This document shows positions 1 to 64,000 of a stretch of DNA of 64,000 nt, one piece after another. The position numbers and the translations under genes were made by a program. The stretch comes from Paludibacteraceae bacterium (lineage in GTDB: Bacteria; Bacteroidota; Bacteroidia; Bacteroidales; Paludibacteraceae): the NCBI GenBank assembly GCA_024399965.1, contig JAKSNJ010000001.1, forward strand, positions 62,001 through 126,000. Reading direction: 5' to 3'. The first letter of the stretch is position 1, and each line of letters opens with the position of its first letter. The notes under the pieces are model-generated. The model ran no database searches and was not told the origin of the DNA. It saw only the letters and a program-made list of their open reading frames with translations.

Positions 1-1
1 A

Positions 2-1003
2 GCCGATTGCTGGCAAGTCTATTCGATTATTACGGACCTGTTTACTCCCAATCCCAAACGATTGCGCGACTGGCTGACTATGCCCAAGGAGAACGGTTAC
101 GAGTCGCTGCATACTACCGTACTGGGACCTGAAGATAAATGGGTGGAGGTGCAAATCCGTACACGAAGAATGGACGAGGTGGCTGAGCAGGGCGTGGCTG
201 CCCACTGGGCATATAAGGGTATTCATAATGCCAATATAGTCTCGCAGCAAGCGTCGGTCTTCGTCTTCACACCAACGGGTGACTTACGTAAACTGCCTGC
301 CGGCGCCACGGTACTGGACTTCGCTTTCTCCATCCACAGCGAGGTGGGCTGCCACTGCATAGGCGGTCGGGTCAACGGACAGAACGTTGGTATCCGTCAA
401 CAACTGAAAAACGGCGATAGGGTAGAGATACAGACCTCGCCTAATCAGCACCCTACTGAGGGCTGGTTGAGCGTAGTCGTATCAACACGTGCCAAGAATA
501 AGATTCGTCAGGCACTCAAGGAAATAGAGTTCCGCAACGCTTCCGCCGGACGCGAACTGATGGAACGCAAGTTCAAGAACTGGAAACTGGACTATACCGA
601 GGGCGATATATCCCACGTAGCTGCCAAATTGGGGTATAAGACTATCACCGAACTCTATCAGGCACTCGCTCTGGAAAAGGAAGATATACAGCACCTCAAG
701 GAAGTGCTTGAGCAACTATCTTCCCCAAATGAACCGTCAGTGGCGCGTCGTGTCGCCGACCAACCCTCGTCCGCTGCGGCTCAGCGCACAAACAATCAGC
801 AACAGATAGAAATAGACATCCGTGTCCGCAATGTCGATTATCACTTAGCAGCGTGCTGCCAACCCAAACCGGGTGATCCCATCTTCGGATTCATCTCCGT
901 CACCAAAGGTATTCGCATTCACCACTGCAACTGCCCCAATGCTGCCGATATGCAGGCACGATACCCCTACCGACTTATTCCTGCACGTTGGAAAGAACAA
1001 TGA
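2..1003 (+). CDS. Rel/SpoT-family (p)ppGpp synthetase/hydrolase, C-terminal part, no ACT domain
   Basis: The frame is open from the window edge, so the hydrolase domain and most of the synthetase domain lie outside. The first ~70 visible residues carry the end of the synthetase domain (PKENGYESLHTTV, then EVQIRT and AAHWAYK), which makes ppGpp from GTP/GDP and ATP. A TGS domain follows (~residues 86-147, starting VFVFTPTGD), then a helical region, and last a cysteine-rich zinc-finger-like domain (LAACCQPKPGD, HHCNCPNA). The protein stops about 10 residues after that domain. Family members normally continue for about 80 residues with an ACT/RRM regulatory domain, which is absent here. The TGA stop overlaps the ATG of the next gene, which suggests translational coupling. 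Family assignment is firm; hydrolase activity cannot be judged. Confidence 0.93.
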   Translation, partial: ADCWQVYSIITDLFTPNPKRLRDWLTMPKENGYESLHTTVLGPEDKWVEVQIRTRRMDEVAEQGVAAHWAYKGIHNANIVSQQASVFVFTPTGDLRKLPAGATVLDFAFSIHSEVGCHCIGGRVNGQNVGIRQQLKNGDRVEIQTSPNQHPTEGWLSVVVSTRAKNKIRQALKEIEFRNASAGRELMERKFKNWKLDYTEGDISHVAAKLGYKTITELYQALALEKEDIQHLKEVLEQLSSPNEPSVARRVADQPSSAAAQRTNNQQQIEIDIRVRNVDYHLAACCQPKPGDPIFGFISVTKGIRIHHCNCPNAADMQARYPYRLIPARWKEQ

Positions 1004-1782
1004 CTATAACCGTACTCATTGACAATAAGAAACAGACCAAAGCCCTCACCAAAGAGTGGGGATTGTCGTTGTATATTGATTTTGAAGGACATAAGTATCT
1101 GTTAGATGCTGGGCAGAGTGGTGCTTTTGCGGACAATGCCCAGCGGCTACATATCGACTTAACGCAAGTGGACGCCGCTGTCCTCTCGCATGCGCACTAC
1201 GACCATGCCAATGGTTTGGAACGCTTCTTCGCCTGCAATCCACACGCTCCTCTGTATGTCCGCGAGGGAACGGCTGAAGATTGTTACCATCAGATTTGGT
1301 GTTTCCGCAAGTATATCGGTATTCGTCGGGGCTTGTTGGCTCGCTACGACGCGCGTATTCGCTACATAAAGGGGTGCTATGAAATCAACCACCATGTGTG
1401 GCTCATACCACACGATAATACGACTTCGCCCTATTCGTCCCCACATGAGCAGTCATTGGTGTTCGATACCGAACAGGGACTGGTCATTTGCAGCAGTTGT
1501 TCGCACGCCGGCATAGACACTATCTTAGAACAAGTGTATGACGCGCTGCCCAATAGGCAATTGTATGCTTTTGTGGGCGGACTGCACCTATTCCGTACTT
1601 CGGGAAAAGAGGTCCGTTATCTCGCTAACCGCCTCTCCAACCGTGCATTGTGCATGGTCAATCGTCAACCGTCAACTTTTTATGTCGGTCATTGTACGGG
1701 CAACCGTGCCTTTGCCGTCTTGCACGAGGTTTTAGGCGACCGTGTACAACCTCTCTATACCGGCTTAACGCTAACCTTATAG
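1000..1782 (+). CDS. MBL-fold metallo-hydrolase (dihydropteroate-synthase-like MBL subfamily)
   Basis: A 260-residue metallo-beta-lactamase-fold protein. The zinc motif HAHYDH is at residues 64-69, with later metal/active-site segments CSSCSHAG, VGGLHL and VGHCTG. The subfamily resembles proteins annotated as methanopterin-related MBL hydrolases; the substrate is unknown. I chose the ATG at 1000, which overlaps the upstream TGA, over a TTG 12 nt earlier. Its 3' end overlaps the stop of the convergent small membrane-protein gene by 6 nt. Just before the last histidine motif the coding sequence contains a five-unit 7-bp array (1643-1677) translated as roughly ALCMVNRQPST, where relatives have only a short loop. 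This looks like an in-frame repeat insertion that left the active-site motifs intact. Confidence 0.85.
   Translation: MTITVLIDNKKQTKALTKEWGLSLYIDFEGHKYLLDAGQSGAFADNAQRLHIDLTQVDAAVLSHAHYDHANGLERFFACNPHAPLYVREGTAEDCYHQIWCFRKYIGIRRGLLARYDARIRYIKGCYEINHHVWLIPHDNTTSPYSSPHEQSLVFDTEQGLVICSSCSHAGIDTILEQVYDALPNRQLYAFVGGLHLFRTSGKEVRYLANRLSNRALCMVNRQPSTFYVGHCTGNRAFAVLHEVLGDRVQPLYTGLTLTL
1643..1677 (+). repeat. 7-bp tandem array inside the MBL hydrolase gene
   Basis: Five units: GTGCATT, GTGCATG, GTCAATC, GTCAACC, GTCAACT. The same opening unit and the same GTCAAC-type units occur in arrays at 13309, 32097, 35756, 37456 and (degenerate) 56527. Here the array is translated. Confidence 0.8.
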
Positions 1783-2019
1783 CACCTCTCTGCTGCGGCA
1801 CAGCAAGAGCGTAATGCCTGCAATGAGGAGGCCGCTGACAAGGTAATTGGTGGTCAAAAAATGAAGTAACGCTTGTGGGTAAGCGAGCAAGAGACACACC
1901 AGTCCGACAAGGACGGACATAAGGCGAATCCCCCACACTATACGCCAATCAATTTGCGTCTTTGGCAGTTGGTTCATCACACGTTGTACAAATTCTTCAT
2001 CACTCATATCCGTTTTCAT
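1777..2019 (-). CDS. small membrane protein following an ECF sigma factor
   Basis: An 80-residue protein. The N-terminal ~25 residues are soluble (MKTDMSDEEFVQRVMNQL), and two hydrophobic segments follow at about residues 29-47 and 58-74. It overlaps the 3' end of the ECF sigma gene by 20 nt and is its last operon partner. Short proteins of this design, with a soluble N-terminus and two membrane helices, commonly accompany ECF sigma factors in Bacteroidota and may act as a membrane tether or anti-sigma-like partner. That role is inferred from position only; there is no recognisable zinc-binding anti-sigma motif. Confidence 0.7.
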   Translation of the reverse strand: MKTDMSDEEFVQRVMNQLPKTQIDWRIVWGIRLMSVLVGLVCLLLAYPQALLHFLTTNYLVSGLLIAGITLLLCRSREVL

Positions 2020-2491
2020 TTAAGTAAGTTCGTAATTTCTCTTTGCCCCGTTTAAGGTGGCTTTTTACGGTGTTTTCGTTTATTCCCGTAATCTTGACTA
2101 TTTGTTTTATGCTGCGGTCTTCCAGTACGCTTAACTGCACGCAGGTGCGTTCGGGAGGGCTGAGTATCAGCAGGGCTTGCTGCATGTCTATATGCAAGTC
2201 CGTGGCCGGTGGGTGCATCTGCGAGGGGGTATCGCTCACGGCATTCAGGTCCTCGGTGGGGTGCTGCTGACGCATATAGTCCATAAACGTATTATAAGCA
2301 ATACGCATCAGCCATGTCTTGGGACTGCTTAGCGCAGCAAAACTATCCCACGCATAGAAGGCCTTAATGAACGTATCTTGTGCCAAATCGTCCGCCAACA
2401 TACTATCCCCATCGGTTAGACCGGTCAGGAAACGACGTACAGCACCTTGATACCGCCGAACGACTATTTCGAATACTTGCGAAGGTACCAC
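2000..2491 (-). CDS. ECF RNA polymerase sigma factor
   Basis: 163 residues. Region 2 is at residues ~8-75 (DLAQDTFIKAFYAWDSF, then PKTWLMRIAYNTFMDYMR). Region 4 is at ~105-160 (LILSPPERTCVQLSVLEDRS, with the helix-turn-helix ending NENTVKSHLKRGKEKLR). It directs core polymerase to a dedicated promoter set. It sits third in a four-gene minus-strand operon: beta-strand-repeat protein, DUF6249-like membrane protein, sigma factor, small membrane protein. It overlaps both neighbours (28 nt upstream, 20 nt downstream), so expression is coupled. The signal sensed is unknown; the membrane and surface partners suggest envelope status. Confidence 0.93.
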   Translation of the reverse strand: MVPSQVFEIVVRRYQGAVRRFLTGLTDGDSMLADDLAQDTFIKAFYAWDSFAALSSPKTWLMRIAYNTFMDYMRQQHPTEDLNAVSDTPSQMHPPATDLHIDMQQALLILSPPERTCVQLSVLEDRSIKQIVKITGINENTVKSHLKRGKEKLRTYLNENGYE

Positions 2492-2811
2492 GCTACTGCT
2501 AATTCACCAAGTCCGATAATCGCGATAAAAGCACCAATACCCACCGTGCTCCAATAGGAAACCCAACTACTTACCATCAGTCCAATGCCTATGGTAAGGA
2601 GCGTGATGCCTGACTTGAAGTGCTTAGTGGGAGATTTCTCTTCCTCTTTTTTGTTGTTCAGCAGTTGCCGAATGTGTTCGGGGTCCTCGCCTTTCTCTAT
2701 CATCTTTTCGATGAGACGGTTACGTTCCTGTTCCTTCTTATGCGAGAACCACAAGACAATGAATACCAATAAAACGGGCATCAAAATGCCACAAATAGGT
2801 ACAATTTCCAT
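2464..2811 (-). CDS. DUF6249-like membrane protein
   Basis: 115 residues. The first transmembrane helix is at about residues 6-22 and is followed by a highly charged cytosolic stretch (HKKEQERNRLIEKMIEKG, then EEEKSPTKHF). Two further hydrophobic segments span ~66-85 and 88-107. The one-helix / charged coil / two-helix pattern matches small DUF6249 proteins that accompany sigma factors in Bacteroidota. The start is 1 nt from the stop of the upstream beta-strand-repeat gene and the end overlaps the sigma factor gene by 28 nt. It may transmit a signal to the sigma factor; this is inferred from context. Confidence 0.75.
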   Translation of the reverse strand: MEIVPICGILMPVLLVFIVLWFSHKKEQERNRLIEKMIEKGEDPEHIRQLLNNKKEEEKSPTKHFKSGITLLTIGIGLMVSSWVSYWSTVGIGAFIAIIGLGELAVAWYLRKYSK

Positions 2812-2812
2812 C

Positions 2813-3601
2813 TTAGTCGTGTATTTTTTGTATTTGTATTATTCCATTTACCACCGCAAGGTTGACCTCCATTGTGGATTGTTCTCCACAAATATAGGTG
2901 TTGCCGTCTTGGGTACACTCAAAGTCGTTTGTCAACAAGCCGTTGACTTTGCTGACCTCTGCCTCAAAAGCAGCAGTGTCAGGCAAACATAACGTGACAT
3001 TGCCGTTAACGGTGTGCAGGTCTATATTGTTGGAACTTCGTGTTGTTAAAGTGTTGCATCCGTTTACGGAAGAAATATCGATTTCGTTGGCATCTATTTC
3101 AATGGTGTTATTGCCGTTCATAGTTATTACATTCACCCTATTGAAACGATAGTGCAGCGGAATATACACCACTAAGTCCTTGACCAGCGTGGCTTTCTTC
3201 CCCAAACGAATATCTTTGCGTCCGGAGTCGCAGAACTGCAGATCTACGCGGTGGTCATGCACCCAATAGTGTAAGAGATTGGGGTCGATGGGCTCACCTG
3301 CTACAAAGGTTTCTTTCCATGTGATGTGTGGTACATCAGCGTAATACATATCAACGTTGCCTGTGCCCCACTCAATATAAATGGATTGAATGTCCTCGTC
3401 CGCACTGCCGACCGAATCAATGCTATAGCACTCGGGGTGGTCGTACTGTAAGGCGGCGTTGGGCAGGATGTTGGTCAAGATGTGCCCCACCTCTTTGGTG
3501 CAAGTACGCATACCCACAATGCATAGTACGACAACGGCTACCACGATTAATACAATTTTTTTACGTTTATCCATACGTGTTTTTTTTGTTTGTTTATCCA
3601 T
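2813..3601 (-). CDS. membrane-anchored beta-strand-repeat (DUF4097/DUF2807-like) protein
   Basis: About 262 residues from the ATG at 3601; an in-frame ATG at 3574 is an equally good start, and neither has a clear ribosome-binding site. After a lysine-rich start comes one hydrophobic helix (IVLIVVAVVVLCIVG). The C-terminal half is a run of short beta-strand repeats with recurring N-G-N/V-N-G turns (ITMNGNNTIEID, ISSVNGCNTL, LHTVNGNVTL, VNLAVVNGI). This is typical of the GIN-type right-handed beta-solenoid found in DUF4097/DUF2807 proteins. It is the first gene of the sigma-factor cluster and probably presents its solenoid in the periplasm. Function is unknown. Confidence 0.75.
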   Translation of the reverse strand: MDKQTKKTRMDKRKKIVLIVVAVVVLCIVGMRTCTKEVGHILTNILPNAALQYDHPECYSIDSVGSADEDIQSIYIEWGTGNVDMYYADVPHITWKETFVAGEPIDPNLLHYWVHDHRVDLQFCDSGRKDIRLGKKATLVKDLVVYIPLHYRFNRVNVITMNGNNTIEIDANEIDISSVNGCNTLTTRSSNNIDLHTVNGNVTLCLPDTAAFEAEVSKVNGLLTNDFECTQDGNTYICGEQSTMEVNLAVVNGIIQIQKIHD

Positions 3602-3712
3602 TAGACGGATTAAGCACCCCCAAAAGTTGCATAATTTGGAACTTTTTGGAGTAAAAATATCAGCGCAACCTCTGCGAAAAAGGTGCGGTAGCAAACGAAT
3701 TACGAATGTATA

Positions 3713-5452
3713 TTACAAGGGGTAAACCTGTTGACCCTCAAAATAGGTGGCGAGGACGTGGGTGTTGTGAATGTTTTGCGTTTCACAGCGGAGCACGTTT
3801 TGGTCTATCAGTATAAAGTCCGCGTATTTGCCAACGGCTATACTGCCTCGCTCTTTTTCCAAATGCAGTTGGTAAGCACCATTGATGGTAATGGCCTGCA
3901 AGAACTGTTCACGCGAAATCAGTTCGTCAGGGTCCCATGGTGTAGTGCTGGGCAGACCTTCCTGCTGATACATTCCGGTGATGGCTATTTCCATAATGCC
4001 AAATGGGTCTTCCGGACTGCCTGATGTGGCAGGGTAATCGGTGTGAGAGGTGATATGCACACCTTTGTCAAAAAACGATTTCATGGGGTAGGACTTACCT
4101 GCCAAATTGGTGGGTAGGGCTTTTTTCAGCGTGTCGCGAGCGAGGTCGGGAACCGAGTGCCAATGCATACCGGCATCAATGCAGATATTATTGTCGGCTA
4201 TTCGTTGAAAATCTTCAGGAGTCACGTTGCGCACATGTACCAAACTGTTGCGCATATCCTTGATGCCTGCGGAAGCGTAAGCGTTGACCACGCGCTGCAC
4301 GGCAGCATCGCCCATTGTGTGAATATGCATAGAGATACCCCGTGAATTGGCATAGCGTGTGATGGCGGCAATGTCTTCTTCAGACCAGTTGGCTATACCG
4401 TGTCCGCCGGTGGCATATTCGCCGATGACGAAGCCGGTAAACGTCTCCACCGTTCCGTCCATAAATAATTTGAAATAGTCGGGGTGTACATGCTTGGAAC
4501 TGAATTGGCTTTGCCAACGCTCTGCTTCTTGCACGGCTTTCTCTATATCTGGGCACCAACTCTCGATTTCGTAACTTAAACCGATATTCAGGTGCAGGTC
4601 ACCACGTTTGTCCATCTGTTTGGCTACTTGGTAGTAGGCGTCGTTGCTAAAGTAATTGGACCAACCGTCCATATAAATGGTGTAGCCGTTGGCCAAGATA
4701 CGCTGCTGCAGCAACTCGAAGGTCTGTTGTGCCACTTCGGGCGTCAGCAGTTCGTTGAAGTCAATGCCATGCGAGCGCACATACGTGCCCGCTTGCTCCT
4801 TGAGCAGTCCTGTCGGCAGTTGGTCATCGCCCATAACAATCTCTCCACCCGGGATAGATGAGATGAGCAGTTTGCCGTCCTTGTCCAAAATACCTGCCCG
4901 TTGCAGGCATAGGGTGTTCGCCAACCCTTTATGTCCCTCGGAGTCATTCATATAAACCGCTACGTCAGGGCATATTCGGTCTAAATCTTGTCGGGTAGGC
5001 AGATTGTCGCACCAGTAGAAAAAGTTCCACCCGTGCCCGTATATGTTGTTTTTGCCCTGTTGCTTGGTTTTCTGATAGAAAGCCGTCAGTTGTTGCATAC
5101 CTGCCTCTCGGTCGGCATTGTTGTCAATGTCCAGTCCCATCAGTTGGAGAGAAGTGCCCATCGTGTAATGGGCATGTCCGTCCGTGCAAGAGGGCATAAC
5201 CATACCTGAATGATGGTGAATGCACTTCGTGTCGGGAGTGCGGTATGCTTCCGCCCCTACGCTATCACCTACAAACACGTATTTGCCATCGCGAATAACC
5301 ATCGCCTGAGCCATAGTGTTATTCTCGGCGGTGTAAATGGTGCCATACACGATGAGCGTTGAGTCCGGCTGCGGTGCAGGAGTATGCTCTTTGCACCCTG
5401 CCAAAAACACAACCAACAGACATACGAGATAAGGGGTGATAGACGTTTTCAT
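3713..5452 (-). CDS. amidohydrolase family lipoprotein (YtcJ-like, Amidohydro_3)
   Basis: 579 residues with a lipoprotein signal ending LVVFLAGC (Cys20). Metal-binding signatures of the amidohydrolase superfamily are visible: H93-A-H95 in CTDGHAHY, a later HIHTMGDAAV, and SHTDYPA near the C-terminus, which resembles the strand-8 aspartate region. The motif YFKLFMDGTVETFTG is characteristic of YtcJ-like enzymes, which hydrolyse C-N bonds of poorly defined amides or hydantoin-like substrates. The gene starts 18 nt after the frameshifted outer-membrane protein gene, so the two are probably co-transcribed. The substrate is unknown. Confidence 0.88.
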   Translation of the reverse strand: MKTSITPYLVCLLVVFLAGCKEHTPAPQPDSTLIVYGTIYTAENNTMAQAMVIRDGKYVFVGDSVGAEAYRTPDTKCIHHHSGMVMPSCTDGHAHYTMGTSLQLMGLDIDNNADREAGMQQLTAFYQKTKQQGKNNIYGHGWNFFYWCDNLPTRQDLDRICPDVAVYMNDSEGHKGLANTLCLQRAGILDKDGKLLISSIPGGEIVMGDDQLPTGLLKEQAGTYVRSHGIDFNELLTPEVAQQTFELLQQRILANGYTIYMDGWSNYFSNDAYYQVAKQMDKRGDLHLNIGLSYEIESWCPDIEKAVQEAERWQSQFSSKHVHPDYFKLFMDGTVETFTGFVIGEYATGGHGIANWSEEDIAAITRYANSRGISMHIHTMGDAAVQRVVNAYASAGIKDMRNSLVHVRNVTPEDFQRIADNNICIDAGMHWHSVPDLARDTLKKALPTNLAGKSYPMKSFFDKGVHITSHTDYPATSGSPEDPFGIMEIAITGMYQQEGLPSTTPWDPDELISREQFLQAITINGAYQLHLEKERGSIAVGKYADFILIDQNVLRCETQNIHNTHVLATYFEGQQVYPL

Positions 5453-5470
5453 AGGAGGGAATTTTAGTTA

Positions 5471-5958
5471 TTAGAATAAGTAACGAATGCCAAGACTGAC
5501 GCCAGAGTAGAGACCTCCGATGCCGAAACCAACCTTGTCATTGTAGTTGTCCACACCAATCGTGGGACGCCAATCCAATGACAACTCCATGGGGAACCAG
5601 AAGTCATAAGCAATGCCAATATGACCTGCTACACGGCATACCAAATGGTAGGATCGTTGAAACTGTACAAACCACCGGCACCACCGACACCCATAGCCCA
5701 GTGCCATTCACCGCGTTGGTTCCAAGGAACAGATGTTCCGAACGGGTCAATCCAATCGTAGGTAACACTACCACCAATACCGAAACCATAGATGAAAGGA
5801 ACATTAACAGCTACATCCAGCATGTTCTTTTCACCAAAACCATGTTGATACGAGAAACCGGCACTGTAACCTAAGTTAGCACCAATTGCACGAGGTTGAG
5901 CGGCTGCAAAAGCGCAGGACGCGATAGCCATAACAGCTACAAAGAAAAGTTTTTTCAT
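5471..5958 (-). pseudogene. small outer-membrane beta-barrel-like protein, frameshifted
   Basis: Translation from the ATG at 5958 gives a signal peptide (KKLFFVAVMAIASCAFAAA) and a barrel-like sequence with alternating aromatics (VTYDWIDPFGTSVPW, GEWHWAMGVGGAGGLYSF). It then stops at about 5630 (NDPTIWYAV-stop). The rest of the same protein continues in another frame over 5471-5640 (AGHIGIAYDFWFPMELSLDW to SGVSLGIRYLF), ending with a C-terminal aromatic residue as expected for an outer-membrane barrel. A one-base indel near 5630-5650 would restore a ~160-residue protein. This is either a recent inactivation or a sequencing/assembly error. No slippery sequence that would suggest programmed shifting stands out. 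Confidence 0.75.
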
Positions 5959-6016
5959 TTGTGTAAATGAATTAAGTTGATAAATATTGTTAATATCAGA
6001 TAGTTGTGATATTTTC

Positions 6017-6310
6017 TTATACCATGTGCTCAATATTCCACGAAAAGGCTTTAACACCTACCTCGGGATTACGCGCATCCAGTTTCTGCACCGATTCGAG
6101 CAAGGACTCAACCTGTTCGTCCTGCACCACCGTAATCACGGCAGAGTTCATCTCCGGCCAAGCGTGTGTGCCACGACGAGGGTCTCCGTTTACCGACCCC
6201 TGACCTTGTACTTGCTCAAAGAATGACCAACCGCGTATGCCCAATACATCTAACATATACTCCACACGCTCGGTGTTGGCTTGGTTAAAAACAATCATTA
6301 CAGCTTTCAT
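6017..6310 (-). CDS. PG0541-family transporter-associated (PII-like) protein
   Basis: 97 residues (MKAVMIVFNQANTERVEYML..., ending SWNIEHMV). Length, fold pattern and position fit the small ferredoxin-like/PII-like proteins annotated PG0541 that are encoded directly after RND pumps in Bacteroidales. It starts 9 nt downstream of the RND permease stop and is the last gene of the tetR-tolC-adaptor-permease operon. It probably acts in the cytosol as a regulator or accessory of the pump; no biochemical role is established. Confidence 0.8.
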   Translation of the reverse strand: MKAVMIVFNQANTERVEYMLDVLGIRGWSFFEQVQGQGSVNGDPRRGTHAWPEMNSAVITVVQDEQVESLLESVQKLDARNPEVGVKAFSWNIEHMV

Positions 6311-6319
6311 ATCTCTAAA

Positions 6320-9300
6320 CTATTTCTTCACCTTAATATCCATAAAGATAAATTTCTCACGCAGTTTGCGTTGCTTGGCATCGGCATCTTCCTTGGTAAT
6401 TGTGCCATAGAGGATGGGGACGATATACAGCGTGAGGAACGTGGAAACGGTCAAACCGCCAATCACCACAATACCCAACGGTTGCCACATCTCGGCACCT
6501 TCGCCGCTACTTACAGCCATTGGCACCATACCGAGAATGGTGGTAAACGCCGTCATAAGCACAGGACGGATACGGCTTCGCCCACTGACCATAATGGCCT
6601 CGTCCAACGGCATCTTGCGCTCACGCATCAGGTTGATATAGTCCACCAGCACAATACCGTTCTTCACCACAATACCTACCAGCAGTACCAAACCCAAGGC
6701 ACCAATCATATCCAGCGACCTGCCTGTCATCCACAGGGCAAAGAATACACCCGAGAAGGCAAACGGCACGGAGAACATGATAATTCCCGGCTTGGAGAAC
6801 GACTCAAACTGTGATGCCATCACGATATATACCAAGATAACAATCAGGAAGAATAGCAAAATCATGTCGCCAAAGGTTTCCGATTGCGTCTCATACGTAC
6901 CGGCAAGGCGGTAACTATATCCTGTGGGGAAAGTGATTTGATTCATTACATTGTCTTCCAGCGCTTTGGCAAGGTCGCCCAAAGAGGTCTCATAGGGGAA
7001 GACCTTAATGGTGACGATACGCTGACGGGCCTTACGCTCAATGACAGGCGGTGCCCAGTACTCGCCAATAGAAGCCACTTCACTAAGTTTGACACGTCCG
7101 CCGGTAGCGGTAGGAATAGTGAGGTCCAGAATGTCCTCAATTGAGTTGCGGTCCTCTTCCTGCAAGCGTACCAAGATATCGTACTCCGAACCTTCCTCCT
7201 TCAGATAACCGCAGTTCATACCATATACGCGGTCACGCAGGTAGGACGATATAGTGGCAGAAGACAATCCTAAGCGGGACGCTTTCTCTTTATCGACGGT
7301 AATCTTAATCTCAGGGCGGTCGTCCTGACGCGATATAGTTACGTCACGCGCACCCGGTAATTGCTTGGCCAAATACTTGATTTGGTTGGCGATATTGGAC
7401 GTGGTGGCAAAGTCATAACCATATACCTCCACATCTACCGTCTGTGCCTGCTGACCACCCATACCACTGGAAGCGGTAGCCGTGAAATTGGTTATTTCGG
7501 GGTAGGATGCCATTTCACGACGCAACACTTCGGCTATCTCGAAGATAGTGCGCTTGCGCTGCCACTTCTTGTTGGTACGGACGGTCATAGATATTTTGTT
7601 ATTCTCCGTGGAGGAGAACATGGCACTGATAGATGCATCGTCATTCGAACCGGCAGAGGTGGAAATCATCTCAATCTCCGGCACCAGTTCGCAGAAACGT
7701 GTTTCCAACTTACGGGCAGTCTTCAGAGTCTCCTCAATACGTGTACCACGTTGCAACTCAACCATTACCGACAGACGTCCGTTATCCTGCTCTTGCATAA
7801 AGTCGAAGCCAATCTTGCCCGTTATAATAGGTAGTAACGAGATGGCGAAGAAGAGGAACAGACAGCCAAAGGCAATTCCTTTGTGCTTGAGGCACCAACC
7901 CAACGATTGTGCATACCAATCGTCTATCTTATCCAGTAGGCGAACCACCGTCCGGTCATACCATGTCTTATTATTGGCATCATCGTCTATCAGGTCGCCG
8001 TTCTCATCGACATGCACCTTACGGGGCTTGAGCAACTTGGAGCACAGCATAGGCGTCAGGGTGATGGCTACCACGGTGGACGTACAGCACACAATGGTTA
8101 CAATCCAGCCCAATTCATGGAACATGATACCTGCCATACCGCCTAACATCGTCAGGGGCACAAACACAACCACTAACACCAGCGTGGTGGCAATAACGCT
8201 GACCCACACCTCATTGGTGGCGTAGATGGCTGCCTCGCGTGGGTGTTCGCCACGTTCCACGTGCTTGGTGATATTCTCCAACACCACAATGGCATCGTCC
8301 ACCACCATACCGATAGCAATGGTCAGTGAGCAAAGCGAGATGATGTTAATACTGGAATCTACCAGTTTGAGGTAGGCAAAGGCCGTAATCAAGGCAATAG
8401 GAATCGTGATACCGATAATAAAGGTGGCACGCCATTTGCCCAAGAAGAATAGCACAACCAGCACCACGAAGAGTAGGGCATACAGCACGGACTCTTCCAA
8501 CGAGTTAATAGAGTTTTGAATGTTCTCGCTACCTTCGTAAATCTTCTCAATCTTAATATCAGACGGGATTTGCTTTTGGATGCGTGCCAACTCTTCCTTC
8601 ACTTCCTGACACACTTTCACGGTGTTGGCACCGGTTTGTTTGGCAATGACCAAACGCACGGCTTCACGGCCGTTGGCTTTTTCGTCCAAAGTAAGGTCCT
8701 TGATGGTATCGCGCACGGTGGCAATATCTCGAATAAAGACTTGCTGACCGGTGGGCAACATTGTTACCATCAGATTCTCAATCTCTTTACTCTCGATATA
8801 TTCGCTGCGCACCTGCATCTGATACTGTTCCTTGTCCATCTTCACTGTACCGGACGATAGGTTGAGGTTGTTGGCGGAAACGACTTGTCCCACTTGCTCC
8901 AAACTCAGTCCGTAGGCATCTAACTTCTGCTGGTTAAGATCGACATACACATACCGGTCAGGCGAACCTGATAGGGATATATTACCGATACCGTCAATGT
9001 GGTTCAACTGAGGCACTATCTCGTCGTTGAGCAACTTGTCCAAACCGGCATAACTCTCGTCTGCCGTAATCGAATACTGTGCAATAGGCATTGACGATGT
9101 GGATAGTTTGAAGATAACCGGCGTACCGCAGTTGTCGGGCAGGTTATCTTTTACCATGTCCACGAACGAACGTATGTCGTTGGTTATCTCGTCCATATTG
9201 CTGCCCCATTCCATTTCGAGGGTCACCATGGATATGTTGTCCTTCGATTGGGATGTCAGGTGTTTGAGGTGGTCGGTGGAGTTCAGTGCGTTCTCCATGA

Positions 9301-9496
9301 CCTTGGTTACATTGGTTTCCATCTCGGAGGCAGACGCTCCCGGGTAGGTGGTCATCACCGTTACATACGGCGGATCCATCTCAGGAAACTGGTCAATAGG
9401 CAACTGCGTATAGCTGTATATACCTATAATGATGACTGCCACAAAGATAAGGGCGGTCGTGACCGGTTTTTGTATCGCTGTTTTGTAAATTGACAT
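6320..9496 (-). CDS. RND efflux transporter permease (AcrB/MexB type)
   Basis: 1058 residues, the usual length. The N-terminus (PVTTALIFVAVIIIG, then PEMDPPYVTVMTTYPGAS) and the proton-relay Asp pair in TM4 (GMVVDDAIVVLEN, D400/D401) are typical of the hydrophobe/amphiphile efflux family, as is the second-half TM10-12 block (LVLLVGIVVKNGIVLVDY). It exchanges protons for substrates across the inner membrane and works with the adaptor and TolC-like channel encoded just upstream. The gap to the adaptor stop is 1 nt, so this is a single operon, probably repressed by the TetR regulator at its head. Substrate specificity cannot be read from the sequence. Confidence 0.96.
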   Translation of the reverse strand: MSIYKTAIQKPVTTALIFVAVIIIGIYSYTQLPIDQFPEMDPPYVTVMTTYPGASASEMETNVTKVMENALNSTDHLKHLTSQSKDNISMVTLEMEWGSNMDEITNDIRSFVDMVKDNLPDNCGTPVIFKLSTSSMPIAQYSITADESYAGLDKLLNDEIVPQLNHIDGIGNISLSGSPDRYVYVDLNQQKLDAYGLSLEQVGQVVSANNLNLSSGTVKMDKEQYQMQVRSEYIESKEIENLMVTMLPTGQQVFIRDIATVRDTIKDLTLDEKANGREAVRLVIAKQTGANTVKVCQEVKEELARIQKQIPSDIKIEKIYEGSENIQNSINSLEESVLYALLFVVLVVLFFLGKWRATFIIGITIPIALITAFAYLKLVDSSINIISLCSLTIAIGMVVDDAIVVLENITKHVERGEHPREAAIYATNEVWVSVIATTLVLVVVFVPLTMLGGMAGIMFHELGWIVTIVCCTSTVVAITLTPMLCSKLLKPRKVHVDENGDLIDDDANNKTWYDRTVVRLLDKIDDWYAQSLGWCLKHKGIAFGCLFLFFAISLLPIITGKIGFDFMQEQDNGRLSVMVELQRGTRIEETLKTARKLETRFCELVPEIEMISTSAGSNDDASISAMFSSTENNKISMTVRTNKKWQRKRTIFEIAEVLRREMASYPEITNFTATASSGMGGQQAQTVDVEVYGYDFATTSNIANQIKYLAKQLPGARDVTISRQDDRPEIKITVDKEKASRLGLSSATISSYLRDRVYGMNCGYLKEEGSEYDILVRLQEEDRNSIEDILDLTIPTATGGRVKLSEVASIGEYWAPPVIERKARQRIVTIKVFPYETSLGDLAKALEDNVMNQITFPTGYSYRLAGTYETQSETFGDMILLFFLIVILVYIVMASQFESFSKPGIIMFSVPFAFSGVFFALWMTGRSLDMIGALGLVLLVGIVVKNGIVLVDYINLMRERKMPLDEAIMVSGRSRIRPVLMTAFTTILGMVPMAVSSGEGAEMWQPLGIVVIGGLTVSTFLTLYIVPILYGTITKEDADAKQRKLREKFIFMDIKVKK

Positions 9497-9497
9497 A

Positions 9498-10499
9498 TTA
9501 TTCGGCTATTTCAAGTTTAACACCATCTACCAGTTTATGTTGGCCTACATAAACATATTCTGCACCTTCTACTATTTCAGGAGCGATTATTTCTACATCT
9601 TCGCCAACACGTTGTCCGAGTTTCACACCTACACGCTGTGCGCGACCGTCTTTGTTTAGGAAGACGAAGCGGTCATTAGCACCGACCAGTTTCTCCACGG
9701 ATTGGTAAGGCACGCAGATGATTTCCTCTTCGTTCAAAGGCAAGAGAGACGTTACGTACATACCCGGTCGCAACAGACGTTGGGCATTGGGAATCTGTAT
9801 CTTACATTGGAACGTGTGCGTAGAAGCATCTACGGTGGGATATACGATTTCGATAAAAGCAGGGAAGGTCTTGTCCTTGTAAATCTCAGAGGTCAAGGTG
9901 AGTTTCATTCCCTCTTTTACCTGTGGAATATACGACTCGGGAATGGCGATGAGGGCCTTGAGACGCTCCACTTGGGTGATAGTCAGGATAGGCGCACCGC
10001 TATATAGTTCGCCGTCTTCGTTGTTCTTGGCGCTGACAATACCACGGAACGGTGACCGGTAATAGGTGTTCTGCTTGAGGAAGTCCAAGTTCTCCTTGGC
10101 TTGGTCATAACCCAGTTTGGTCTGGTCGTATGCCTGTTGGCTGACTGACCCGGACTCGATGAGGGCGTTCATACGCGTCATTTCGGTCTCTAAATTAGCC
10201 ATCGTCAGTTTGGTGGTGCGGTACTGCGTTTGGTCCATGCGTACCAGCGAGTCGCCTTTGCTAATCTCGTCGCCCACCTCTACATAAATGTGCTCAATGC
10301 GTCCCGTAACCGACGGTGCTACATTGACGGTCTCATACCCCTGTAGGTTGGTGGATACGGATAACTGACGTTGCACTTTACGTGGGTGGAGGGTCATGGT
10401 CTTCACCACTTCCACTTTTTCCTGCTCTTCGGTGGCAGTTTGTTTGCTGCAAGCCATCAGGGCCAATACAGCAATGCTTAAATACACAATTTTTTTCAT
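9498..10499 (-). CDS. RND efflux periplasmic adaptor (membrane fusion lipoprotein)
   Basis: 333 residues with a lipoprotein signal (VLALMACSKQ, Cys17). Adaptor organisation is visible: a barrel-sandwich/lipoyl half (GRIEHIYVEVGDEISKGDSL) at ~residues 70-90, a short alpha-hairpin (~95-150), the second lipoyl half (SPFRGIVSAKNNEDGELYSG), then beta-barrel and membrane-proximal domains. It links the inner-membrane pump to the outer-membrane channel. It lies between the tolC-like gene (4-nt gap) and the permease gene (1-nt gap). Confidence 0.95.
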   Translation of the reverse strand: MKKIVYLSIAVLALMACSKQTATEEQEKVEVVKTMTLHPRKVQRQLSVSTNLQGYETVNVAPSVTGRIEHIYVEVGDEISKGDSLVRMDQTQYRTTKLTMANLETEMTRMNALIESGSVSQQAYDQTKLGYDQAKENLDFLKQNTYYRSPFRGIVSAKNNEDGELYSGAPILTITQVERLKALIAIPESYIPQVKEGMKLTLTSEIYKDKTFPAFIEIVYPTVDASTHTFQCKIQIPNAQRLLRPGMYVTSLLPLNEEEIICVPYQSVEKLVGANDRFVFLNKDGRAQRVGVKLGQRVGEDVEIIAPEIVEGAEYVYVGQHKLVDGVKLEIAE

Positions 10500-10503
10500 A
10501 TAC

Positions 10504-11847
10504 TTAATTATTTAGAAATTTCTTGAGTTCGACTTGGGCTTTTACGACGTCCAGCACGGCATTGACGTAGGAGGTCTCAGCGGAGATAAGGTCGTTGGAG
10601 GCATTGGTCAGTTCCAATGCAGAGGATGCCCCCCAATGGTATTTATTGCTTACGTTGTTGAATACGCGGTTTGCTACCTCGATATTCTCTTTTTGCGTGA
10701 TATAAGTTTCAAACGCATTCGTCATGTTGTAGCGCAGTTGCTGGTACTGAATGCCGAGGTTGTCGGTGGTTTCGGACAAGGTGTTTTGTGCCTCTTGCAG
10801 GGCAATCTTCTTCTCCGTTACGCCGGCAGCACGTTTACCGCTGGACCAGATAGGCATAGACAAACTGACTCCGATCATGTGGGGAGGTGTCATGTTAAAT
10901 CCGCCCTTGGTCAGGTCGTGACGGTACGTGTATTGGTAACTGCCGCCGATGGTCGGACCGTATGCCCAACCGGCAAGGTGTACGTTCTTCTTGGCCAACT
11001 CCACATTCTTTTGCAGCAGTTGATAGTTGAAGTTATTGTTAATGTTCCACGGCTGGGTCAATAGTCCCAATGCGGTCTCGGGACTTAACATCTTGTCCAG
11101 CGAGGTGGTCAACTGCAGCCCTGTCGTGGCATCTACGTTCAGCAACACGCGCAAAGCGTTGTAGGACAACTCCAAATTACGGCGATTGGCCATCACGCTA
11201 TTCCTTAGTTGATTTACGCGCACGCGTACTTGGTCGGCTTGTGTCTGCTCTACGGCACCCACTTTCGCCATGCGTTCCGTTTGCTCGTATAGGCGCTCTA
11301 CATTGGCCAAACTGGAGTCCATAAGCACCACAATATCCTCCATCACGAGGGCGGCGGCATAGCCCGTAATCACTTGTGCGCGCAGGTCGCTCTCCGATTG
11401 CTCGCGTGTGATGTCTTGCATCTGAATGGCGATGTTGTTAATCAGCACAGCCACGATGGCTTGACCGTTCAGTCCCAAACTGACGGACGCACCGCCGGTG
11501 ATGTAGTTCGGCATACTGATTTTTTGACCGGTCATACCAAACTCCATTTCGTAGCCGCACATATTGACATATTGTCCGGAAGCATCGGCTTGGGGCAGCA
11601 TACCGGCAATGGCTTGCCAGCGTTGCGCATGGGCTTTTTTCACTTCCAATGAAGCGTTTTGTAAATTTCTGTTTTGGCGCACGGCATAATCTTGTGCGTC
11701 TTCTAACGACAGGGTCAACTGGCTGGTATAGACCGGCGCAGTCATTGCATCTAACACTTTCTGCAAGGAATCCATATTCGTGGATTGCTGTGCTATCAGC
11801 GACATCGCAATGCACCCTGCCAAACATACACTAATTAATCTTTTCAT
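10504..11847 (-). CDS. TolC-family outer-membrane efflux protein
   Basis: 447 residues with a signal peptide (LISVCLAGCIAMSLIAQQS) and the two long coiled-coil repeats of the OEP family. Typical motifs are QDYAVRQNRNLQNASLEVKK near the N-terminus and the repeat-related EKKIALQEAQNTLSETTDNL in the second half, with an asparagine-rich tail (GASSALELTNASNDLI). It forms the trimeric exit duct of the efflux system. Its ATG overlaps the TGA of the tetR gene (ATGA), so translation is coupled to the regulator. Confidence 0.95.
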   Translation of the reverse strand: MKRLISVCLAGCIAMSLIAQQSTNMDSLQKVLDAMTAPVYTSQLTLSLEDAQDYAVRQNRNLQNASLEVKKAHAQRWQAIAGMLPQADASGQYVNMCGYEMEFGMTGQKISMPNYITGGASVSLGLNGQAIVAVLINNIAIQMQDITREQSESDLRAQVITGYAAALVMEDIVVLMDSSLANVERLYEQTERMAKVGAVEQTQADQVRVRVNQLRNSVMANRRNLELSYNALRVLLNVDATTGLQLTTSLDKMLSPETALGLLTQPWNINNNFNYQLLQKNVELAKKNVHLAGWAYGPTIGGSYQYTYRHDLTKGGFNMTPPHMIGVSLSMPIWSSGKRAAGVTEKKIALQEAQNTLSETTDNLGIQYQQLRYNMTNAFETYITQKENIEVANRVFNNVSNKYHWGASSALELTNASNDLISAETSYVNAVLDVVKAQVELKKFLNN

Positions 11848-12455
11848 ATCTTATTGTTTCTTAATACGATTTGTTTGATTCCCTCCTCGCTGATTAGTCC
11901 GCGGAAGAAAATATCCATTGCCACCTTTGAGTCCGACACGATACTGGGGTGGTTTTGCGCCTCTGCCAACTTATCCATCATCACTTGGTGCAATGCTGCA
12001 ATAATGCGGGCAGTCACTTCTACGTTCACATCTTGGCGGAAGAACCCTTCCTGAATGCCCTGCTGCAAATAGTGTGCCACAAGGTTGCGGTTAATCAATT
12101 TCAGCCGTTGCAAATGCGCTTGTAATTGCTGTGGGTAGTATTTCTTCAGGTCATACAATAATGGCGGCACTTGGCGCACATCTTTCAGGTCCTTCAGCAC
12201 TTTCATCAGGTTGAGCAACAAATCTACCACTTGCTTATTCTTCGTCTTGCGCTCCACCTCTGCAACCAATGCCTCTTCACGGCGGCGTAAGAGTGCGTCT
12301 ATCAGGGCGTCTTTTGTCTCAAAATAGACATAAAATGTCTTTTTGGACATACCCAATTCGCTACAAATGTCATCTATCGACACCGAGCGAATACCCAGCA
12401 ACCGCATCTTCTCGGACGCTGCCTGAATGATATTTTCACGTTGATTTTCAGCCAT
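11844..12455 (-). CDS. TetR/AcrR-family transcriptional regulator of the efflux operon
   Basis: 203 residues from the ATG at 12455. The N-terminal helix-turn-helix is clear (SVSIDDICSELGMSKKTFYV, then YFETKDALIDALL), and a variable ligand-binding helical domain follows. A TTG further upstream at 12476 overlaps the promoter -7 box and is unlikely to be used. As the first gene of the operon it probably autoregulates and controls the pump genes, as AcrR-type repressors do. The ligand is unknown. Confidence 0.93.
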   Translation of the reverse strand: MAENQRENIIQAASEKMRLLGIRSVSIDDICSELGMSKKTFYVYFETKDALIDALLRRREEALVAEVERKTKNKQVVDLLLNLMKVLKDLKDVRQVPPLLYDLKKYYPQQLQAHLQRLKLINRNLVAHYLQQGIQEGFFRQDVNVEVTARIIAALHQVMMDKLAEAQNHPSIVSDSKVAMDIFFRGLISEEGIKQIVLRNNKI

Positions 12456-12473
12456 CTTGCTCGAAAACGGCTG

Positions 12474-12505
12474 CAAAGGTACAAAAAATTCTTGATATAT
12501 GCAAA
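12474..12505 (-). promoter_or_regulatory. promoter of the tetR-efflux operon
   Basis: Reading the minus strand: TTTG at 12505-12502, a 20-bp spacer, and TACCTTTG at 12481-12474. This matches the Bacteroidota -33/-7 consensus. The -7 box ends 18 nt before the tetR ATG. Confidence 0.8.
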
Positions 12506-12538
12506 TTTTTAGGAAACTTTTTTCACTTTTTTAGTTTC

Positions 12539-12587
12539 CTCATTCCCAATTTCTCATTCTCCATTCTCAATTCTCAATTCTCAATTC
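12539..12587 (+). repeat. 7-bp tandem array (CTCATTC / TCAATTC type)
   Basis: Seven consecutive 7-bp units on the plus strand, CTCATTC degenerating to TCAATTC, covering the gap after the HAD gene and including its last codons (the TGA stop is in the seventh unit). It is a related but distinct sequence version of the other heptamer arrays. Confidence 0.8.
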
Positions 12588-13234
12588 CCTAACCACTGCT
12601 CTAATTGCACCATATTGTCAAAAACGACATCTGCGCCGGCTTGCAGTAGGTCGTCCCGTGTCAATGCTCCCGTATTGACTCCGATGGTGAATAGTCCGGC
12701 TGCTTTGCCGGCCTGTATGCCGAGGGGCGCATTTTCCACAACGCAGCAGTCCTCTTTGGCAAATCCAGAACGCTCCCATGCCGTCAGGTAGGGCTCGGGG
12801 TGGGGCTTGCCATGGGCATAGTCGAATGCGGTAACCATCTTGTTTCGCTGAAAAACACTTGGAAATACGGCCTCCAATTGTTCATACAGGTCCAGTTGTC
12901 CGCCGCCCGTCACAACCCAGATGTCGGCCTTTTGGCTGGTCAGTACCTGCAATACCTTATCCATGTCCTTCATGGGCTTGCCGCCGCCGATACGCCGGTA
13001 GGCGGCGGTTTTTTCGTGGTAAATCTGTTCCAATTGGTCTTCGGCCACGGTAACATGATGCCTCTCGGCCAACAGCATGATGACATCGCGACTGGTGCGT
13101 CCTTCGTTCAGGTAACAGTCCCGCGCCGTAAAGGGAATTCCGTATTTGGCAAGGGTCTCGCTCCATGCTGCAATATGATTGGGCATCGAGTCAAACAGTA
13201 CCCCGTCCATATCAAAAAAGAATGCTGAAAACAT
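12581..13234 (-). CDS. HAD-superfamily sugar-phosphate phosphatase/mutase (beta-phosphoglucomutase-like)
   Basis: 217 residues. HAD motif I is DMDGVLFDSM (nucleophile Asp8 and general acid Asp10); a four-helix cap follows. Motif II is WVVTGGG (Thr in place of the usual Ser/Thr), motif III lies around GKPHPEPYLTAWERSG, and motif IV is VVENAPLGIQAGKAAG with an Asn after the Glu. The family hydrolyses or isomerises small sugar phosphates. It is transcribed divergently from the glycan locus, from a promoter 150-200 bp away from the GH109 promoter, so it could process a sugar phosphate released by that locus (inference). Its final codons and stop lie inside a 7-bp tandem array. Confidence 0.9.
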   Translation of the reverse strand: MFSAFFFDMDGVLFDSMPNHIAAWSETLAKYGIPFTARDCYLNEGRTSRDVIMLLAERHHVTVAEDQLEQIYHEKTAAYRRIGGGKPMKDMDKVLQVLTSQKADIWVVTGGGQLDLYEQLEAVFPSVFQRNKMVTAFDYAHGKPHPEPYLTAWERSGFAKEDCCVVENAPLGIQAGKAAGLFTIGVNTGALTRDDLLQAGADVVFDNMVQLEQWLGN

Positions 13235-13256
13235 AATGTGTCTGGTTATTTGTTTG

Positions 13257-13288
13257 CAAAGGTATAAATTTTTTTTGATATATGCAAA
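13257..13288 (-). promoter_or_regulatory. promoter of the HAD phosphatase gene
   Basis: Minus strand: TTTG at 13288-13285, 20-bp spacer, TACCTTTG at 13264-13257. The -7 box ends 22 nt before the ATG at 13234. Confidence 0.8.
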
Positions 13289-13308
13289 TTAATCTCGTTT
13301 TTTATCCC

Positions 13309-13336
13309 GTGCATTGTGCATCGTCAACCGTCATTC
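13309..13336 (+). repeat. 7-bp tandem array, GTGCATT family
   Basis: Four units: GTGCATT, GTGCATC, GTCAACC, GTCATTC. It lies between the HAD promoter and a GC-rich palindromic element (13340-13375, CCCCTCTGAATGGGG followed by ACCGAGAGGGTC). Confidence 0.75.
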
Positions 13337-13374
13337 CCCTTTCTTCCCCCCTCTGAATGGGGACCGAGAGGGTC

Positions 13375-13417
13375 CCTTCCTCAACCGTGGTCTTGCCGAC
13401 GGTCGACCGACGGTCGA
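13375..13417 (+). repeat. composite block with two 11-bp units, copy A (unit 1 promoter region)
   Basis: A CCTTCCTCA...GTCTTGCCGACGG segment ends in two tandem 11-bp units CCGACGGTCGA (13396-13406 and 13407-13417). A near copy of the whole block lies at 25087-25130 in front of the second transcription unit of the locus. Confidence 0.75.
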
Positions 13418-13448
13418 ATTATACGTTGTGCTGACGTTACCCCAAAAT

Positions 13449-13462
13449 ATGTTTTATAACAT
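13449..13462. promoter_or_regulatory. candidate operator, copy A (ATGTT-N4-AACAT)
   Basis: The inverted repeat ATGTTTTATAACAT lies upstream of the GH109/SusCD promoter. An identical 14-mer is at 25211-25224, and in both places 33 bp separate it from the -7 box. The regulator is unknown; no regulator gene is encoded next to the locus. Confidence 0.6.
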
Positions 13463-13471
13463 AAAAAAATA

Positions 13472-13503
13472 TTTGTGTATGTGAAAAAAAAATTGTAATT
13501 TTG
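13472..13503 (+). promoter_or_regulatory. promoter of transcription unit 1 (GH109-SusCD)
   Basis: TTTG at 13472-13475, 20-bp spacer, TAATTTTG at 13496-13503. The -7 box ends 27 nt before the ATG at 13531. The ~60-bp region including the candidate operator is strikingly similar to 25211-25270. Confidence 0.8.
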
Positions 13504-13530
13504 CGCACAAATTTGAAAGAAACATAAAAA

Positions 13531-14976
13531 ATGAGTATGAAAAAATGTTTAGTCGCTTTGCTGCTGGGCGCAATGGTATTTACAGCATGCACGAACAAAG
13601 ATCCCTATCAGACCCGTTGGCATTGGGATGAAGGTACTATTGTGGTTGAGGCACCTGCCATGCCGGAAGGTCAGCAGACCGCACTTGGCTTGACGGCTGA
13701 GCCCATGGAAGTGGTTCGCGTCGGTTTTGCCGGATTAGGTATGCGTGGCCCTGCTGCGGTTGAGCGCTTTACCTATATAGAGGGTGTGGAGATTAAGGCG
13801 TTGTGTGACTATGAGGCAGCACGTGCCGATTCTTGCCAAAAATACGTGGAGGCCAAGTCGATGCCTCTTGCCGATATCTATAGTGGCGAAGACGGCTACA
13901 AACAGATGTGCGAGCGCGAGGATTTGGACCTTATTTATATTGCTACCGACTGGGAGCACCATTTCCCCATTGCCAAATATGCGATGGAGCATGGCAAGCA
14001 CGTGGCCATTGAGGTACCGTCGGCTATGAACCTGAGTCAGATTTGGCAACTGATTGACTTGAGCGAGCAAACTCGTCTTCATTGCATGATTTTGGAGAAC
14101 TGCTGCTATGACTGGTATGAGATGAATACCCTCAATATGGCACAGCAAGGCGTGTTCGGCGAGATTTTGCGCGTCGAGGGTGCTTACATCCACGGCTTGG
14201 ACGAATATTGGAATCAGTATTGGCACAACCCCAACGGCACCGACCCCGATTCGCTGCACTGGCGTCTGAAATATAATATGGAGCACCGTGGTGACGTGTA
14301 TGCCACCCATGGTCTTGGCCCTGTGGCACAGTTGCTGAATATCCATCGTGGCGACCGCTTTAAGACGATGGTGGCTATGGATACCAAGAGCGTGCATGGT
14401 AAGGAACTCGTTGAGCAGAAGACAGGTCAGCCCTGCGATAACTTCCGCAACGGTGACCATACAACGACGCTGATTCGTACCGAATTGGGCAAAGTGATTG
14501 AGATTCAACACGATGTAATGAATCCGCAGCCCTACAACCGTCTGTATAAACTGATTGGTACCAAGGGTTATGCTACCAAATATCCGGTAGAGCATTATGC
14601 TTTGTGTGCTGAGCAGATAGAGGGTGACGGCGAGAAGGCCATGGACGATTTGTCCGGTCATGAGTTCTTGCCCGAAGCAGAGCACAATGCACTGGTGGAG
14701 AAATACTACGATCCTATTCTCAAACAATACGGCGAATTGGCACAAGAAGTAGGTGGCCACGGCGGTATGGATTTTATCATGGACAGCCGTTTGGTATATT
14801 GCTTGCGCAATGGTCTGCCTTTGGATATGGACGTATATGACTTGGCTGAGTGGTGCTGCTTGGCAGAGTTGGGTGAACTCAGTATGGACCACAATTGCGC
14901 TCCTGTAGCTGTGCCTGACTTCACACGCGGTCACTGGCAGGACGTAGATGGCTATCGTCACGCTTTTGCTGAATAA
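13531..14976 (+). CDS. GH109-like Gfo/Idh/MocA-family lipoprotein (predicted alpha-N-acetylgalactosaminidase)
   Basis: 481 residues with a lipoprotein signal (LLGAMVFTAC, Cys20). A Rossmann NAD-binding motif GLGMRG is at residues 68-73. The Gfo/Idh/MocA core continues with the EVPSA region in place of the usual EKP, and YATHGLGPVAQLL at ~257-269 is a signature of GH109 enzymes. GH109 members cleave alpha-linked GalNAc by an NAD-dependent oxidation-elimination route. It is the first gene of unit 1, upstream of SusC, and a hairpin separates the two. As a lipoprotein it is expected at the cell envelope. GH109 assignment is good by motif; the true substrate may differ. Confidence 0.87.
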   Translation: MSMKKCLVALLLGAMVFTACTNKDPYQTRWHWDEGTIVVEAPAMPEGQQTALGLTAEPMEVVRVGFAGLGMRGPAAVERFTYIEGVEIKALCDYEAARADSCQKYVEAKSMPLADIYSGEDGYKQMCEREDLDLIYIATDWEHHFPIAKYAMEHGKHVAIEVPSAMNLSQIWQLIDLSEQTRLHCMILENCCYDWYEMNTLNMAQQGVFGEILRVEGAYIHGLDEYWNQYWHNPNGTDPDSLHWRLKYNMEHRGDVYATHGLGPVAQLLNIHRGDRFKTMVAMDTKSVHGKELVEQKTGQPCDNFRNGDHTTTLIRTELGKVIEIQHDVMNPQPYNRLYKLIGTKGYATKYPVEHYALCAEQIEGDGEKAMDDLSGHEFLPEAEHNALVEKYYDPILKQYGELAQEVGGHGGMDFIMDSRLVYCLRNGLPLDMDVYDLAEWCCLAELGELSMDHNCAPVAVPDFTRGHWQDVDGYRHAFAE

Positions 14977-14984
14977 AAAACGAA

Positions 14985-15010
14985 AATGTGCGCGCCCGCG
15001 CGCGAACATT
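14985..15010 (+). promoter_or_regulatory. intercistronic hairpin between GH109-like gene and susC
   Basis: AATGT-G-CGCG on the left pairs with CGCG-A-ACATT on the right around a GC-rich loop, giving about nine base pairs with one mismatch. No T-tract follows, so it is more likely an RNA-stability or processing element than a full terminator. It would fit different expression levels of the enzyme and the abundant SusC. Confidence 0.5.
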
Positions 15011-15045
15011 ATATAATTATAATATTAACTAATTAAAACAAACGT

Positions 15046-18000
15046 ATGAAACGCTTACAAACACTGTGTTTGATGTTTCTTGTTGCCTTAGCTGCTATGG
15101 CAAATGTTACGGTACGAGGAACAGTTACCGATCAGGACACAAATGAGCCCATGATTGGCGTAAGTATTTTAGTGAAGGGGACCACAACCGGTACAGTTAC
15201 CGACTTTGACGGTATGTACGAGTTGAGTGTTCCTGAAAACGCAACTATTCAATTCTCCTACGTTGGCTACAAGACGCAAGAGTTGAAACAGCAAAGTACG
15301 TTGAACGTTGTCATGGCATCTGATGCATTCATGATGGACGAAGTCGTATCTTTGGGTTACTCGTCTGCCAAGAAGGCCGAGTTGAGTAGTGCAGTAGTTT
15401 CACTTTCTGCCGAGAAGTTGACAGACGTTACCTCCAGCGATGTTGGTAACATGTTGCAAGGTAAGATTGCCGGTGTGCAAGTTACCAATGCAGGTGGTCA
15501 GCCCGGTGAAGCTGCACAAATCCGTATCCGTGGTACGGGTTCCATCACTGCCGGTAGCGACCCTGTTTATGTGGTCGATGGTGTGATGGGTGGTACTTTC
15601 AACCCCAACGATGTGGAGACTATCTCCGTATTGAAGGACGCCGGTGCAACGGGTATCTATGGTGCTGCCGCTGCCGGTGGTGTCATCGTTGTTACTACCA
15701 AATCCGGTAAGAAAGAGGAAAAAGTACATGTAGACATCAAAGCTACTGCCGGTGGTAAACAAGCGCTTTATGGTAACTATAAGATGATGGGATCTGAGGA
15801 GTTGTACAACTTCCACAAATCGCTGTATTCCAAGAGCGTGTTCAACGCTACTTATCCCAAACTGAAGGACATGCAGGACTATAACTGGCAAGACGAGTTC
15901 TTCAAAACGGGTGTTATTCAAAACTACAACGTAGCCGTTAGCGGCGGTTCCAAACATGTTGGCTACTATGCCAGCTTGGACTACTACGGAGAAGACGGTA
16001 CATTGATTGGTACCGGTATGCAAAAAGTCTCCGGTCACGCTTCTATCAAGGCCGACATCTGCAAATGGTTGGATATGAACGTAAAAGTTGATTTCAATAA
16101 ATCGACTGTTGACTACGAGCCGACTTGGACTATGTTGGACGATGCTTTCATGAAAATTCCTTGGGACTGCCCCTACGAATTAGACGCACAGGGTAACCCC
16201 ACCGGTAACTATGTTTATATGAACGGTGACGTTCGTCCCGATAATGGTGGCAAATGGTGGTCGCAATCCAAGTGGAACTCGCTCCACACCACGGGTTACA
16301 ACTATGTTCGCTCCAATAACTTCGACTTCTCGGGTGTGCTGCAATTAGGCATTCACTTCACCGATTGGTTGCACTTCACTACCACGAACACCTTTGGTGC
16401 CGGTTACTATAAATCCACTACGTACAAGGACAAACGTGCCTTTGACTCCGAGTATTCTGACGGTTATATCGGAAACGATATCGGTCTGAGCAAGTCCTTC
16501 GGTACGACCAACATCTTAAAGGGTGGCTACCAGTGGGATCAACACAGCTTCAATGCTATGGTTGGTTTTGAGTATGGTTTCTGGAGCACCGAATACACCA
16601 CGGCTTCCGGTACAGGTATGCCTGTTGGCGTGCAAGCACTGAATGCCAGTGTGCCTCACTCTGTGGCCGGTTACACCATGCCCGGTTCCAGTTGGGCCGC
16701 TTTCGTTCAAGCACAATATGACTATGCAAAGCGTTACTTCATCACCGCCACCTTCCGTGCTGAGGCAAGTTCTATCTTCGCTCCTGAGCACCGTACGGGT
16801 TACTTCCCCTCTGTGGCTGCCAGCTGGTTGATTTCCAACGAGAACTGGATGAAGGACCAAGACATCGTTTCTCTCTTGAAACTCCGTGCAAGTTATGGTG
16901 TTACGGGTAACAACAATATCCCGCAATACAAATACTTAGGCACATACGCTCTGTCGAAACTCTATCAGAGCCAAGTAGGTGCAGAGCCCAGCCGTTTGAG
17001 CAACCCTGTACTGCACTGGGAGACTGCTAACATGGCTGCCATTGGTATTGACTTGGCATTCATTGACCGCATTGATATGTCTATTGACCTCTATCAAACC
17101 GACAATACCGGTCTGTTGCTCAACGTGCCCGTTGCTCCATCTACCGGTTTCTACGAGATTATGAAGAACGCCGGTGAGGTTCGCAACCGTGGTATTGAAT
17201 ACCGTATCGACGCTAACGTGCTCAAGCTCGGTAAATGGCGTTGGGACATCGGTTTCAACATCGGTTTCAACCAAAACCGTGTTACCTACACTCCGGACCA
17301 CACTCCGTTCCTGCAAACTGCTTCTTCTGTTAGCCAACAGGTTAAGGAAGGTCAGGATATCTACACTTGGTACATGAAAGAGTGGGCAGGTGTTGACTCC
17401 AAGAATGGTGATCCTCTGTGGTACTGCGTAGATGATAAAGGCGACTACATCTTGGACAAAGATGGTAACAAGACCACAACCAACGACTACAACGCTACCA
17501 AAGAGCACGCTTGTGGCAAAGCTACTCCCTTGTTCACCGGTGGTTTGAATACCCAAGTTAGTTGGAACGGTATCTTCGTAAACATCAATACCGCCTTTAC
17601 CTATGGCAACCAAATCTTCAACTATACTCGTCTGAGTACCGATGCCGATGGTGCTTACCTTGGCTACAACCAGTTGAGTCTTGAGAACAGCGTTCAGGGC
17701 TGGACTCGTTGGCAGAAACCCGGCGACGAAGCTACTCACCCGAAAGCTAAGATTAACGGTAACTTGAATAGTAATGCCATCAGTTCTCGTTATCTCGAGG
17801 ACGGTAGTTACTTCCGTTTGAAGAACCTCACCGTTGGTTATGATTTCCCGACTTCTCTGATTAAGAAAGCCCACATGACCAAGTGCCGTATTTATTTCAG
17901 TGCTGATAACTTGGCTACTGCTACCAAGTTCTCAGGTATGGATCCTGAAATCACGCTGGAAACCAGTACCTATAACCTTGCCGGTATGTATTCCACCAAC

Positions 18001-18048
18001 TATCCTGTTGGCCGTACCTTCCAAGGTGGTGTAGAAATCAGTTTCTAA
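15046..18048 (+). CDS. susC: SusC/RagA-family TonB-dependent outer-membrane transporter
   Basis: 1000 residues with a signal peptide (LCLMFLVALAAMA). A carboxypeptidase-regulatory-like domain is at ~23-90 (GTVTDQDTNEPMIGVSILVK, then ISFSYVGY-like IQFSYVGYKTQ). The plug follows (~95-225, GKIAGVQVTNAGGQPGEAAQ, IRIRGTGSI, YVVDGV, with ILKDAGATGIYG-type KDAGATGIYGAAAAGG). The rest is a ~22-strand barrel ending VEISF. With SusD it imports oligosaccharides across the outer membrane using TonB energy. The next gene, susD, starts 31 nt downstream. The transported glycan is not readable from the sequence; neighbouring GH109- and GH31-type enzymes hint at alpha-linked (amino)sugars. Confidence 0.97.
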   Translation: MKRLQTLCLMFLVALAAMANVTVRGTVTDQDTNEPMIGVSILVKGTTTGTVTDFDGMYELSVPENATIQFSYVGYKTQELKQQSTLNVVMASDAFMMDEVVSLGYSSAKKAELSSAVVSLSAEKLTDVTSSDVGNMLQGKIAGVQVTNAGGQPGEAAQIRIRGTGSITAGSDPVYVVDGVMGGTFNPNDVETISVLKDAGATGIYGAAAAGGVIVVTTKSGKKEEKVHVDIKATAGGKQALYGNYKMMGSEELYNFHKSLYSKSVFNATYPKLKDMQDYNWQDEFFKTGVIQNYNVAVSGGSKHVGYYASLDYYGEDGTLIGTGMQKVSGHASIKADICKWLDMNVKVDFNKSTVDYEPTWTMLDDAFMKIPWDCPYELDAQGNPTGNYVYMNGDVRPDNGGKWWSQSKWNSLHTTGYNYVRSNNFDFSGVLQLGIHFTDWLHFTTTNTFGAGYYKSTTYKDKRAFDSEYSDGYIGNDIGLSKSFGTTNILKGGYQWDQHSFNAMVGFEYGFWSTEYTTASGTGMPVGVQALNASVPHSVAGYTMPGSSWAAFVQAQYDYAKRYFITATFRAEASSIFAPEHRTGYFPSVAASWLISNENWMKDQDIVSLLKLRASYGVTGNNNIPQYKYLGTYALSKLYQSQVGAEPSRLSNPVLHWETANMAAIGIDLAFIDRIDMSIDLYQTDNTGLLLNVPVAPSTGFYEIMKNAGEVRNRGIEYRIDANVLKLGKWRWDIGFNIGFNQNRVTYTPDHTPFLQTASSVSQQVKEGQDIYTWYMKEWAGVDSKNGDPLWYCVDDKGDYILDKDGNKTTTNDYNATKEHACGKATPLFTGGLNTQVSWNGIFVNINTAFTYGNQIFNYTRLSTDADGAYLGYNQLSLENSVQGWTRWQKPGDEATHPKAKINGNLNSNAISSRYLEDGSYFRLKNLTVGYDFPTSLIKKAHMTKCRIYFSADNLATATKFSGMDPEITLETSTYNLAGMYSTNYPVGRTFQGGVEISF

Positions 18049-18079
18049 TTGTAAGTTAAAAGTATAAATTCATACAATC

Positions 18080-19771
18080 ATGAAAAAATTATTTTATATT
18101 GCTGTGGCAATGGTTGCAGGAGTTGCTTTGACTGGCTGCAACTTGGATAGTATGCCGGATGACGAGCTGAGTTCTGCTGTACTGTTGCAAGACGAGAGTG
18201 GTGCTGAGTATGTCATGGACGGTTGCTACGCTTTGCTGAAAGACCAAGTGGAGTATCTTGGCTATGCCAGTGGTAACGACTACTGCCGTCACTACTTCCA
18301 GATGTCTGAGTTCCCCGCTGACAACGTTTGTCTGTCTGCTAAGACTACAGACCCTCTGTATGAAGCATTAGCTTATATGATGACCGATAACCTCAAGAAT
18401 GTTGGTACCCTTTGGATGCTGGCTTACAAGGTTATTTATATGTCGAATACCGTTATTGAGAACTTGGACGAAGGTGATGCTGCTTCTCACCAACTGTTAG
18501 GTGAGGCATATTTCATGCGTGGCATGATGCACCTGCACATGGTTACGCTCTATGCTAAGCCCTATACACAGGGTCGTGGCAACATGGGTGTGCCCTTGCG
18601 TATCTCCACCAACTCGGAGACTACTACCCGTAACTCCGTTGGTGAGGTGTATGACCAAATCGTTAAGGACTTGGACAAGGCATCTACTTTGCTGGGTGAA
18701 CCTCGTGTAAAGGGTAATTACGGTTATCCTTCTCGCGATGCTGCTCTTGGCTTGCTGAGCCGTGTTTACCTCTATATGGAGGAGAATGCGAAAGTTATTG
18801 AGACTGTCAACAAGATGTTGGGTGGTGCTACCCCTGACAGCAAGTTGGTGGGTGACTTTGCTACCTATTTTGCTAACGCCAAGACCTCTCCTGAGACCTT
18901 GTTCTGCATAGCTCACGAGACGACTGACGACAAGGGTCAGGCCTCTGTTGGTTCCATGTTCAATGGCGACGGTGGCGGTTGGGGTGAAATCTATCCCAGT
19001 GTGCCCCTGCTGTACTTGTATGAGCGTTATCCGATGGATGTACGTTATACCGGTTACATCGTTCCGCAATATCCTCCTTCGGAGATTCCCGGCATGTTTA
19101 TCTACTTTGCCGATCCCGAGTCGCCTGAGGCAGAGCAATCCGGCCGTCAGGTTCTGGAGCTTCAACTTACTGAGGAAGGTGACCACTACTATTTCATGGA
19201 CGGTGCCAACAAGTGCATTGTTGAGCAACGTGCCGTACACGGTGGCGAGTACAAAGAATGGCATGTTGTTTATCGTGGCGAGGACTGTGTAGCCCGCGTA
19301 CATGGTAAGATGAAGCACCGTACTACTGACAACAACCCTGCTTATTTCGTTACCAAGTTCGGTTATCAGGACGGTATTCCTACGCTGTCTTCTCCTGTTT
19401 ACTGCCGTTGGGGTGAGGTTATCCTGAATGCTGCCGAGGCATACGCCAAGACCGGTAAAGATGCCGAAGCACTGGCATACGTCAATGCTATCCGTACCCG
19501 TGCAGGTATTCCTTCGGAGGGCTTGTTTAATGCCGTTACTGACCACGGATATACCTCTGCTCTGGAAATCGTTTTAGACGAGCGCCGTATGGAGTTGGCA
19601 TTTGAGGGACACCGTATGTTCGATGTTTACCGCAATAAACAGGATATGGACCGTCGTTTCCCGGGTGCGCAACCTTGGAATGTCGTTCCTTATACCTATG
19701 AGAAGATTCAATATCCTATTCCAAATAGTGAGTGGACCGTTAGTGGAATCCAACAGAATCCTACTTACTAA
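18080..19771 (+). CDS. susD: SusD/RagB-family glycan-binding lipoprotein
   Basis: 563 residues with a lipoprotein signal (AGVALTGCNL, Cys20). The SusD fold is recognisable from the early helical region (DESGAEYVMDGCYALLKD), the TPR-like segment (ASHQLLGEAYFMRGMMHLH) and the C-terminal RagB block (WGEVILNAAEAYAKTGKDAE, INAIRTRAGI-like VNAIRTRAGI, ERRMELAFEGHRMFDVYR). It forms the lid of the SusC barrel and captures glycans at the cell surface. The pair is in the canonical susC-susD order. Confidence 0.97.
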   Translation: MKKLFYIAVAMVAGVALTGCNLDSMPDDELSSAVLLQDESGAEYVMDGCYALLKDQVEYLGYASGNDYCRHYFQMSEFPADNVCLSAKTTDPLYEALAYMMTDNLKNVGTLWMLAYKVIYMSNTVIENLDEGDAASHQLLGEAYFMRGMMHLHMVTLYAKPYTQGRGNMGVPLRISTNSETTTRNSVGEVYDQIVKDLDKASTLLGEPRVKGNYGYPSRDAALGLLSRVYLYMEENAKVIETVNKMLGGATPDSKLVGDFATYFANAKTSPETLFCIAHETTDDKGQASVGSMFNGDGGGWGEIYPSVPLLYLYERYPMDVRYTGYIVPQYPPSEIPGMFIYFADPESPEAEQSGRQVLELQLTEEGDHYYFMDGANKCIVEQRAVHGGEYKEWHVVYRGEDCVARVHGKMKHRTTDNNPAYFVTKFGYQDGIPTLSSPVYCRWGEVILNAAEAYAKTGKDAEALAYVNAIRTRAGIPSEGLFNAVTDHGYTSALEIVLDERRMELAFEGHRMFDVYRNKQDMDRRFPGAQPWNVVPYTYEKIQYPIPNSEWTVSGIQQNPTY

Positions 19772-19816
19772 AAGATCAATCAACACAATTATTAACAAAC
19801 TAAATTTTTTACAAGT

Positions 19817-20602
19817 ATGAAAAAGTTTGCATTTGCCTTAATGGCTATCGCTACCCTCGCTATGGTAGCTTGCGACAAAAAAGATGAACCCAAGAACAAC
19901 GGTGAAGGTGGTGGCGAACAAGGCGGCGATGACTTCGTTTCGATGATCAGCGTTCGCGATAAATCTATCGATGATTGGAATGCACTTCCTGCATCGTATG
20001 TTGCTACTGCTACTACTGCAGCTAATCCTGATTTGACCGGCTTGAAGAGCGTGAAAGTATTTGCTGACGAAGTGTACATCAACGTTTTGATTCAATACGA
20101 TCCCACTGTTATTCTGAGCAAGAGCTGGGACAATGCACTGCACATGTATTTCGATGCTGACAACAGCGATGCTACCGGTGGTTACGGTGACGAATTTGCT
20201 GATCCCAACGCAGAGTGGTGCTTGGAGACTTCCTGCTGGGCTGAGGGCGTAGCACAAGACTACAATCCTGCTGTCTTCAAATGGTGGGGCGAAGTTGGTG
20301 AGAGCGGCTGGCTCTGGACCGATCCTGAGAACCCCGGTACCGAGGAGAATGGTTGGGGTGCTATCGTTCCGACCGGATCGCTGCCTATCGGACAAAGCCA
20401 AATGATTGGTACCGACATGATTGAGATCCAACTTCTCCGCGAGCTTATTCCTGCTCAATGGAACGACAAAACCTTCGGTGTTGGTTTCGATATCCAAGAC
20501 GCTTGGGAAACCGCTGGTATCCTGCCTAATGCTGACGTTGACGAACTGGGTAACCGCGTAACCGCCAATAAACTGAAAGTTAACATTTATTACGCAGAAT
20601 AA
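19817..20602 (+). CDS. surface lipoprotein of unknown function downstream of susD
   Basis: 261 residues with a lipoprotein signal (ATLAMVACDKK, Cys19). A Gly/Glu-rich linker follows (NNGEGGGEQGGDD) and then a ~220-residue beta-rich domain with many aromatics (AEWCLETSCWAEG, FKWWGEVGESGWLW). The position directly after susD is where surface glycan-binding proteins are usually encoded, and the content (MYFDADNSDATGG) recalls CBM9/DOMON-like sugar-binding sandwiches. That assignment is inference; I do not recognise a named family. It lacks the C-terminal signature found in unit 2 proteins. Confidence 0.75.
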   Translation: MKKFAFALMAIATLAMVACDKKDEPKNNGEGGGEQGGDDFVSMISVRDKSIDDWNALPASYVATATTAANPDLTGLKSVKVFADEVYINVLIQYDPTVILSKSWDNALHMYFDADNSDATGGYGDEFADPNAEWCLETSCWAEGVAQDYNPAVFKWWGEVGESGWLWTDPENPGTEENGWGAIVPTGSLPIGQSQMIGTDMIEIQLLRELIPAQWNDKTFGVGFDIQDAWETAGILPNADVDELGNRVTANKLKVNIYYAE

Positions 20603-20661
20603 TAATTTGTTGATTGAATTTCAATAAACAGAATAAGCTTATTAATGTTGATTGACTAAGG

Positions 20662-20703
20662 GTATAGTGTGGCGCCAACCACACGGTGGGCGCTACACTA
20701 TAC
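20662..20703 (+). promoter_or_regulatory. strong intercistronic hairpin before the first DUF4874/DUF4832 gene
   Basis: The left arm GTATAGTGTGGCGCC (20662-20676) pairs with GGCGCTACACTATAC (20689-20703) over 15 positions with one G-T wobble, around a ~12-nt loop. No T-run follows, so partial attenuation or mRNA stabilisation after the SusCD-lipoprotein block is more likely than full termination. Confidence 0.65.
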
Positions 20704-20724
20704 TTGATTTATGTACTGACGAAT

Positions 20725-22122
20725 ATGAAAACCGCTATTTTCTCTACCGCACTGATTGCTGCTATCGTTTTGACCTCGTGCCACAAACCCGAAACCGAAC
20801 CGGCTGCACCTACCGACCCTGAAGGAACGGTGTATTTCACCGAGTTGGATTCTGTCTTTCCCAATCCCGAGAAAGGTTTTCATGTACAATCCTATTTCTC
20901 CAGCCAAGACCTTAGCAAGCGCGCAAGCGCAAAAAGTATGATTACGGAGCGCAATGGCGAGTTTGCCCAAACGCTTTATCTACATTCCTATTACCTTACT
21001 GATTATATCGAGTCAGACATTCCGCAAACGTTCTTAGACCGTATGCAGGACAACTTTGACTCCCTGCGTGCCGGTGGTGCAAAAGCCGTCATACGCCTTT
21101 CTTATAAAGATAATGAAGCACCAGCATATAAACCATGGGACGCTACTCCCGAGTGGGCAAACCGCCACATTGACCAAGTAGCACCCGTTCTCAATAAAAA
21201 TGCCGATGTTATCCTCTGTTTCCAAGCCGGCTTTGTCGGCGTTTGGGGAGAGTGGTACTATACCACCGGCTTCAAAATGAATCCCAAAACGGATGCAGAA
21301 TACCAGCCACGTTGGGATTTGCTCAACCACGAATTAGAGGCATTCCCGCATGACCGCCAAATATGTCTGCGTACACCCGGCTACAAGATGCGTTATCTTC
21401 AGCAAATGGGCTTAGATGTGCTCCCGTTGGACGAATATACGGCGCACAAGGGCGATGCCAAATCGCGTTTAGGTGGACACAATGACTGCTTTATCTCTGA
21501 TCCCAATGACGTGGGCACATACTCTTCAACGGAGGACCGTGACTTCTGGCAGAAAGATACACGCTATACTTTGATGGGTGGTGAGACTTGTAGGAATTGC
21601 AAACAGTCAGCAGGCGATAATGCCATCAAGCAAATGCAGTTGTATCACTGGACCTATATCCACCGTTCGTATGTTTCATCTGTAGTTTGGGGGTGGAAAA
21701 GTTCGGGGCACTTCCCCTATATCGTTCAGCACTTGGGCTATCACCTCGTCATGGAGAAAGCGTATTGCCAAGTCAATGCCAACAACTATTTTGTGGCTAA
21801 TGTCAAGTTGCACAACGATGGTTTTGCTGCTCCGCAAAATGCCCGTAACGTGGAACTGATTTTGGTCAAGGGGGACGAAAAACACGTCTATAAGCAGAAC
21901 ATTGACCCTCGCTTCTGGATACCTGAGAACAAGAGTTTTGAGATTGCTCTGCTGGCAGAGAAAACGCCCGATTTGACGGGCACCTATACGGTCTATCTCA
22001 ATTTGCCGGACCCCTATCCGTCGCTGCATGACGACCCGCGCTATTCTATTCGCATGTACAACAAAGACGTGTGGGAGGAAAGCACCGGCTACAATAAACT
22101 GGGTGAATACACATTTAACTAA
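20725..22122 (+). CDS. DUF4874/DUF4832 lipoprotein (paralogue 1), candidate glycoside hydrolase
   Basis: 465 residues from the ATG that gives a good lipoprotein signal (IAAIVLTSCH, Cys19); upstream GTG/ATG-like codons give none. The N-terminal domain (DUF4874-type) begins FPNPEKGFH at ~46 and includes FQAGFVGVWGEWYY (~166-179). The second part (DUF4832-type) contains GGHNDCF (~250-256) and LMGGET (E287). A C-terminal beta domain follows. Conserved E176 and E287 are 111 residues apart, as for the acid/base and nucleophile of clan GH-A barrels; catalysis is a hypothesis. The gene ends 6 nt before the GH31 gene. It has no C-terminal sorting signature, in line with lipid anchoring. Confidence 0.88.
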   Translation: MKTAIFSTALIAAIVLTSCHKPETEPAAPTDPEGTVYFTELDSVFPNPEKGFHVQSYFSSQDLSKRASAKSMITERNGEFAQTLYLHSYYLTDYIESDIPQTFLDRMQDNFDSLRAGGAKAVIRLSYKDNEAPAYKPWDATPEWANRHIDQVAPVLNKNADVILCFQAGFVGVWGEWYYTTGFKMNPKTDAEYQPRWDLLNHELEAFPHDRQICLRTPGYKMRYLQQMGLDVLPLDEYTAHKGDAKSRLGGHNDCFISDPNDVGTYSSTEDRDFWQKDTRYTLMGGETCRNCKQSAGDNAIKQMQLYHWTYIHRSYVSSVVWGWKSSGHFPYIVQHLGYHLVMEKAYCQVNANNYFVANVKLHNDGFAAPQNARNVELILVKGDEKHVYKQNIDPRFWIPENKSFEIALLAEKTPDLTGTYTVYLNLPDPYPSLHDDPRYSIRMYNKDVWEESTGYNKLGEYTFN

Positions 22123-22128
22123 TTCAAT

Positions 22129-23661
22129 ATGCGTCGCATTTTTTTGATTGCTTTATCTTCGGTATGTGTCTTGACGATGTATGCCGAGCATTGGTGGGGC
22201 TTTGCTGTGGGTGAAGGTCACAACCAGCCCTATACCACGTTCCGTTCGTTTGATATGTCCCGTGAGGACGCCAATAACCAGTTGACGCCACTCCTTATCT
22301 CCGACGAGGGGCGTTATATCTGGACCGATACGGCCGTTACGTTCTCTTTCAAGGACGGTCAACCTGTCTTGCCCAACGGCATTGCTATGCAGCAGGTGAA
22401 AGATGGCACGTTGCGAGGTGCGTACATGGAGGCAATGAATCGCTATTTCTCTCCCTCCGGCTTGATGCCCGATTCCCTCTTCTTTGTGCGTCCGCAGTAT
22501 AATACGTGGATTGAACTCATGTACAATCAAAACCAAGCCGATATTCTCCGTTACGCCCACGCCATCGTGGATAACGGTCTGCCGGCAGGGGTGCTCATGA
22601 TTGACGATAACTGGCAGCGCTACTACGGCAACTTTGATTTCAAGGCAGAGCGTTTCCCCAATCCCAAAGCCATGATGGACGAACTCCATCAACTCGGCTT
22701 TAAGGTCATGGTGTGGGTGTGCCCCTTCGTCAGTGCTGACAGCCCTGAAGGACGTGCCCTCGCAGAAAAGGGCTACCTGCTGAAGGACAAAGACGGCAAT
22801 ACGGCTATTCTCCGTTGGTGGAACGGCGCTTCGGCGTGCTACGACCTCACCAACCCTGCCGCCCTCGCGGACTTTGTGGCTACCTTGCGTCAGGCGCAGG
22901 CCAAATATGGTATAGACGGCTTTAAGTTCGATGCCGGCGATAACAACTGCTACGCCTCCACCGACTTGGCTTCTACTGCTACTACCGTTGAGCATTGCGA
23001 GTCATACGCTCGCCTTGGTCTCAGTTTCCCTGTCAACGAGTTCCGTGCTTGCTGGAAGATGGGCAATCAGCCCCTTGTTCAGCGTTTAGGCGATAAGGAC
23101 TACAGTTGGGACGCTGTGGCTTCCCTCATTCCGCAGATGTGCGTAGCCGGTCTGTTGGGTTACACCTATGCGTGCCCCGACATGATTGGTGGCGGTCAGT
23201 GGACCTCTTTCCTCAATATCGCCGAGGACCAGTTTGATCAGGCACTCATCGTTCGCTCGGCACAGATTCATGCCCTCATGCCGATGATGCAGTTCTCGGT
23301 GGCTCCGTGGCGTATCTTGTCTAAGGAGAACATGGCGATTGTCAAGCAGGCAGCATTGTTGCATACGCAGTTTGCACCGTATATCTACCAATGTGCGCAA
23401 GCCAGCGCACGTACGGGCGAACCCATCGTTCGCAATATGGAGTACCAGTTCCCCCATCAGGGTTTGGCGGACTGCAAGGACCAGTTTATGTTGGGTGATA
23501 AGTACCTGATTGCCCCTGTGGTAGATAATCGCCTTGTGCGCGAGGTGCGTCTGCCCAAAGGCACTTGGCGTGACGAATTGGGCAAGAAATACAAAGGTGG
23601 CAAGACCTATACCATCAATGCTCCTTTGGCCCGTTTGCCGTACTTTGAGAAGATAAAATAA
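22129..23661 (+). CDS. GH31-family glycosidase (MYORG-like subfamily)
   Basis: 510 residues with an N-terminal signal-like segment (FLIALSSVCVLTMYA). The catalytic barrel shows VLMIDDNWQ at ~156-163, KVMVWVCPFVS at ~192-202 and the nucleophile motif GFKFDAGD (Asp268). The later region has CPDMIGGGQW, APWRIL and YIYQCA, and a short C-terminal beta domain ends in PLARLPYFEK. FKFDAG and the overall spacing fit the MYORG-like branch of GH31, whose characterised member prefers alpha-galactosides; other GH31 members act on alpha-glucosides. It sits between two DUF4874/DUF4832 lipoprotein genes with gaps of 6 and 7 nt, so it belongs to unit 1. It is probably periplasmic. Confidence 0.88.
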   Translation: MRRIFLIALSSVCVLTMYAEHWWGFAVGEGHNQPYTTFRSFDMSREDANNQLTPLLISDEGRYIWTDTAVTFSFKDGQPVLPNGIAMQQVKDGTLRGAYMEAMNRYFSPSGLMPDSLFFVRPQYNTWIELMYNQNQADILRYAHAIVDNGLPAGVLMIDDNWQRYYGNFDFKAERFPNPKAMMDELHQLGFKVMVWVCPFVSADSPEGRALAEKGYLLKDKDGNTAILRWWNGASACYDLTNPAALADFVATLRQAQAKYGIDGFKFDAGDNNCYASTDLASTATTVEHCESYARLGLSFPVNEFRACWKMGNQPLVQRLGDKDYSWDAVASLIPQMCVAGLLGYTYACPDMIGGGQWTSFLNIAEDQFDQALIVRSAQIHALMPMMQFSVAPWRILSKENMAIVKQAALLHTQFAPYIYQCAQASARTGEPIVRNMEYQFPHQGLADCKDQFMLGDKYLIAPVVDNRLVREVRLPKGTWRDELGKKYKGGKTYTINAPLARLPYFEKIK

Positions 23662-23668
23662 GTTCTCC

Positions 23669-25078
23669 ATGAGACCTATATACTTGGTTGTCTTGACCTT
23701 AGCGGTGGCTCTTGCGGGCTGCCGCTCGGTGTCTGTAAGTCCCGTATCGACGTGGACCTATCGGCCCTCAGATGTCAATTTTGCCAACCCTGAACGCGGC
23801 TACAAGTATCTGACCTATTTTGAACATGCGCCCTTTGACAACGCTGCCAATGCCACCATGTACCGCCTGATGCGCGAGCAGGATAAACTGACGTTGCATC
23901 AGCATGTCTATTACCTCTCCGATTTCATGGAGGGTGACATCTCGCAGGAGTACCTTGATGCCCTTGATGCCAATATGCAGGTACTGCGCGAGTCGGGCTG
24001 CAAGTGTATCTTGCGCTTTGCCTATAAACATGAGATGGAAGAGGAAGATAAACCCTTTGACCCGTCGCCCGATTGGGTCAATCGCCATATAGAGCAGTTG
24101 CAACCCTATCTGATTAAGAACGAGGACGTTATCTTCTGCTTGGAGGCAGGTTTTATAGGCGTTTGGGGAGAGTGGGGATATACCTCCGGTTACACCCAAT
24201 TGGACTGGCCTTACCGTTGCGAACAATTGGAAAATCGTTGGGAGACGCTGGACCACCTCTTGGCTGCTACGCCTGTTTCGCGACAGATTTGTCTGCGCAC
24301 GCCGTTTTATAAAAAGTGCTATTTGTCCTATCACGGCCAGCCGGACATACCTGTTTCTGAATCCACGGCGCACCGGCCCACCGCTTTGGGGCGTTTGGCT
24401 GCCCACAATGACTGTTTCCTGTCCGCTGACGATGATTTTGGCACCTATTTGAATGATGACGACCGTGAGTTTTGGAAGCAGGACACGCGTTTCACCGTCA
24501 TGGGAGGCGAGATTTGCATGAATTGCGAATACTCCGACGGTGACCGTGCCGTACAGACGATGGAGGACTATCACTACACCTTCCTCAACGACGGAACGTG
24601 GAACGATATTCGCGACAAGTGGGAAGCGTCCGGGCACTGGGAGGAAATCTGCCGTCGCATGGGCTATCGCTTGGTGCTGGACGAGACATCGTTTAAGGAG
24701 GGCAAACCTGAGGGCGATTGGGTTGTGAATGTTACCCTGCATAACGAGGGCTTTGCTGCGCCGATGAATCCCCGTGCCGTTGAATTGGTGCTGGTGCAAG
24801 GAGCAGATACACTCGTTTTTCCACAAAATAACTTTTATCCCTATATGGCTGACCGTCAAACGGTTGACCCGCGTTTTTGGCAGCCGGGTGAACCGATTTA
24901 TTTGCGGCTGACGGCATCGTTGCCGTCCTATGTGAAGGGCGAGTATATTGTTTATCTCAACTTGCCGGACCCCTGTCCCTCGTTGCACGACAACCCCAGT
25001 TTTTCTATCCGCATTGCCAACAAAAACATCTGGAACGCCAATGCCGGCTATAACCGCCTCGGCACCGTCACGTTCTAA
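23669..25078 (+). CDS. DUF4874/DUF4832 lipoprotein (paralogue 2), candidate glycoside hydrolase
   Basis: 469 residues with a lipoprotein signal (LAVALAGCRS, Cys18). Family motifs: FANPERGYK (~38-46), CKCILRFAYKHE (~111-122), CLEAGFIGVWGEWGY with E168, LAAHNDCF (~243-250) and VMGGEICMNC with E281. The two Glu are 113 apart. It is closest to paralogue 1: both share the MGGE-x-C-x-N-C pattern and the ending GYNRLG/GYNKLG plus a short strand. It is the last gene of unit 1. After its stop comes a 280-bp region with repeats and the unit 2 promoter. It lacks the C-terminal signature, as does the other lipoprotein paralogue. Confidence 0.88.
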   Translation: MRPIYLVVLTLAVALAGCRSVSVSPVSTWTYRPSDVNFANPERGYKYLTYFEHAPFDNAANATMYRLMREQDKLTLHQHVYYLSDFMEGDISQEYLDALDANMQVLRESGCKCILRFAYKHEMEEEDKPFDPSPDWVNRHIEQLQPYLIKNEDVIFCLEAGFIGVWGEWGYTSGYTQLDWPYRCEQLENRWETLDHLLAATPVSRQICLRTPFYKKCYLSYHGQPDIPVSESTAHRPTALGRLAAHNDCFLSADDDFGTYLNDDDREFWKQDTRFTVMGGEICMNCEYSDGDRAVQTMEDYHYTFLNDGTWNDIRDKWEASGHWEEICRRMGYRLVLDETSFKEGKPEGDWVVNVTLHNEGFAAPMNPRAVELVLVQGADTLVFPQNNFYPYMADRQTVDPRFWQPGEPIYLRLTASLPSYVKGEYIVYLNLPDPCPSLHDNPSFSIRIANKNIWNANAGYNRLGTVTF

Positions 25079-25086
25079 CTCCTCCT

Positions 25087-25130
25087 CCCTTCCTCACACG
25101 GGTCTTTGCCGACGGCGAACCGACGGCGAA
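25087..25130 (+). repeat. composite block with two 11-bp units, copy B (unit 2 promoter region)
   Basis: CCCTTCCTCACACGGGTCTT leads into two tandem 11-bp units CCGACGGCGAA (25109-25119, 25120-25130). It is a near copy of the block at 13375-13417 and also relates to the three-unit array at 37416-37448. Confidence 0.75.
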
Positions 25131-25161
25131 TGCTCTCATGGATAACCTTAGCGCCTTTGCC

Positions 25162-25183
25162 ATGTTATGTTGATGTTATGTTG
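25162..25183 (+). repeat. 11-bp direct repeat ATGTTATGTTG x2
   Basis: Two exact adjacent copies (25162-25172, 25173-25183) lie 28 bp upstream of the candidate operator and share its ATGTT half-site. They may be auxiliary regulator sites; no equivalent is seen in front of unit 1. Confidence 0.5.
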
Positions 25184-25210
25184 CAAACCCCTATCAAGAA
25201 GGCGTTTTTT

Positions 25211-25224
25211 ATGTTTTATAACAT
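25211..25224. promoter_or_regulatory. candidate operator, copy B (ATGTT-N4-AACAT)
   Basis: Identical to the 14-mer at 13449-13462 and at the same distance from the -7 box. It suggests that units 1 and 2 answer to the same regulator. Confidence 0.6.
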
Positions 25225-25233
25225 ATAAAAATA

Positions 25234-25265
25234 TTTTTTTATATGAAAAAAAAGTTGTATCTTTG
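25234..25265 (+). promoter_or_regulatory. promoter of transcription unit 2
   Basis: The TATCTTTG -7 box is at 25258-25265. The -33 position is a weak TTTT rather than TTTG. The surrounding ~60 bp matches the unit 1 promoter, including the A-tract before the -7 box. It gives a leader of roughly 90 nt. Confidence 0.7.
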
Positions 25266-25292
25266 TGCGTTTTTTGAAAGCAAGACAAAAAT

Positions 25293-25324
25293 CTAGAATA
25301 TCCGGGACTCTCCGGAATATCTAG
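25293..25324 (+). promoter_or_regulatory. imperfect palindrome in the unit 2 leader
   Basis: CTAGA-ATA-TCCGG on the left pairs with CCGGA-ATA-TCTAG on the right: two 5-bp stems around a symmetric internal loop. It sits in the 5' untranslated leader of the first secreted-protein gene. It may act on mRNA stability or be bound by a regulator; not a known riboswitch as far as I can tell. Confidence 0.5.
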
Positions 25325-25358
25325 TGCAAAATAATAACTAACTAAAAAACAAACAAGT

Positions 25359-26420
25359 ATGAAAAAGATTTTCTTTTTTGCAAGTGCAATGGTAGCTGCA
25401 TTGGCTATGAATGCACAAACCATCGTTATTGATGGTAACAACTCCGAGTGGGCAAATGTTCCCATGATGACTGAACCGGGTGAGTATCCTGTATTGAAAT
25501 CCGTTGTGGCACAACAGGGTGTTACTTTGGTTGATGGTACTATGTTCAACTATATGGTTGAGCAGAAAGACAACTGGAGTGCTGATTATACCGGTGGCTC
25601 TAAGGGCTGCAATATCTATGTTGAGAATGCCGGTGGTACCAATTTCAAGGACTGGAATGTATTCTATTATACCGATGAACCCAATACATGGGATAACGCT
25701 TCTTCCTTCAGCGGCAAAGTGTTGGAGGGCTCTATCAAGACCGCTAACTTAACAGTATCCAAGACCGCTCCTTTCGGCTTTGTTTTTGCTGCTGATTGGG
25801 GGAATGGTGGTTTGATTCCTAATACGCCCGATAATTTGGGTTGGAAATGGGATCAGAAGTACTATCACGCTCTTACGGCTAAGCCCTATTCCTATGTCAA
25901 TTTAAACGGTACGCTGGCTGTGGCTGATGCTTATGCACGCTTCCAATTCCTTACCCCCGGTGCTGTGGCTGATTTCGATATCTGCAAAAGTTCTGCTAAT
26001 GATACCGCTGCTTGGGTGGCTTGGCCTGTTGAACTCGTTACTCCCGGTACTTATACAATCACGATTAATGGTGACTTTACGGAGACCAATACCGGCATTC
26101 GGTTCTTCTTGGTTGACGTTGCTACCAATGCTGTTGTGGCTACTATTGACAACGGTGAATGGGGCACATGGGCTCCTGCCAGTGGTTTCGAGCACAGCAA
26201 GTGGGATTTGAGCAAGGTTCCTGCAGGCAAGTATATGCTCAAGATGAAGAGTTACATCGCTTGGTCCACTATCAAGGTTAGTTCGGTTACTCTCTACAAT
26301 CCCGAAGCTCCTACCGGCTTTAATCCGGCTGCTACTGTAGCTGCTCCTGCCAAGATGATTAAGAATGGTCGCTTCATGATTAACAACAACGGCAAGTACA
26401 TCAATGCTATGGGTTTCTAA
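25359..26420 (+). CDS. secreted protein of unknown function with C-terminal signature
   Basis: 353 residues with a signal peptide (FFFASAMVAALAMNAQ). The mature start TIVIDGNNSEWANVPMM resembles the opening strand of CBM9/DOMON-like sugar-binding domains. A second beta-rich part (~215-320) contains a TPGTYTITINGDFTE sandwich-like motif. The end, KMIKNGRFMINNNGKYINAMGF in function-neutral terms, is the shared C-terminal signature (key residues K, G, I, N-N-G-K-Y, N-A, M-G-F). It is the first gene of unit 2 and is followed by a hairpin at 26435-26457, suggesting it is made in excess of the genes after it. No family is recognised. Confidence 0.75.
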   Translation: MKKIFFFASAMVAALAMNAQTIVIDGNNSEWANVPMMTEPGEYPVLKSVVAQQGVTLVDGTMFNYMVEQKDNWSADYTGGSKGCNIYVENAGGTNFKDWNVFYYTDEPNTWDNASSFSGKVLEGSIKTANLTVSKTAPFGFVFAADWGNGGLIPNTPDNLGWKWDQKYYHALTAKPYSYVNLNGTLAVADAYARFQFLTPGAVADFDICKSSANDTAAWVAWPVELVTPGTYTITINGDFTETNTGIRFFLVDVATNAVVATIDNGEWGTWAPASGFEHSKWDLSKVPAGKYMLKMKSYIAWSTIKVSSVTLYNPEAPTGFNPAATVAAPAKMIKNGRFMINNNGKYINAMGF

Positions 26421-26434
26421 ACCCAATCTCAGGT

Positions 26435-26457
26435 ATAGGGAGCTGATTACTCCCTAT
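26435..26457 (+). promoter_or_regulatory. intercistronic hairpin after the first unit 2 gene
   Basis: ATAGGGAG (26435-26442) pairs perfectly with CTCCCTAT (26450-26457) around a 7-nt loop. There is no T-tract. It is likely a stability or attenuation element between gene 1 and the DUF4874/DUF4832 genes. Confidence 0.6.
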
Positions 26458-26492
26458 GCTTACTTATTTCAAACAAGTTTCAAATATTTAGT

Positions 26493-28499
26493 ATGAAAAA
26501 GACTTTTGTATTGGTTTTGTTGGCAGTCGCCAATTTCGCTATGGCTTCCACGGTTAATTACACCGTAGATGACGACACGTGGTTTCGCAATCCTGAACGT
26601 GGCTGGTACCACCAGTCTGCATGTCACCCTCAAGGCAACGGAAGGGGTGGGGGACTTGGTAGTTGGAACAAATACGAAATAGACGAAAGTCGTTCCCTCT
26701 TGCTCCGTATTTACTATATGGAATACTACAACAACGGCAGAGCCATCACCGAATCCGACCTCAATATGTTTGCTTCCGACCTTGCCCAAGCGCGTCAAAA
26801 CGGTATTAAACTGATTCTCCGGTTCGCCTACGGCGACAGTGGCTACAAAGATGATAATAACTGGTCCTTTACCGAGCCGACCAAGGCGCAGATGATGGCG
26901 CACATGGACCAAATCAAACCTATTCTTGCCAAAAACGCCGATGTCATTGCTTGCATACAGGCCGGATTTGCAGGCATTTGGGGCGAGTGGTACTACACAT
27001 CTACCTTTGGCAAAGATTGGTCTAAAAGCAACGCCGTAAATGACCGTAACGACCTAATCAATAAACTGTTGGAGATGACCCCTGCCGACCGCTCGCTGCA
27101 GTTGCGCACTGTTCACTACATCACCGAGTATATGGGTAAAGGCATCCAAGATTATTCCTCTCCACTCACTGATAAAACCGCGTTCTCCGGCTCTGCCCAG
27201 TCCCGACTGGGGCATCACAACGATGCTATCTGCGCAGATGCGTACTGCTGGGGCACTTTCTACTACGATGATGAGTTTGCTTACCTTGCCAACCTCAGTC
27301 AGTATGTGCCTATAGGTGGCGAATCGGCAGGTGGTGATTGGAACTATTACAACGGCCCCAAGGCCTATGCTTTCTTTGAGAAATACCACTACGACTATAT
27401 CAACCGTGACTATCATTCAGGTGTTATCGATTCATGGTTTAACGACAGCAAGGACGGCAAGACTTATTTCGACCATATCACTTGCCGTCTCGGTTACCGT
27501 TATGCCCTTGTCAGTGGTACCTATGCCGATAAAGTTGCCTCGGGGGACAAGTTGGCAGTTACGCTTAAAATCAAGAACGGCGGATTTTCTGCTCTCTACA
27601 ACAAGCGCACCGCCTATATCGTGCTCAAAAACGGCAGCAAGAGTTACAAACTGGCTCTCGCTTCTGACCCGCGTTTGTGGAAAGCAGGTCAAACGACCAC
27701 AGTGAGCGAGTCCCTGACCGTTCCTGCCAATGCCACTGCCGGCAAATACGACCTCTATCTGTGGCTGCCAGATGAATACAAGTCCCTCCAAGGCGATGCT
27801 CGCTACTCTGTCCGCATGGCGAACAAAGACATGACTTGGACTGATGGCATGAACAAGTTGAATGCCTCCGTTACCATCACCAATGAAGGCGGTGGCGGAC
27901 AAGAGGAGCAGGGTGGTGGAGATGAAGACCCCACGCACGACTATGCCATATCGGTTGACTTTGTGGAGTTGGCAGCGCAATATGCGCCGTATAAGGACCA
28001 CAGCACCAATGGCATACAGACCGAATTGGACGAGTATAATTACTCCGTTTCTTCCGCAACCGATGGCAAGGTTTATTGGGACAACCAAGATGGTCCTGAC
28101 GGCGGTTTTGGCATAGACAATACCAACGGTACCCAACACCCCTTCTCGTTTTGGGTGAAAGCGAATTGCAAAGTCACAATTACCGTGGGTACGCTCAACG
28201 GTGACGGCACCCCCAATACGGCTACGCTTACCATGAACGACGGTAGCCCCGTCACGATTAACCAAAACACGACTACCGAATACACCACTACCGAACCTAC
28301 CTTGTTCGTGCTGACTATGCTACCGGGCAGCAAAGACTGGTCGTGGAACCGTATTCAGCAGATTACGATTACTCCCCTGCCCGCTACACTGTTGCCGGCC
28401 GCTCGCGAAACGGCTCCGGCGGTAGGCAAGTATTTAGACGGAAAGGGACAGCTGCATATTGTCCGCGAGGGACATCACTATAACGCATTTGGATTATAA
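26493..28499 (+). CDS. secreted DUF4874/DUF4832 protein (paralogue 3) with C-terminal beta domain
   Basis: 668 residues with a signal peptide (FVLVLLAVANFAMA). Family core: WFRNPERGWYH (~30-40), IKLILRFAYG (~105-114), CIQAGFAGIWGEWYYTS with E165, LGHHNDA (~239-245) and YVPIGGES with E277 (112 apart). A C-terminal subdomain of the core ends near 460 (ARYSVRMANKDM). A Gly/Glu-rich linker (EGGGGQEEQGGGDEDP) then leads to a ~150-residue beta-sandwich-like domain (KVTITVGTLNGDGTPNTATL). The last ~22 residues are the shared signature (QLHIVREG..YNAFGL). The extra domain may bind carbohydrate (inference). The next gene starts 12 nt on. Confidence 0.88.
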   Translation: MKKTFVLVLLAVANFAMASTVNYTVDDDTWFRNPERGWYHQSACHPQGNGRGGGLGSWNKYEIDESRSLLLRIYYMEYYNNGRAITESDLNMFASDLAQARQNGIKLILRFAYGDSGYKDDNNWSFTEPTKAQMMAHMDQIKPILAKNADVIACIQAGFAGIWGEWYYTSTFGKDWSKSNAVNDRNDLINKLLEMTPADRSLQLRTVHYITEYMGKGIQDYSSPLTDKTAFSGSAQSRLGHHNDAICADAYCWGTFYYDDEFAYLANLSQYVPIGGESAGGDWNYYNGPKAYAFFEKYHYDYINRDYHSGVIDSWFNDSKDGKTYFDHITCRLGYRYALVSGTYADKVASGDKLAVTLKIKNGGFSALYNKRTAYIVLKNGSKSYKLALASDPRLWKAGQTTTVSESLTVPANATAGKYDLYLWLPDEYKSLQGDARYSVRMANKDMTWTDGMNKLNASVTITNEGGGGQEEQGGGDEDPTHDYAISVDFVELAAQYAPYKDHSTNGIQTELDEYNYSVSSATDGKVYWDNQDGPDGGFGIDNTNGTQHPFSFWVKANCKVTITVGTLNGDGTPNTATLTMNDGSPVTINQNTTTEYTTTEPTLFVLTMLPGSKDWSWNRIQQITITPLPATLLPAARETAPAVGKYLDGKGQLHIVREGHHYNAFGL

Positions 28500-28511
28500 A
28501 ATATTGATACA

Positions 28512-30053
28512 ATGAAAAAAACTTTGATTGCGCTGGTTGCAACGCTGCTTTGCACCACCTTGAATGCTGCCACCAAAACCTACGTGGCTGACGACAACAC
28601 GATGATTCTGAATCCCGAACGCGGTTTTTACCACTACTCCGACATTAAATTAAAAGGTGACGGCACAGGCGGTTTGACCAACAACTCAGGCGGTATCACG
28701 TCCTGCCGCCTCGACAAGACCACCCTGCTGTTCCGTTATTTCTATCTGAATAAGTACAACGACGGTTCTGCCATCACCGACAAGGACCTTGCCCTGATTG
28801 CCAACGACTTTAAGGTGGCACGCGAAAACGGTATCAAAATCATTGTGCGTTTCTCCTACGGTTCACAGGGGTATAAAAGCGATAATAACTGGTCCTTCAC
28901 TGAGCCGAGCAAGGAAGGCATGTTGGCACACATGGCGCAACTCAAGCCCGTTTTGGCTGCCAATGCCGATGTCATCGCTTGCGTACAGGCCGGCTTTGTA
29001 GGTATCTGGGGTGAGTGGTATTTCTCCTCTACTTTTGGCAAGGATTGGTCGCTGCCGAATAAAACAGATGCCAAAGCTGCCCGCAACGACATCATCAACG
29101 GTCTATTGGATATGACCCCTGTTGACCGCTGTGTGCAACTGCGTACCGTTCACTACATCACTGAATATATCGGCAATGGTTCACGCGACTATACCACCCA
29201 ACTGGACGACCAAACGGCCTTCAACGGTAGCGCACAGGCCCGTATAGCCCACCACAATGATGCTTTCTGTGCCAACCAAGAGAACGATGGTACGTACTAT
29301 GAATACGCCAAAGAGCGTCCTTATCTTGCCAACCTTGGTCAGTATGTGCCCCTCGGCGGTGAGAACAACGGCGGCAGTTCATCGTATAACAACGGTGCAA
29401 AAGTTGTGGCCGATATGGAACTGCTGCACTACGACTTCCTCAATACGGAGTACGATGCCAGTGTGATTAGCACGTGGCGTGACAATAAACCTGCCGGTAG
29501 CAAATTGTCCTACTACGAGATTATGCAGCGCCGCCTCGGCTATCGCCTCCAACTCAAGACGTGGTCCATGGCTGAACTGCTTGACCCGCAATATCCGCTG
29601 CATGTGTGGTTCTCGATGTACAATTCCGGCTTCTCTAACCTCTACAACAAGCGTATTGCTTACCTCGTCCTCAAGAACGACAAACACACCTACCGACTGC
29701 CCCTCAAATCCGACCCGCGTCTGTGGAAGAGCGGACAGACCACCGATGTACACGAGGTCTTGACATTGCCGGACGACGCTGTCGAAGGTGTATATAAGGT
29801 GTACCTGTATATGCCGGACGTATATGAGTCGATTGCCGCCAATCCTGCCTATGCTGTCCGCTTGGCAAACAAAGACATGCCGTGGACAGAAGACGGTATG
29901 AACGACCTCGGTATCACTTTTGAGCTCCGCAAAGGCGTCCCTTTTGACGCGTTGGACGAGGCCAAAGTGGCTGCCTTGTCCACCAAATACATCAAAGACA
30001 ATAAACTCTACATTCGTCGCCACGGCAAAATATATAACGCCCTCGGCATGTAA
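28512..30053 (+). CDS. secreted DUF4874/DUF4832 protein (paralogue 4)
   Basis: 513 residues with a signal peptide (LIALVATLLCTTLNAA). Motifs: ILNPERGFYHYSD (~32-44), IKIIVRFSYGSQGYKSDNN (~108-126), CVQAGFVGIWGEWYFSS with E168, IAHHNDAFC (~245-253) and YVPLGGENNGG with E284 (116 apart). It is clearly closest to paralogue 3: both share YGxxGYKxDNNWSFTEP and QLRTVHYITEY. There is no extra beta domain; the core runs directly into the C-terminal signature (KLYIRRHGKIYNALGM). Paralogues 3 and 4 probably arose by tandem duplication followed by gain or loss of the accessory domain. Confidence 0.88.
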   Translation: MKKTLIALVATLLCTTLNAATKTYVADDNTMILNPERGFYHYSDIKLKGDGTGGLTNNSGGITSCRLDKTTLLFRYFYLNKYNDGSAITDKDLALIANDFKVARENGIKIIVRFSYGSQGYKSDNNWSFTEPSKEGMLAHMAQLKPVLAANADVIACVQAGFVGIWGEWYFSSTFGKDWSLPNKTDAKAARNDIINGLLDMTPVDRCVQLRTVHYITEYIGNGSRDYTTQLDDQTAFNGSAQARIAHHNDAFCANQENDGTYYEYAKERPYLANLGQYVPLGGENNGGSSSYNNGAKVVADMELLHYDFLNTEYDASVISTWRDNKPAGSKLSYYEIMQRRLGYRLQLKTWSMAELLDPQYPLHVWFSMYNSGFSNLYNKRIAYLVLKNDKHTYRLPLKSDPRLWKSGQTTDVHEVLTLPDDAVEGVYKVYLYMPDVYESIAANPAYAVRLANKDMPWTEDGMNDLGITFELRKGVPFDALDEAKVAALSTKYIKDNKLYIRRHGKIYNALGM

Positions 30054-30088
30054 AACACCTATCACCTATCACCTATCAACTATCAATT
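30054..30088 (+). repeat. 7-bp tandem array (CACCTAT/CAACTAT)
   Basis: The 35-bp gap between paralogues 4 and 5 is filled by about five 7-bp units (CACCTAT x2-3, CAACTAT, CAATTAT). The last unit runs into the ATG of the next gene. Confidence 0.75.
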
Positions 30089-32089
30089 ATGATAAAACGG
30101 TATTTCTTTATTGTTTTAATGTGTATTGCCGTCATTGGCGGACATGCCAAAACGGTTACCTACACGGCTGACAATACAACGGATTTCTGTAACCCTGAGC
30201 GTGGCTTTTACGACCATGTAGAGTGGACCATTAAAAGTGATCAAGCTACCACGAATCTTTCTTCTGGTTACTTGACCGGTGCTCGAAATAATAATCGCAC
30301 ACTTATTTTGCGACTGTACTATTTGGATAATTATCGTACCAAAGATATCCCGCAAAATATCCTTACGCAGATAGGAAACGATATGGCATTGCTTCGTCAA
30401 TATGGCTGCAAAGCTATTCTGCGTTTTGCCTACACCGCTTCTTCCACAAGTGGAGACGGTACACTGGAGTGGTGGGAAAAACACCTTGACCAGCTCAAGC
30501 CCATTCTTGCTGCCAATGCCGATGTTATCTATGTGGTACAAGCTGGATTCTTGGGTGAATGGGGCGAGTGGTACTATTCGTCTTATGGCAAAGGAACAGC
30601 TATTCCATCCTCAGTTAAAACATCCTTGTTGAATAAACTCTTGGAGTGTGTCCCCACTTCGCGCTATGTGCAGGTGCGTACACCTAAATTCAAAAAAGAC
30701 TACACCGGCTCTTCTTCTGCTATGACCGCTTCGGATGCCTACAAAAATACTGCTAAAGGGCGTCTCGGACACCACAACGATGCTTTCTTAAAAGACGAAA
30801 CAAATTCGGGAACTTATACCAATCGTACTACGGATATGGCATATATAGCCGCAGAATGCCTTTATGTACCTAACGGAGGTGAAACCAATATGGAAAGTGG
30901 GAAAACGGCTTATGACAAGTGGGCAAAAGGTACAATTGCTGAGGCCGAAATGGCACAATTACACTATTCTTACTTAAATGCCGGTTATTCGGAATTTGTT
31001 ACTGACCAATGGCGAGAAGAAGGAGCTTTTGCACGTATGTCACGCAATCTGGGTTACCGCTACCAACTCACCACTGCCACCTTGCCCGAAACGGGTGCTG
31101 CCGGCAAGAAAATAACGGTGCAACTCAACATCAAGAACGTGGGCTACGCGCCTCTCTACAACGAGCGTCACGCCTACCTTGTCTTCAAATCGTCCTCCAA
31201 GACCTACACCGTGCAACTCGCTTCCGACCCACGTACTTGGCAGCCCAATGGTGCTACCACTGCCATCAGCGAAACCGTCACCTTACCATCTACTATGGCG
31301 GCAGGGACTTATACGATGTATCTGTGGTTACCCGACGCTGCTGCCTCCATTGCCGACAAGGCCGACTTTGCCGTGCGCTTTGCGAACAGCAATACATGGG
31401 ACAGCACTACGGGTTATAATAAACTCAACCACACTATCACGGTCACGGCAGACGGTGGTGAACAGGGCGGTGACGATGATGACGACCCGACACCCACTAC
31501 ACCGTGTGAGTACACGGTTGACCTATCTACCGCGCAAACGTGGTCAGGACAGTCTGAAGGTGCATCGGTGAACTTTTCCACCACGAACAAAGTGCTGACT
31601 GCCAACTATTCCACTGCCGGTTCATGGCTCGCTACAGGATTATATTTCCCTATCAATCAGTCGAATATAGAGGAAATCAGAATCTCCTTCAAGGGTGCCG
31701 TCACTGCCGATTCGTGGACTGCCTTTGAGGTATGTCTCACCGATGGAACGAACATCTACCGCGATAATACGACGGACTTCTCCCTTCACGGAAGCAGTGA
31801 GTGGCAAACGGCGTCGGTTGTACCCAATAGTATTTTGTGGACCGAGCCCGAGCAAGCGGCTTCCATCAGCGGTGTCAAGATGACGGGCATTATCTTAATC
31901 ATCAATCCGGCGGGCACCGTCTCGGCACAAATGCAGGTAAAGGACTTGACTCTCAAGCTCAAGTGTACCTCCACCGATTCTCCTTATCACCCCCTTACTG
32001 AGGGGGACGGGGGGTGTCTCAAGATTATCAAAGATAATCGTCTCTATATTCTCCGCAATGGCAAAATGTATAACGCCCTCGGCATCTAA
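30089..32089 (+). CDS. secreted DUF4874/DUF4832 protein (paralogue 5) with C-terminal beta domain
   Basis: 666 residues with a signal peptide (YFFIVLMCIAVIGGHA). Core motifs: FCNPERGFYDH (~33-43), CKAILRFAYTASS, VVQAGFLGEWGEWYYSS with catalytic-candidate E160, LGHHNDAF (~226-233) and VPNGGETNM with E265 (105 apart). A Gly/Asp linker (DGGEQGGDDDDDPTPTTP) precedes a ~150-residue beta-sandwich (YTVDLSTAQTW...) of carbohydrate-binding type by appearance. Just before the C-terminal signature (RLYILRNGKMYNALGI) the sequence SPYHPLTEGDGGCLK is encoded by a GC-rich palindromic repeat (31989-32018) that recurs in two later genes. Confidence 0.88.
   Translation: MIKRYFFIVLMCIAVIGGHAKTVTYTADNTTDFCNPERGFYDHVEWTIKSDQATTNLSSGYLTGARNNNRTLILRLYYLDNYRTKDIPQNILTQIGNDMALLRQYGCKAILRFAYTASSTSGDGTLEWWEKHLDQLKPILAANADVIYVVQAGFLGEWGEWYYSSYGKGTAIPSSVKTSLLNKLLECVPTSRYVQVRTPKFKKDYTGSSSAMTASDAYKNTAKGRLGHHNDAFLKDETNSGTYTNRTTDMAYIAAECLYVPNGGETNMESGKTAYDKWAKGTIAEAEMAQLHYSYLNAGYSEFVTDQWREEGAFARMSRNLGYRYQLTTATLPETGAAGKKITVQLNIKNVGYAPLYNERHAYLVFKSSSKTYTVQLASDPRTWQPNGATTAISETVTLPSTMAAGTYTMYLWLPDAAASIADKADFAVRFANSNTWDSTTGYNKLNHTITVTADGGEQGGDDDDDPTPTTPCEYTVDLSTAQTWSGQSEGASVNFSTTNKVLTANYSTAGSWLATGLYFPINQSNIEEIRISFKGAVTADSWTAFEVCLTDGTNIYRDNTTDFSLHGSSEWQTASVVPNSILWTEPEQAASISGVKMTGIILIINPAGTVSAQMQVKDLTLKLKCTSTDSPYHPLTEGDGGCLKIIKDNRLYILRNGKMYNALGI
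31989..32018 (+). repeat. GC-rich palindromic element, in-frame copy 1
   Basis: CCCCCTTACTGAGGGGG followed by ACGGGGGGTGT. It is translated (PLTEGDGGC) just upstream of the C-terminal signature of paralogue 5. Close copies are at 35628-35658 and 37084-37112 in the same position of two other genes. Confidence 0.8.
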
Positions 32090-32096
32090 CCCCCCC

Positions 32097-32194
32097 GTGC
32101 ATTGTCAACTATCAACTGTCAACTATCAACTATCAATTATCAACTATCAACTATCAACTATCAACCATCAACTATCAATTATTAATTACTAACT
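32097..32194 (+). repeat. long 7-bp tandem array, GTGCATT family (14 units)
   Basis: It begins GTGCATT, GTCAACT, ATCAACT and continues with ATCAACT/GTCAACT/ATCAATT variants to ATTAATT and ACTAACT, about 98 bp in all. It fills almost the whole gap between paralogue 5 and the beta-helix/phosphatase gene, leaving ~9 nt before the ATG. Confidence 0.85.
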
Positions 32195-32203
32195 AACACT
32201 ATT

Positions 32204-35200
32204 ATGAAAAAACACTTTTTAACACTCGTTCTGTCGCTCATTAGTGTAGCGATTTTTGCTGCCACTATCAATGTATCTCCCGGTAGTGGTAAAATTAAGT
32301 CGGCGGTTGGCAACGCCAAATCAGGTGATGTAATCGTCCTTGCCGATGGTGAATACACGGAGCCGTCTTATTCTGACGTTAAGTATTCTATGACCATTAA
32401 GGCAGCAGAAGGTGCCAAACCGATTATCAAAATGGGGTACGGCTACTTTTTGCGCGTTCGCAACGATGGTACCGAACTCACTCTCAACGGACTCACCATT
32501 GATGGTAACGGCACTGCCAATGCACGTTCTATCCGCAACTACGGTTCCGATGGTGCTATCACTGCCAACCAGAAATATCTGGTCTATAACTGTACCTTCC
32601 AAAACATGGACCGCGCTTTTTACTTGGCTTCGAATACGTCCAACTGCACCCTCACCGTTGATGGCTGTAACTTCACCGATGTTACGCGCGCTATTTATAT
32701 AGGTTCATATTTGGATGCAGGTGATGATTATTATTCCACTACCCGTACCGACATCAATGTGCCTGATTTGACGGTAACCAATTCGATGTTCGTGCGCAAT
32801 ATGCGCAGTTTGTCTGTAGCCGGTGCTCGCCGTACTACCAAGAACGTCCTCGTTCAGAACAATACCTTTGTTTCTTGCGGTAAATATGATGCCACCGATC
32901 CCAAAAAAGTTATCAACGAGCGCACCCTCTATTTCTCCGCCGTAGATGGCGAGGACGAGAGTTATACGCCCATTAACTGCACCATCGACCACTGCACTTT
33001 CTATGCGTGCAACAACACCCGTACTGTCTATTGCCCGGCTTACGACGGCACTATCATCTCCAACTGTATCTGCTACTTCACCGAAGCCGTTGCTGATGGC
33101 TATGCGTATGCTGTCTATGGGGCTAATTCCATCGTTAAGAACTCCATCGCCTTTGGCGCTCCTATCAAGACCAGTTCAGAGGCCACTACCGATAAGTGTT
33201 CCTTCCAAAATCCCCTCTTTGTTGATGTGGAGAAAGGCAATTTCCAACTCTTTAAGAACTCGCCTGCTGTCGCCACTGCTTCCGACGGCACCAATATGGG
33301 TGACCCGCGTTGGGGCGTAAGCGAAAAAGACGCTGACATCAGCAAAATACCTTTGGAGGAACGTATCGTCAAGACGCCTTATTCGATGTCGCCTACCACT
33401 TCTTCCGTCAAGGTCATTTGGCAGCAGAGTGACGATACACAACTCGGTTACGTCAGATACGGCACCAGCAAGGCCAACCTCAACCTGTCCGCTTCTTCTT
33501 CCGAAGGTAAGTACGTTGAGGGTGAGGGCTATGTTCACGTTGTTACGCTCACCGGTTTGCAGCCCTTCACTACCTATTATTACCAAGTGGGTGATGGCAA
33601 ACAGTGGTATGACCAAGTGAACAGCACCAAGACTGCTCCCAATGCCGGCACCGCTTTCCGTATCTTCACCATTTCCGATATACACGTCAATTCGCGCAGT
33701 AACTGGTCCAATATGCAGGATTTCATTTGCACGCTTGGCTGCGACCTCGCTATGTGCAACGGCGACTTTGTCAACGATGGTGCCGGACGCGATTGGAACT
33801 TGGCTTATTTCCAACCCGGTAAACCGTTCCTCAGCCAAACACCTATGATGTCTGCTGCCGGCAACCACGAGACCGACGACCCCTACACCTACCGCTGGTC
33901 CACGTTCTATGACTACTTCTGGCAATTCAGCCACGGTGACTCCGAAGACCCCATCAAAGACCCTCGTGGGGAGGGCTATTTCGCCTATGACTACGGCAAT
34001 GCACGTATCATCGCTGTCAATGTCAATGGCGGACCTGCTGCACCTGACTTTGGACCTAACAGCAAACAGTATAAGTGGCTCGAAAATGAACTCAAAAACG
34101 CTACCGCACCGTGGATTCTCATCTTTGGTCACGTCGGTCTTACCACTTCCGGCTCCCACGGCGAATGGCCACCTGAATACCGTAACGAGTGGCGCGCTCT
34201 CTTCGAGAAATATGTCAAACTGGGCAAACACATCATCTATTTCTGTGGTGATGACCACTCTTTCGAACATGCCTTCAAGGACGGCGTTCACTACGTGCGC
34301 CCTGCTTGTGGCCGTAACTCCAACTATGCCCAGAAAAAGTACCTCGACGATGCCAAATATACCCTCTTGTACAAGCAGATTTCCTGCTATTCCACGCTCG
34401 ATATGTCGGCTGATGCCAAGACGCTCACACTCACTGCACGCGACTCCGCATCGAACGTCTTCTATACCTACCAATTCAAGCAGGAGGGCGAACTCATTGC
34501 ACCTAATTTTGAGTTCACCGTGCCGAATGCTAACGTAGAGGCCAAGGACTCCATTATGCTCTCGTGGAACTTGCTCGACCCACAGAATGATGCCAAGGTC
34601 GCTATCTATGCTTCCACCACAGCCAACCTCACACAGGCACAACTCCCCAAATCACCGATTTACCAATTTACCGGTACCTCCACTCCCCGTTTCTTCTGGC
34701 ACACGCGCCAAGTGGACCCCAAGGGCACCTATTACCTCTATATCACCGTTACTTCCGGTGGTAAGACCTATTTCTTTGCTAGCCCTTATACCGTCACCTT
34801 GCTTGAGGACACCGAAGCACCGGCTGCTCCGGCTAACTTAGGGGGCTACATATCCGATAACCACTATCAACTCTTCTGGACCAATCCCACGGCTCTGCAA
34901 CCGCGTGAACGCCAACTCACCGACTTCTCCGATGGCGTAGCGTGTATGTCCGAGAATAGCGAAGCCAACACCTCCTCTGTCCTCTCTGCTGACAATGGTG
35001 CGCTTAAGGTCGAGTTCAATGTGTCGGTTGCTTGGGCACAAACGGCTGCCGAATATACCTTTACTCCTGCTGCTGACTGCCACGAGACGCCTATTCTGCA
35101 TTTCCGCCTCAAAGGCGACGGCTCCAACACCGCACTGCGTATCATCGCCAAAAACGATTTCTTCGGACACGAAGATTGGTGGGGTGGGGACGAGTACCTT

Positions 35201-35728
35201 AATCTCGCCTCTACCGAATGGCGCGAATATACCATTGACCTTTCCAAACTGCCTATGTTTGACTGGTACACCAATTCGGCTACTGCCAATGCGTGCGATG
35301 CGCTCAAGGCCATTTCTTTTGCCGTCTCACCGGCATCACCCGTGTCCGGCACGTTCTACCTTGACGACCTCTACCTCACCGGTATGGTCAATCCTGCTCC
35401 TGACTTTGACAAGGTCATCATTCGCCGTTCCACAACGGGCTATCCTACCTCCATCACCGCTGGCGACGCTGTTTATCAGGGCAAGGAAGAGACCTGTCTC
35501 GACGCTACCTCGGATATCTCCACCGTGTATTACTACTCGGCTTTTGCGCTCGATGACCGCGGTAATGTATCTGCTCCTGCTCAATGGCTCAGCACCAACC
35601 TGACCGACGCCCTTGATAGCCCCTATCTCCCCCTTACTGAGGGGGTCGGAGGGTGTCCCAAATTTATAAAAAACAATCATCTTTACATTCGTCACAATGA
35701 AAAAACGTACACTATCCTCGGCCACTAA
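32204..35728 (+). CDS. secreted parallel beta-helix / purple-acid-phosphatase-like fusion with C-terminal signature
   Basis: 1174 residues with a signal peptide (LTLVLSLISVAIFAA). Residues ~22-365 form a right-handed beta-helix of the polysaccharide-lyase/DUF5123 kind (LTLNGLTIDGNG, TVDGCNFTDV, TIDHCTFYAC). Residues ~398-475 are an Fn3-like N-domain of purple acid phosphatases (YVRYGTS, LQPFTTYYYQVGD). Residues ~485-750 are a metallophosphoesterase: SDIH (D492, H494), GDFVND (D521), GNHE (N554, H555), FGHVG (H643) and CGDDHSFEHA where GHxH is usual. A beta-sandwich region (~765-1120) follows, then a GC-palindrome-encoded PLTEGVGGC and the signature (HLYIRHNEKTYTILGH). It could remove phosphate from a glycan substrate (inference). 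The 3' end overlaps the next gene by 32 nt. Confidence 0.85.
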   Translation: MKKHFLTLVLSLISVAIFAATINVSPGSGKIKSAVGNAKSGDVIVLADGEYTEPSYSDVKYSMTIKAAEGAKPIIKMGYGYFLRVRNDGTELTLNGLTIDGNGTANARSIRNYGSDGAITANQKYLVYNCTFQNMDRAFYLASNTSNCTLTVDGCNFTDVTRAIYIGSYLDAGDDYYSTTRTDINVPDLTVTNSMFVRNMRSLSVAGARRTTKNVLVQNNTFVSCGKYDATDPKKVINERTLYFSAVDGEDESYTPINCTIDHCTFYACNNTRTVYCPAYDGTIISNCICYFTEAVADGYAYAVYGANSIVKNSIAFGAPIKTSSEATTDKCSFQNPLFVDVEKGNFQLFKNSPAVATASDGTNMGDPRWGVSEKDADISKIPLEERIVKTPYSMSPTTSSVKVIWQQSDDTQLGYVRYGTSKANLNLSASSSEGKYVEGEGYVHVVTLTGLQPFTTYYYQVGDGKQWYDQVNSTKTAPNAGTAFRIFTISDIHVNSRSNWSNMQDFICTLGCDLAMCNGDFVNDGAGRDWNLAYFQPGKPFLSQTPMMSAAGNHETDDPYTYRWSTFYDYFWQFSHGDSEDPIKDPRGEGYFAYDYGNARIIAVNVNGGPAAPDFGPNSKQYKWLENELKNATAPWILIFGHVGLTTSGSHGEWPPEYRNEWRALFEKYVKLGKHIIYFCGDDHSFEHAFKDGVHYVRPACGRNSNYAQKKYLDDAKYTLLYKQISCYSTLDMSADAKTLTLTARDSASNVFYTYQFKQEGELIAPNFEFTVPNANVEAKDSIMLSWNLLDPQNDAKVAIYASTTANLTQAQLPKSPIYQFTGTSTPRFFWHTRQVDPKGTYYLYITVTSGGKTYFFASPYTVTLLEDTEAPAAPANLGGYISDNHYQLFWTNPTALQPRERQLTDFSDGVACMSENSEANTSSVLSADNGALKVEFNVSVAWAQTAAEYTFTPAADCHETPILHFRLKGDGSNTALRIIAKNDFFGHEDWWGGDEYLNLASTEWREYTIDLSKLPMFDWYTNSATANACDALKAISFAVSPASPVSGTFYLDDLYLTGMVNPAPDFDKVIIRRSTTGYPTSITAGDAVYQGKEETCLDATSDISTVYYYSAFALDDRGNVSAPAQWLSTNLTDALDSPYLPLTEGVGGCPKFIKNNHLYIRHNEKTYTILGH
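35628..35658 (+). repeat. GC-rich palindromic element, in-frame copy 2
   Basis: CCCCCTTACTGAGGGGG followed by TCGGAGGGTGT, translated as PLTEGVGGC in the beta-helix/phosphatase protein just before its C-terminal signature. Confidence 0.8.
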
Positions 35729-37184
35729 ACTCCTTTTCCTCGCCCTGCTCTCACCGTGCATTGTGCATGGTCAATTCTCAACTATCAACTCTCAACTATC
35801 AACTATCAACCGCACCGTTGACCAAGTTCAACCCCTCACCGGCTTAGTTCTGTGGAACTACCTCGCCGAGGAGGAAAACGCCTCTTATGGCTCTTGCTTT
35901 GGCTTGGAATATACCTATTGCAAGTATTCCGACGTCGTCACCGGCAAGAAGGACGGACAACTACAGTACGATTGGTCTTCGCTCGAAGCAACCCTTAATG
36001 CCGTCAAGAAACGGGGACATCAGTCTATCTTGCGCTTTTGGTTCGAATACCCGGGTGAGCAGCCCGATGGCGCTACCGGTGGCAAAACTGCCGTACCCGA
36101 CTATATCAAAAAGATGGACGGTTACTCCGAAACGTCCTATACCGGCGGAGAGGGTAAATGCTACTATGCCGACTGGTCACATGCCGAATTGCAATGGTTC
36201 GCCAAGCAGTTCTATACCGACTTTGCTGCCAAGTACGATTCCGACTCGCGTATCGCACTCATGGAAGTCGGCTTTGGACACTGGGGTGAGTATCATATCA
36301 GCGATGGACCATCTCTCAAACTGGGCAAGAACTTCCCCTCTAAGGACTATCAGGAGCAGTTCCTCACTCACGTGGCGCAGCAGTTCGTCAACATGCCGTG
36401 GTGCATTAGCGTGGACGCTGCCGAAACAGAACAATCCGCTGTCACCCAACGCCAGTCCCTCAAAGCGCTCCACTTTGGTGTCTTTGATGACTCTTTTATG
36501 TGCAACGGACACGACCTTGGCAGCAAAACAGGCGAAAAGGGCTACAATGAGGAAAACTGGAACGCTATTGGCAATACACGCTGGAAAACAGCACCTTGCG
36601 GTGGTGAAATCAGCTACTATAAATCCGCTGACCAACACAATTTCCTCAATCCTGACGGCATGTACAACATGACGTGGGAGGGCGAATGCGCTCATTATCA
36701 TATCTCCTTTATGATTTGCAACGATGCCCTCGAGGGCAAATATGCCACCACCACGCGCTTCAAACAGGGCTCTATGGCGTGTGGCTACCATTTCCAGCTC
36801 ACTGCTTGTCAAACCGATGGCAACAAGACGCTTGTCACGGTCACCAATACGGGTGTTGCTCCTATCTACAAGGACGCTTATTTCGCTATTGGCTCTGTTC
36901 GTGCTACGGAGTCGCTTAAGGGCTTGCTGCCGAATGCCACGGCGACTTTCACTATTCCTGCCGGATTGAGCAAGGCGGACGATTTGCATATTGTCAGCGA
37001 CTTCATCTATTCCACCCAGCAGATTCAGTTCGATGCCAATGTCACGGTCACTGTTGTCCCCACCGCCCTTGATTCCCCGATTCATCCCCTTATTGAGGGG
37101 GCCGGGGGGTGTTCCAAGATTATCAAAGCCAATCGCCTCTACATTCTCCGCCACGGCAAAATGTATAACGCCCTCGGCATATAA
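35697..37184 (+). CDS. secreted divergent DUF4874/DUF4832-like protein (paralogue 6)
   Basis: 495 residues. The ATG lies inside the end of the previous gene (32-nt overlap) but gives a good signal peptide (KLLFLALLSPCIVHGQ), so I accept it. Directly after the signal, a 7-bp array (35756-35811) is translated as a 7-residue repeat (QFSTINS, QLSTINR). The core is diverged from the other five copies: HQSILRFWFEYPG, LMEVGFGHWGEYHIS with E198, FDDSFMC where others have HNDxF, and APCGGEISYY with E304 (106 apart). A beta domain follows, then PLIEGAGGC encoded by a GC palindrome, then the signature (RLYILRHGKMYNALGI). Both Glu survive the divergence, which supports a catalytic role. Confidence 0.8.
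   Translation: MKKRTLSSATKLLFLALLSPCIVHGQFSTINSQLSTINRTVDQVQPLTGLVLWNYLAEEENASYGSCFGLEYTYCKYSDVVTGKKDGQLQYDWSSLEATLNAVKKRGHQSILRFWFEYPGEQPDGATGGKTAVPDYIKKMDGYSETSYTGGEGKCYYADWSHAELQWFAKQFYTDFAAKYDSDSRIALMEVGFGHWGEYHISDGPSLKLGKNFPSKDYQEQFLTHVAQQFVNMPWCISVDAAETEQSAVTQRQSLKALHFGVFDDSFMCNGHDLGSKTGEKGYNEENWNAIGNTRWKTAPCGGEISYYKSADQHNFLNPDGMYNMTWEGECAHYHISFMICNDALEGKYATTTRFKQGSMACGYHFQLTACQTDGNKTLVTVTNTGVAPIYKDAYFAIGSVRATESLKGLLPNATATFTIPAGLSKADDLHIVSDFIYSTQQIQFDANVTVTVVPTALDSPIHPLIEGAGGCSKIIKANRLYILRHGKMYNALGI
35756..35811 (+). repeat. 7-bp tandem array, GTGCATT family, translated
   Basis: Eight units: GTGCATT, GTGCATG, GTCAATT, CTCAACT, ATCAACT, CTCAACT, ATCAACT, ATCAACC. It lies in the coding region just after the signal peptide of paralogue 6, producing a 7-residue amino-acid period. 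Confidence 0.85.
37084..37112 (+). repeat. GC-rich palindromic element, in-frame copy 3
   Basis: ATCCCCTTATTGAGGGGGCC followed by GGGGGGTGTT, translated as PLIEGAGGC in paralogue 6 just before its C-terminal signature. Confidence 0.8.
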
Positions 37185-37214
37185 CCAATCCTCCTTCCCC
37201 CTTCCCCCTCTTCT

Positions 37215-37234
37215 CTTCCCCTTTGAAGGGGAAG
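37215..37234 (+). repeat. GC-rich palindrome in the gap before the InlB-repeat gene
   Basis: CTTCCCCTTTGAAGGGGAAG, a near-perfect 20-bp palindrome, followed by TTGGAAAGGGTCTTGGGG. A related copy lies at 37569-37588 inside the next gene (CTTCCCATTCGAAGGGGAAG). Confidence 0.75.
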
Positions 37235-37288
37235 TTGGAAAGGGTCTTGGGGACTGGGGGGCATCAATACGTAATAATTTAATACAAA

Positions 37289-40200
37289 ATGAAAAATAAC
37301 ATATTTCTTGCGAATAGGGCGACTTGTACCCCCCCCTATAATTCGCACGTTAATTTACCTGTTTTTGGTGCTGCTTTTAGCACTGCCTTTAATGCTGCTT
37401 TTAATGCTGTTTTTGCCGACGGCGAACCGACGGCGAACCGACGGCGAGAGCAACCGTGCATTGCACATCGTCAACCGTCAACCATCAAACGGGTTTCTCT
37501 CCCTGTTTCTATCGGTAGTATATCGGTAGTAGAAGCTTCGGTTACACATCTGTCAGAGGAATCATACTCTTCCCATTCGAAGGGGAAGTCGGTTAGGGCC
37601 TTGTGCCGCAGAGCGGCTATGCTCCTCTTTGCCCTCTTTCTTGGCATCTCCAATGTCTGGGGAGAAGAGTATTTTTTGATAGAAGATGGATCAATTAACA
37701 CTACACATTTTAAGGGAACTAATAATAAAATCGCAACCAATCAGTCTTCTTGTGGTGGCGAATCCTTTGCTAAAAATGTTTACAATGGTTCTAGTTGCAG
37801 TAGTCTTGATAATATAATTGGATCAAATTCAATTGGTTATGATGTTAAGACAACAACTACCATAGTTGAATTATATGTGTTCCAAAACTCTAAAACTTTA
37901 GCCACTTTATATGTTTGCGAAATGGAAGAAAATGAAACTCCAACTATAATTCAAACCTATAAACCAACATATAGTTATTCTTCCTCTACTTATTATGGTG
38001 AAAAATATTCGTTTAAGATTGACAAATCAAAAAATACATCGTTGTATTTTTACACGTCAGCAACAAGTTTACGATATGCACAAATAAAAATAACGGAAAC
38101 GGGTGAACCTTTGAAACGTGCTGGTGAGGTTGGATATTCTACTAATTTTACCAAAAATCGTTTTGCAACAACTGATGGCAGTCTAATGGTGCATGAAGGG
38201 CTTGAAATAACCACTTATGGTAATATGAACCTGAATGCAACGGGTATTAATATTCGTAATAAAAGCATTTCATTTACTACAAAATCTTCGTTGTGTTTAT
38301 TAAATGTTACTGTTAGAGGTTTGTCAAAATCATATCCAATGTATATAAATACAACAGGTCTTGCTGAAGGAAATGTTTTTGATGGTAATATCGTAGAATA
38401 TCCATTAACCACTAATACCAAATATTATATTGTAGCATCGAATGCTAATACTTATATAGATGAAATTTCGTTTACTTCTGCTACTCCTCCTACTAAATGG
38501 CAACTATATAGTAACATTTCTGGTGAGTGGAGTGGAACAGATATGACGGTTATAGACGGTGTGGCTTCTATTACAATGGACAATCTTGCTCGTGCAGGTG
38601 TGTACAAGTTTAAGATTCGCAAATCTATTGATAATGGTTCAACATGGACATATTATGGTGCCACAGCTTCGGACAATTGGCTGTACCTAAATAATCACCA
38701 AGATTGGGATTTGATAACAGACAATAGTCAGGATATCAATATGACCGCAGCTGCTGCGGGTAGTTATACCTTTACTTTTGATACGGAAGCCATCGAGAAA
38801 CAACTGACAGTTACCTATCCTGACAATTCGGTAATGGTGACGTATAGTATGAATGATAAAGGTAATAACCAATATGATTTTACTTCTATTGGTGGTACGG
38901 TGCCTACACCGAATTCTCCTTCGCACGATGGTGATGCTTTCTTGGGTTGGTATGATAACCAAGAATGTTCTGCCGGACATGAGGTTACATTTCCATTAAC
39001 AGTGAACGAGAATATGACTATCTATGCTAAATGGATAGCTGCATGGTATTATCATGATGATTGGATTAATAGTGGGGCTGCCAATGTGATGGCGATGGCA
39101 AAAGATGGCATTTATTGGTATTATGGCGTGCCAAAGGCAGATGGACAACGCACATTCCAAGTTCAAAGATTAAATTCATGGTATGGGTTGTCCTGTAATC
39201 AGCCGGGTGCTTATGGTACGAACATTACCAATATGAACACAAGTGATAATAAGTGGAGTTCTGATTTTAAAAGTAAAATTTATGAAAATAGCAACGATTA
39301 CTACATTATTGTTTATCCTCCTCATACAGGTGCCAACGATACCGATAATCCAATTATTTGTGCTTCTACTTTCCTTCCAACAACAGACGGTTACACTATT
39401 CCAGCAGGAATAACGGTGTATTTCGATAATTCAGGGAGAAAGTGGGGAACTCCGCATTTACGTATGGGACGTAGTGATCATAACCTTGCGTGGGCTATGT
39501 CAAAAGTTCAAGGTACTGATAATTTGTGGAAGTTTACTACTGATAATGATCACAAATATAGCAATTATCACGCTATTCATATAGCAAATAATTGTGGTTG
39601 GACAATTACTAATTCCATCTACAAAACGAAAACAGGTGATGGCAATGCAATTACGGAAGCCACTGCTTTTATGAACGCTTCCATAGGTTGTGATATTACA
39701 ATTACTCCCGGAAGTGACCATAATATAGGTGATGATGACCAAAACAATAACTGTCAATTTTATTCCTATACTAAGAGTGTTGGCTACCCAACGCATACTG
39801 TTACCATTATGGCTCCTGACAATGGTACAATTAAAATCGGTTATACGGATGTCAATGGCACGGTTCACAATAATGTAACAGAAACCACTGCAGGGCTTGC
39901 GCACACGTGCCTTCTTACTATTTCTGCAACTCCTGTCACCGGTTACAAAGACCCTGTCATAAAGGTAAATGGTACTCTAATTAATCCGTCTAATCAATAT
40001 ATTTTGACAGACGATGCAACGATTACTGCCGAGTTTACAGCTCAATCTTATACGATTATACTTGATAAGAATGGAGGTTCCTCTAATGGTACTGCTTCGG
40101 TAATGATGGACGCAAGTACCTTATCTGAAATCACGCATGTCGGGGAATATCAAGGGTTTGTTTTAGATGGGTATTATACTCAAGATATGTTGATTAAAGT

Positions 40201-42238
40201 CCTCAATGCCGACGGTACATTTGCAGCAACGAACATCGACGGCTTTATTACAAACGGCCAGTGGACCAAGAACAACAATTGCACACTTTATGCAAAGTGG
40301 AATGAACGTGGAACTCATACTCCGGGTAAATATGAATCTACAGATGGTTATAACACGCCATTGACCACGTATGAAACACGTCAATACGAAGTTTACCGAT
40401 TTGTTGGGGCCTCTCCTTATCGTTTATGTACAGCTACTGAAAAGTTATGTGATATTCCTGCTTCTGCAACAAATGAATATGACGATTGGTTTACGATGAA
40501 GTTTGTTAATTCTCGTACTTGTGCAGTTTACGTGGCAGAATGGACAGGATTGGGAACATTAAATCAAACAAATTATGCATTGAATATTGACAAGGGGAAA
40601 GCAGATTATTTAGAGTTGAAAATACAAGGTTACGACCAAATATCGTTCAACCGATATACGAATACTGGAACAATGCAAGTGTTGATAAATGATGTTGTTG
40701 TATCTCCAAGTGAATCCACCACTGAAAATAGTCAAGATATTTATCGTTATGATTTGGATGTCAACACAACTTATACAGTTCGATTAAGTTCCACTTATAG
40801 TTCTGTGGCACTTCAAGGATTTTCACTTCGCTTGCCAGAAGATTACTTGATACCATCTACTCATATACCGGGTACTTATGAAACCATTTACGATGCCGGT
40901 TATAGTTCACGACCTAATGACGGACACCAATATGAAGTGTATTTTGGAAAACATGCGTCCTCGAGCTGTGTTAACTTCATGGCAGGTACGGAAATGAATT
41001 ATGATGTGTTTGGCAATGATGTCGCACAAAATATTGATGGTTGTGCATCAGATGGGTGGATTGCCATAAATGGTTATGCGAGAGCATCATGTAACGCACC
41101 GAAAGAAGAATGGCAAGTGAATGAAAATTGGTATTATCAAAGATTCAAGAATGAATATAGCAACTATATTCGTCTAAAGGTGAGTGGTTATGATCAATTC
41201 TCCTTTATGTTTAAGAATGCAGATGCGAGTGTGACTATTAATGGTATAAATCAAATAGTCACACGCTCAGGTGATGAATGGATGGTTTCAAGACATGATC
41301 TGCAACCAGAAAATACGTATATTATTACAATCACAGCAGATGCCCAAAAAGCAGATTTATATTTAGCAGCATTCTCGCTTCGATTACCTTTGGAACCGAT
41401 TGAAGTACAAGCGAATGAAACAATATCTTTAACCGCCCCTGTAGATGTCCTTATCATTCACCAAGGTGGGCAAGTTACCGGCGATGTGACGGTAAACGAG
41501 CGCATTGAGTATATCCGTCCTACCGTGGGCAAATACTCTGCCATCAATCAATGGTACACCTTCAGCGTGCCCTTTGCACCTACTGATGTTACTATTTACG
41601 ACGAGACAGACAAGAAGGCATACCCTATTGATGCTGTCTGGGAGAAAGGAAGTACTCTCCAAGCTGGTTACTACTATCTCAAAACTTTATTTGCACAAAC
41701 GGTGGCAAAAGACGTAGTGGCAAGTTGGAAATACATCACATCTGCCAAGCCAGAAAAAGATAAGCCCTATATTATCTATTTCTCCAATGAGCACGGCTTT
41801 GGCAACTACTTTGAAACAAATACCCAAGTTTCGTTCATAGCAGAAGTAGACAAAGAACCAATAATTATTAATAATACTGCCACTCCACAAGCATCGGAGA
41901 ATATTGACGGTTTCCAATTGGTGGCTAACCCGACATTGCATAATATTGAGGTAGAAAATGTTTATAAACTCAATCCTGCCACCAATCAATTTGAATTGGA
42001 AGAAAATGCGACTATTCCTCCGTTTGAGTGCTATATTCAAGCAACCAAATCATTTACGGCAGCAAATGCAATTATTCGTTTCATTCCAGAGGGTTCTTTC
42101 ATCTACACAGATTGGAAAGGTGCCGGTGCTGCTCAATCCGATAAACCGTGCAAGTTTATTGAGAATGAACGGCTGATGATTCGCTACAATGGGCAACTCT
42201 ACGATGGTACGGGTACAATGTTGAACCGTGTGAAATAA
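37289..42238 (+). CDS. giant secreted InlB-repeat surface protein with repeat-derived N-terminus
   Basis: 1649 codons from the ATG at 37289. A convincing signal peptide (MLLFALFLGISNVWG) only starts at codon 111 (ATG 37619), so the real start may be there; the first 110 codons are built from 12-bp, 11-bp, 7-bp and palindromic repeats. The mature protein has bacterial repeat domains of the Listeria-Bacteroides type (FLGWYDNQECSAGHEVTF...IYAKW; CTLYAKW). It also has two ~170-residue internal repeats (HTPGKYES... and THIPGTYET..., each ending FSLRLP), and then a C-terminal beta region and the signature (RLMIRYNGQLYDGTGT). From ~37.7 to ~41.5 kb it is markedly AT-richer than its neighbours, suggesting separate origin. 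Probably an adhesin or binding protein. Confidence 0.8.
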   Translation: MKNNIFLANRATCTPPYNSHVNLPVFGAAFSTAFNAAFNAVFADGEPTANRRREQPCIAHRQPSTIKRVSLPVSIGSISVVEASVTHLSEESYSSHSKGKSVRALCRRAAMLLFALFLGISNVWGEEYFLIEDGSINTTHFKGTNNKIATNQSSCGGESFAKNVYNGSSCSSLDNIIGSNSIGYDVKTTTTIVELYVFQNSKTLATLYVCEMEENETPTIIQTYKPTYSYSSSTYYGEKYSFKIDKSKNTSLYFYTSATSLRYAQIKITETGEPLKRAGEVGYSTNFTKNRFATTDGSLMVHEGLEITTYGNMNLNATGINIRNKSISFTTKSSLCLLNVTVRGLSKSYPMYINTTGLAEGNVFDGNIVEYPLTTNTKYYIVASNANTYIDEISFTSATPPTKWQLYSNISGEWSGTDMTVIDGVASITMDNLARAGVYKFKIRKSIDNGSTWTYYGATASDNWLYLNNHQDWDLITDNSQDINMTAAAAGSYTFTFDTEAIEKQLTVTYPDNSVMVTYSMNDKGNNQYDFTSIGGTVPTPNSPSHDGDAFLGWYDNQECSAGHEVTFPLTVNENMTIYAKWIAAWYYHDDWINSGAANVMAMAKDGIYWYYGVPKADGQRTFQVQRLNSWYGLSCNQPGAYGTNITNMNTSDNKWSSDFKSKIYENSNDYYIIVYPPHTGANDTDNPIICASTFLPTTDGYTIPAGITVYFDNSGRKWGTPHLRMGRSDHNLAWAMSKVQGTDNLWKFTTDNDHKYSNYHAIHIANNCGWTITNSIYKTKTGDGNAITEATAFMNASIGCDITITPGSDHNIGDDDQNNNCQFYSYTKSVGYPTHTVTIMAPDNGTIKIGYTDVNGTVHNNVTETTAGLAHTCLLTISATPVTGYKDPVIKVNGTLINPSNQYILTDDATITAEFTAQSYTIILDKNGGSSNGTASVMMDASTLSEITHVGEYQGFVLDGYYTQDMLIKVLNADGTFAATNIDGFITNGQWTKNNNCTLYAKWNERGTHTPGKYESTDGYNTPLTTYETRQYEVYRFVGASPYRLCTATEKLCDIPASATNEYDDWFTMKFVNSRTCAVYVAEWTGLGTLNQTNYALNIDKGKADYLELKIQGYDQISFNRYTNTGTMQVLINDVVVSPSESTTENSQDIYRYDLDVNTTYTVRLSSTYSSVALQGFSLRLPEDYLIPSTHIPGTYETIYDAGYSSRPNDGHQYEVYFGKHASSSCVNFMAGTEMNYDVFGNDVAQNIDGCASDGWIAINGYARASCNAPKEEWQVNENWYYQRFKNEYSNYIRLKVSGYDQFSFMFKNADASVTINGINQIVTRSGDEWMVSRHDLQPENTYIITITADAQKADLYLAAFSLRLPLEPIEVQANETISLTAPVDVLIIHQGGQVTGDVTVNERIEYIRPTVGKYSAINQWYTFSVPFAPTDVTIYDETDKKAYPIDAVWEKGSTLQAGYYYLKTLFAQTVAKDVVASWKYITSAKPEKDKPYIIYFSNEHGFGNYFETNTQVSFIAEVDKEPIIINNTATPQASENIDGFQLVANPTLHNIEVENVYKLNPATNQFELEENATIPPFECYIQATKSFTAANAIIRFIPEGSFIYTDWKGAGAAQSDKPCKFIENERLMIRYNGQLYDGTGTMLNRVK
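37377..37412 (+). repeat. 12-bp tandem repeat x3
   Basis: TTTAGCACTGCC, TTTAATGCTGCT, TTTAATGCTGTT. If translated it reads FSTA-FNAA-FNAV. It precedes the 11-bp array. Confidence 0.65.
37416..37448 (+). repeat. 11-bp tandem repeat x3 (CCGACGGCGAA)
   Basis: Units at 37416, 37427 and 37438; the last ends in G. It is the same unit as in the unit 2 promoter region (25109-25130). Confidence 0.8.
37456..37490 (+). repeat. 7-bp tandem array, GTGCATT family
   Basis: GTGCATT, GCACATC, GTCAACC, GTCAACC, ATCAAAC. It lies in the possibly translated N-terminal part of the InlB-repeat gene. Confidence 0.75.
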
Positions 42239-42259
42239 GAAAGGAGGAAAAATGGCAAT

Positions 42260-42637
42260 ATGAAAACTATTAAGATTAACAATATGTTACAAAATCATAC
42301 AAGTGTGTGTTTTTTAATTGGCCTACTGTTGTGTGTATCTGTAGGTTTGTCGGCTCAAACCGATGGTGCAATGGCACCATCGGCTGGGTTCGGTTCTACG
42401 AGTTCTATGGTTGGTTCAGGTAGTGCCTACAGCTCTACCCCCACCATCAACTCGTATGGTATGGTTGGGGAACCTGACTACGTCGCTAACCGTGGTCGTA
42501 TGGGGTTACCCGGTAGCACAACAGAGGGGCAGGGTGGTGACCCCAACTTACATACTCCTGTTGGAAACGCTGTTCCGTTCCTGCTGCTTCTTGCTGCTGG
42601 ATATGCTTTTTTGCTACGTCGCAGAAGGGTAGAGTAG
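42260..42637 (+). CDS. small secreted protein with C-terminal sorting-like membrane anchor
   Basis: 125 residues: a signal peptide (FLIGLLLCVSVGLSAQ), a Gly/Ser/Thr-rich low-complexity middle (~33-100) and the C-terminus NAVPFLLLLAAGYAFLLRRRRVE. A short P-V-G-N motif, a hydrophobic helix and a terminal Arg cluster give the tripartite layout of protein-sorting tails such as sortase or exosortase substrates. I do not know a named Bacteroidota family with this tail. It starts 21 nt after the giant InlB-repeat gene and ends unit 2, about 45 bp before a strong hairpin. It may be a surface partner of the giant protein. Confidence 0.7.
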   Translation: MKTIKINNMLQNHTSVCFLIGLLLCVSVGLSAQTDGAMAPSAGFGSTSSMVGSGSAYSSTPTINSYGMVGEPDYVANRGRMGLPGSTTEGQGGDPNLHTPVGNAVPFLLLLAAGYAFLLRRRRVE

Positions 42638-42670
42638 GTGGCTTTGGGACACCCAAAATTCACCCTATGT

Positions 42671-42703
42671 GTATCGTTCGTATATCGTTCGTCTATCGTC
42701 CGT
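42671..42703 (+). repeat. 11-bp tandem repeat x3 (NTATCGTTCGT)
   Basis: GTATCGTTCGT, ATATCGTTCGT, CTATCGTCCGT. It forms the left arm of the hairpin below. The third unit is the inverse of the unit in the 56619-56662 array (ACGGACGAT). Confidence 0.7.
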
Positions 42704-42733
42704 GTCGAGATAGACGAACGATGACGCGTTTTT
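42684..42733 (+). terminator. likely terminator of unit 2
   Basis: ATCGTTCGTCTATC (42684-42697) and GATAGACGAACGAT (42709-42722) form a perfect 14-bp stem with an 11-nt loop. TTTTT follows at about 42729-42733. Confidence 0.65.
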
Positions 42734-42765
42734 GAGACGTTTTTTCCCACATTTTTGCGCAAAAA

Positions 42766-42797
42766 CTTGCGTATGCCAAAAAATTTTTGTATCTTTG
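42766..42797 (+). promoter_or_regulatory. promoter of the NagB/PIG-L/NahK fusion gene
   Basis: CTTG (one mismatch to TTTG) at 42766-42769, 20-bp spacer, TATCTTTG at 42790-42797. The ATG is 41 nt further on. Confidence 0.7.
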
Positions 42798-42838
42798 CAG
42801 TTGTTATGAAGCGGTAAATACCAAAACACATATATATC

Positions 42839-45646
42839 ATGACAAACAATCTTTCTTCTAAAATCATTTTGTCTCACATTGATAGCCGGTTATACCGACC
42901 CAATGATGCGCTGGAGTTAACACGACTCACTCGGTTGGAGAAAATTCCTACCACCATCTACGAAAGCGCTGCCGATGGCGCACGCGTCATTGCGCAACAT
43001 ATCGTTGAACAAATGCGCCTTAAGCAAAAAGAGGGCAAGAAACTCGTTCTCTCTCTCATTGAGGGACGCTCGATGACCGACATACGCGAAGAACTAAATC
43101 GCCTGCTCAAGGACGAGCCACAATGCTCTATGGACGATATATGTCTCTCTATCATTGACCCCGAGGGACCTATGCCTGACCACTTGCGCGACGACGTTGA
43201 TATACAGTTGCTCAGCATAGGACACATGTCACATATCGCTTTCAACTCGCCCTGTACACCGGCACGCAGCTCAATCATGCGTGCCAAAGAAATCATCCTC
43301 GTGGCTTGGGGCGAACATAAGCAGGACAAACTCCTTGCTGCCGTAGAGGGCGACATTGACAACACCTGCCCGGCCTCCTTGCTGCAACTCCACCACAACG
43401 TGCGCGTCTTCTGCGACCTCAGCGCCGCTGCACGACTCACACGTATCGACCACCCGTGGCTTGTCACCAACTGCAACTGGGACGACCAACTCACACGCAA
43501 AGCCATCATTTGGCTATGCGGCGTCACGGACAAACCTATTCTCAAACTCACTAACCGTGATTACACCGACAACGGACTGAGCGACCTGCTCACCCTATAC
43601 GGCTCCGCCTACGAATGCAACATAAAGGTCTTCAATGACATACAGCACACCATCACCGGTTGGCCCGGCGGTAAACCCAATGCCGACGACACCGACCGTC
43701 CCGAAAGATCCAACCCCTACCCAAAAGATATTCTCATCTTCTCTCCGCACCCCGATGACGACGTCATCTCTATGGGGGGCACCTTCCAACGGCTCATCAA
43801 GCAGGGACATAACGTACACATCGCCTACGAAACCAGCGGTTGCATAGCCGTGGACGATACACACGTGCAGTATTTCCTTGACTTTATCAATGGTCTGTCT
43901 GCTGCCAACCAAGCCCTCAGCAAGGACGCTGCTGCCCTCAAACAAACGATGGCACAGCATACTATGTCTGACCGCGAAGTGCTGGACCTCAAGGCACTCA
44001 TCCGTCGGGGCGAAGCCACCGCTGCGTGCCGCAACATGGGACTGGATACCTCACATATTCACTTCCTTAACTTGCCCTTCTACGAGACCGGCACCATCAA
44101 AAAAGGTGACCTCAGTCAGCGCGACGTAGATATCGTTAAGCAACTGCTCCTGCAAATCCAACCGCAAGAGATGTTTGTTGCCGGTGACCTTGCCGACCCA
44201 CATGGTACACACAAGGTCTGCCTCGATGCCGTTCTCGCTGCCATAGATGAACTCAAGGACTCCGAGTCATGGCTCAACGAATGCCGCGTATGGATGTACC
44301 GTGGCGCTTGGATGGAGTGGGAGCCCGACCTCATCGAGATGGCCGTGCCTATGTCTCCTGAAGAACTGCGTCAAAAACGTAACACCATTCTCAAACACCA
44401 GTCCCAAATGGAGTCCGCGCCATTCCTCGGTAACGATGAACGGCTCTTCTGGCAACGCGCCGAAGACCGCAACCATGCTACTGCCGAGATGTACGCCCGA
44501 CTCGGACTGGCCAACTATGAAGCCATCGAAGCTTTTGTACAATATAGATTTCAAAAAGATAGTACTATGAATTCCATCATCAATCAATTCGCTATCCCCA
44601 ATGCGGTGGAAGCACCCAAACCACTTAAAGTGGGATTTATCAACGATTCATTCATTCTGCGCGCTAAAGAGCAGGGAGCAACCTCGTATTTCTTGCAACG
44701 CATCAATCACAACATCTTTACCAACGTGGAGGGGCTGCAGAGCAACATACAAAAGGTTACCGACCATATTCGTGCCAAACTCTCCGCACAGGGTGTCAAG
44801 GACTTAGACCGCCGTGTACTCCGTCTCATTCCTACCAAGGACGGTAAACTCTACTACCGTACTCCCGAAGGCGACTATTGGCGCATGTACGTGCTCGTAG
44901 AAAACGCTTCTTCTCAAGAACGCGTTACCCCCGAATCTGCCTACCTCGCAGGTGAGGCATTTGGTGAGTTCCAGTGCCAACTGAGCGACCTGCCCTTCGA
45001 TGCACTGTGTGAGTCGATTCCTAATTTCCACAATATCGAGTTCCGTCTCCAACAACTCAAGGACGCTATCCGCGACGACAAAGCCGGACGTGTTGCACAG
45101 AAAGAGTGCCAACAGATAATAGCCGACATACAGCGCCGTGAGGACGATATGTGCCTCGCTGAACGCCTCTTCCGTGAGGGTAAACTGACCAAGCACATCA
45201 ACCACTGCGACACCAAGGTCAATAATATGATGTTCGACAACGAGGGACACCCTCTCTGCATCGTCGATTTGGACACCGTCATGCCCGGCTTCGTACTGTC
45301 TGACTTCGGTGATTTCATGCGTACCGCTGCCAACTGTGGCGACGAGGACGACCGCGACCTCAACCGCATCAAGGTCAATATGCCTATCTTTGAGGCATAC
45401 ACCAAGGGCTACCTCAAAAAAGCTACCTTCCTCACTCCGCTTGAGAAAGAGTTACTGCCCTTCGGTTGCCGTCTGCTCAGTTATATGCAAGCCGTTCGTT
45501 TCTTTACCGACTACCTCAACGGCGACACCTACTACAAGACTCAATACCCCGAGCATAACCTCGTACGTACTCGTGCACAGATGCGTTTGCTTGAGGAACA
45601 AGAGAAAATGGCTGACGCCATGGCAGAGGTAATCTCTAAACTATAA
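42839..45646 (+). CDS. NagB-like / PIG-L / NahK-like triple-domain fusion
   Basis: 935 residues, three domains in one frame. Residues ~5-270 match Bacteroidota glucosamine-6-phosphate deaminase (TRLEKIPTTIYESAADGARV, AKEIILVAWGEHK, CPASLLQLHHNV). Active-site elements are altered: the GTGNS phosphate loop reads IEGRS, the DEY-type loop is shortened, and GHIGFNEP reads SHIAFNSP, losing the Glu. Residues ~297-575 are a PIG-L/LmbE deacetylase-like domain (FSPHPDDDVISMGGT). Residues ~580-930 are an aminoglycoside-phosphotransferase-like kinase of the N-acetylhexosamine 1-kinase type (HCDTKVNN at 789-796, VDLDTVMPG at 809-817). The deaminase is probably inactive; the kinase looks intact. It likely phosphorylates or otherwise processes amino sugars in the cytosol. 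Confidence 0.85.
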   Translation: MTNNLSSKIILSHIDSRLYRPNDALELTRLTRLEKIPTTIYESAADGARVIAQHIVEQMRLKQKEGKKLVLSLIEGRSMTDIREELNRLLKDEPQCSMDDICLSIIDPEGPMPDHLRDDVDIQLLSIGHMSHIAFNSPCTPARSSIMRAKEIILVAWGEHKQDKLLAAVEGDIDNTCPASLLQLHHNVRVFCDLSAAARLTRIDHPWLVTNCNWDDQLTRKAIIWLCGVTDKPILKLTNRDYTDNGLSDLLTLYGSAYECNIKVFNDIQHTITGWPGGKPNADDTDRPERSNPYPKDILIFSPHPDDDVISMGGTFQRLIKQGHNVHIAYETSGCIAVDDTHVQYFLDFINGLSAANQALSKDAAALKQTMAQHTMSDREVLDLKALIRRGEATAACRNMGLDTSHIHFLNLPFYETGTIKKGDLSQRDVDIVKQLLLQIQPQEMFVAGDLADPHGTHKVCLDAVLAAIDELKDSESWLNECRVWMYRGAWMEWEPDLIEMAVPMSPEELRQKRNTILKHQSQMESAPFLGNDERLFWQRAEDRNHATAEMYARLGLANYEAIEAFVQYRFQKDSTMNSIINQFAIPNAVEAPKPLKVGFINDSFILRAKEQGATSYFLQRINHNIFTNVEGLQSNIQKVTDHIRAKLSAQGVKDLDRRVLRLIPTKDGKLYYRTPEGDYWRMYVLVENASSQERVTPESAYLAGEAFGEFQCQLSDLPFDALCESIPNFHNIEFRLQQLKDAIRDDKAGRVAQKECQQIIADIQRREDDMCLAERLFREGKLTKHINHCDTKVNNMMFDNEGHPLCIVDLDTVMPGFVLSDFGDFMRTAANCGDEDDRDLNRIKVNMPIFEAYTKGYLKKATFLTPLEKELLPFGCRLLSYMQAVRFFTDYLNGDTYYKTQYPEHNLVRTRAQMRLLEEQEKMADAMAEVISKL

Positions 45647-45668
45647 TCTCTAAACTCTAAACTCAAAT
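45634..45668 (+). repeat. 7-bp tandem array (CTCTAAA type) across a gene junction
   Basis: CTCTAAA, CTATAAT, CTCTAAA, CTCTAAA, CTCAAAT. It contains the stop codon of the fusion gene and the first bases of the next start codon. The same unit occurs in reverse inside ispH (48570-48604). Confidence 0.8.
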
Positions 45669-46260
45669 GCTCCTGACTATTCAACAGGTTAACTGGCGGG
45701 AACAATATCCCGAAGCACCCGTTACAAAGGTCGATATATCACGTGTACCCCTCTCCAACGGAAACAGAGAGGGGTTGCGCGTTGCTTTCCACGTGCAGGG
45801 TAGGCAACTGCGCGCACTCGCCCTACAGGACCAGCAACCCGTTTGGGAAGACTCCTGCGTTGAGTTCTTCTGCCAAGTGCCGGGCGATGACCACTATATG
45901 AACTTCGAAACCAACTGTATTGGTACGATGGTCGCCTCGCGCCGACTGTCCCGTACCGACGATGTGCAACCTTTCACTCCCGAACAGATGGTCACCATCA
46001 CACGGCATTGCTCGTTGCCACATCAACTCATTGAGGAGCAAGACGGCATGTTTGATTGGTCTGTTGAGATAACCATCCCCCTCGCTCTCATCTATGGTAC
46101 GCACCCCGTACCCGGTCCGAACGACCCCGTTGTCCTGCGCGCCAATTGCTATAAATGTGGCGACAAAACGCGCTATCCGCATTTCGTCAGTTGGCAACCT
46201 ATTCCCCTGCCACAACCGGACTTCCACTGCCCGCAATTCTTTGGAACAATAGAACTATAA
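45667..46260 (+). CDS. cytosolic CBM9-like (DOMON-fold) protein
   Basis: 197 residues with no signal peptide. Motifs of the CBM9-like family: PVWEDSCVEFFCQVPGDD (~58-75), YMNFETNCIGTMVASRR (~77-93), FDWSVEITIPLALI (~128-141) and KCGDKTRYPHFVSWQP (~165-180). The family binds or recognises sugars; its enzymatic role, if any, is unknown. The early segment RVPLSNGNREG is encoded by a perfect inverted repeat (45747-45755 / 45767-45775) and appears to be an insertion. It is co-transcribed with the triple fusion (21-nt gap, inside a 7-bp array) and the CofE-like gene (6-nt gap). Confidence 0.8.
   Translation: MLLTIQQVNWREQYPEAPVTKVDISRVPLSNGNREGLRVAFHVQGRQLRALALQDQQPVWEDSCVEFFCQVPGDDHYMNFETNCIGTMVASRRLSRTDDVQPFTPEQMVTITRHCSLPHQLIEEQDGMFDWSVEITIPLALIYGTHPVPGPNDPVVLRANCYKCGDKTRYPHFVSWQPIPLPQPDFHCPQFFGTIEL
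45747..45775 (+). repeat. palindromic element inside the CBM9-like gene
   Basis: ACCCCTCTC (45747-45755) and GAGAGGGGT (45767-45775) are perfect 9-bp arms around an 11-nt loop. It is translated in frame (VPLSNGNREG) and is similar in style to the GC palindromes between genes. Confidence 0.7.
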
Positions 46261-46266
46261 TACAAT

Positions 46267-47463
46267 ATGCAAAATCAACGTTGTGTCGGCACGGTGTCAC
46301 GTGGCATACGCTGCCCCATCATTCGCGAGGGCGATAACCTCGCACAAATAGTAGCAGACAGCGTACTGCAAGCTGCCGAAAACGAGCACTTCTCTTTACA
46401 TGACCGCGACGTAGTGGCCATCACCGAATCCGTTGTCGCACGGGCACAAGGCAACTATGCCACAGTGGACGATATAGCAGCCGACATACACGCCAAATTC
46501 GGCGACAAGACCGTCGGCGTTATCTTCCCCATCTTGTCCCGTAACCGCTTCGCTATCTGCTTACGCGGTATAGCCAAGGGGGCGAAGAAAGTGGTGCTAA
46601 TGCTTTCTTATCCCTCCGACGAAGTCGGTAATGAGTTAGTCGATTTAGACCGCGTAGAGGCAGCCGGCGTCAATCCGTATTCCGATGTGTTGACCGAAGC
46701 CGAGTTCAGAGATAAATTCGGTGCCAGCGTTCACCCCTTTACCGGCGTGGACTATATCGCTTACTACGGTGACTTGGTGCGCAGTTGCGGTACGGAGGTC
46801 GAAATCATCTTCGCCAACCGTCCACAGGCCATCTTGGCTTATACCGATGCCGTACTATGCTGCGATATACACACACGTCGTCACACCAAAAAAGTGCTAC
46901 TCGAGCATGGTGCTCAAGTTGTTTATGGTTTAGATGATATTCTCACCGCTCCTTATAACGGAAGTGGTTATCATGAGCAGTTTGGTCTGTTGGGCTCCAA
47001 CAAAGCCACCGAAGACCGTATCAAACTCTTCCCGCACCCCTGTCCCGATATGTTGGCAGATATACAGACACGTATTCACACTGCTACCGGCAAGACTGTT
47101 GAAGTCATGGTTTATGGCGATGGTGCCTTCAAGGACCCGCAAGGTAAGATTTGGGAACTGGCAGACCCTGTTGTCTCTCCCTCACATACGGCAGGGCTAA
47201 TCGGTACACCCAATGAACTCAAACTCAAGTATTTGGCAGACAACGACTTTGCCGATCTCAAGGGCGATGCCCTCAAACTCGCTATTCAGGACCGTATTAA
47301 GGCCAAACAAGGCAATTTAAAAGGTCAGATGGCTTCGGAGGGAACTACTCCTCGCCAACTGACCGACTTAATTGGTTCGCTGTGCGACTTGACCAGCGGT
47401 AGCGGCGATAAAGGTACGCCGGTGGTGCTGGTACAAGGGTATTTCGATAATTACACGGATTAA
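46267..47463 (+). CDS. CofE-like coenzyme F420:L-glutamate ligase superfamily protein
   Basis: 398 residues. The CofE-type motifs are VSRGIRCPIIREGDNL (~8-23), VVAITESVVARAQGN (~49-63), GVIFPILSRNRFAICLRGIA (~77-96) and KTVEVMVYGDGAFKDPQG (~275-292). In F420-producing organisms this family adds glutamate to F420-0. Bacteroidales are not known to make F420, so the substrate here is probably another compound with a comparable acceptor; this is unresolved. It is third in the operon with the amino-sugar fusion and the CBM9-like gene. It ends 20 nt before the convergent pfkA stop. Confidence 0.82.
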   Translation: MQNQRCVGTVSRGIRCPIIREGDNLAQIVADSVLQAAENEHFSLHDRDVVAITESVVARAQGNYATVDDIAADIHAKFGDKTVGVIFPILSRNRFAICLRGIAKGAKKVVLMLSYPSDEVGNELVDLDRVEAAGVNPYSDVLTEAEFRDKFGASVHPFTGVDYIAYYGDLVRSCGTEVEIIFANRPQAILAYTDAVLCCDIHTRRHTKKVLLEHGAQVVYGLDDILTAPYNGSGYHEQFGLLGSNKATEDRIKLFPHPCPDMLADIQTRIHTATGKTVEVMVYGDGAFKDPQGKIWELADPVVSPSHTAGLIGTPNELKLKYLADNDFADLKGDALKLAIQDRIKAKQGNLKGQMASEGTTPRQLTDLIGSLCDLTSGSGDKGTPVVLVQGYFDNYTD

Positions 47464-47483
47464 TCCGCAAACAAATACGCGAA

Positions 47484-48467
47484 TTAGATACTGAGCATAT
47501 GAAGGGCATTCCACCGATCGGTGCCAATGTCCTTCTTTTGTTTGATGGCTTGCGTCAAGGGCACGTAGGCGATATTGCCGTTCTGCATACCTATCATAAT
47601 GCTGCGCTGTTCGTCCAGCAAAGCCAAGATAGCGTGACAACCCAAGCGCGATGCCAAAATGCGGTCGGCTGCCGTAGGACATCCACCGCGCTGCAGGTGA
47701 CCTAATATAGTCACGCGCGTACCGTAGTCGGGGTGCGCCTTCTCTATCATTTCTGCTACCGCATTGGCTCCGCCCTCTATGGCGTGCTCTTGCACTAACA
47801 GTATAGCCGAGTTCTTGTGTTTACGCCGTCCCTGACCGATGGCTTCCTCGATTTGCTCCTCTACGGTCTTGCGCTCAGGGATAATCGCTGCCTCGGCACC
47901 TGATGCAATAGCCGCATTCAGTGTCAGGAAACCTGCATCACGTCCCATCACCTCGACTACAAACACGCGCTCGTGACTCGTGCCCGTGTCGCGTAACTTA
48001 TCGACACAGTCCATGATCGTATTCAGCGCCGTGTCGTAACCAATTGTGGAGTCCGTACCCCAAAGGTCGTTGTCTATCGTAGCAGGTACACCAATCACCG
48101 TCACATTATACTCCTGTGCCAGCAGTCGTGCCCCCGTAAACGTACCGTCACCGCCGATGACGATTAGTGCATCTATCTGTTCCTTGACTAAGGTGTCGTA
48201 TGCCTTTTTGCGTCCTTCGGGTGTCTTAAATTCCTCACTGCGTGCCGATTTCAGTATCGTTCCGCCACGCTGAATGATACCACTCACATCTTGTGTGGTA
48301 AACTCTTCTACTTCATCGTCCATCAACCCTTTATAACCGCGATAAATGGCTTTTACACGCATTCCGTTGACGATGGCAGCACGTGTCACGGCACGCACTG
48401 CTGCATTCATGCCGGGGGCATCGCCTCCTGATGTCAGTACACCGACTGTTTGAATTTTGTATTCCAT
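47484..48467 (-). CDS. pfkA: ATP-dependent 6-phosphofructokinase
   Basis: 327 residues. Conserved motifs: [14 protein letters not shown] at ~14-27, GGDGTFTGA (~105-113), [20 protein letters not shown] for the catalytic TIDND/D loop, [10 protein letters not shown] and [13 protein letters not shown] (fructose-6-phosphate and effector contacts). It phosphorylates fructose 6-phosphate to fructose 1,6-bisphosphate. Transcribed after ispH (9-nt gap) as the last gene of porQ-cmk-ispH-pfkA. A PPi-dependent enzyme is encoded at the right end of the window, so both routes are present. Confidence 0.96.
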
Positions 48468-48476
48468 AATAGTATG

Positions 48477-49367
48477 TTATACGTTATTTACGTTGTATTC
48501 GTTTTCTATTTTTTCTTTAATTTGCTCCATCAACCACAACGGCGTGCTGGTGGCACCGCAGATACCGATTTTAGAGTTTAGAGAGTAGAGTTTATAGTTT
48601 AGAGGGGGTAGGTCGTCGGGGGAGGAGATAAACAGTGTGTTGGGGTTCGCGTTCTTGCAGTGTTCAAACAGCACTTTCGCGTTAGATGATTTCTGCCCTC
48701 CTACAAAAATGACTAAATCTTGCTCCCGTGCAAAACGCTTGAGACGCTCAACACGATTGGCCACATTGCGGCAAATAGTATCATGGTACTTAAAGGTGGT
48801 GGAGTGTGTTGCGTCTAGTGATGAGCGTTGAACGTTGATTGTTTCCACGATCTTCCTAAACTCATCTACCGACTTAGTTGTTTGGGAGAAGAGGTATATA
48901 TCGCGTTGCAAATCCAGTTGCTGTATATCATCAGGCGACTCAATGACGATAGCGGTATTATCCGTTTGCCCTTGCAGACCGATGACCTCAGCATGTCCCA
49001 CTTTACCAAAGATAACGATTTGGGCGTTGGGGTGCTGCACGTATGTGTCGCGAATGCGTTCCTGCAGTTTCTTGACAACGGGGCACGTAGCATCAATGAC
49101 ATTGATACCGTTCCGTTGCGCCGTGGCGTAGGTCGAGGGTGGTTCACCATGCGCTCGCAGCAGCACACGTCCGCCGTGCATCTGCTCAAGGTCGTTGTAG
49201 GTGATGGTGTGCAGTCCGGCTTTTTCCAACCGTTCTACCTCCTGCCCGTTGTGTACGATATCACCCAAACAACTCAAAGGACCTCGTTTGAGTTCCTCCT
49301 CGGCCTTGTCAATGGCACTGGTTACACCAAAGCAAAAGCCCGAATCCCTATCAATGGATATGTTCAT
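48477..49367 (-). CDS. ispH: 4-hydroxy-3-methylbut-2-enyl diphosphate reductase
   Basis: 296 residues from the ATG at 49367 (a TTG 12 nt upstream is less likely). The three iron-sulfur ligand regions are present: SGFCFGV near the N-terminus, DATCPVVKKL (~92-101) and HDTICRNVANR. Substrate-binding HGEPPSTYA and GGQKSSNAK are also conserved. It carries out the last step of the MEP isoprenoid pathway. Its start overlaps the end of cmk by 17 nt. Between DDLPP and IGICGATSTP an extra loop (LNYKLYSLNSK) is encoded by a 7-bp array of CTCTAAA units, placing repeat DNA inside an essential gene without breaking it. Confidence 0.95.
   Translation of the reverse strand: MNISIDRDSGFCFGVTSAIDKAEEELKRGPLSCLGDIVHNGQEVERLEKAGLHTITYNDLEQMHGGRVLLRAHGEPPSTYATAQRNGINVIDATCPVVKKLQERIRDTYVQHPNAQIVIFGKVGHAEVIGLQGQTDNTAIVIESPDDIQQLDLQRDIYLFSQTTKSVDEFRKIVETINVQRSSLDATHSTTFKYHDTICRNVANRVERLKRFAREQDLVIFVGGQKSSNAKVLFEHCKNANPNTLFISSPDDLPPLNYKLYSLNSKIGICGATSTPLWLMEQIKEKIENEYNVNNV
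48570..48604 (-). repeat. 7-bp tandem array (CTCTAAA type) inside ispH
   Basis: Five units read on the minus strand as CTCTAAA, CTATAAA, CTCTACT, CTCTAAA, CTCTAAA; translated as about 11 residues in a loop near the C-terminus of IspH. Confidence 0.8.
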
Positions 49368-49992
49368 TGAAAATGGCAATTATCTTGTTCATCTGTTCCT
49401 CGCGTGTCAGCGTAGAGTTATCTACCACGATGGCATCTTCCGCCTGACGCAGAGGCGACTCTGCACGATGGGTATCGCGGTAGTCGCGGTCGTTCACATC
49501 TGCCAATACATCTTCAAAAACCGGCTGCTCACCTTTAGCGGTGAGTTCGTCGAAACGTCGTTGCGCCCGTACCTCAGGCGAGGCGGTCAAAAATAGTTTG
49601 AGTTCGGCTTGCGGAAAAACGACCGTGCCGATATCTCGACCATCCATGACGATGCCTTTGTCTTTACCCATCTGCTGCTGTTGCGCTACCAAAAAAGCGC
49701 GCACCTCTTTAATGGGTGATACCTTAGATGCCATATTGCCTACCTCCAGCGTGCGGATTTGACCCTCTACGTCTTCACCGTTTAGGCAAACATGGTGGTT
49801 GCGAAAATCCACCGTGATATGTTGAATAGCGTCCAAGGGTGCTTCGCCTGTGCGCAAGCAATGCAACGCCACAGCGCGATACATAGCCCCTGTGTCGATG
49901 TAGTTATATCCGGCATAGTGTGCCAATGCTTTTGCTATAGTCGATTTACCGCAACTGCTATATCCATCTATTGCAACGATTATTTTTTTCAT
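49351..49992 (-). CDS. cmk: (d)CMP kinase
   Basis: 213 residues. The Walker A motif GYSSCGKSTIAKAL is at residues 10-23, the CMP-binding segment YIDTGAMYRAVALHCL at ~31-46, DGRDIGTVVFPQAELKLFLT at ~117-136, and the C-terminal RESPL-type motif AESPLRQAEDAIVVDNS. It phosphorylates CMP and dCMP for nucleotide supply. The start overlaps the porQ stop (ATGA), and the 3' end overlaps ispH. Confidence 0.96.
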   Translation of the reverse strand: MKKIIVAIDGYSSCGKSTIAKALAHYAGYNYIDTGAMYRAVALHCLRTGEAPLDAIQHITVDFRNHHVCLNGEDVEGQIRTLEVGNMASKVSPIKEVRAFLVAQQQQMGKDKGIVMDGRDIGTVVFPQAELKLFLTASPEVRAQRRFDELTAKGEQPVFEDVLADVNDRDYRDTHRAESPLRQAEDAIVVDNSTLTREEQMNKIIAIFNEHIH

Positions 49993-51077
49993 TTCATCAT
50001 TTGATTAATATTCATAGCTACCGACGCTTGATACGTTAGGTTACCTTTGATATATTGGCTGACGGCAAAGCCGACACTAATCATTTTTATCTTCACCCCG
50101 CCACCGATACCGAAACCTGCCAAACTACGTTGGTCCTTCAGCCCCATCTCGGCTCTGCGACGATGGTTGTAACTAAGGGTAAGGTAGAATTTATCGCTCT
50201 TAGGTACGATGTCCAACGCAAAAATCGTGTGGCGAAACATCATGTCGTACCACTGAATATTCGTGTTGCTATCGTCTTTGGGCAAGTTGGTGCGTTCATA
50301 ATTGAGATTCCAGCGTTGCAGATTATGAATAGTCATACTGATCCGTAGGGGAGCGTGCTTAAAACGGTAGGCGAGACCTAACTCAAGGTTCAACGGCAAG
50401 GACTCGCGTGCCTGACCACTCTCTAATGTATAAAAACCTTTCAGTTGCCAACCTATGTTGCGTAGGGTTAAACCCATCTGGAAAGTCGAGTCTTTGGTTT
50501 GGAAATGTCCGCCCACGTCGGCAGCCAAGGCAAAGGCCGAATAGCTCTCGTAGAACGAGACAATGGGCTTGAGCGATACGCCTACTGTGAATTGTGGACC
50601 TAATTGACGCGCGTACATGAGGTCAATCAGCATATCTTTGGCTGTGAACGTGCCACCGGTCAGGTTGCCCCACTCGTCAGCGTATGCCATCTTGCCGTAG
50701 TCAAGGTAGTGAATACCTACTGCAAAATAGTTGGGTTTATCGGGTGTATCGGCGTGCTTCTCAAAACTGCTGCGCCCAAAGTTCCACCCAAACAGGGCAC
50801 TCCCTAAATTGGTGCCCGGCAGGTAATGTGCATAGTTGAGTTCAAGGATGCGGTCTGTGCTTGCACACAGCAGGGCAGGGTTGTGCATAGCAGCACTAAT
50901 CTCGCCGTCCTGTATGGCTACATTGTCGCCACCTAACGCGCACAAACGTGACGAATAAGGCAAACTGAGAAAAGAATAGACACTGCTGCCATTGGCACGA
51001 ATCTGCGCCACCGACGACATGGGAAGAAGAGCGAATAGCCCCACTGCCCAAAGAATATGTAGCACTCTTTTTCTCAT
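49989..51077 (-). CDS. porQ: type IX secretion system protein PorQ
   Basis: 362 residues from the ATG at 51077; an upstream ATG would place the start before the -7 box. A signal peptide (ILWAVGLFALLPMSSVAQ) is followed by a 14-strand-like outer-membrane barrel with typical PorQ motifs (SSRLCALGGDNVAI, AAMHNPALL, YAHYLPGTNLGSALF, VGIHYLDYGKM). In characterised species PorQ helps attach type IX cargo to surface polysaccharide. Its presence makes it plausible that the C-terminally tagged proteins of this window are T9SS cargo. First gene of porQ-cmk-ispH-pfkA. Confidence 0.88.
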   Translation of the reverse strand: MRKRVLHILWAVGLFALLPMSSVAQIRANGSSVYSFLSLPYSSRLCALGGDNVAIQDGEISAAMHNPALLCASTDRILELNYAHYLPGTNLGSALFGWNFGRSSFEKHADTPDKPNYFAVGIHYLDYGKMAYADEWGNLTGGTFTAKDMLIDLMYARQLGPQFTVGVSLKPIVSFYESYSAFALAADVGGHFQTKDSTFQMGLTLRNIGWQLKGFYTLESGQARESLPLNLELGLAYRFKHAPLRISMTIHNLQRWNLNYERTNLPKDDSNTNIQWYDMMFRHTIFALDIVPKSDKFYLTLSYNHRRRAEMGLKDQRSLAGFGIGGGVKIKMISVGFAVSQYIKGNLTYQASVAMNINQMMK

Positions 51078-51087
51078 AATAAGCATA

Positions 51088-51119
51088 CAAAAGTACACTT
51101 TTTTTTTGATATACACAAA
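51088..51119 (-). promoter_or_regulatory. promoter of porQ operon
   Basis: Minus strand: TTTG at 51119-51116, 20-bp spacer, TACTTTTG at 51095-51088. The -7 box ends 10 nt before the ATG, so the leader is very short. It lies back to back with the sdhC promoter, with a 4-bp gap. Confidence 0.75.
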
Positions 51120-51123
51120 TATA

Positions 51124-51155
51124 TTTGCGTATTTGGATTATTTTTTGTAACTTTG
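51124..51155 (+). promoter_or_regulatory. promoter of the fumarate reductase/succinate dehydrogenase operon
   Basis: TTTG at 51124-51127, 20-bp spacer, TAACTTTG at 51148-51155. The leader to the ATG at 51228 is about 70 nt. Confidence 0.8.
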
Positions 51156-51227
51156 CACGCTATTTCAGTGAAAACAATAATCAATATTTAATAATCAATT
51201 CATCATTTATCAATCATCAATTTAATT

Positions 51228-51935
51228 ATGTGGTTAAAAGATTCATCTATCGGCCGTAAATTCATTATGAGTATTACCGGCCTGTGCTTGGTCCTTTTCC
51301 TGCTCTTCCATGGAAGCATGAACATCTGCTTGGTAGTAGATGACCTGTTTGGAACAGCCGGTTACAACTGGATCTGCGCAATGTTGGGTGCTAACTGGTA
51401 TGCTGTAGCAGCATCGCTGGTATTGGCACTGGGAGTGTTAATTCACTTCGGTTACGCTATTTATCTTACTATCCAAAACCGTGCTGCACGTGGCAACGAC
51501 CGCTACGCTATTGAGGCACGTCAGGAGGGTGTGCAATGGGCGTCGAAGAATATGCTCGTGTTGGGCATTATCGTCATTGGTTTCCTCGTGCTGCACCTTT
51601 ACAACATGTGGTACAAGATGCAGTTTGCCGAACTCACCGGCTTGCATGTGTCGGCTTTCGACCCGCAAGACGGTAGCGCTATCGTCAAGGGCTTATTCAC
51701 GGACGGCTGGTGCGGTATTGTGTACTGCTTGCTTTACATGGTTTGGTTGGCAGCCCTGTGGTTCCACCTCAGCCATGGTGTGTGGAGCGCTTTGCAGACA
51801 CTCGGTTGGAGCAACCTGATTTGGCTCAAACGAATCAAAGTGATTGGCGTTATCTTCGCCACCCTCGCCGTAGGCCTATTTATGGTGGTAGTCGTTTATT
51901 TCTTAGGTGTCAATATCGGTATGATGATTAACTAA
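51228..51935 (+). CDS. frdC: fumarate reductase/succinate dehydrogenase cytochrome b subunit
   Basis: 235 residues with five hydrophobic helices, of the Bacteroidota b558-type. It starts DSSIGRKFIMSITGLCLVLF; heme-ligand histidines are expected among FHGSMN, IHFGYA, LHLYNMWY and HLSHGVWSALQ. It anchors the FrdAB dimer in the membrane and exchanges electrons with menaquinone. First gene of frdCAB. In this group the complex mainly reduces fumarate to succinate during fermentation. Confidence 0.94.
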   Translation: MWLKDSSIGRKFIMSITGLCLVLFLLFHGSMNICLVVDDLFGTAGYNWICAMLGANWYAVAASLVLALGVLIHFGYAIYLTIQNRAARGNDRYAIEARQEGVQWASKNMLVLGIIVIGFLVLHLYNMWYKMQFAELTGLHVSAFDPQDGSAIVKGLFTDGWCGIVYCLLYMVWLAALWFHLSHGVWSALQTLGWSNLIWLKRIKVIGVIFATLAVGLFMVVVVYFLGVNIGMMIN

Positions 51936-51948
51936 TTGAATAAAGATT

Positions 51949-53934
<1,986 letters not shown>

Positions 53935-53972
53935 TTTACAAATTTACAAATTTTTAATTTACAAATTGAATT

Positions 53973-54728
53973 ATGGATTCTTATATAAATATTAAGGTGC
54001 GCGTTTGGCGTCAAGCAGGACCCAAGGCACAAGGTCATTTCGAGACCTATGAACTCAAAAACATCTTCCAAGGCGCCTCGTTCTTGGAGATGATAGATAT
54101 TCTCAACGAGCAACTCATTGCCGAGAAAAAAGACCCCATCGCATTCGACCACGATTGCCGCGAGGGTATCTGCGGTATGTGCTCGATGTATGTGAACGGT
54201 CACCCTCACGGACCTGACAGCGCTATCACGACTTGCCAACTGCACATGCGCCACTTCAAAGATGGCGAGACCATCACGGTGGAGCCGTGGCGTAGCCGTG
54301 CATTCCCTGTTATCAAGGACTTGATGGTGGACCGTCAGGCATACGACAAGATTATGCAGGCAGGTGGTTTCGTTTCCGTCAATACAGGTGGTGTGCCCGA
54401 TGCCAATGCGATTGCTATTCCAAAGCCCGTGGCTGACGAGGCGATGGACGCTGCTTCCTGCATCGGTTGCGGTGCTTGTGCTGCGGCTTGCAAAAACGGC
54501 TCTGCTATGCTGTTCGTTTCTGCTAAAGTTAGCCAACTGGCGTTGCTGCCACAGGGTAAGATTGAGGCCGCCAAGCGTGCTAAAGCGATGGTTGCTAAGA
54601 TGGACGAACTTGGTTTCGGTAACTGCACCAACACCGGTGCGTGTGCTGCCGAGTGCCCCAAGAGTGTTTCGCTGGCTAATATCGCCCGCCTCAACCGTGA
54701 GTTCCTTTGCGCTAAATTCCAAGACTAA
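53973..54728 (+). CDS. frdB: fumarate reductase/succinate dehydrogenase iron-sulfur subunit
   Basis: 251 residues. The [2Fe-2S] ligands are in [18 protein letters not shown] (~51-68). The [4Fe-4S]/[3Fe-4S] ligands are in [20 protein letters not shown] and [18 protein letters not shown]. It passes electrons between the flavoprotein and the heme subunit. Last gene of the operon, followed within 25 nt by an intrinsic terminator. Confidence 0.97.
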
Positions 54729-54750
54729 TTGAGTATAGATTAGATAGAGA

Positions 54751-54785
54751 AATAGCCGCTCCGATGGGGGCGGCTATTTTGTTAT
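54751..54785 (+). terminator. intrinsic terminator of the frdCAB operon
   Basis: AATAGCCGCTCC pairs with GGGGCGGCTATT over 12 positions with one wobble, 4-nt loop, then TTTTGTTATTT. Confidence 0.85.
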
Positions 54786-54844
54786 TTCCCACCTCACTCA
54801 GGGCGTTCGATGCCCATCGCTCGCCTTCTATTTCCTCCGTATTG

Positions 54845-54899
54845 TTCTTTACTATTCCTTTATGATTCCTTTACTATTTCTTTATGATTTCTTTACCAT
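54845..54899 (+). repeat. 11-bp tandem repeat x5
   Basis: TTCTTTACTAT, TCCTTTATGAT, TCCTTTACTAT, TTCTTTATGAT, TTCTTTACCAT, alternating between ACTAT and ATGAT endings. It lies in the gap between frdB and the next secreted-protein gene. Confidence 0.8.
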
Positions 54900-54977
54900 T
54901 TAGCATACATGGTCGAAAGGATACTATATCTTTGCTTTTATCATAATTTTACATTTTCAATTCAAAATGAAATAATA

Positions 54978-55009
54978 TTTGCATATTCCAAATTTTTGTT
55001 GTATCTTTG
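54978..55009 (+). promoter_or_regulatory. promoter of the secreted-protein gene at 55018
   Basis: TTTG at 54978-54981, 20-bp spacer, TATCTTTG at 55002-55009. The ATG follows after only 8 nt, so the transcript is probably leaderless or nearly so. Confidence 0.8.
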
Positions 55010-55017
55010 CAGCCATT

Positions 55018-56514
55018 ATGAAGAATTTATATGTTATATGGGTGGCTTTAGCCGCTATGGTATTTGGGCTAAATGCTGTTGCGCAGACAACAGGTAGTGT
55101 TAACGAATTTGGAGAAATGGTGGACGAGTACGGAGGTATTCTTGCACCTCCAGCAGGCGATACGGTTAAATTCAAACGCATCGCAGGTTCATCGATATAT
55201 ACGACTGAAATGAATAGTACCAAATTAGTATCCCAACAACGAGGAAGTACTATGATGGTAGTTTGTAATGATTCGGTATATTATTGGAGATCGCCTCTCT
55301 GTAAGATGGCCCTTGCATGCTATTGGATGAAAGGAACGTATGACAAACAAGCACAGACGGTATCCTTCCCGCAGTTGCAACCGCATTATTATCACCCCAA
55401 CGATGTGGTGAGTTTCTTAGGGTGGTGTATGAAATATAAGAAGAATAGTTACAAGCCGGCCTTGGACTATGCCGATGCTTTTGTGTTTGATATCAATGGT
55501 GACACATTAACTCTGCGCGGTTCGCAATCGTTCACACAGACCTCTGCCGACACAGCGTATTTTATGGGTGGAATTTATGACAACAAGTTCACCGTAAATG
55601 GAGACGGCGGTACCATATTAGTTCGCCAACATCCTGTGGCAGAGCGTGATACGGTGGTTGTGAAAGCGATTCGATTAGTTCGGAAAGCAAATGGTGGAGA
55701 CGGACACGGCTATGCACGTTTCTCGTCTAAAAATGAAGAGTATAGTTTAATACAAATTGGCATCAATGGTTGTAATACGACCACGGGGACATTTATTTCG
55801 GCAGGAATCGACTATAGTGAGTGTTCTATAACTTCCGTAGAGGGTGAGAGAATGGAATTCTATGATGGGGAGTTGACTATTTTTGAGGACAATGAGGGGT
55901 ATAAGATGCAGGGAGTTATGATAGGTATGGACGAGAAAGCGTATGTGATTGACCTTGTGCAACCTGCCGGCACTTTCGAGATGGATGCTTACGTAGATTT
56001 AGACCTTACCGTTTCGATGGACTCGGTGGAAATAACAAAGAATGACAGCATGGGATGCTTTGTATTAACGGCTGACTTGTGGGATTGTTATATAGAGTTG
56101 GATTTGTTTGCCGACCTGTCTGCAACCACTCTTCCTGTGGGCGATTATACTGTTTCCAACACACTCCAACCATTCACGGCTTTGCAATCTATCGGTTATA
56201 TTGGCGCTGAAGTTCATCCGAGTTGCGTTGTGGCAGTTGTTCATTCAAGCGATGGTAGTGTGAGCACCAATAACTTATGGTTATTTGTCAGTGGTACTAT
56301 CTCGGTGAACGCAGATGGCTCTATATTGGCGGTGGGCAAGAACTCGTATGGCAGAGATATTCGTGTCACATTCACTGCTGCTGAACTTTCGGGGCTGAAG
56401 ACACCTAATAAGGTTGCACACCCCTCCGTTCTGAAAATATTGCAACAGGGGCAAATACTAATTCGGTATGCCGATAAGGTTTATAACCTGTTAGGTGGTT
56501 CTATGCCTCATTAA
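55018..56514 (+). CDS. secreted protein of unknown function with C-terminal signature
   Basis: 498 residues from the ATG just after the promoter; an upstream ATG at 54979 lies inside the promoter and is rejected. A signal peptide (WVALAAMVFGLNAVAQ) is followed by a beta-rich protein with at least two related sandwich-like halves (DTVKFKRIAGSSIYTTEM...; SMDSVEITKNDSMGCFVLTA). The C-terminus QILIRYADKVYNLLGG is a variant of the shared signature. No family is recognised. It lies 13 kb from the glycan locus, which shows the signature is genome-wide rather than locus-specific. Confidence 0.75.
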   Translation: MKNLYVIWVALAAMVFGLNAVAQTTGSVNEFGEMVDEYGGILAPPAGDTVKFKRIAGSSIYTTEMNSTKLVSQQRGSTMMVVCNDSVYYWRSPLCKMALACYWMKGTYDKQAQTVSFPQLQPHYYHPNDVVSFLGWCMKYKKNSYKPALDYADAFVFDINGDTLTLRGSQSFTQTSADTAYFMGGIYDNKFTVNGDGGTILVRQHPVAERDTVVVKAIRLVRKANGGDGHGYARFSSKNEEYSLIQIGINGCNTTTGTFISAGIDYSECSITSVEGERMEFYDGELTIFEDNEGYKMQGVMIGMDEKAYVIDLVQPAGTFEMDAYVDLDLTVSMDSVEITKNDSMGCFVLTADLWDCYIELDLFADLSATTLPVGDYTVSNTLQPFTALQSIGYIGAEVHPSCVVAVVHSSDGSVSTNNLWLFVSGTISVNADGSILAVGKNSYGRDIRVTFTAAELSGLKTPNKVAHPSVLKILQQGQILIRYADKVYNLLGGSMPH

Positions 56515-56526
56515 ATACTTGACACT

Positions 56527-56561
56527 ATGCATTGTGTGTTGTCAATCGACAACCGACAAAA
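56527..56561 (+). repeat. degenerate 7-bp array, GTGCATT family
   Basis: ATGCATT, GTGTGTT, GTCAATC, GACAACC, GACAAAA, running into the following terminator. Confidence 0.6.
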
Positions 56562-56595
56562 AGGGCTGTCTAACGCTGGTTAGGCAGCCCTTTTT
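56558..56595. terminator. bidirectional terminator between convergent genes
   Basis: AAAAAGGGCTGTCTAAC (56558-56574) pairs with GTTAGGCAGCCCTTTTT (56579-56595): 17 bp with one wobble and a 4-nt loop. A-run and T-run flank it, so it works for both strands. Confidence 0.9.
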
Positions 56596-56618
56596 ATACC
56601 TGTGCTAATCGGAACATT

Positions 56619-56662
56619 ATCGGACGATTAACGGACGATTAACGGATGATTAACGGATGATT
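56619..56662 (+). repeat. 11-bp tandem repeat x4 (AACGGAYGATT)
   Basis: ATCGGACGATT, AACGGACGATT, AACGGATGATT, AACGGATGATT. The last unit encodes the final codons and stop of the pectate lyase gene on the minus strand. Confidence 0.8.
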
Positions 56663-58341
56663 TGCCCGACGTTGTTATACCAATGACCTGCGTGTAGCAT
56701 CATCATCAGGTGCCCCTTGTACATAAACTTGGTGGGCATACTTGTTCCCGATGTTTGGTATAATCCTGTGGCTGCAGGGTAGATTACCTTGATTGCATAG
56801 AAATTGATACCGCCGTCTGCACTGCCAATATAGATAGTAGTGCCTGTACCTGTGTAGGAATAGGTGTATTTGGCAATTCCGTTACCTGCTACACTGTAGG
56901 TTTGTTTGGTGTTGTCCCATGTGCCGGTAGCCACGTTCATAGTACGTGTAGCACTACTGCTGGAACTGATGCAGTATATTTCAATCGTGCAGTTGCCTGT
57001 TACGGTAAAGGATAGATAACGTGCCGTGGCACTCATAGGACCGCCTGTTTTGAGACGTGAGGTAAAACTGTAGCCATCTATGCTCTTGCTGTTGGCATCT
57101 ACCACCACTTTACCTTCGCTCCCGTCTGCTGTGATAAGCAGTCCTTGTATGGTTTTGCTGGCAGTCAGTGTGCCTAAATCTTTGAAAGCGGCATCAGAAA
57201 AGTTCCAGAAAGTAGTAGTGCCTACAGGAGAGGGAGGAATGGGGGTGTCTCCGCCGCCTTGTTCACCGCCTTGTTCACCGCCTCCGCCGCCTTGCTCACC
57301 GCCTTCGCCGCCTTGTCCGCTGTCGCAAGAGGACGACACAGCCCCTTCTTTGGTCACTGTCAATGTAGCCCCTGCACCGCAAGACGAATTGGTCACCATT
57401 GTCTTGGCTTCGTTTGCCGTGACGGCAGTAGGATATGTATAAGTGGGTTTGGCTACAGATACTTTGGTGTTGTTACTTGGCAGCGTTTTGGAGGATACGC
57501 AATTGACAAAAACATAACCAATGGTGTTGGCATCGTACCAACTGTTGCCAGAACCAACAATCTTTCCGCCGGAAAGAGAACCGCCGAAGTAGCAACCTTC
57601 GATATAGGCAGTAGATGTTTGCAAGCCCAAATAGTAACTGGCATCGCTTGAATTCCAATAACAATTCAGCAAATGGAATTGTGCGTGGCGTGATCGTGGC
57701 ATACGTTGGGCACATCCTTCGTCCCACCAGCAATAGGCGTAGGTGATATTAAATGTGCCATCGGCTGCTGCGTCGGATGAACTGGAACCTACTAAATTGG
57801 AAAAATTATGGTCAGTAGTCTTTTTGTATAGAAAACGACACCAAGTTACGGTAATATTGTCTGCACCTTTGCAAATATCAAAGTTGCCATCACTGCCATC
57901 CTCAAAAGAACAGTGATCCACCCACGCGGTAGAAGCACCTGTACCTTCGAAGCAGAGCAAATCACCGCCTTGATTATTAGTGGCTCCGGGTCCCTTAAAA
58001 GCTATATTGCGGATGATAATGTTCTTCCCTTTGAATTTGAATACACCTTCGTCTTTATTGCTGTTTGACAAGATGACTCCGGGCATACCCAAAATGGTTA
58101 AATTGCTCTTTGAACACTCTATTTGAGTGGAGAAAGCAATGCTTTTGGTGATAATAATAACTTTGTTGCTACTCCCCATAGCTGACTTGAGGGCATCATA
58201 ATTATCTACTAAAGTGGGTGTGGCATTTCCACCCCCTGTGGCAGCGGCACCATAACCGAAGGCCGCCGTTTGGCAATAATTCACCGACCATGCTGAAAGA
58301 GCACATACTAAACAAACGAGAACTAATAACCCTTTTTTCAT
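56650..58341 (-). CDS. secreted PL1-type pectate lyase with carbohydrate-binding-like domain and C-terminal signature
   Basis: 563 residues from the ATG at 58341. Signal peptide LLVLVCLVCALSAWS. Residues ~45-330 are a right-handed beta-helix of polysaccharide lyase family 1: TILGMPGVILSNSN, IIIRNIAFKGPG, the calcium/catalytic segment TAWVDHCSFEDGSDGNFD, VTWCRF and the substrate-contact RMPRSRHAQFHLLN. A Gly/Glu/Gln-rich linker (~350-385) leads to a ~150-residue beta-sandwich (FWNFSDAAFKDLG...YIGSADGGINFYAI), and then the signature variant (LMMMLHAGHWYNNVG). It cleaves pectate or pectin by beta-elimination; pectin use is implied by this gene only. Confidence 0.88.
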   Translation of the reverse strand: MKKGLLVLVCLVCALSAWSVNYCQTAAFGYGAAATGGGNATPTLVDNYDALKSAMGSSNKVIIITKSIAFSTQIECSKSNLTILGMPGVILSNSNKDEGVFKFKGKNIIIRNIAFKGPGATNNQGGDLLCFEGTGASTAWVDHCSFEDGSDGNFDICKGADNITVTWCRFLYKKTTDHNFSNLVGSSSSDAAADGTFNITYAYCWWDEGCAQRMPRSRHAQFHLLNCYWNSSDASYYLGLQTSTAYIEGCYFGGSLSGGKIVGSGNSWYDANTIGYVFVNCVSSKTLPSNNTKVSVAKPTYTYPTAVTANEAKTMVTNSSCGAGATLTVTKEGAVSSSCDSGQGGEGGEQGGGGGEQGGEQGGGDTPIPPSPVGTTTFWNFSDAAFKDLGTLTASKTIQGLLITADGSEGKVVVDANSKSIDGYSFTSRLKTGGPMSATARYLSFTVTGNCTIEIYCISSSSSATRTMNVATGTWDNTKQTYSVAGNGIAKYTYSYTGTGTTIYIGSADGGINFYAIKVIYPAATGLYQTSGTSMPTKFMYKGHLMMMLHAGHWYNNVGQIIR

Positions 58342-58368
58342 ACCTTTTTTAATATTTAAAAAGATACG

Positions 58369-58400
58369 CAAAATTACATTTTTTTGTGGAAACGTGCAAA
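58369..58400 (-). promoter_or_regulatory. promoter of the pectate lyase gene
   Basis: Minus strand: TTTG at 58400-58397, 20-bp spacer, TAATTTTG at 58376-58369; 27 nt to the ATG. Confidence 0.8.
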
Positions 58401-58443
58401 TAAATCGGTCATTTTGCACAAAAAGTACCAATTTTTACACCTT

Positions 58444-58857
58444 TTAGGCCAGTAGTGCCAGTGCTTTGTTTTCTTTGTCGGTCATTTGTACTTTCGTCTC
58501 AGGCGTCTTATCGCCCTGACCGGTTAAGTGCAGCAATCCGTGAACGAGAATGCGGTGCAACTCCGTTGTAAAACTGACTCCCACCATCTCGGCATTGCTG
58601 CGTACGGTGTCCAGCGAGATATAGATATCTCCACTTACGCGCGCGCTCGTGCTATAATCAAAGGTAATAACGTCGGTGTAATAGTCGTGTCCCAAAAACT
58701 GCCTATTCACCTCCAAAATACGTGTGTCATCACAGAAAATATAGGTCAAATCCCCTACGGAAAAGCCATAACCTGCTGCTACACGGCGTAGCCAATGCTC
58801 TACTGCCGCTTTGTCCAAGGTTGGCATTTTGATATTTTCTGCAATAAACTGCACCAT
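58444..58857 (-). CDS. ybeY: endoribonuclease YbeY (rRNA maturation)
   Basis: 137 residues from the ATG at 58857; longer upstream starts would lie inside the promoter. It has the UPF0054/YbeY pattern: LTYIFCDDTRILEVNRQFLGHDYYTDVITFDY split here as ILEVNRQFLGHDYYTDVITF, then GDIYISLDTV and the zinc motif HRILVHGLLHLTGQGD. The last histidine of the usual HGxLHLxGxDH is replaced in this stretch (GQGDKTPE), as in some Bacteroidota members. It acts in 16S rRNA 3' processing. Divergent from uvrB with overlapping promoters. Confidence 0.9.
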   Translation of the reverse strand: MVQFIAENIKMPTLDKAAVEHWLRRVAAGYGFSVGDLTYIFCDDTRILEVNRQFLGHDYYTDVITFDYSTSARVSGDIYISLDTVRSNAEMVGVSFTTELHRILVHGLLHLTGQGDKTPETKVQMTDKENKALALLA

Positions 58858-58865
58858 AGCGACTG

Positions 58866-58897
58866 CAAAGGTACACTTTTTTTTGCAAATATGCAAA
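58866..58897 (-). promoter_or_regulatory. promoter of ybeY
   Basis: Minus strand: TTTG at 58897-58894, 20-bp spacer, TACCTTTG at 58873-58866, only 8 nt from the ATG. Its -33 box lies inside the spacer of the uvrB promoter. Confidence 0.8.
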
Positions 58898-58913
58898 TTT
58901 TTTCGTAACTTTG
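58882..58913 (+). promoter_or_regulatory. promoter of uvrB
   Basis: TTTG at 58882-58885, 20-bp spacer, TAACTTTG at 58906-58913, only 8 nt before the ATG. It overlaps the ybeY promoter by 16 bp, so simultaneous occupancy by two polymerases is unlikely. Confidence 0.85.
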
Positions 58914-58921
58914 CGGCGTAT

Positions 58922-60949
58922 ATGACCAATCAGTTTGAACTCACATCGCCTTTTCAGCCCACGGGCGACCAGCCCGAGGCCATCTGCCAACTGGTGGACG
59001 GCGTGCATCGTGGTGCGCCGGCACAGACGCTGTTGGGCGTGACGGGCTCAGGCAAGACCTTCACCATGGCCAATGTGATTGCCCAACTCAATCGCCCCAC
59101 ACTGATTCTCTCTCACAACAAAACCCTTGCTGCCCAGTTATATGCCGAGATGAAGGGCTTTTTCCCCAAGAATGCGGTGGAGTATTTTGTGTCGTACTAC
59201 GACTACTACCAGCCCGAGGCATATATTCCCCAAACGGACACGTATATCGAAAAAGACCTCAGCATTAACGAGGAGATAGACCGTTTGCGTCTATCAGCCA
59301 CGGCAGCCCTGTTGAGTGGACGTAAAGATGTGGTGGTCATTTCGTCCGTCAGTTGCCTATACGGTATTGGCAACCCACAGGATTTCTCGCGCTCATGCCT
59401 CACCGTTCGACGGGGTGATACCGCTGGAATGGAGGCGTTACTGCACCAGTTGGTGGACGCTTCGTATGTGCGCAACGACATTGATTTGGTACGTGGTCGT
59501 TTCCGTGTGAAAGGCGACACGGTAGATATCTGTTCTGCCTATAGCGACGAGGTGTGGCGTATTGTCTTCTTCGGCAACGAAATAGACGAAATCTTGCGAA
59601 TGGAACCCGGTTCTATGCGTGTGCTGGAGCATTTTGAATACCTAAATATCTATCCTGCCACTATTTTCTGCACTGCCCCTGAAAGGATTGAATCCGCTAT
59701 AGCGCAAATCAAACTGGACCTCGCCAATCAGGTGAACTATTTTCAGGAGATAGGCGAAGAACTTTATGCCAAGCGTATTGAGGAACGTGTCAAATACGAC
59801 ATGGAGATGATTCAGGAGTTGGGCTATTGTTCGGGCGTGGAGAACTACAGTCGCTACTTTGACGGTCGTGAACCCGGTACGCCGCCTTACTGCCTATTGG
59901 ACTATTTCCCCAAAGATATGCTGCTCATCGTGGACGAGAGTCACGTTACTGTGCCACAGATACACGCTATGTACGGTGGCGACAAGGCGCGCAAGGAAAA
60001 CCTTGTCAATTACGGTTTTCGTCTGCCGGCTGCTCGAGATAATAGGCCTCTTACCTTTGAGGAGTGGGAAAGCAAAGTGGGGCAAATCATCTTCTGTTCG
60101 GCGACACCGGCGGAATATGAGTTGGCTAAGTCCGAAGGCATCGTGATTGACCAGTTGATTCGTCCCACAGGGTTGTTGGACCCTGAAATAGAGGTGCGTC
60201 CCACCAAGCATCAGGTAGATGACTTGATGGAGGAAATACAGATTCGCGTTGAGAAGCACCAGCGTGTATTGGTCACCACCCTCACCAAACGAATGGCAGA
60301 GGAATTGGACGAGTACCTGCGCAAATACGGGGTTAAGTCCGCGTATATTCACTCGGATATTGATACGATTGAGCGTGTGCAGATTATGGAGGACCTGCGC
60401 AAGGGCGAATATGATGTGTTGGTGGGTGTTAATCTGTTGCGTGAGGGATTGGACTTGCCCGAGGTGTCATTGGTGGCTATCTTAGATGCCGACAAGGAGG
60501 GATTCCTGCGTGACCATCGTTCGCTCACTCAGACTGCCGGTCGTGCTGCGCGACATGTAGAGGGTAGGGTAATCATGTACGGCGACAAGATAACGCGCTC
60601 GATGCAACTCACAATAGACGAGACCAACCGCCGCCGTGCCAAACAGATGGCGTACAACGAGGAGCATCATATCACTCCTCGTGCCGTGCAAAAAGCGATA
60701 GAGACGAATCCGCTACAGGCGTTGTACCACAATCCGGAGCAGGAACGAAAGAAAGTGGAGGACGCTATCCGTGCCGGTTGGCAACAGGCAGCTTGGCAAC
60801 GTATGTCACCCAAAGAATTGGACAAAGCCATTCAGCAGCAGCGTAAACAGATGCTGCAGGCAGCCAAAGACCTTGATTTCCGCACAGCCGCTTTGCTGCG
60901 CGATGAGATGTTGGCTATGGAAGATAGACTTGAGGCAATTCGTGGGTAG
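58922..60949 (+). CDS. uvrB: excinuclease ABC subunit B
   Basis: 675 residues, the usual length. Walker A LLGVTGSGKTFTMANV is at ~36-51, the DNA-binding beta-hairpin YYDYYQPEAYIPQTDTYIEK at ~93-112, the DESHVT Walker B motif, the helicase motifs VLVTTLTKRMAEELDEYL, VGVNLLREGLDLPEVSLV and QTAGRAARH, and a C-terminal UVR domain (MLQAAKDLDFRTAALLRDEM) that contacts UvrA/UvrC. It loads onto damaged DNA for nucleotide excision repair. Its 3' end overlaps the convergent MATE gene by 35 nt. Confidence 0.98.
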   Translation: MTNQFELTSPFQPTGDQPEAICQLVDGVHRGAPAQTLLGVTGSGKTFTMANVIAQLNRPTLILSHNKTLAAQLYAEMKGFFPKNAVEYFVSYYDYYQPEAYIPQTDTYIEKDLSINEEIDRLRLSATAALLSGRKDVVVISSVSCLYGIGNPQDFSRSCLTVRRGDTAGMEALLHQLVDASYVRNDIDLVRGRFRVKGDTVDICSAYSDEVWRIVFFGNEIDEILRMEPGSMRVLEHFEYLNIYPATIFCTAPERIESAIAQIKLDLANQVNYFQEIGEELYAKRIEERVKYDMEMIQELGYCSGVENYSRYFDGREPGTPPYCLLDYFPKDMLLIVDESHVTVPQIHAMYGGDKARKENLVNYGFRLPAARDNRPLTFEEWESKVGQIIFCSATPAEYELAKSEGIVIDQLIRPTGLLDPEIEVRPTKHQVDDLMEEIQIRVEKHQRVLVTTLTKRMAEELDEYLRKYGVKSAYIHSDIDTIERVQIMEDLRKGEYDVLVGVNLLREGLDLPEVSLVAILDADKEGFLRDHRSLTQTAGRAARHVEGRVIMYGDKITRSMQLTIDETNRRRAKQMAYNEEHHITPRAVQKAIETNPLQALYHNPEQERKKVEDAIRAGWQQAAWQRMSPKELDKAIQQQRKQMLQAAKDLDFRTAALLRDEMLAMEDRLEAIRG

Positions 60950-62294
60950 CCAATTCCCGCAGTTTTTTGCGATAACGGGTGTGGAAGAAAATGGCTGCCA
61001 AGCACAATCCCACAATAAAACTGATCCAAATACCGGGGGCACCCAATCCTAATGGGAACGCAAGTGCCAGTCCTAATGGTAACGAGATGACAATGTAGGC
61101 GATAAACGCAAACAACATTGGCATCTTTACGTCGCGAATGCCGCGTAGCATAGCAGCACCAACGGTCTGTAAACCATCGGCATATTGGAAGATTCCTGCC
61201 AGCAACACCAAGGTCGAACCGATACGAATGACCTCGGTATCATTGGTAAAGAGTAGGGGAATATAGTTGCGCAAACTGATCATGATAGTTGCCCCGATGG
61301 TGTTCATCAGCAGTACCAAGTGGATACTGGCATTACTGGCCATACGCACGGCATAGAGGTCGCCTTTGCCCAACTGGTGACTGACGCGAATAGTCGTGGC
61401 TGAACCGATACCGATAGCCAGCATAAAGGTCAGGTCGGCTATCTGATTGGCTATTTGGTGTGCTGCCAACGCTTCCTTGCCGAGCCATCCTACAAAGATA
61501 AAACTCAATGTAAACAGAGATGTCTCCACAAAAGTTTGTCCGCCGATAGGCGCGCCTATGTGCCAAAGTTCTTTCATGCCGTCGCGCCACCGTGCCTGCA
61601 CGTTGTGCGCACTGATGTAGGAACGCCATGAATGCTGACTGCGAATCACTATCCAAAAGAGAATCGGCATCAGCAGACGAGAAATAAAAGTGGCTATGCC
61701 GGCACCTTTGGCACCCATTGGCGGTAATCCGAAATGTCCGAAGATAAAAATCCAGTTCAGAAGAATATTCAGCAGATTCATTCCCATCGTAATCAGCATC
61801 GCCATCATCGTATTGCCCAATCCCTCCAAAAACTGCTTTTGCATAAAGAAGAATAGGAACGGAACAATCGAAATCACAATAAAAATGTAGTAGGGTCTGG
61901 CAGCGACCACTACTTCCTGCTCCTGTCCCAAATGCCCCAGTAGCGGAATACCTGCTCCCAAGATAGCAATCATGCCCAAACTGAGCAGAATGGTGAATCG
62001 TAGTCCGCTGTGGTATAGAAACGCTACGCGACTGGCATTGCTGTCCGTTTTGCCGATTTCGTACCCCACCAGTGGAGTCAAACCCATCAACGCTCCCATA
62101 CTGAAGACCATGATAGTGAAGAAGATAGCGTTGGAAAAACTGACGGCTGCCAAATCGGCGGTGCTGTAGTGCCCCACCATAATCGAGTCCACCAATCCTA
62201 CCAGCGATGCCCCCAATTGGGTCATCATAACCGGAAACGCCACCTTTAGATTGCGTTTGTAGAATGGTATATATTCTCTCAATCTTGCCATCAT
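60915..62294 (-). CDS. MATE-family efflux transporter
   Basis: 459 residues with 12 predicted transmembrane helices. Typical MATE elements: PVMMTQLGASLVGLVDSIMV near the N-terminus, a mid-protein APIGGQTFVETSLF and MLRGIRDVKMPMLFAFI in TM10-11. It exports cationic or aromatic compounds in exchange for Na+ or H+. The start codon abuts the terminator of tRNA-Gln, and I see no separate promoter between them, so it may be expressed by read-through (inference). The tail overlaps uvrB. Confidence 0.94.
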   Translation of the reverse strand: MMARLREYIPFYKRNLKVAFPVMMTQLGASLVGLVDSIMVGHYSTADLAAVSFSNAIFFTIMVFSMGALMGLTPLVGYEIGKTDSNASRVAFLYHSGLRFTILLSLGMIAILGAGIPLLGHLGQEQEVVVAARPYYIFIVISIVPFLFFFMQKQFLEGLGNTMMAMLITMGMNLLNILLNWIFIFGHFGLPPMGAKGAGIATFISRLLMPILFWIVIRSQHSWRSYISAHNVQARWRDGMKELWHIGAPIGGQTFVETSLFTLSFIFVGWLGKEALAAHQIANQIADLTFMLAIGIGSATTIRVSHQLGKGDLYAVRMASNASIHLVLLMNTIGATIMISLRNYIPLLFTNDTEVIRIGSTLVLLAGIFQYADGLQTVGAAMLRGIRDVKMPMLFAFIAYIVISLPLGLALAFPLGLGAPGIWISFIVGLCLAAIFFHTRYRKKLRELATHELPQVYLP

Positions 62295-62321
62295 TAAAAA
62301 AGTCCCCCAATCGGAGACTTT
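62294..62321 (-). terminator. terminator downstream of tRNA-Gln
   Basis: Minus strand: AAAGTCTCC pairs with GGGGACTTT (9 bp with one G-T wobble), 5-nt loop, then a T-run that touches the MATE start codon. Confidence 0.75.
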
Positions 62322-62329
62322 CTTTTAAG

Positions 62330-62400
62330 TTGCCTAACCAGGACTCGAACCCAGACAGACAGAACCAGAATCTGTAGTGCTACCATTACACCATTAGGCA
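62330..62400 (-). tRNA. tRNA-Gln (anticodon CTG)
   Basis: 71 nt. The acceptor arms TGCCTAA and TTAGGCA pair. The anticodon stem is ACAGA/TCTGT with loop TTCTGGT, giving anticodon CTG for CAG codons. The T-arm CTGGG-TTCGAGT-CCTGG is standard. The discriminator is A; CCA is not encoded. Confidence 0.93.
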
Positions 62401-62401
62401 T

Positions 62402-62416
62402 CGCTTTTCAAAAGCG
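62402..62416 (-). promoter_or_regulatory. leader hairpin in front of tRNA-Gln
   Basis: CGCTTTT-C-AAAAGCG, a perfect inverted repeat of 7-bp arms between the promoter and the mature tRNA 5' end. It is probably part of the precursor leader removed by RNase P. Confidence 0.6.
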
Positions 62417-62420
62417 GTTG

Positions 62421-62452
62421 CAAAGGTACTGCTTTTTTGGGACATGTGCAAA
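62421..62452 (-). promoter_or_regulatory. promoter of tRNA-Gln
   Basis: Minus strand: TTTG at 62452-62449, 20-bp spacer, TACCTTTG at 62428-62421. A full consensus match, about 20 nt before the mature tRNA. Confidence 0.85.
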
Positions 62453-62468
62453 TTTTTTGGCAAAAAAA

Positions 62469-63191
62469 TCACTTTTTCTGCTTCTTTTTCTTCAGTTCGG
62501 GCAAATAGGTGTTGCGAACATAGGTAAAGGTGGGGTGTCGGCGCAATACTTTTTCGACTTGTTGCTCCGCTTTGTCCAACTCTCCTGTCTTCTCGTAACA
62601 TTGAGCAATCGCCAACTGCATAGCCGGCAAATTCCATAAATAACGATATGCCGTATCAGTCGTCATAATTCGTTCTGCCTGCAAGAAAATCTGAATGGCT
62701 TTTTGCTTGTTGCCACCAAAACACTTGGGGGCATAGAAATCAACATTTCCCTTGAGCGTCATGGCAATCGGGTCGGTGGTGTCGGCCTCCAAGGCCTTCT
62801 TTGCCATCTTAAAGGACATCATGCCATCTGAGAAAATCGTACTCTTATCTAATAGGTACGCATACGCGTGTGCGGCAGAACGGTACGCCAAGTACGTGGA
62901 CTCACCCAACGAACTGCGCTCTTCCTCCACATGCTGCAGATAGATAGGCAGGTAATGTGCTGCTTCCTCCATGCGCTTTTGGTCAGCAAGAAAGGGAATA
63001 TAACCGTATTCGTAATTGATGAGCCGTCTGCGCTCGGCATGTGACAACGATTTCCAATCCTGCGCATCAATATACTGCCCCCAAAGTTTGAGGTCGGACG
63101 CCATATAGGCATCATAGAGTTGCTTATCGCTGAACTGACCGTATGCCAGTTCAACGATAAACAATAAACTATAAATTAACCACTTACGCAT
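62469..63191 (-). CDS. exported tetratricopeptide-repeat protein
   Basis: 240 residues with a signal peptide (WLIYSLLFIVELAYGQ). Helical repeat pattern with TPR-like segments (AYRSAAHAYAYLLDKS, MAKKALEADTTDPIAMTLKG, AIQIFLQAERIMTTD, MQLAIAQCYEKTGELDKAEQ). The Lys-rich tail ends KKKKQKK. It likely acts as a periplasmic protein-protein interaction module. Its start overlaps the end of the PPi-phosphofructokinase gene by 8 nt, so the two are coupled; a functional link is not obvious. Confidence 0.8.
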   Translation of the reverse strand: MRKWLIYSLLFIVELAYGQFSDKQLYDAYMASDLKLWGQYIDAQDWKSLSHAERRRLINYEYGYIPFLADQKRMEEAAHYLPIYLQHVEEERSSLGESTYLAYRSAAHAYAYLLDKSTIFSDGMMSFKMAKKALEADTTDPIAMTLKGNVDFYAPKCFGGNKQKAIQIFLQAERIMTTDTAYRYLWNLPAMQLAIAQCYEKTGELDKAEQQVEKVLRRHPTFTYVRNTYLPELKKKKQKK

Positions 63192-64000
63192 TTTCTAAAA
63201 GCAACGTGTGAGTAGGTTGGTCGCATACTTCGGTAGGTCCGTAGTATTGGATAGGTCCCGGATAGATATAATCCATATCGGCATCTGCCCAGTCGGCACG
63301 GTGCTCCTCAAAGTATTTGAAGGGCTTGCCGTTGAGGTCCACCAATGCCTTTTGAATAACGGGTTTCATCTTTCCGTTACGTTTTTCCATGTTCATCATC
63401 ATCGTGATAGGTACACCACCGGCAACCCACTCAGCAGCAGGTTGGGTGAGGTTGCGCACGATAGCCATATAACCGGTCTTGCCGGCAATGATGAGTTGGG
63501 TTGCCGTTTGGCCTAACGAGTAGCAGTAGTCAGCATCGAAGTTAGATGGAATAGCGCAGCGTCCTTCGTAACCGAAGAAGTGGTGTTGGGTAGCGAATTT
63601 ACCAACATACGTGCCGGACGCTTTCATTTGTGCCAGTTTCTTGCCTACCATCTCGATGAGCAGTTTCTCGGTCTCGATGAGCGATACTTGCACGTTTCCG
63701 TGAGGGTCACGGTCCATTGTCAGTTGTTTGGCGATGGCTTTTGGCAGCGAGCGATACAGTTCACAGCTGGCAGGAGTGAGCATAGATTTGATGTACTCAC
63801 GTTTGGCATCATCACCCTCCATAGCCACAAATTCCTCGTTATTGGCAAGCAGGTCGTTGAGTTCCTGAATCAGACGACGCATAGCAGGAATGAACTCAAT
63901 CAGTCCTTCGGGAATGAGGACAGTACCGAAGTTTTGTCCAACTTTGGCACGCTCTGCCACTACGATGGCTATTTGGTCCACGATGTCTTGCAGGGTCAGG
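63184..64000 (-). CDS. diphosphate-fructose-6-phosphate 1-phosphotransferase, C-terminal part
   Basis: The open frame runs off the right edge of the window, leaving about 272 C-terminal residues. Long-form (~550-residue, clade II) PPi-PFK features are visible: ERAKVGQNFGTVLIPEGLIE, the substrate-binding GYEGRCAIPSNFDADYCYSL and the end YYGPTEVCDQPTHTLLLE. It uses PPi to phosphorylate fructose 6-phosphate reversibly. With pfkA in the same window, the organism has both ATP- and PPi-linked glycolytic entry. Confidence 0.93.
   Translation of the reverse strand, partial: LTLQDIVDQIAIVVAERAKVGQNFGTVLIPEGLIEFIPAMRRLIQELNDLLANNEEFVAMEGDDAKREYIKSMLTPASCELYRSLPKAIAKQLTMDRDPHGNVQVSLIETEKLLIEMVGKKLAQMKASGTYVGKFATQHHFFGYEGRCAIPSNFDADYCYSLGQTATQLIIAGKTGYMAIVRNLTQPAAEWVAGGVPITMMMNMEKRNGKMKPVIQKALVDLNGKPFKYFEEHRADWADADMDYIYPGPIQYYGPTEVCDQPTHTLLLENA

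Follow-up and report, generated by a model that had tools for sequence, protein, structure and literature searches.

A conserved glutamate pair in six DUF4832-type paralogues of one Bacteroidales glycan locus may mark glycoside hydrolases related to clan GH-A

The window, i.e. the whole stretch of 64,000 nucleotides that was analysed, belongs to the genome (83% complete) of a Paludibacteraceae bacterium. It contains a SusC/SusD pair on one strand with glycan-acting enzymes, the arrangement by which a polysaccharide utilisation locus is recognised. Within this locus lie six DUF4832-type open reading frames (D1 to D6), each with an ATG start and zero internal stops. The genes are listed below, together with the codons of two Glu residues per copy, the first in a W-G-E and the second in a G-G-E motif.

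13531..14976, + strand: GH109 homologue (Pfam PF21252, 3.6e-38; PDB 6t2b, 7e-79, and 2ixa, 1.6e-59)
15046..18048, + strand: SusC (TIGR04056, 748.1 bits against a cut-off of 368.25)
18080..19771, + strand: SusD (Pfam PF07980, PF14322)
19817..20602, + strand: lipoprotein-like locus gene without family (no Pfam match at E<=0.001)
20725..22122, + strand: D1, DUF4874-DUF4832 protein (Pfam DUF4832 1.5e-46, DUF4874 2.2e-35, scan from 20686); E176 at 21250-21252, E287 at 21583-21585
22129..23661, + strand: GH31 enzyme (Pfam PF01055, PF21365; PDB 8j53, E 9.7e-194)
23669..25078, + strand: D2, DUF4874-DUF4832 protein (Pfam 2.4e-49, 6.8e-37); E168 at 24170-24172, E281 at 24509-24511
25359..26420, + strand: locus protein without Pfam family at E<=0.001 (L007 counterpart, 49%)
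26493..28499, + strand: D3, DUF4874-DUF4832 protein with a C-terminal extension of about 200 residues and a sorting-type tail (Pfam 1.4e-56, 4.4e-37); E165 at 26985-26987, E277 at 27321-27323
28512..30053, + strand: D4, DUF4874-DUF4832 protein with sorting-type tail (Pfam 9e-50, 7.9e-39); E168 at 29013-29015, E284 at 29361-29363
30089..32089, + strand: D5, DUF4874-DUF4832 protein with extension and tail (Pfam 4.8e-58, 1.3e-45); E160 at 30566-30568, E265 at 30881-30883
32204..35728, + strand: metallophosphoesterase resembling purple acid phosphatases (Pfam; L007 counterpart, 70%)
35697..37184, + strand: D6, remote homologue with tail, DUF4832 below cut-off (hhalign to the family, 97.4%); E198 at 36288-36290, E304 at 36606-36608

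A preliminary description of this DNA had named six DUF4874/DUF4832 copies at these coordinates beside SusCD, GH109- and GH31-type genes, and all of these genes are present. Family membership is clear for D1 to D5, each of which exceeds both curated Pfam cut-offs. D6 lies below both (DUF4832, 26.1 against 29.2 bits; DUF4874, 15.6 against 30.1 bits, E 0.013, hence absent at E<=0.001), yet the profile comparison listed above identifies it as a homologue and rules out an unrelated protein. None of the six copies came near a cut-off of any NCBIfam name. A seventh homologue, of D6 type, is encoded elsewhere in the genome (G000:C10:22504-23724, 54% identity to D6).

Alignment of D1 to D6 displays 27 invariant columns at pairwise identities of 16-52%. 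Exactly two of these columns are Glu, namely those of W-G-E and G-G-E, 105-116 residues apart; the twelve positions and the spacing given in the preliminary description are exact. When the 331 ungapped columns were shuffled within rows, at least two invariant Glu columns arose in 0 of 2000 cases. The H-N-D residues described between the two Glu occur in five copies (D1 to D5) and are replaced by F-D-D in D6, the last Asp (D231 in D5 numbering) being invariant in 6/6. Among homologues (open reading frames of at least 250 amino acids matching a window copy in blastp at E<=1e-8, repeated copies dropped; of 8 plasmid records found, five were aligned, including one of four near-identical Enterobacter rows), the W-G-E Glu is kept in 85/86 rows, the G-G-E Glu in 85/86 and the Asp in 84/86, which makes them the most conserved acidic columns. 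The first, earlier row set had given 57/58, 57/58 and 56/58, respectively. The sole row without the pair, L019, has lost both Glu and the Asp as well. This conservation, together with the shuffles, rules out a chance reading of the pair.

The five DUF4874 matches of this genome are the highest count, all other sampled genomes (drawn from larger groups of 295, 200 and 395) having four or fewer. Family genes number five to six in the present locus, five in the syntenic locus L007, where gene order is similar in the locus and its contig, and one or two in most stretches of relatives. Other SusCD loci with a GH31 alpha-galactosidase and GH36/GH109 homologues hold the same enzymes; the present locus is distinguished from this type by its number of family genes. 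In a tree of 54 rows, which does not include D6, D1 to D5 fall into three supported groups (D1+D2, D3+D4 and D5), and one recent tandem array of six copies is thereby ruled out. Pairing with the L007 gene at the corresponding position is seen for D2, D4 and D5. For D1 and D3 it is absent, so that orthology there is by position only, and the L007 gene at the place of D3 groups with the D4 pair. Proteins with both DUF4874 and DUF4832 were found in Bacteroidota and in one Actinomycetota record, and DUF4832 homologues with DUF4874 at best 5.5e-4 in records of Bacillota, Chloroflexota and Pseudomonadota. Searches of viral contigs for the DUF4832-only type and of phage records returned none. The host is a gut-type bacterium.

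In hhalign, the window family and a DUF4832-only subfamily match at 99.6% (E 1.8e-23), with both Glu regions aligned. This subfamily in turn matches Glyco_hydro_42 (PF02449) in 5/5 members (E<=10, best 4.2e-7), all five sharing the N-terminal barrel motif W..LEP.eGkY.f..lD of GH42 beta-galactosidases, and matches the GH42 alignment at 97.8% (P 6.8e-13), compared to 10.6% for GH39 and at most 1.8% for eight non-GH-A controls. Its profile retrieves 78 PDB sequences at E<=10; the 60 of these 78 that are listed are for the most part xylanases and beta-galactosidases, next to entries called 'glycoside hydrolase' and designed constructs, these being families of clan GH-A. Because of this chain from the window family via the DUF4832-only subfamily to the GH42 profile, the kinship with TIM-barrel glycosidases of GH-A type that had been proposed for the six copies is well supported, through relatives and not via the family's own profile.

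Taken directly, the 54-row profile of the window family (A3) had zero PDB matches (hmmsearch, E<=10) and compared with GH42 at 0.9% and with GH39 at 0.8%, both below a SusD decoy (5.9%). Pooling it with the A4 profile gave 13.2% for GH39, with decoys as high as 8.3%, and pooling of all three groups gave 49.5% for GH42 and 50.4% for GH39, with eight others at 5.5% or less. PF02449 was absent at E<=10 from the six window copies, from 10 A1 members and from 6 D6-type proteins. In phmmer searches of the PDB, D5 had two chance matches only (at 0.83) and a bridging Subdoligranulum protein chance matches only; global hhalign gave no result.

For D6-type proteins, a direct but weakly supported kinship with clan GH-A is suggested by their profile, which retrieves the GH39 beta-xylosidase 6uqj (E 0.0017) and compares with the GH39 alignment at 59.9%, the other nine alignments reaching at most 3.4%. 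This match is weak and covers the N-terminal half only, with E198 of D6 opposite the Glu of the GH39 N-E-P motif; the profile of D1 to D5, in contrast, has no GH39 match. The earlier reading of the two Glu as the GH-A catalytic pair thus finds its first Glu at the acid/base place in one comparison. Forced alignment of the DUF4832-only subfamily also brings the first Glu onto the GH39 Glu, misses the GH42 N-E Glu, and leaves the second Glu unplaced with either family. Asn directly before the acid/base Glu is usual in clan GH-A, although not strict. In all six copies this residue is Gly, so that the window copies differ from GH42 in lacking the N-E motif, and among five DUF4832-only proteins N-E occurs in L197 only.

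Based on this dataset, we hypothesize, at a probability of roughly 80%, that D1 to D6 are GH-A-related glycoside hydrolases using this Glu pair. They would be exported proteins with a GH-A-type TIM barrel as catalytic domain, followed by a domain of beta-sandwich type. The W-G-E Glu would follow strand 4 and act as general acid/base. The nucleophile (or the base, if the enzymes are inverting) would be the G-G-E Glu, following strand 7, and the invariant Asp, after strand 6, would lie in the active site. Retention of configuration is an assumption that we consider fairly probable. D1 and D2 carry lipoprotein-type signals (L-T-S-C and L-A-G-C, lipoboxes read by eye) and D3 to D6 are tailed, and therefore the enzymes may work on the cell envelope or outside it, beside the SusCD pair. 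Since several paralogue lineages are present (D1+D2, D3+D4, D5, D6), they probably cleave different linkages in one glycan. Two entries for domains of unknown function would thereby turn into a glycosidase family that can be tested, its candidate catalytic residues already named, and one locus would offer six paralogues to be assayed on one substrate. A warning for annotation may also follow, in that the principal glycan-cleaving enzymes of a seemingly enzyme-poor locus may be concealed behind DUF labels.

The preliminary claim that this family is not commonly called a glycosidase family holds only in part. According to the available text of a 2025 report, SIR_1591, a DUF4832 protein of Streptococcus intermedius with a predicted TIM barrel, is an active glycoside hydrolase that disperses aggregates of a Pel-like, GalNAc-rich polymer (PMC12345266). 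The assay described there is aggregate dispersal, not product analysis, and deletion of the gene had no phenotype (PMC12345266). In that text the authors name DUF4832, as in the window copies, and no DUF4874; SIR_1591 is also encoded by one lone gene next to a cluster for exopolysaccharide synthesis, in contrast to the expanded SusCD locus of the window. DUF4832 genes are known to adjoin pel clusters (PMC7112168). No literature naming PF16116 or PF16173 was found, and DUF4874 was paired with 'glycoside hydrolase' in a metaproteome table only.

The gene context bears on the substrate. Homologues of GH31, GH36 or GH109 (E<=1e-20) accompany 17 of 44 family neighbourhoods, compared to 0 of 20 control stretches, which were hand-picked on the same contigs and not random; the 44 comprise 24 + 20, several share a genome, one (L212) is of D6 type without DUF4874, and the GH36 query was taken from one of the test loci. 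Five viral-contig neighbourhoods outside the 44 (L063-L067) had none of the three. The nearest solved relatives of the window's GH31 enzyme are named GH31 alpha-galactosidase, and GH31, GH109 and the relatives' GH36-like enzyme resemble alpha-galactosidases and alpha-galactosaminidases. Because of the count of 17/44 against 0/20, a galacto-configured substrate is our best guess, at even odds, and the target glycan may most likely be rich in galactose, galactosamine or GalNAc. A non-galacto specificity, e.g. for beta-glucans or plant glycans, in a polyspecific family whose neighbours tell little about these six, would be compatible with the core explanation and is somewhat less probable. The context is indeed mixed: in Bacteroides finegoldii (L073:11821-15981) a DUF4874-DUF4832-GH3 fusion adjoins a GH16 gene, one family locus carries GH85, 27/44 neighbourhoods are without a GH31/GH36/GH109 homologue at the above threshold, and xylanases and beta-galactosidases prevail among the listed 60 of 78 PDB matches mentioned above. 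Against this stands that GH109 and GH31 homologues accompany the family genes in both the window and the syntenic relative.

Alternatively, the six might be inverting, beta-amylase-like hydrolases that use this Glu pair on a TIM barrel and cleave alpha linkages by single displacement, which we consider unlikely. The alpha-specific likeness of the neighbouring enzymes and the missing GH-A Asn would fit such a mechanism. In GH14 beta-amylases the acid motif is G-E. The predicted DUF4832 barrel is described, in the available text, as similar to beta-amylases as well as to beta-galactosidases (PMC12345266). This structural likeness has no sequence match here, GH14 being absent from the Pfam scans, from the PDB matches listed for the D6-type profile and from the listed 60 of 78 PDB matches of the DUF4832-only profile, whereas GH42, GH10 and GH39 do match; a GH14 alignment sought via PF01373 yielded short weak matches only, in 6/247 genomes. 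A related and similarly speculative idea is that the DUF4874/DUF4832 family derives from a GH-A barrel turned to alpha-linked polymers of galactosamine, GalNAc or galactose, with Asn replaced by Gly and a third invariant residue, the Asp, the six copies forming a battery for one alpha-galacto-configured glycan. If true, cleavage of alpha-D-galactosaminide bonds by a GH-A-type Glu pair would be stereochemically unexpected.

Non-catalytic, glycan-binding or transglycosylating barrels appear improbable. SusCD loci often contain binding proteins, and L019 provides a pseudoenzyme-like member, but both Glu and the Asp are kept in all six window copies. The reported activity of a DUF4832 protein, as given in the available text, points the same way (PMC12345266). 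A new fold without barrel and with two structural Glu, which the missing solved relative of the family's own profile might suggest, is very improbable given that GH-A families are reached through successive profile matches whose controls stay low.

Returning to glycoside hydrolases as the preferred reading, some minor features of the locus may be added. For 159 residues of the D3 extension, the PDB yielded nothing below E 0.38. The tail of D3 to D6, of a kind common across the genome, is resembled by that of the 25359..26420 protein and is the same in the metallophosphoesterase, whose N-terminus is similar to DUF4957/DUF5123 (both below cut-off). Homologues of the 19817..20602 gene lie beside SusCD in some relatives (L078, L079, L088, L089, L214).

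The genome under study (GCA_024399965.1) is 83% complete with 1.66 Mb, and the window represents 64 kb of its contig C1. The SusCD locus with GH109 and GH31 homologues outlined in the preliminary description is present on the forward strand at 13531-37184, in the following order:

from 13531, +, GH109 homologue, SusC, SusD, lipoprotein-like gene
20725..22122, +, D1
between D1 and D2, +, GH31 homologue
23669..25078, +, D2
between D2 and D3, +, unknown protein
26493..28499, +, D3
28512..30053, +, D4
30089..32089, +, D5
between D5 and D6, +, metallophosphoesterase
35697..37184, +, D6

Of the six DUF4874/DUF4832 copies initially counted, D1-D5 score far over the Pfam cut-offs for both domains, whereas D6 falls below them and is a remote homologue (hhalign of the D1-D5 family with D6-type proteins brings both motifs into register, at 97.4% and E 1.5e-11). 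The twelve Glu positions assigned to the six copies, namely one in a W-G-E motif (candidate acid/base) and one in G-G-E (candidate nucleophile) of each, all proved exact on re-reading the ORFs. Alignment of D1-D6 displays 27 invariant columns, including two Glu and two Asp; two invariant Glu columns arose by chance in 0/2000 shuffles. Seven-base tandem repeats (units CACCTAT, TCAACTA, TCAACTC) occur at 30056-30085, 32105-32182 and 35771-35810, the last within the D6 reading frame, where it encodes an odd S-T-I-N-S-Q-L-S-T-I-N stretch near the N-terminus. In a single 935-residue ORF at 42839-45646, PIG-L and an APH-type kinase domain are found together with a part resembling glucosamine-6-phosphate deaminase.

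In a first set of 58 aligned homologues each Glu is kept in 57, and the Asp closing the H-N-D motif (F-D-D in D6) in 56. In an enlarged set of 86 the counts are 85, 85 and 84, no other acidic column being conserved as strongly. D6-type proteins retain both Glu in 6/6, with W-[GSA]-E replacing W-G-E, and five DUF4832-only proteins (group A6) retain the pair and the Asp in 5/5. The sole row without the pair, L019:616-2166 (genome G257), has lost both Glu and the Asp as well, a pattern as in a pseudoenzyme, which makes it a candidate natural pseudoenzyme.

The proposed kinship with clan GH-A is obtained indirectly. The 54-row profile of the D1-D5-type family (A3) retrieves no PDB sequence at E<=10 and, against GH42 and GH39 alignments, gives no match exceeding a decoy, but a connection exists via A6, which comprises proteins of Subdoligranulum (OY725881.1), Enterobacter, E. 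coli, Photobacterium and Leptolinea (annotated as DUF4832 in the Enterobacter, E. coli and Photobacterium records, as beta-galactosidase in Leptolinea). All five match Glyco_hydro_42 at E<=10 (best 4.2e-7). Searched against the PDB, their joint profile brings up 78 sequences at E<=10; xylanase 1r86 (4.5e-7) ranks first, and the highest-ranking beta-galactosidase is 4ucf (1.2e-6). The best 60 of the 78 are labelled either as designed constructs or as xylanase, beta-galactosidase or 'glycoside hydrolase'. The named enzymes among them presumably belong to clan GH-A families. The Subdoligranulum protein alone gives only chance matches in a phmmer search of the PDB. In profile comparison A6 reaches 97.8% with GH42 and 10.6% with GH39 (eight non-GH-A alignments <=1.8%), while A3 aligns with A6 at 99.6% (E 1.8e-23, across 387 columns) and the D6-type profile (A4) at 99.0%. 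The D6-type profile also finds GH39 beta-xylosidase 6uqj (0.0017) and scores 59.9% against the GH39 alignment, in which E198 of D6 sits opposite the GH39 N-E-P Glu (other nine comparisons <=3.4%).

Pooling of profiles weakens or keeps the GH-A signal: A3+A4 yields 13.2% for GH39 with decoys up to 8.3%, and A3+A4+A6 yields 49.5% for GH42 and 50.4% for GH39 (remainder <=5.5%). These alignments are unreliable beyond strand 4: when A6 is aligned by force, its first Glu faces the N-E-P Glu of GH39 but not the corresponding Glu of GH42, and its second Glu is placed in neither family. Taken at profile level, the family is with high, though not complete, confidence a GH-A-related barrel, and we put the probability of a GH-A-related glycoside hydrolase using the Glu pair at roughly 0.8.

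The initial statement that these proteins are not usually named glycosidases requires correction in part, as a DUF4832 protein has already been published as a predicted TIM-barrel hydrolase (PMC12345266). This Streptococcus intermedius protein, SIR_1591, is reported to break up aggregates formed by a Pel-like, GalNAc-rich polymer, and its deletion to have no phenotype; no other DUF4832 protein with reported activity was found in print. DUF4832 next to pel clusters is described in PMC7112168, and PMC6258164 is another of the four papers found that name DUF4832 or DUF4874. A search for DUF4874 together with 'glycoside hydrolase' gave only a rumen metaproteome, which lists a cellulosomal DUF4874-DUF4832-dockerin protein (PMC7480376). 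The literature searched contained no mention of PF16116/PF16173, of a GH-A sequence link and candidate catalytic pair for the DUF4874/DUF4832 form, of co-loss of the Glu pair, or of a six-copy locus; a recent CAZy family number is possible.

Regarding the substrate, the GH31 of the locus is closest to chains named GH31 alpha-galactosidase (8j53, E 9.7e-194), and the closest solved relatives of the GH109 homologue are 6t2b and 2ixa. Several relatives (e.g. L079, L089, L214, L216) combine a D1-like gene with SusCD, GH31, a GH36/melibiase-like enzyme and an amidohydrolase. The best solved matches of this GH36-like enzyme are 9awt, named as A-type blood galactosaminidase, and 8x1b (E 5.2e-58), a Flavonifractor GH36 galactosaminidase (PMC11762096; background on GH31 and galactosaminidases in PMC9491548 and PMC12054363). 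Homologues of GH36, GH31 or GH109 (E<=1e-20) occur in 17/44 family neighbourhoods (GH36 12, GH31 9, GH109 4) versus 0/20 control stretches of the same genomes. A galacto-configured target of the six would nevertheless be a guess with about even odds, because 27/44 neighbourhoods are without these three enzymes at this threshold, a DUF4874-DUF4832-GH3 fusion, annotated by its GH3 part alone, lies next to a GH16 gene in Bacteroides finegoldii (NZ_OY725947.1, L073:11821-15981), and, on a replicon of Prevotella sp. oral taxon 299 (1.77 Mb, classed as a plasmid), GH85 shares a stretch with a SusC-like gene, a GH31 homologue (55%) and a D5-like gene. DUF4832-only genes end glycosyltransferase clusters and adjoin galE on Enterobacter and E. 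coli plasmids (L198, L200), a setting reminiscent of that reported for streptococcal pel clusters; that of Leptolinea adjoins glycosyltransferases, and that of Photobacterium has no such neighbours. DUF4874 and DUF4832 also occur in a 3583-residue open frame (L086:7549-18297), together with a pectate-lyase-like domain and several Listeria-Bacteroides repeats.

A scan of genome contigs returned one syntenic relative, L007 (JAKSNK010000001.1), which belongs to a MAG of Paludibacteraceae obtained from horse faeces. It has counterparts in the same order from D1 onwards (identity: D1 48%, GH31 83%, D2 79%, unknown protein 49%, D3 59%, D4 72%, D5 74%, metallophosphoesterase 70%), with one additional gene between the last two, and upstream of them counterparts of the first four genes (GH109 86%, SusC 72%, SusD 59%, lipoprotein 51%). 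The tree backs this pairing for D2, D4 and D5, not for D1 and D3. No D6 counterpart follows the metallophosphoesterase; on this contig, D6-type genes occur next to a HAD gene, itself located upstream of GH109, and at other places. DUF4874 occurs in 12/295 sampled genomes of the order, 58/200 of the family and 16/395 of the phylum, the genome under study being included in each; it has five matches, others at most 1, 4 and 3, respectively. In a DUF4832-only search the relative has seven matches (six above cut-off) versus six (five above) in the genome under study. A second D6-type gene of the latter, within the stretch C10:13500-30416, is accompanied by GH36-like, PfkB and EamA homologues, which in some relatives are part of the D1 locus.

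D1 and D2 carry lipobox-like signals (read by eye). Seven locus proteins, among them D3-D6 and the metallophosphoesterase, have a common C-terminal tail (K-x-I-x-N-G-x-L-Y-I-x-x-x-G-K-x-Y-N-A-L-G), encoded at:

26298-26417, shared tail
28377-28496, shared tail
29931-30050, shared tail
31967-32086, shared tail
35606-35725, shared tail
37062-37181, shared tail
42116-42235, shared tail

A model of this tail has 68 matches in the genome (E<=0.1, any position), seven of which are the window tails used to build it; Pfam Por_Secre_tail has two matches over cut-off, elsewhere in the genome. We infer that the tail serves type IX sorting and may be a lineage-specific variant of that signal. The 1649-residue ORF at 37289-42238, which lies where GC is reduced (0.42-0.44), joins a List_Bact_rpt domain to this sorting-type tail. 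Identity to the D5 tail DNA is 71% for the metallophosphoesterase and 84% for D6.
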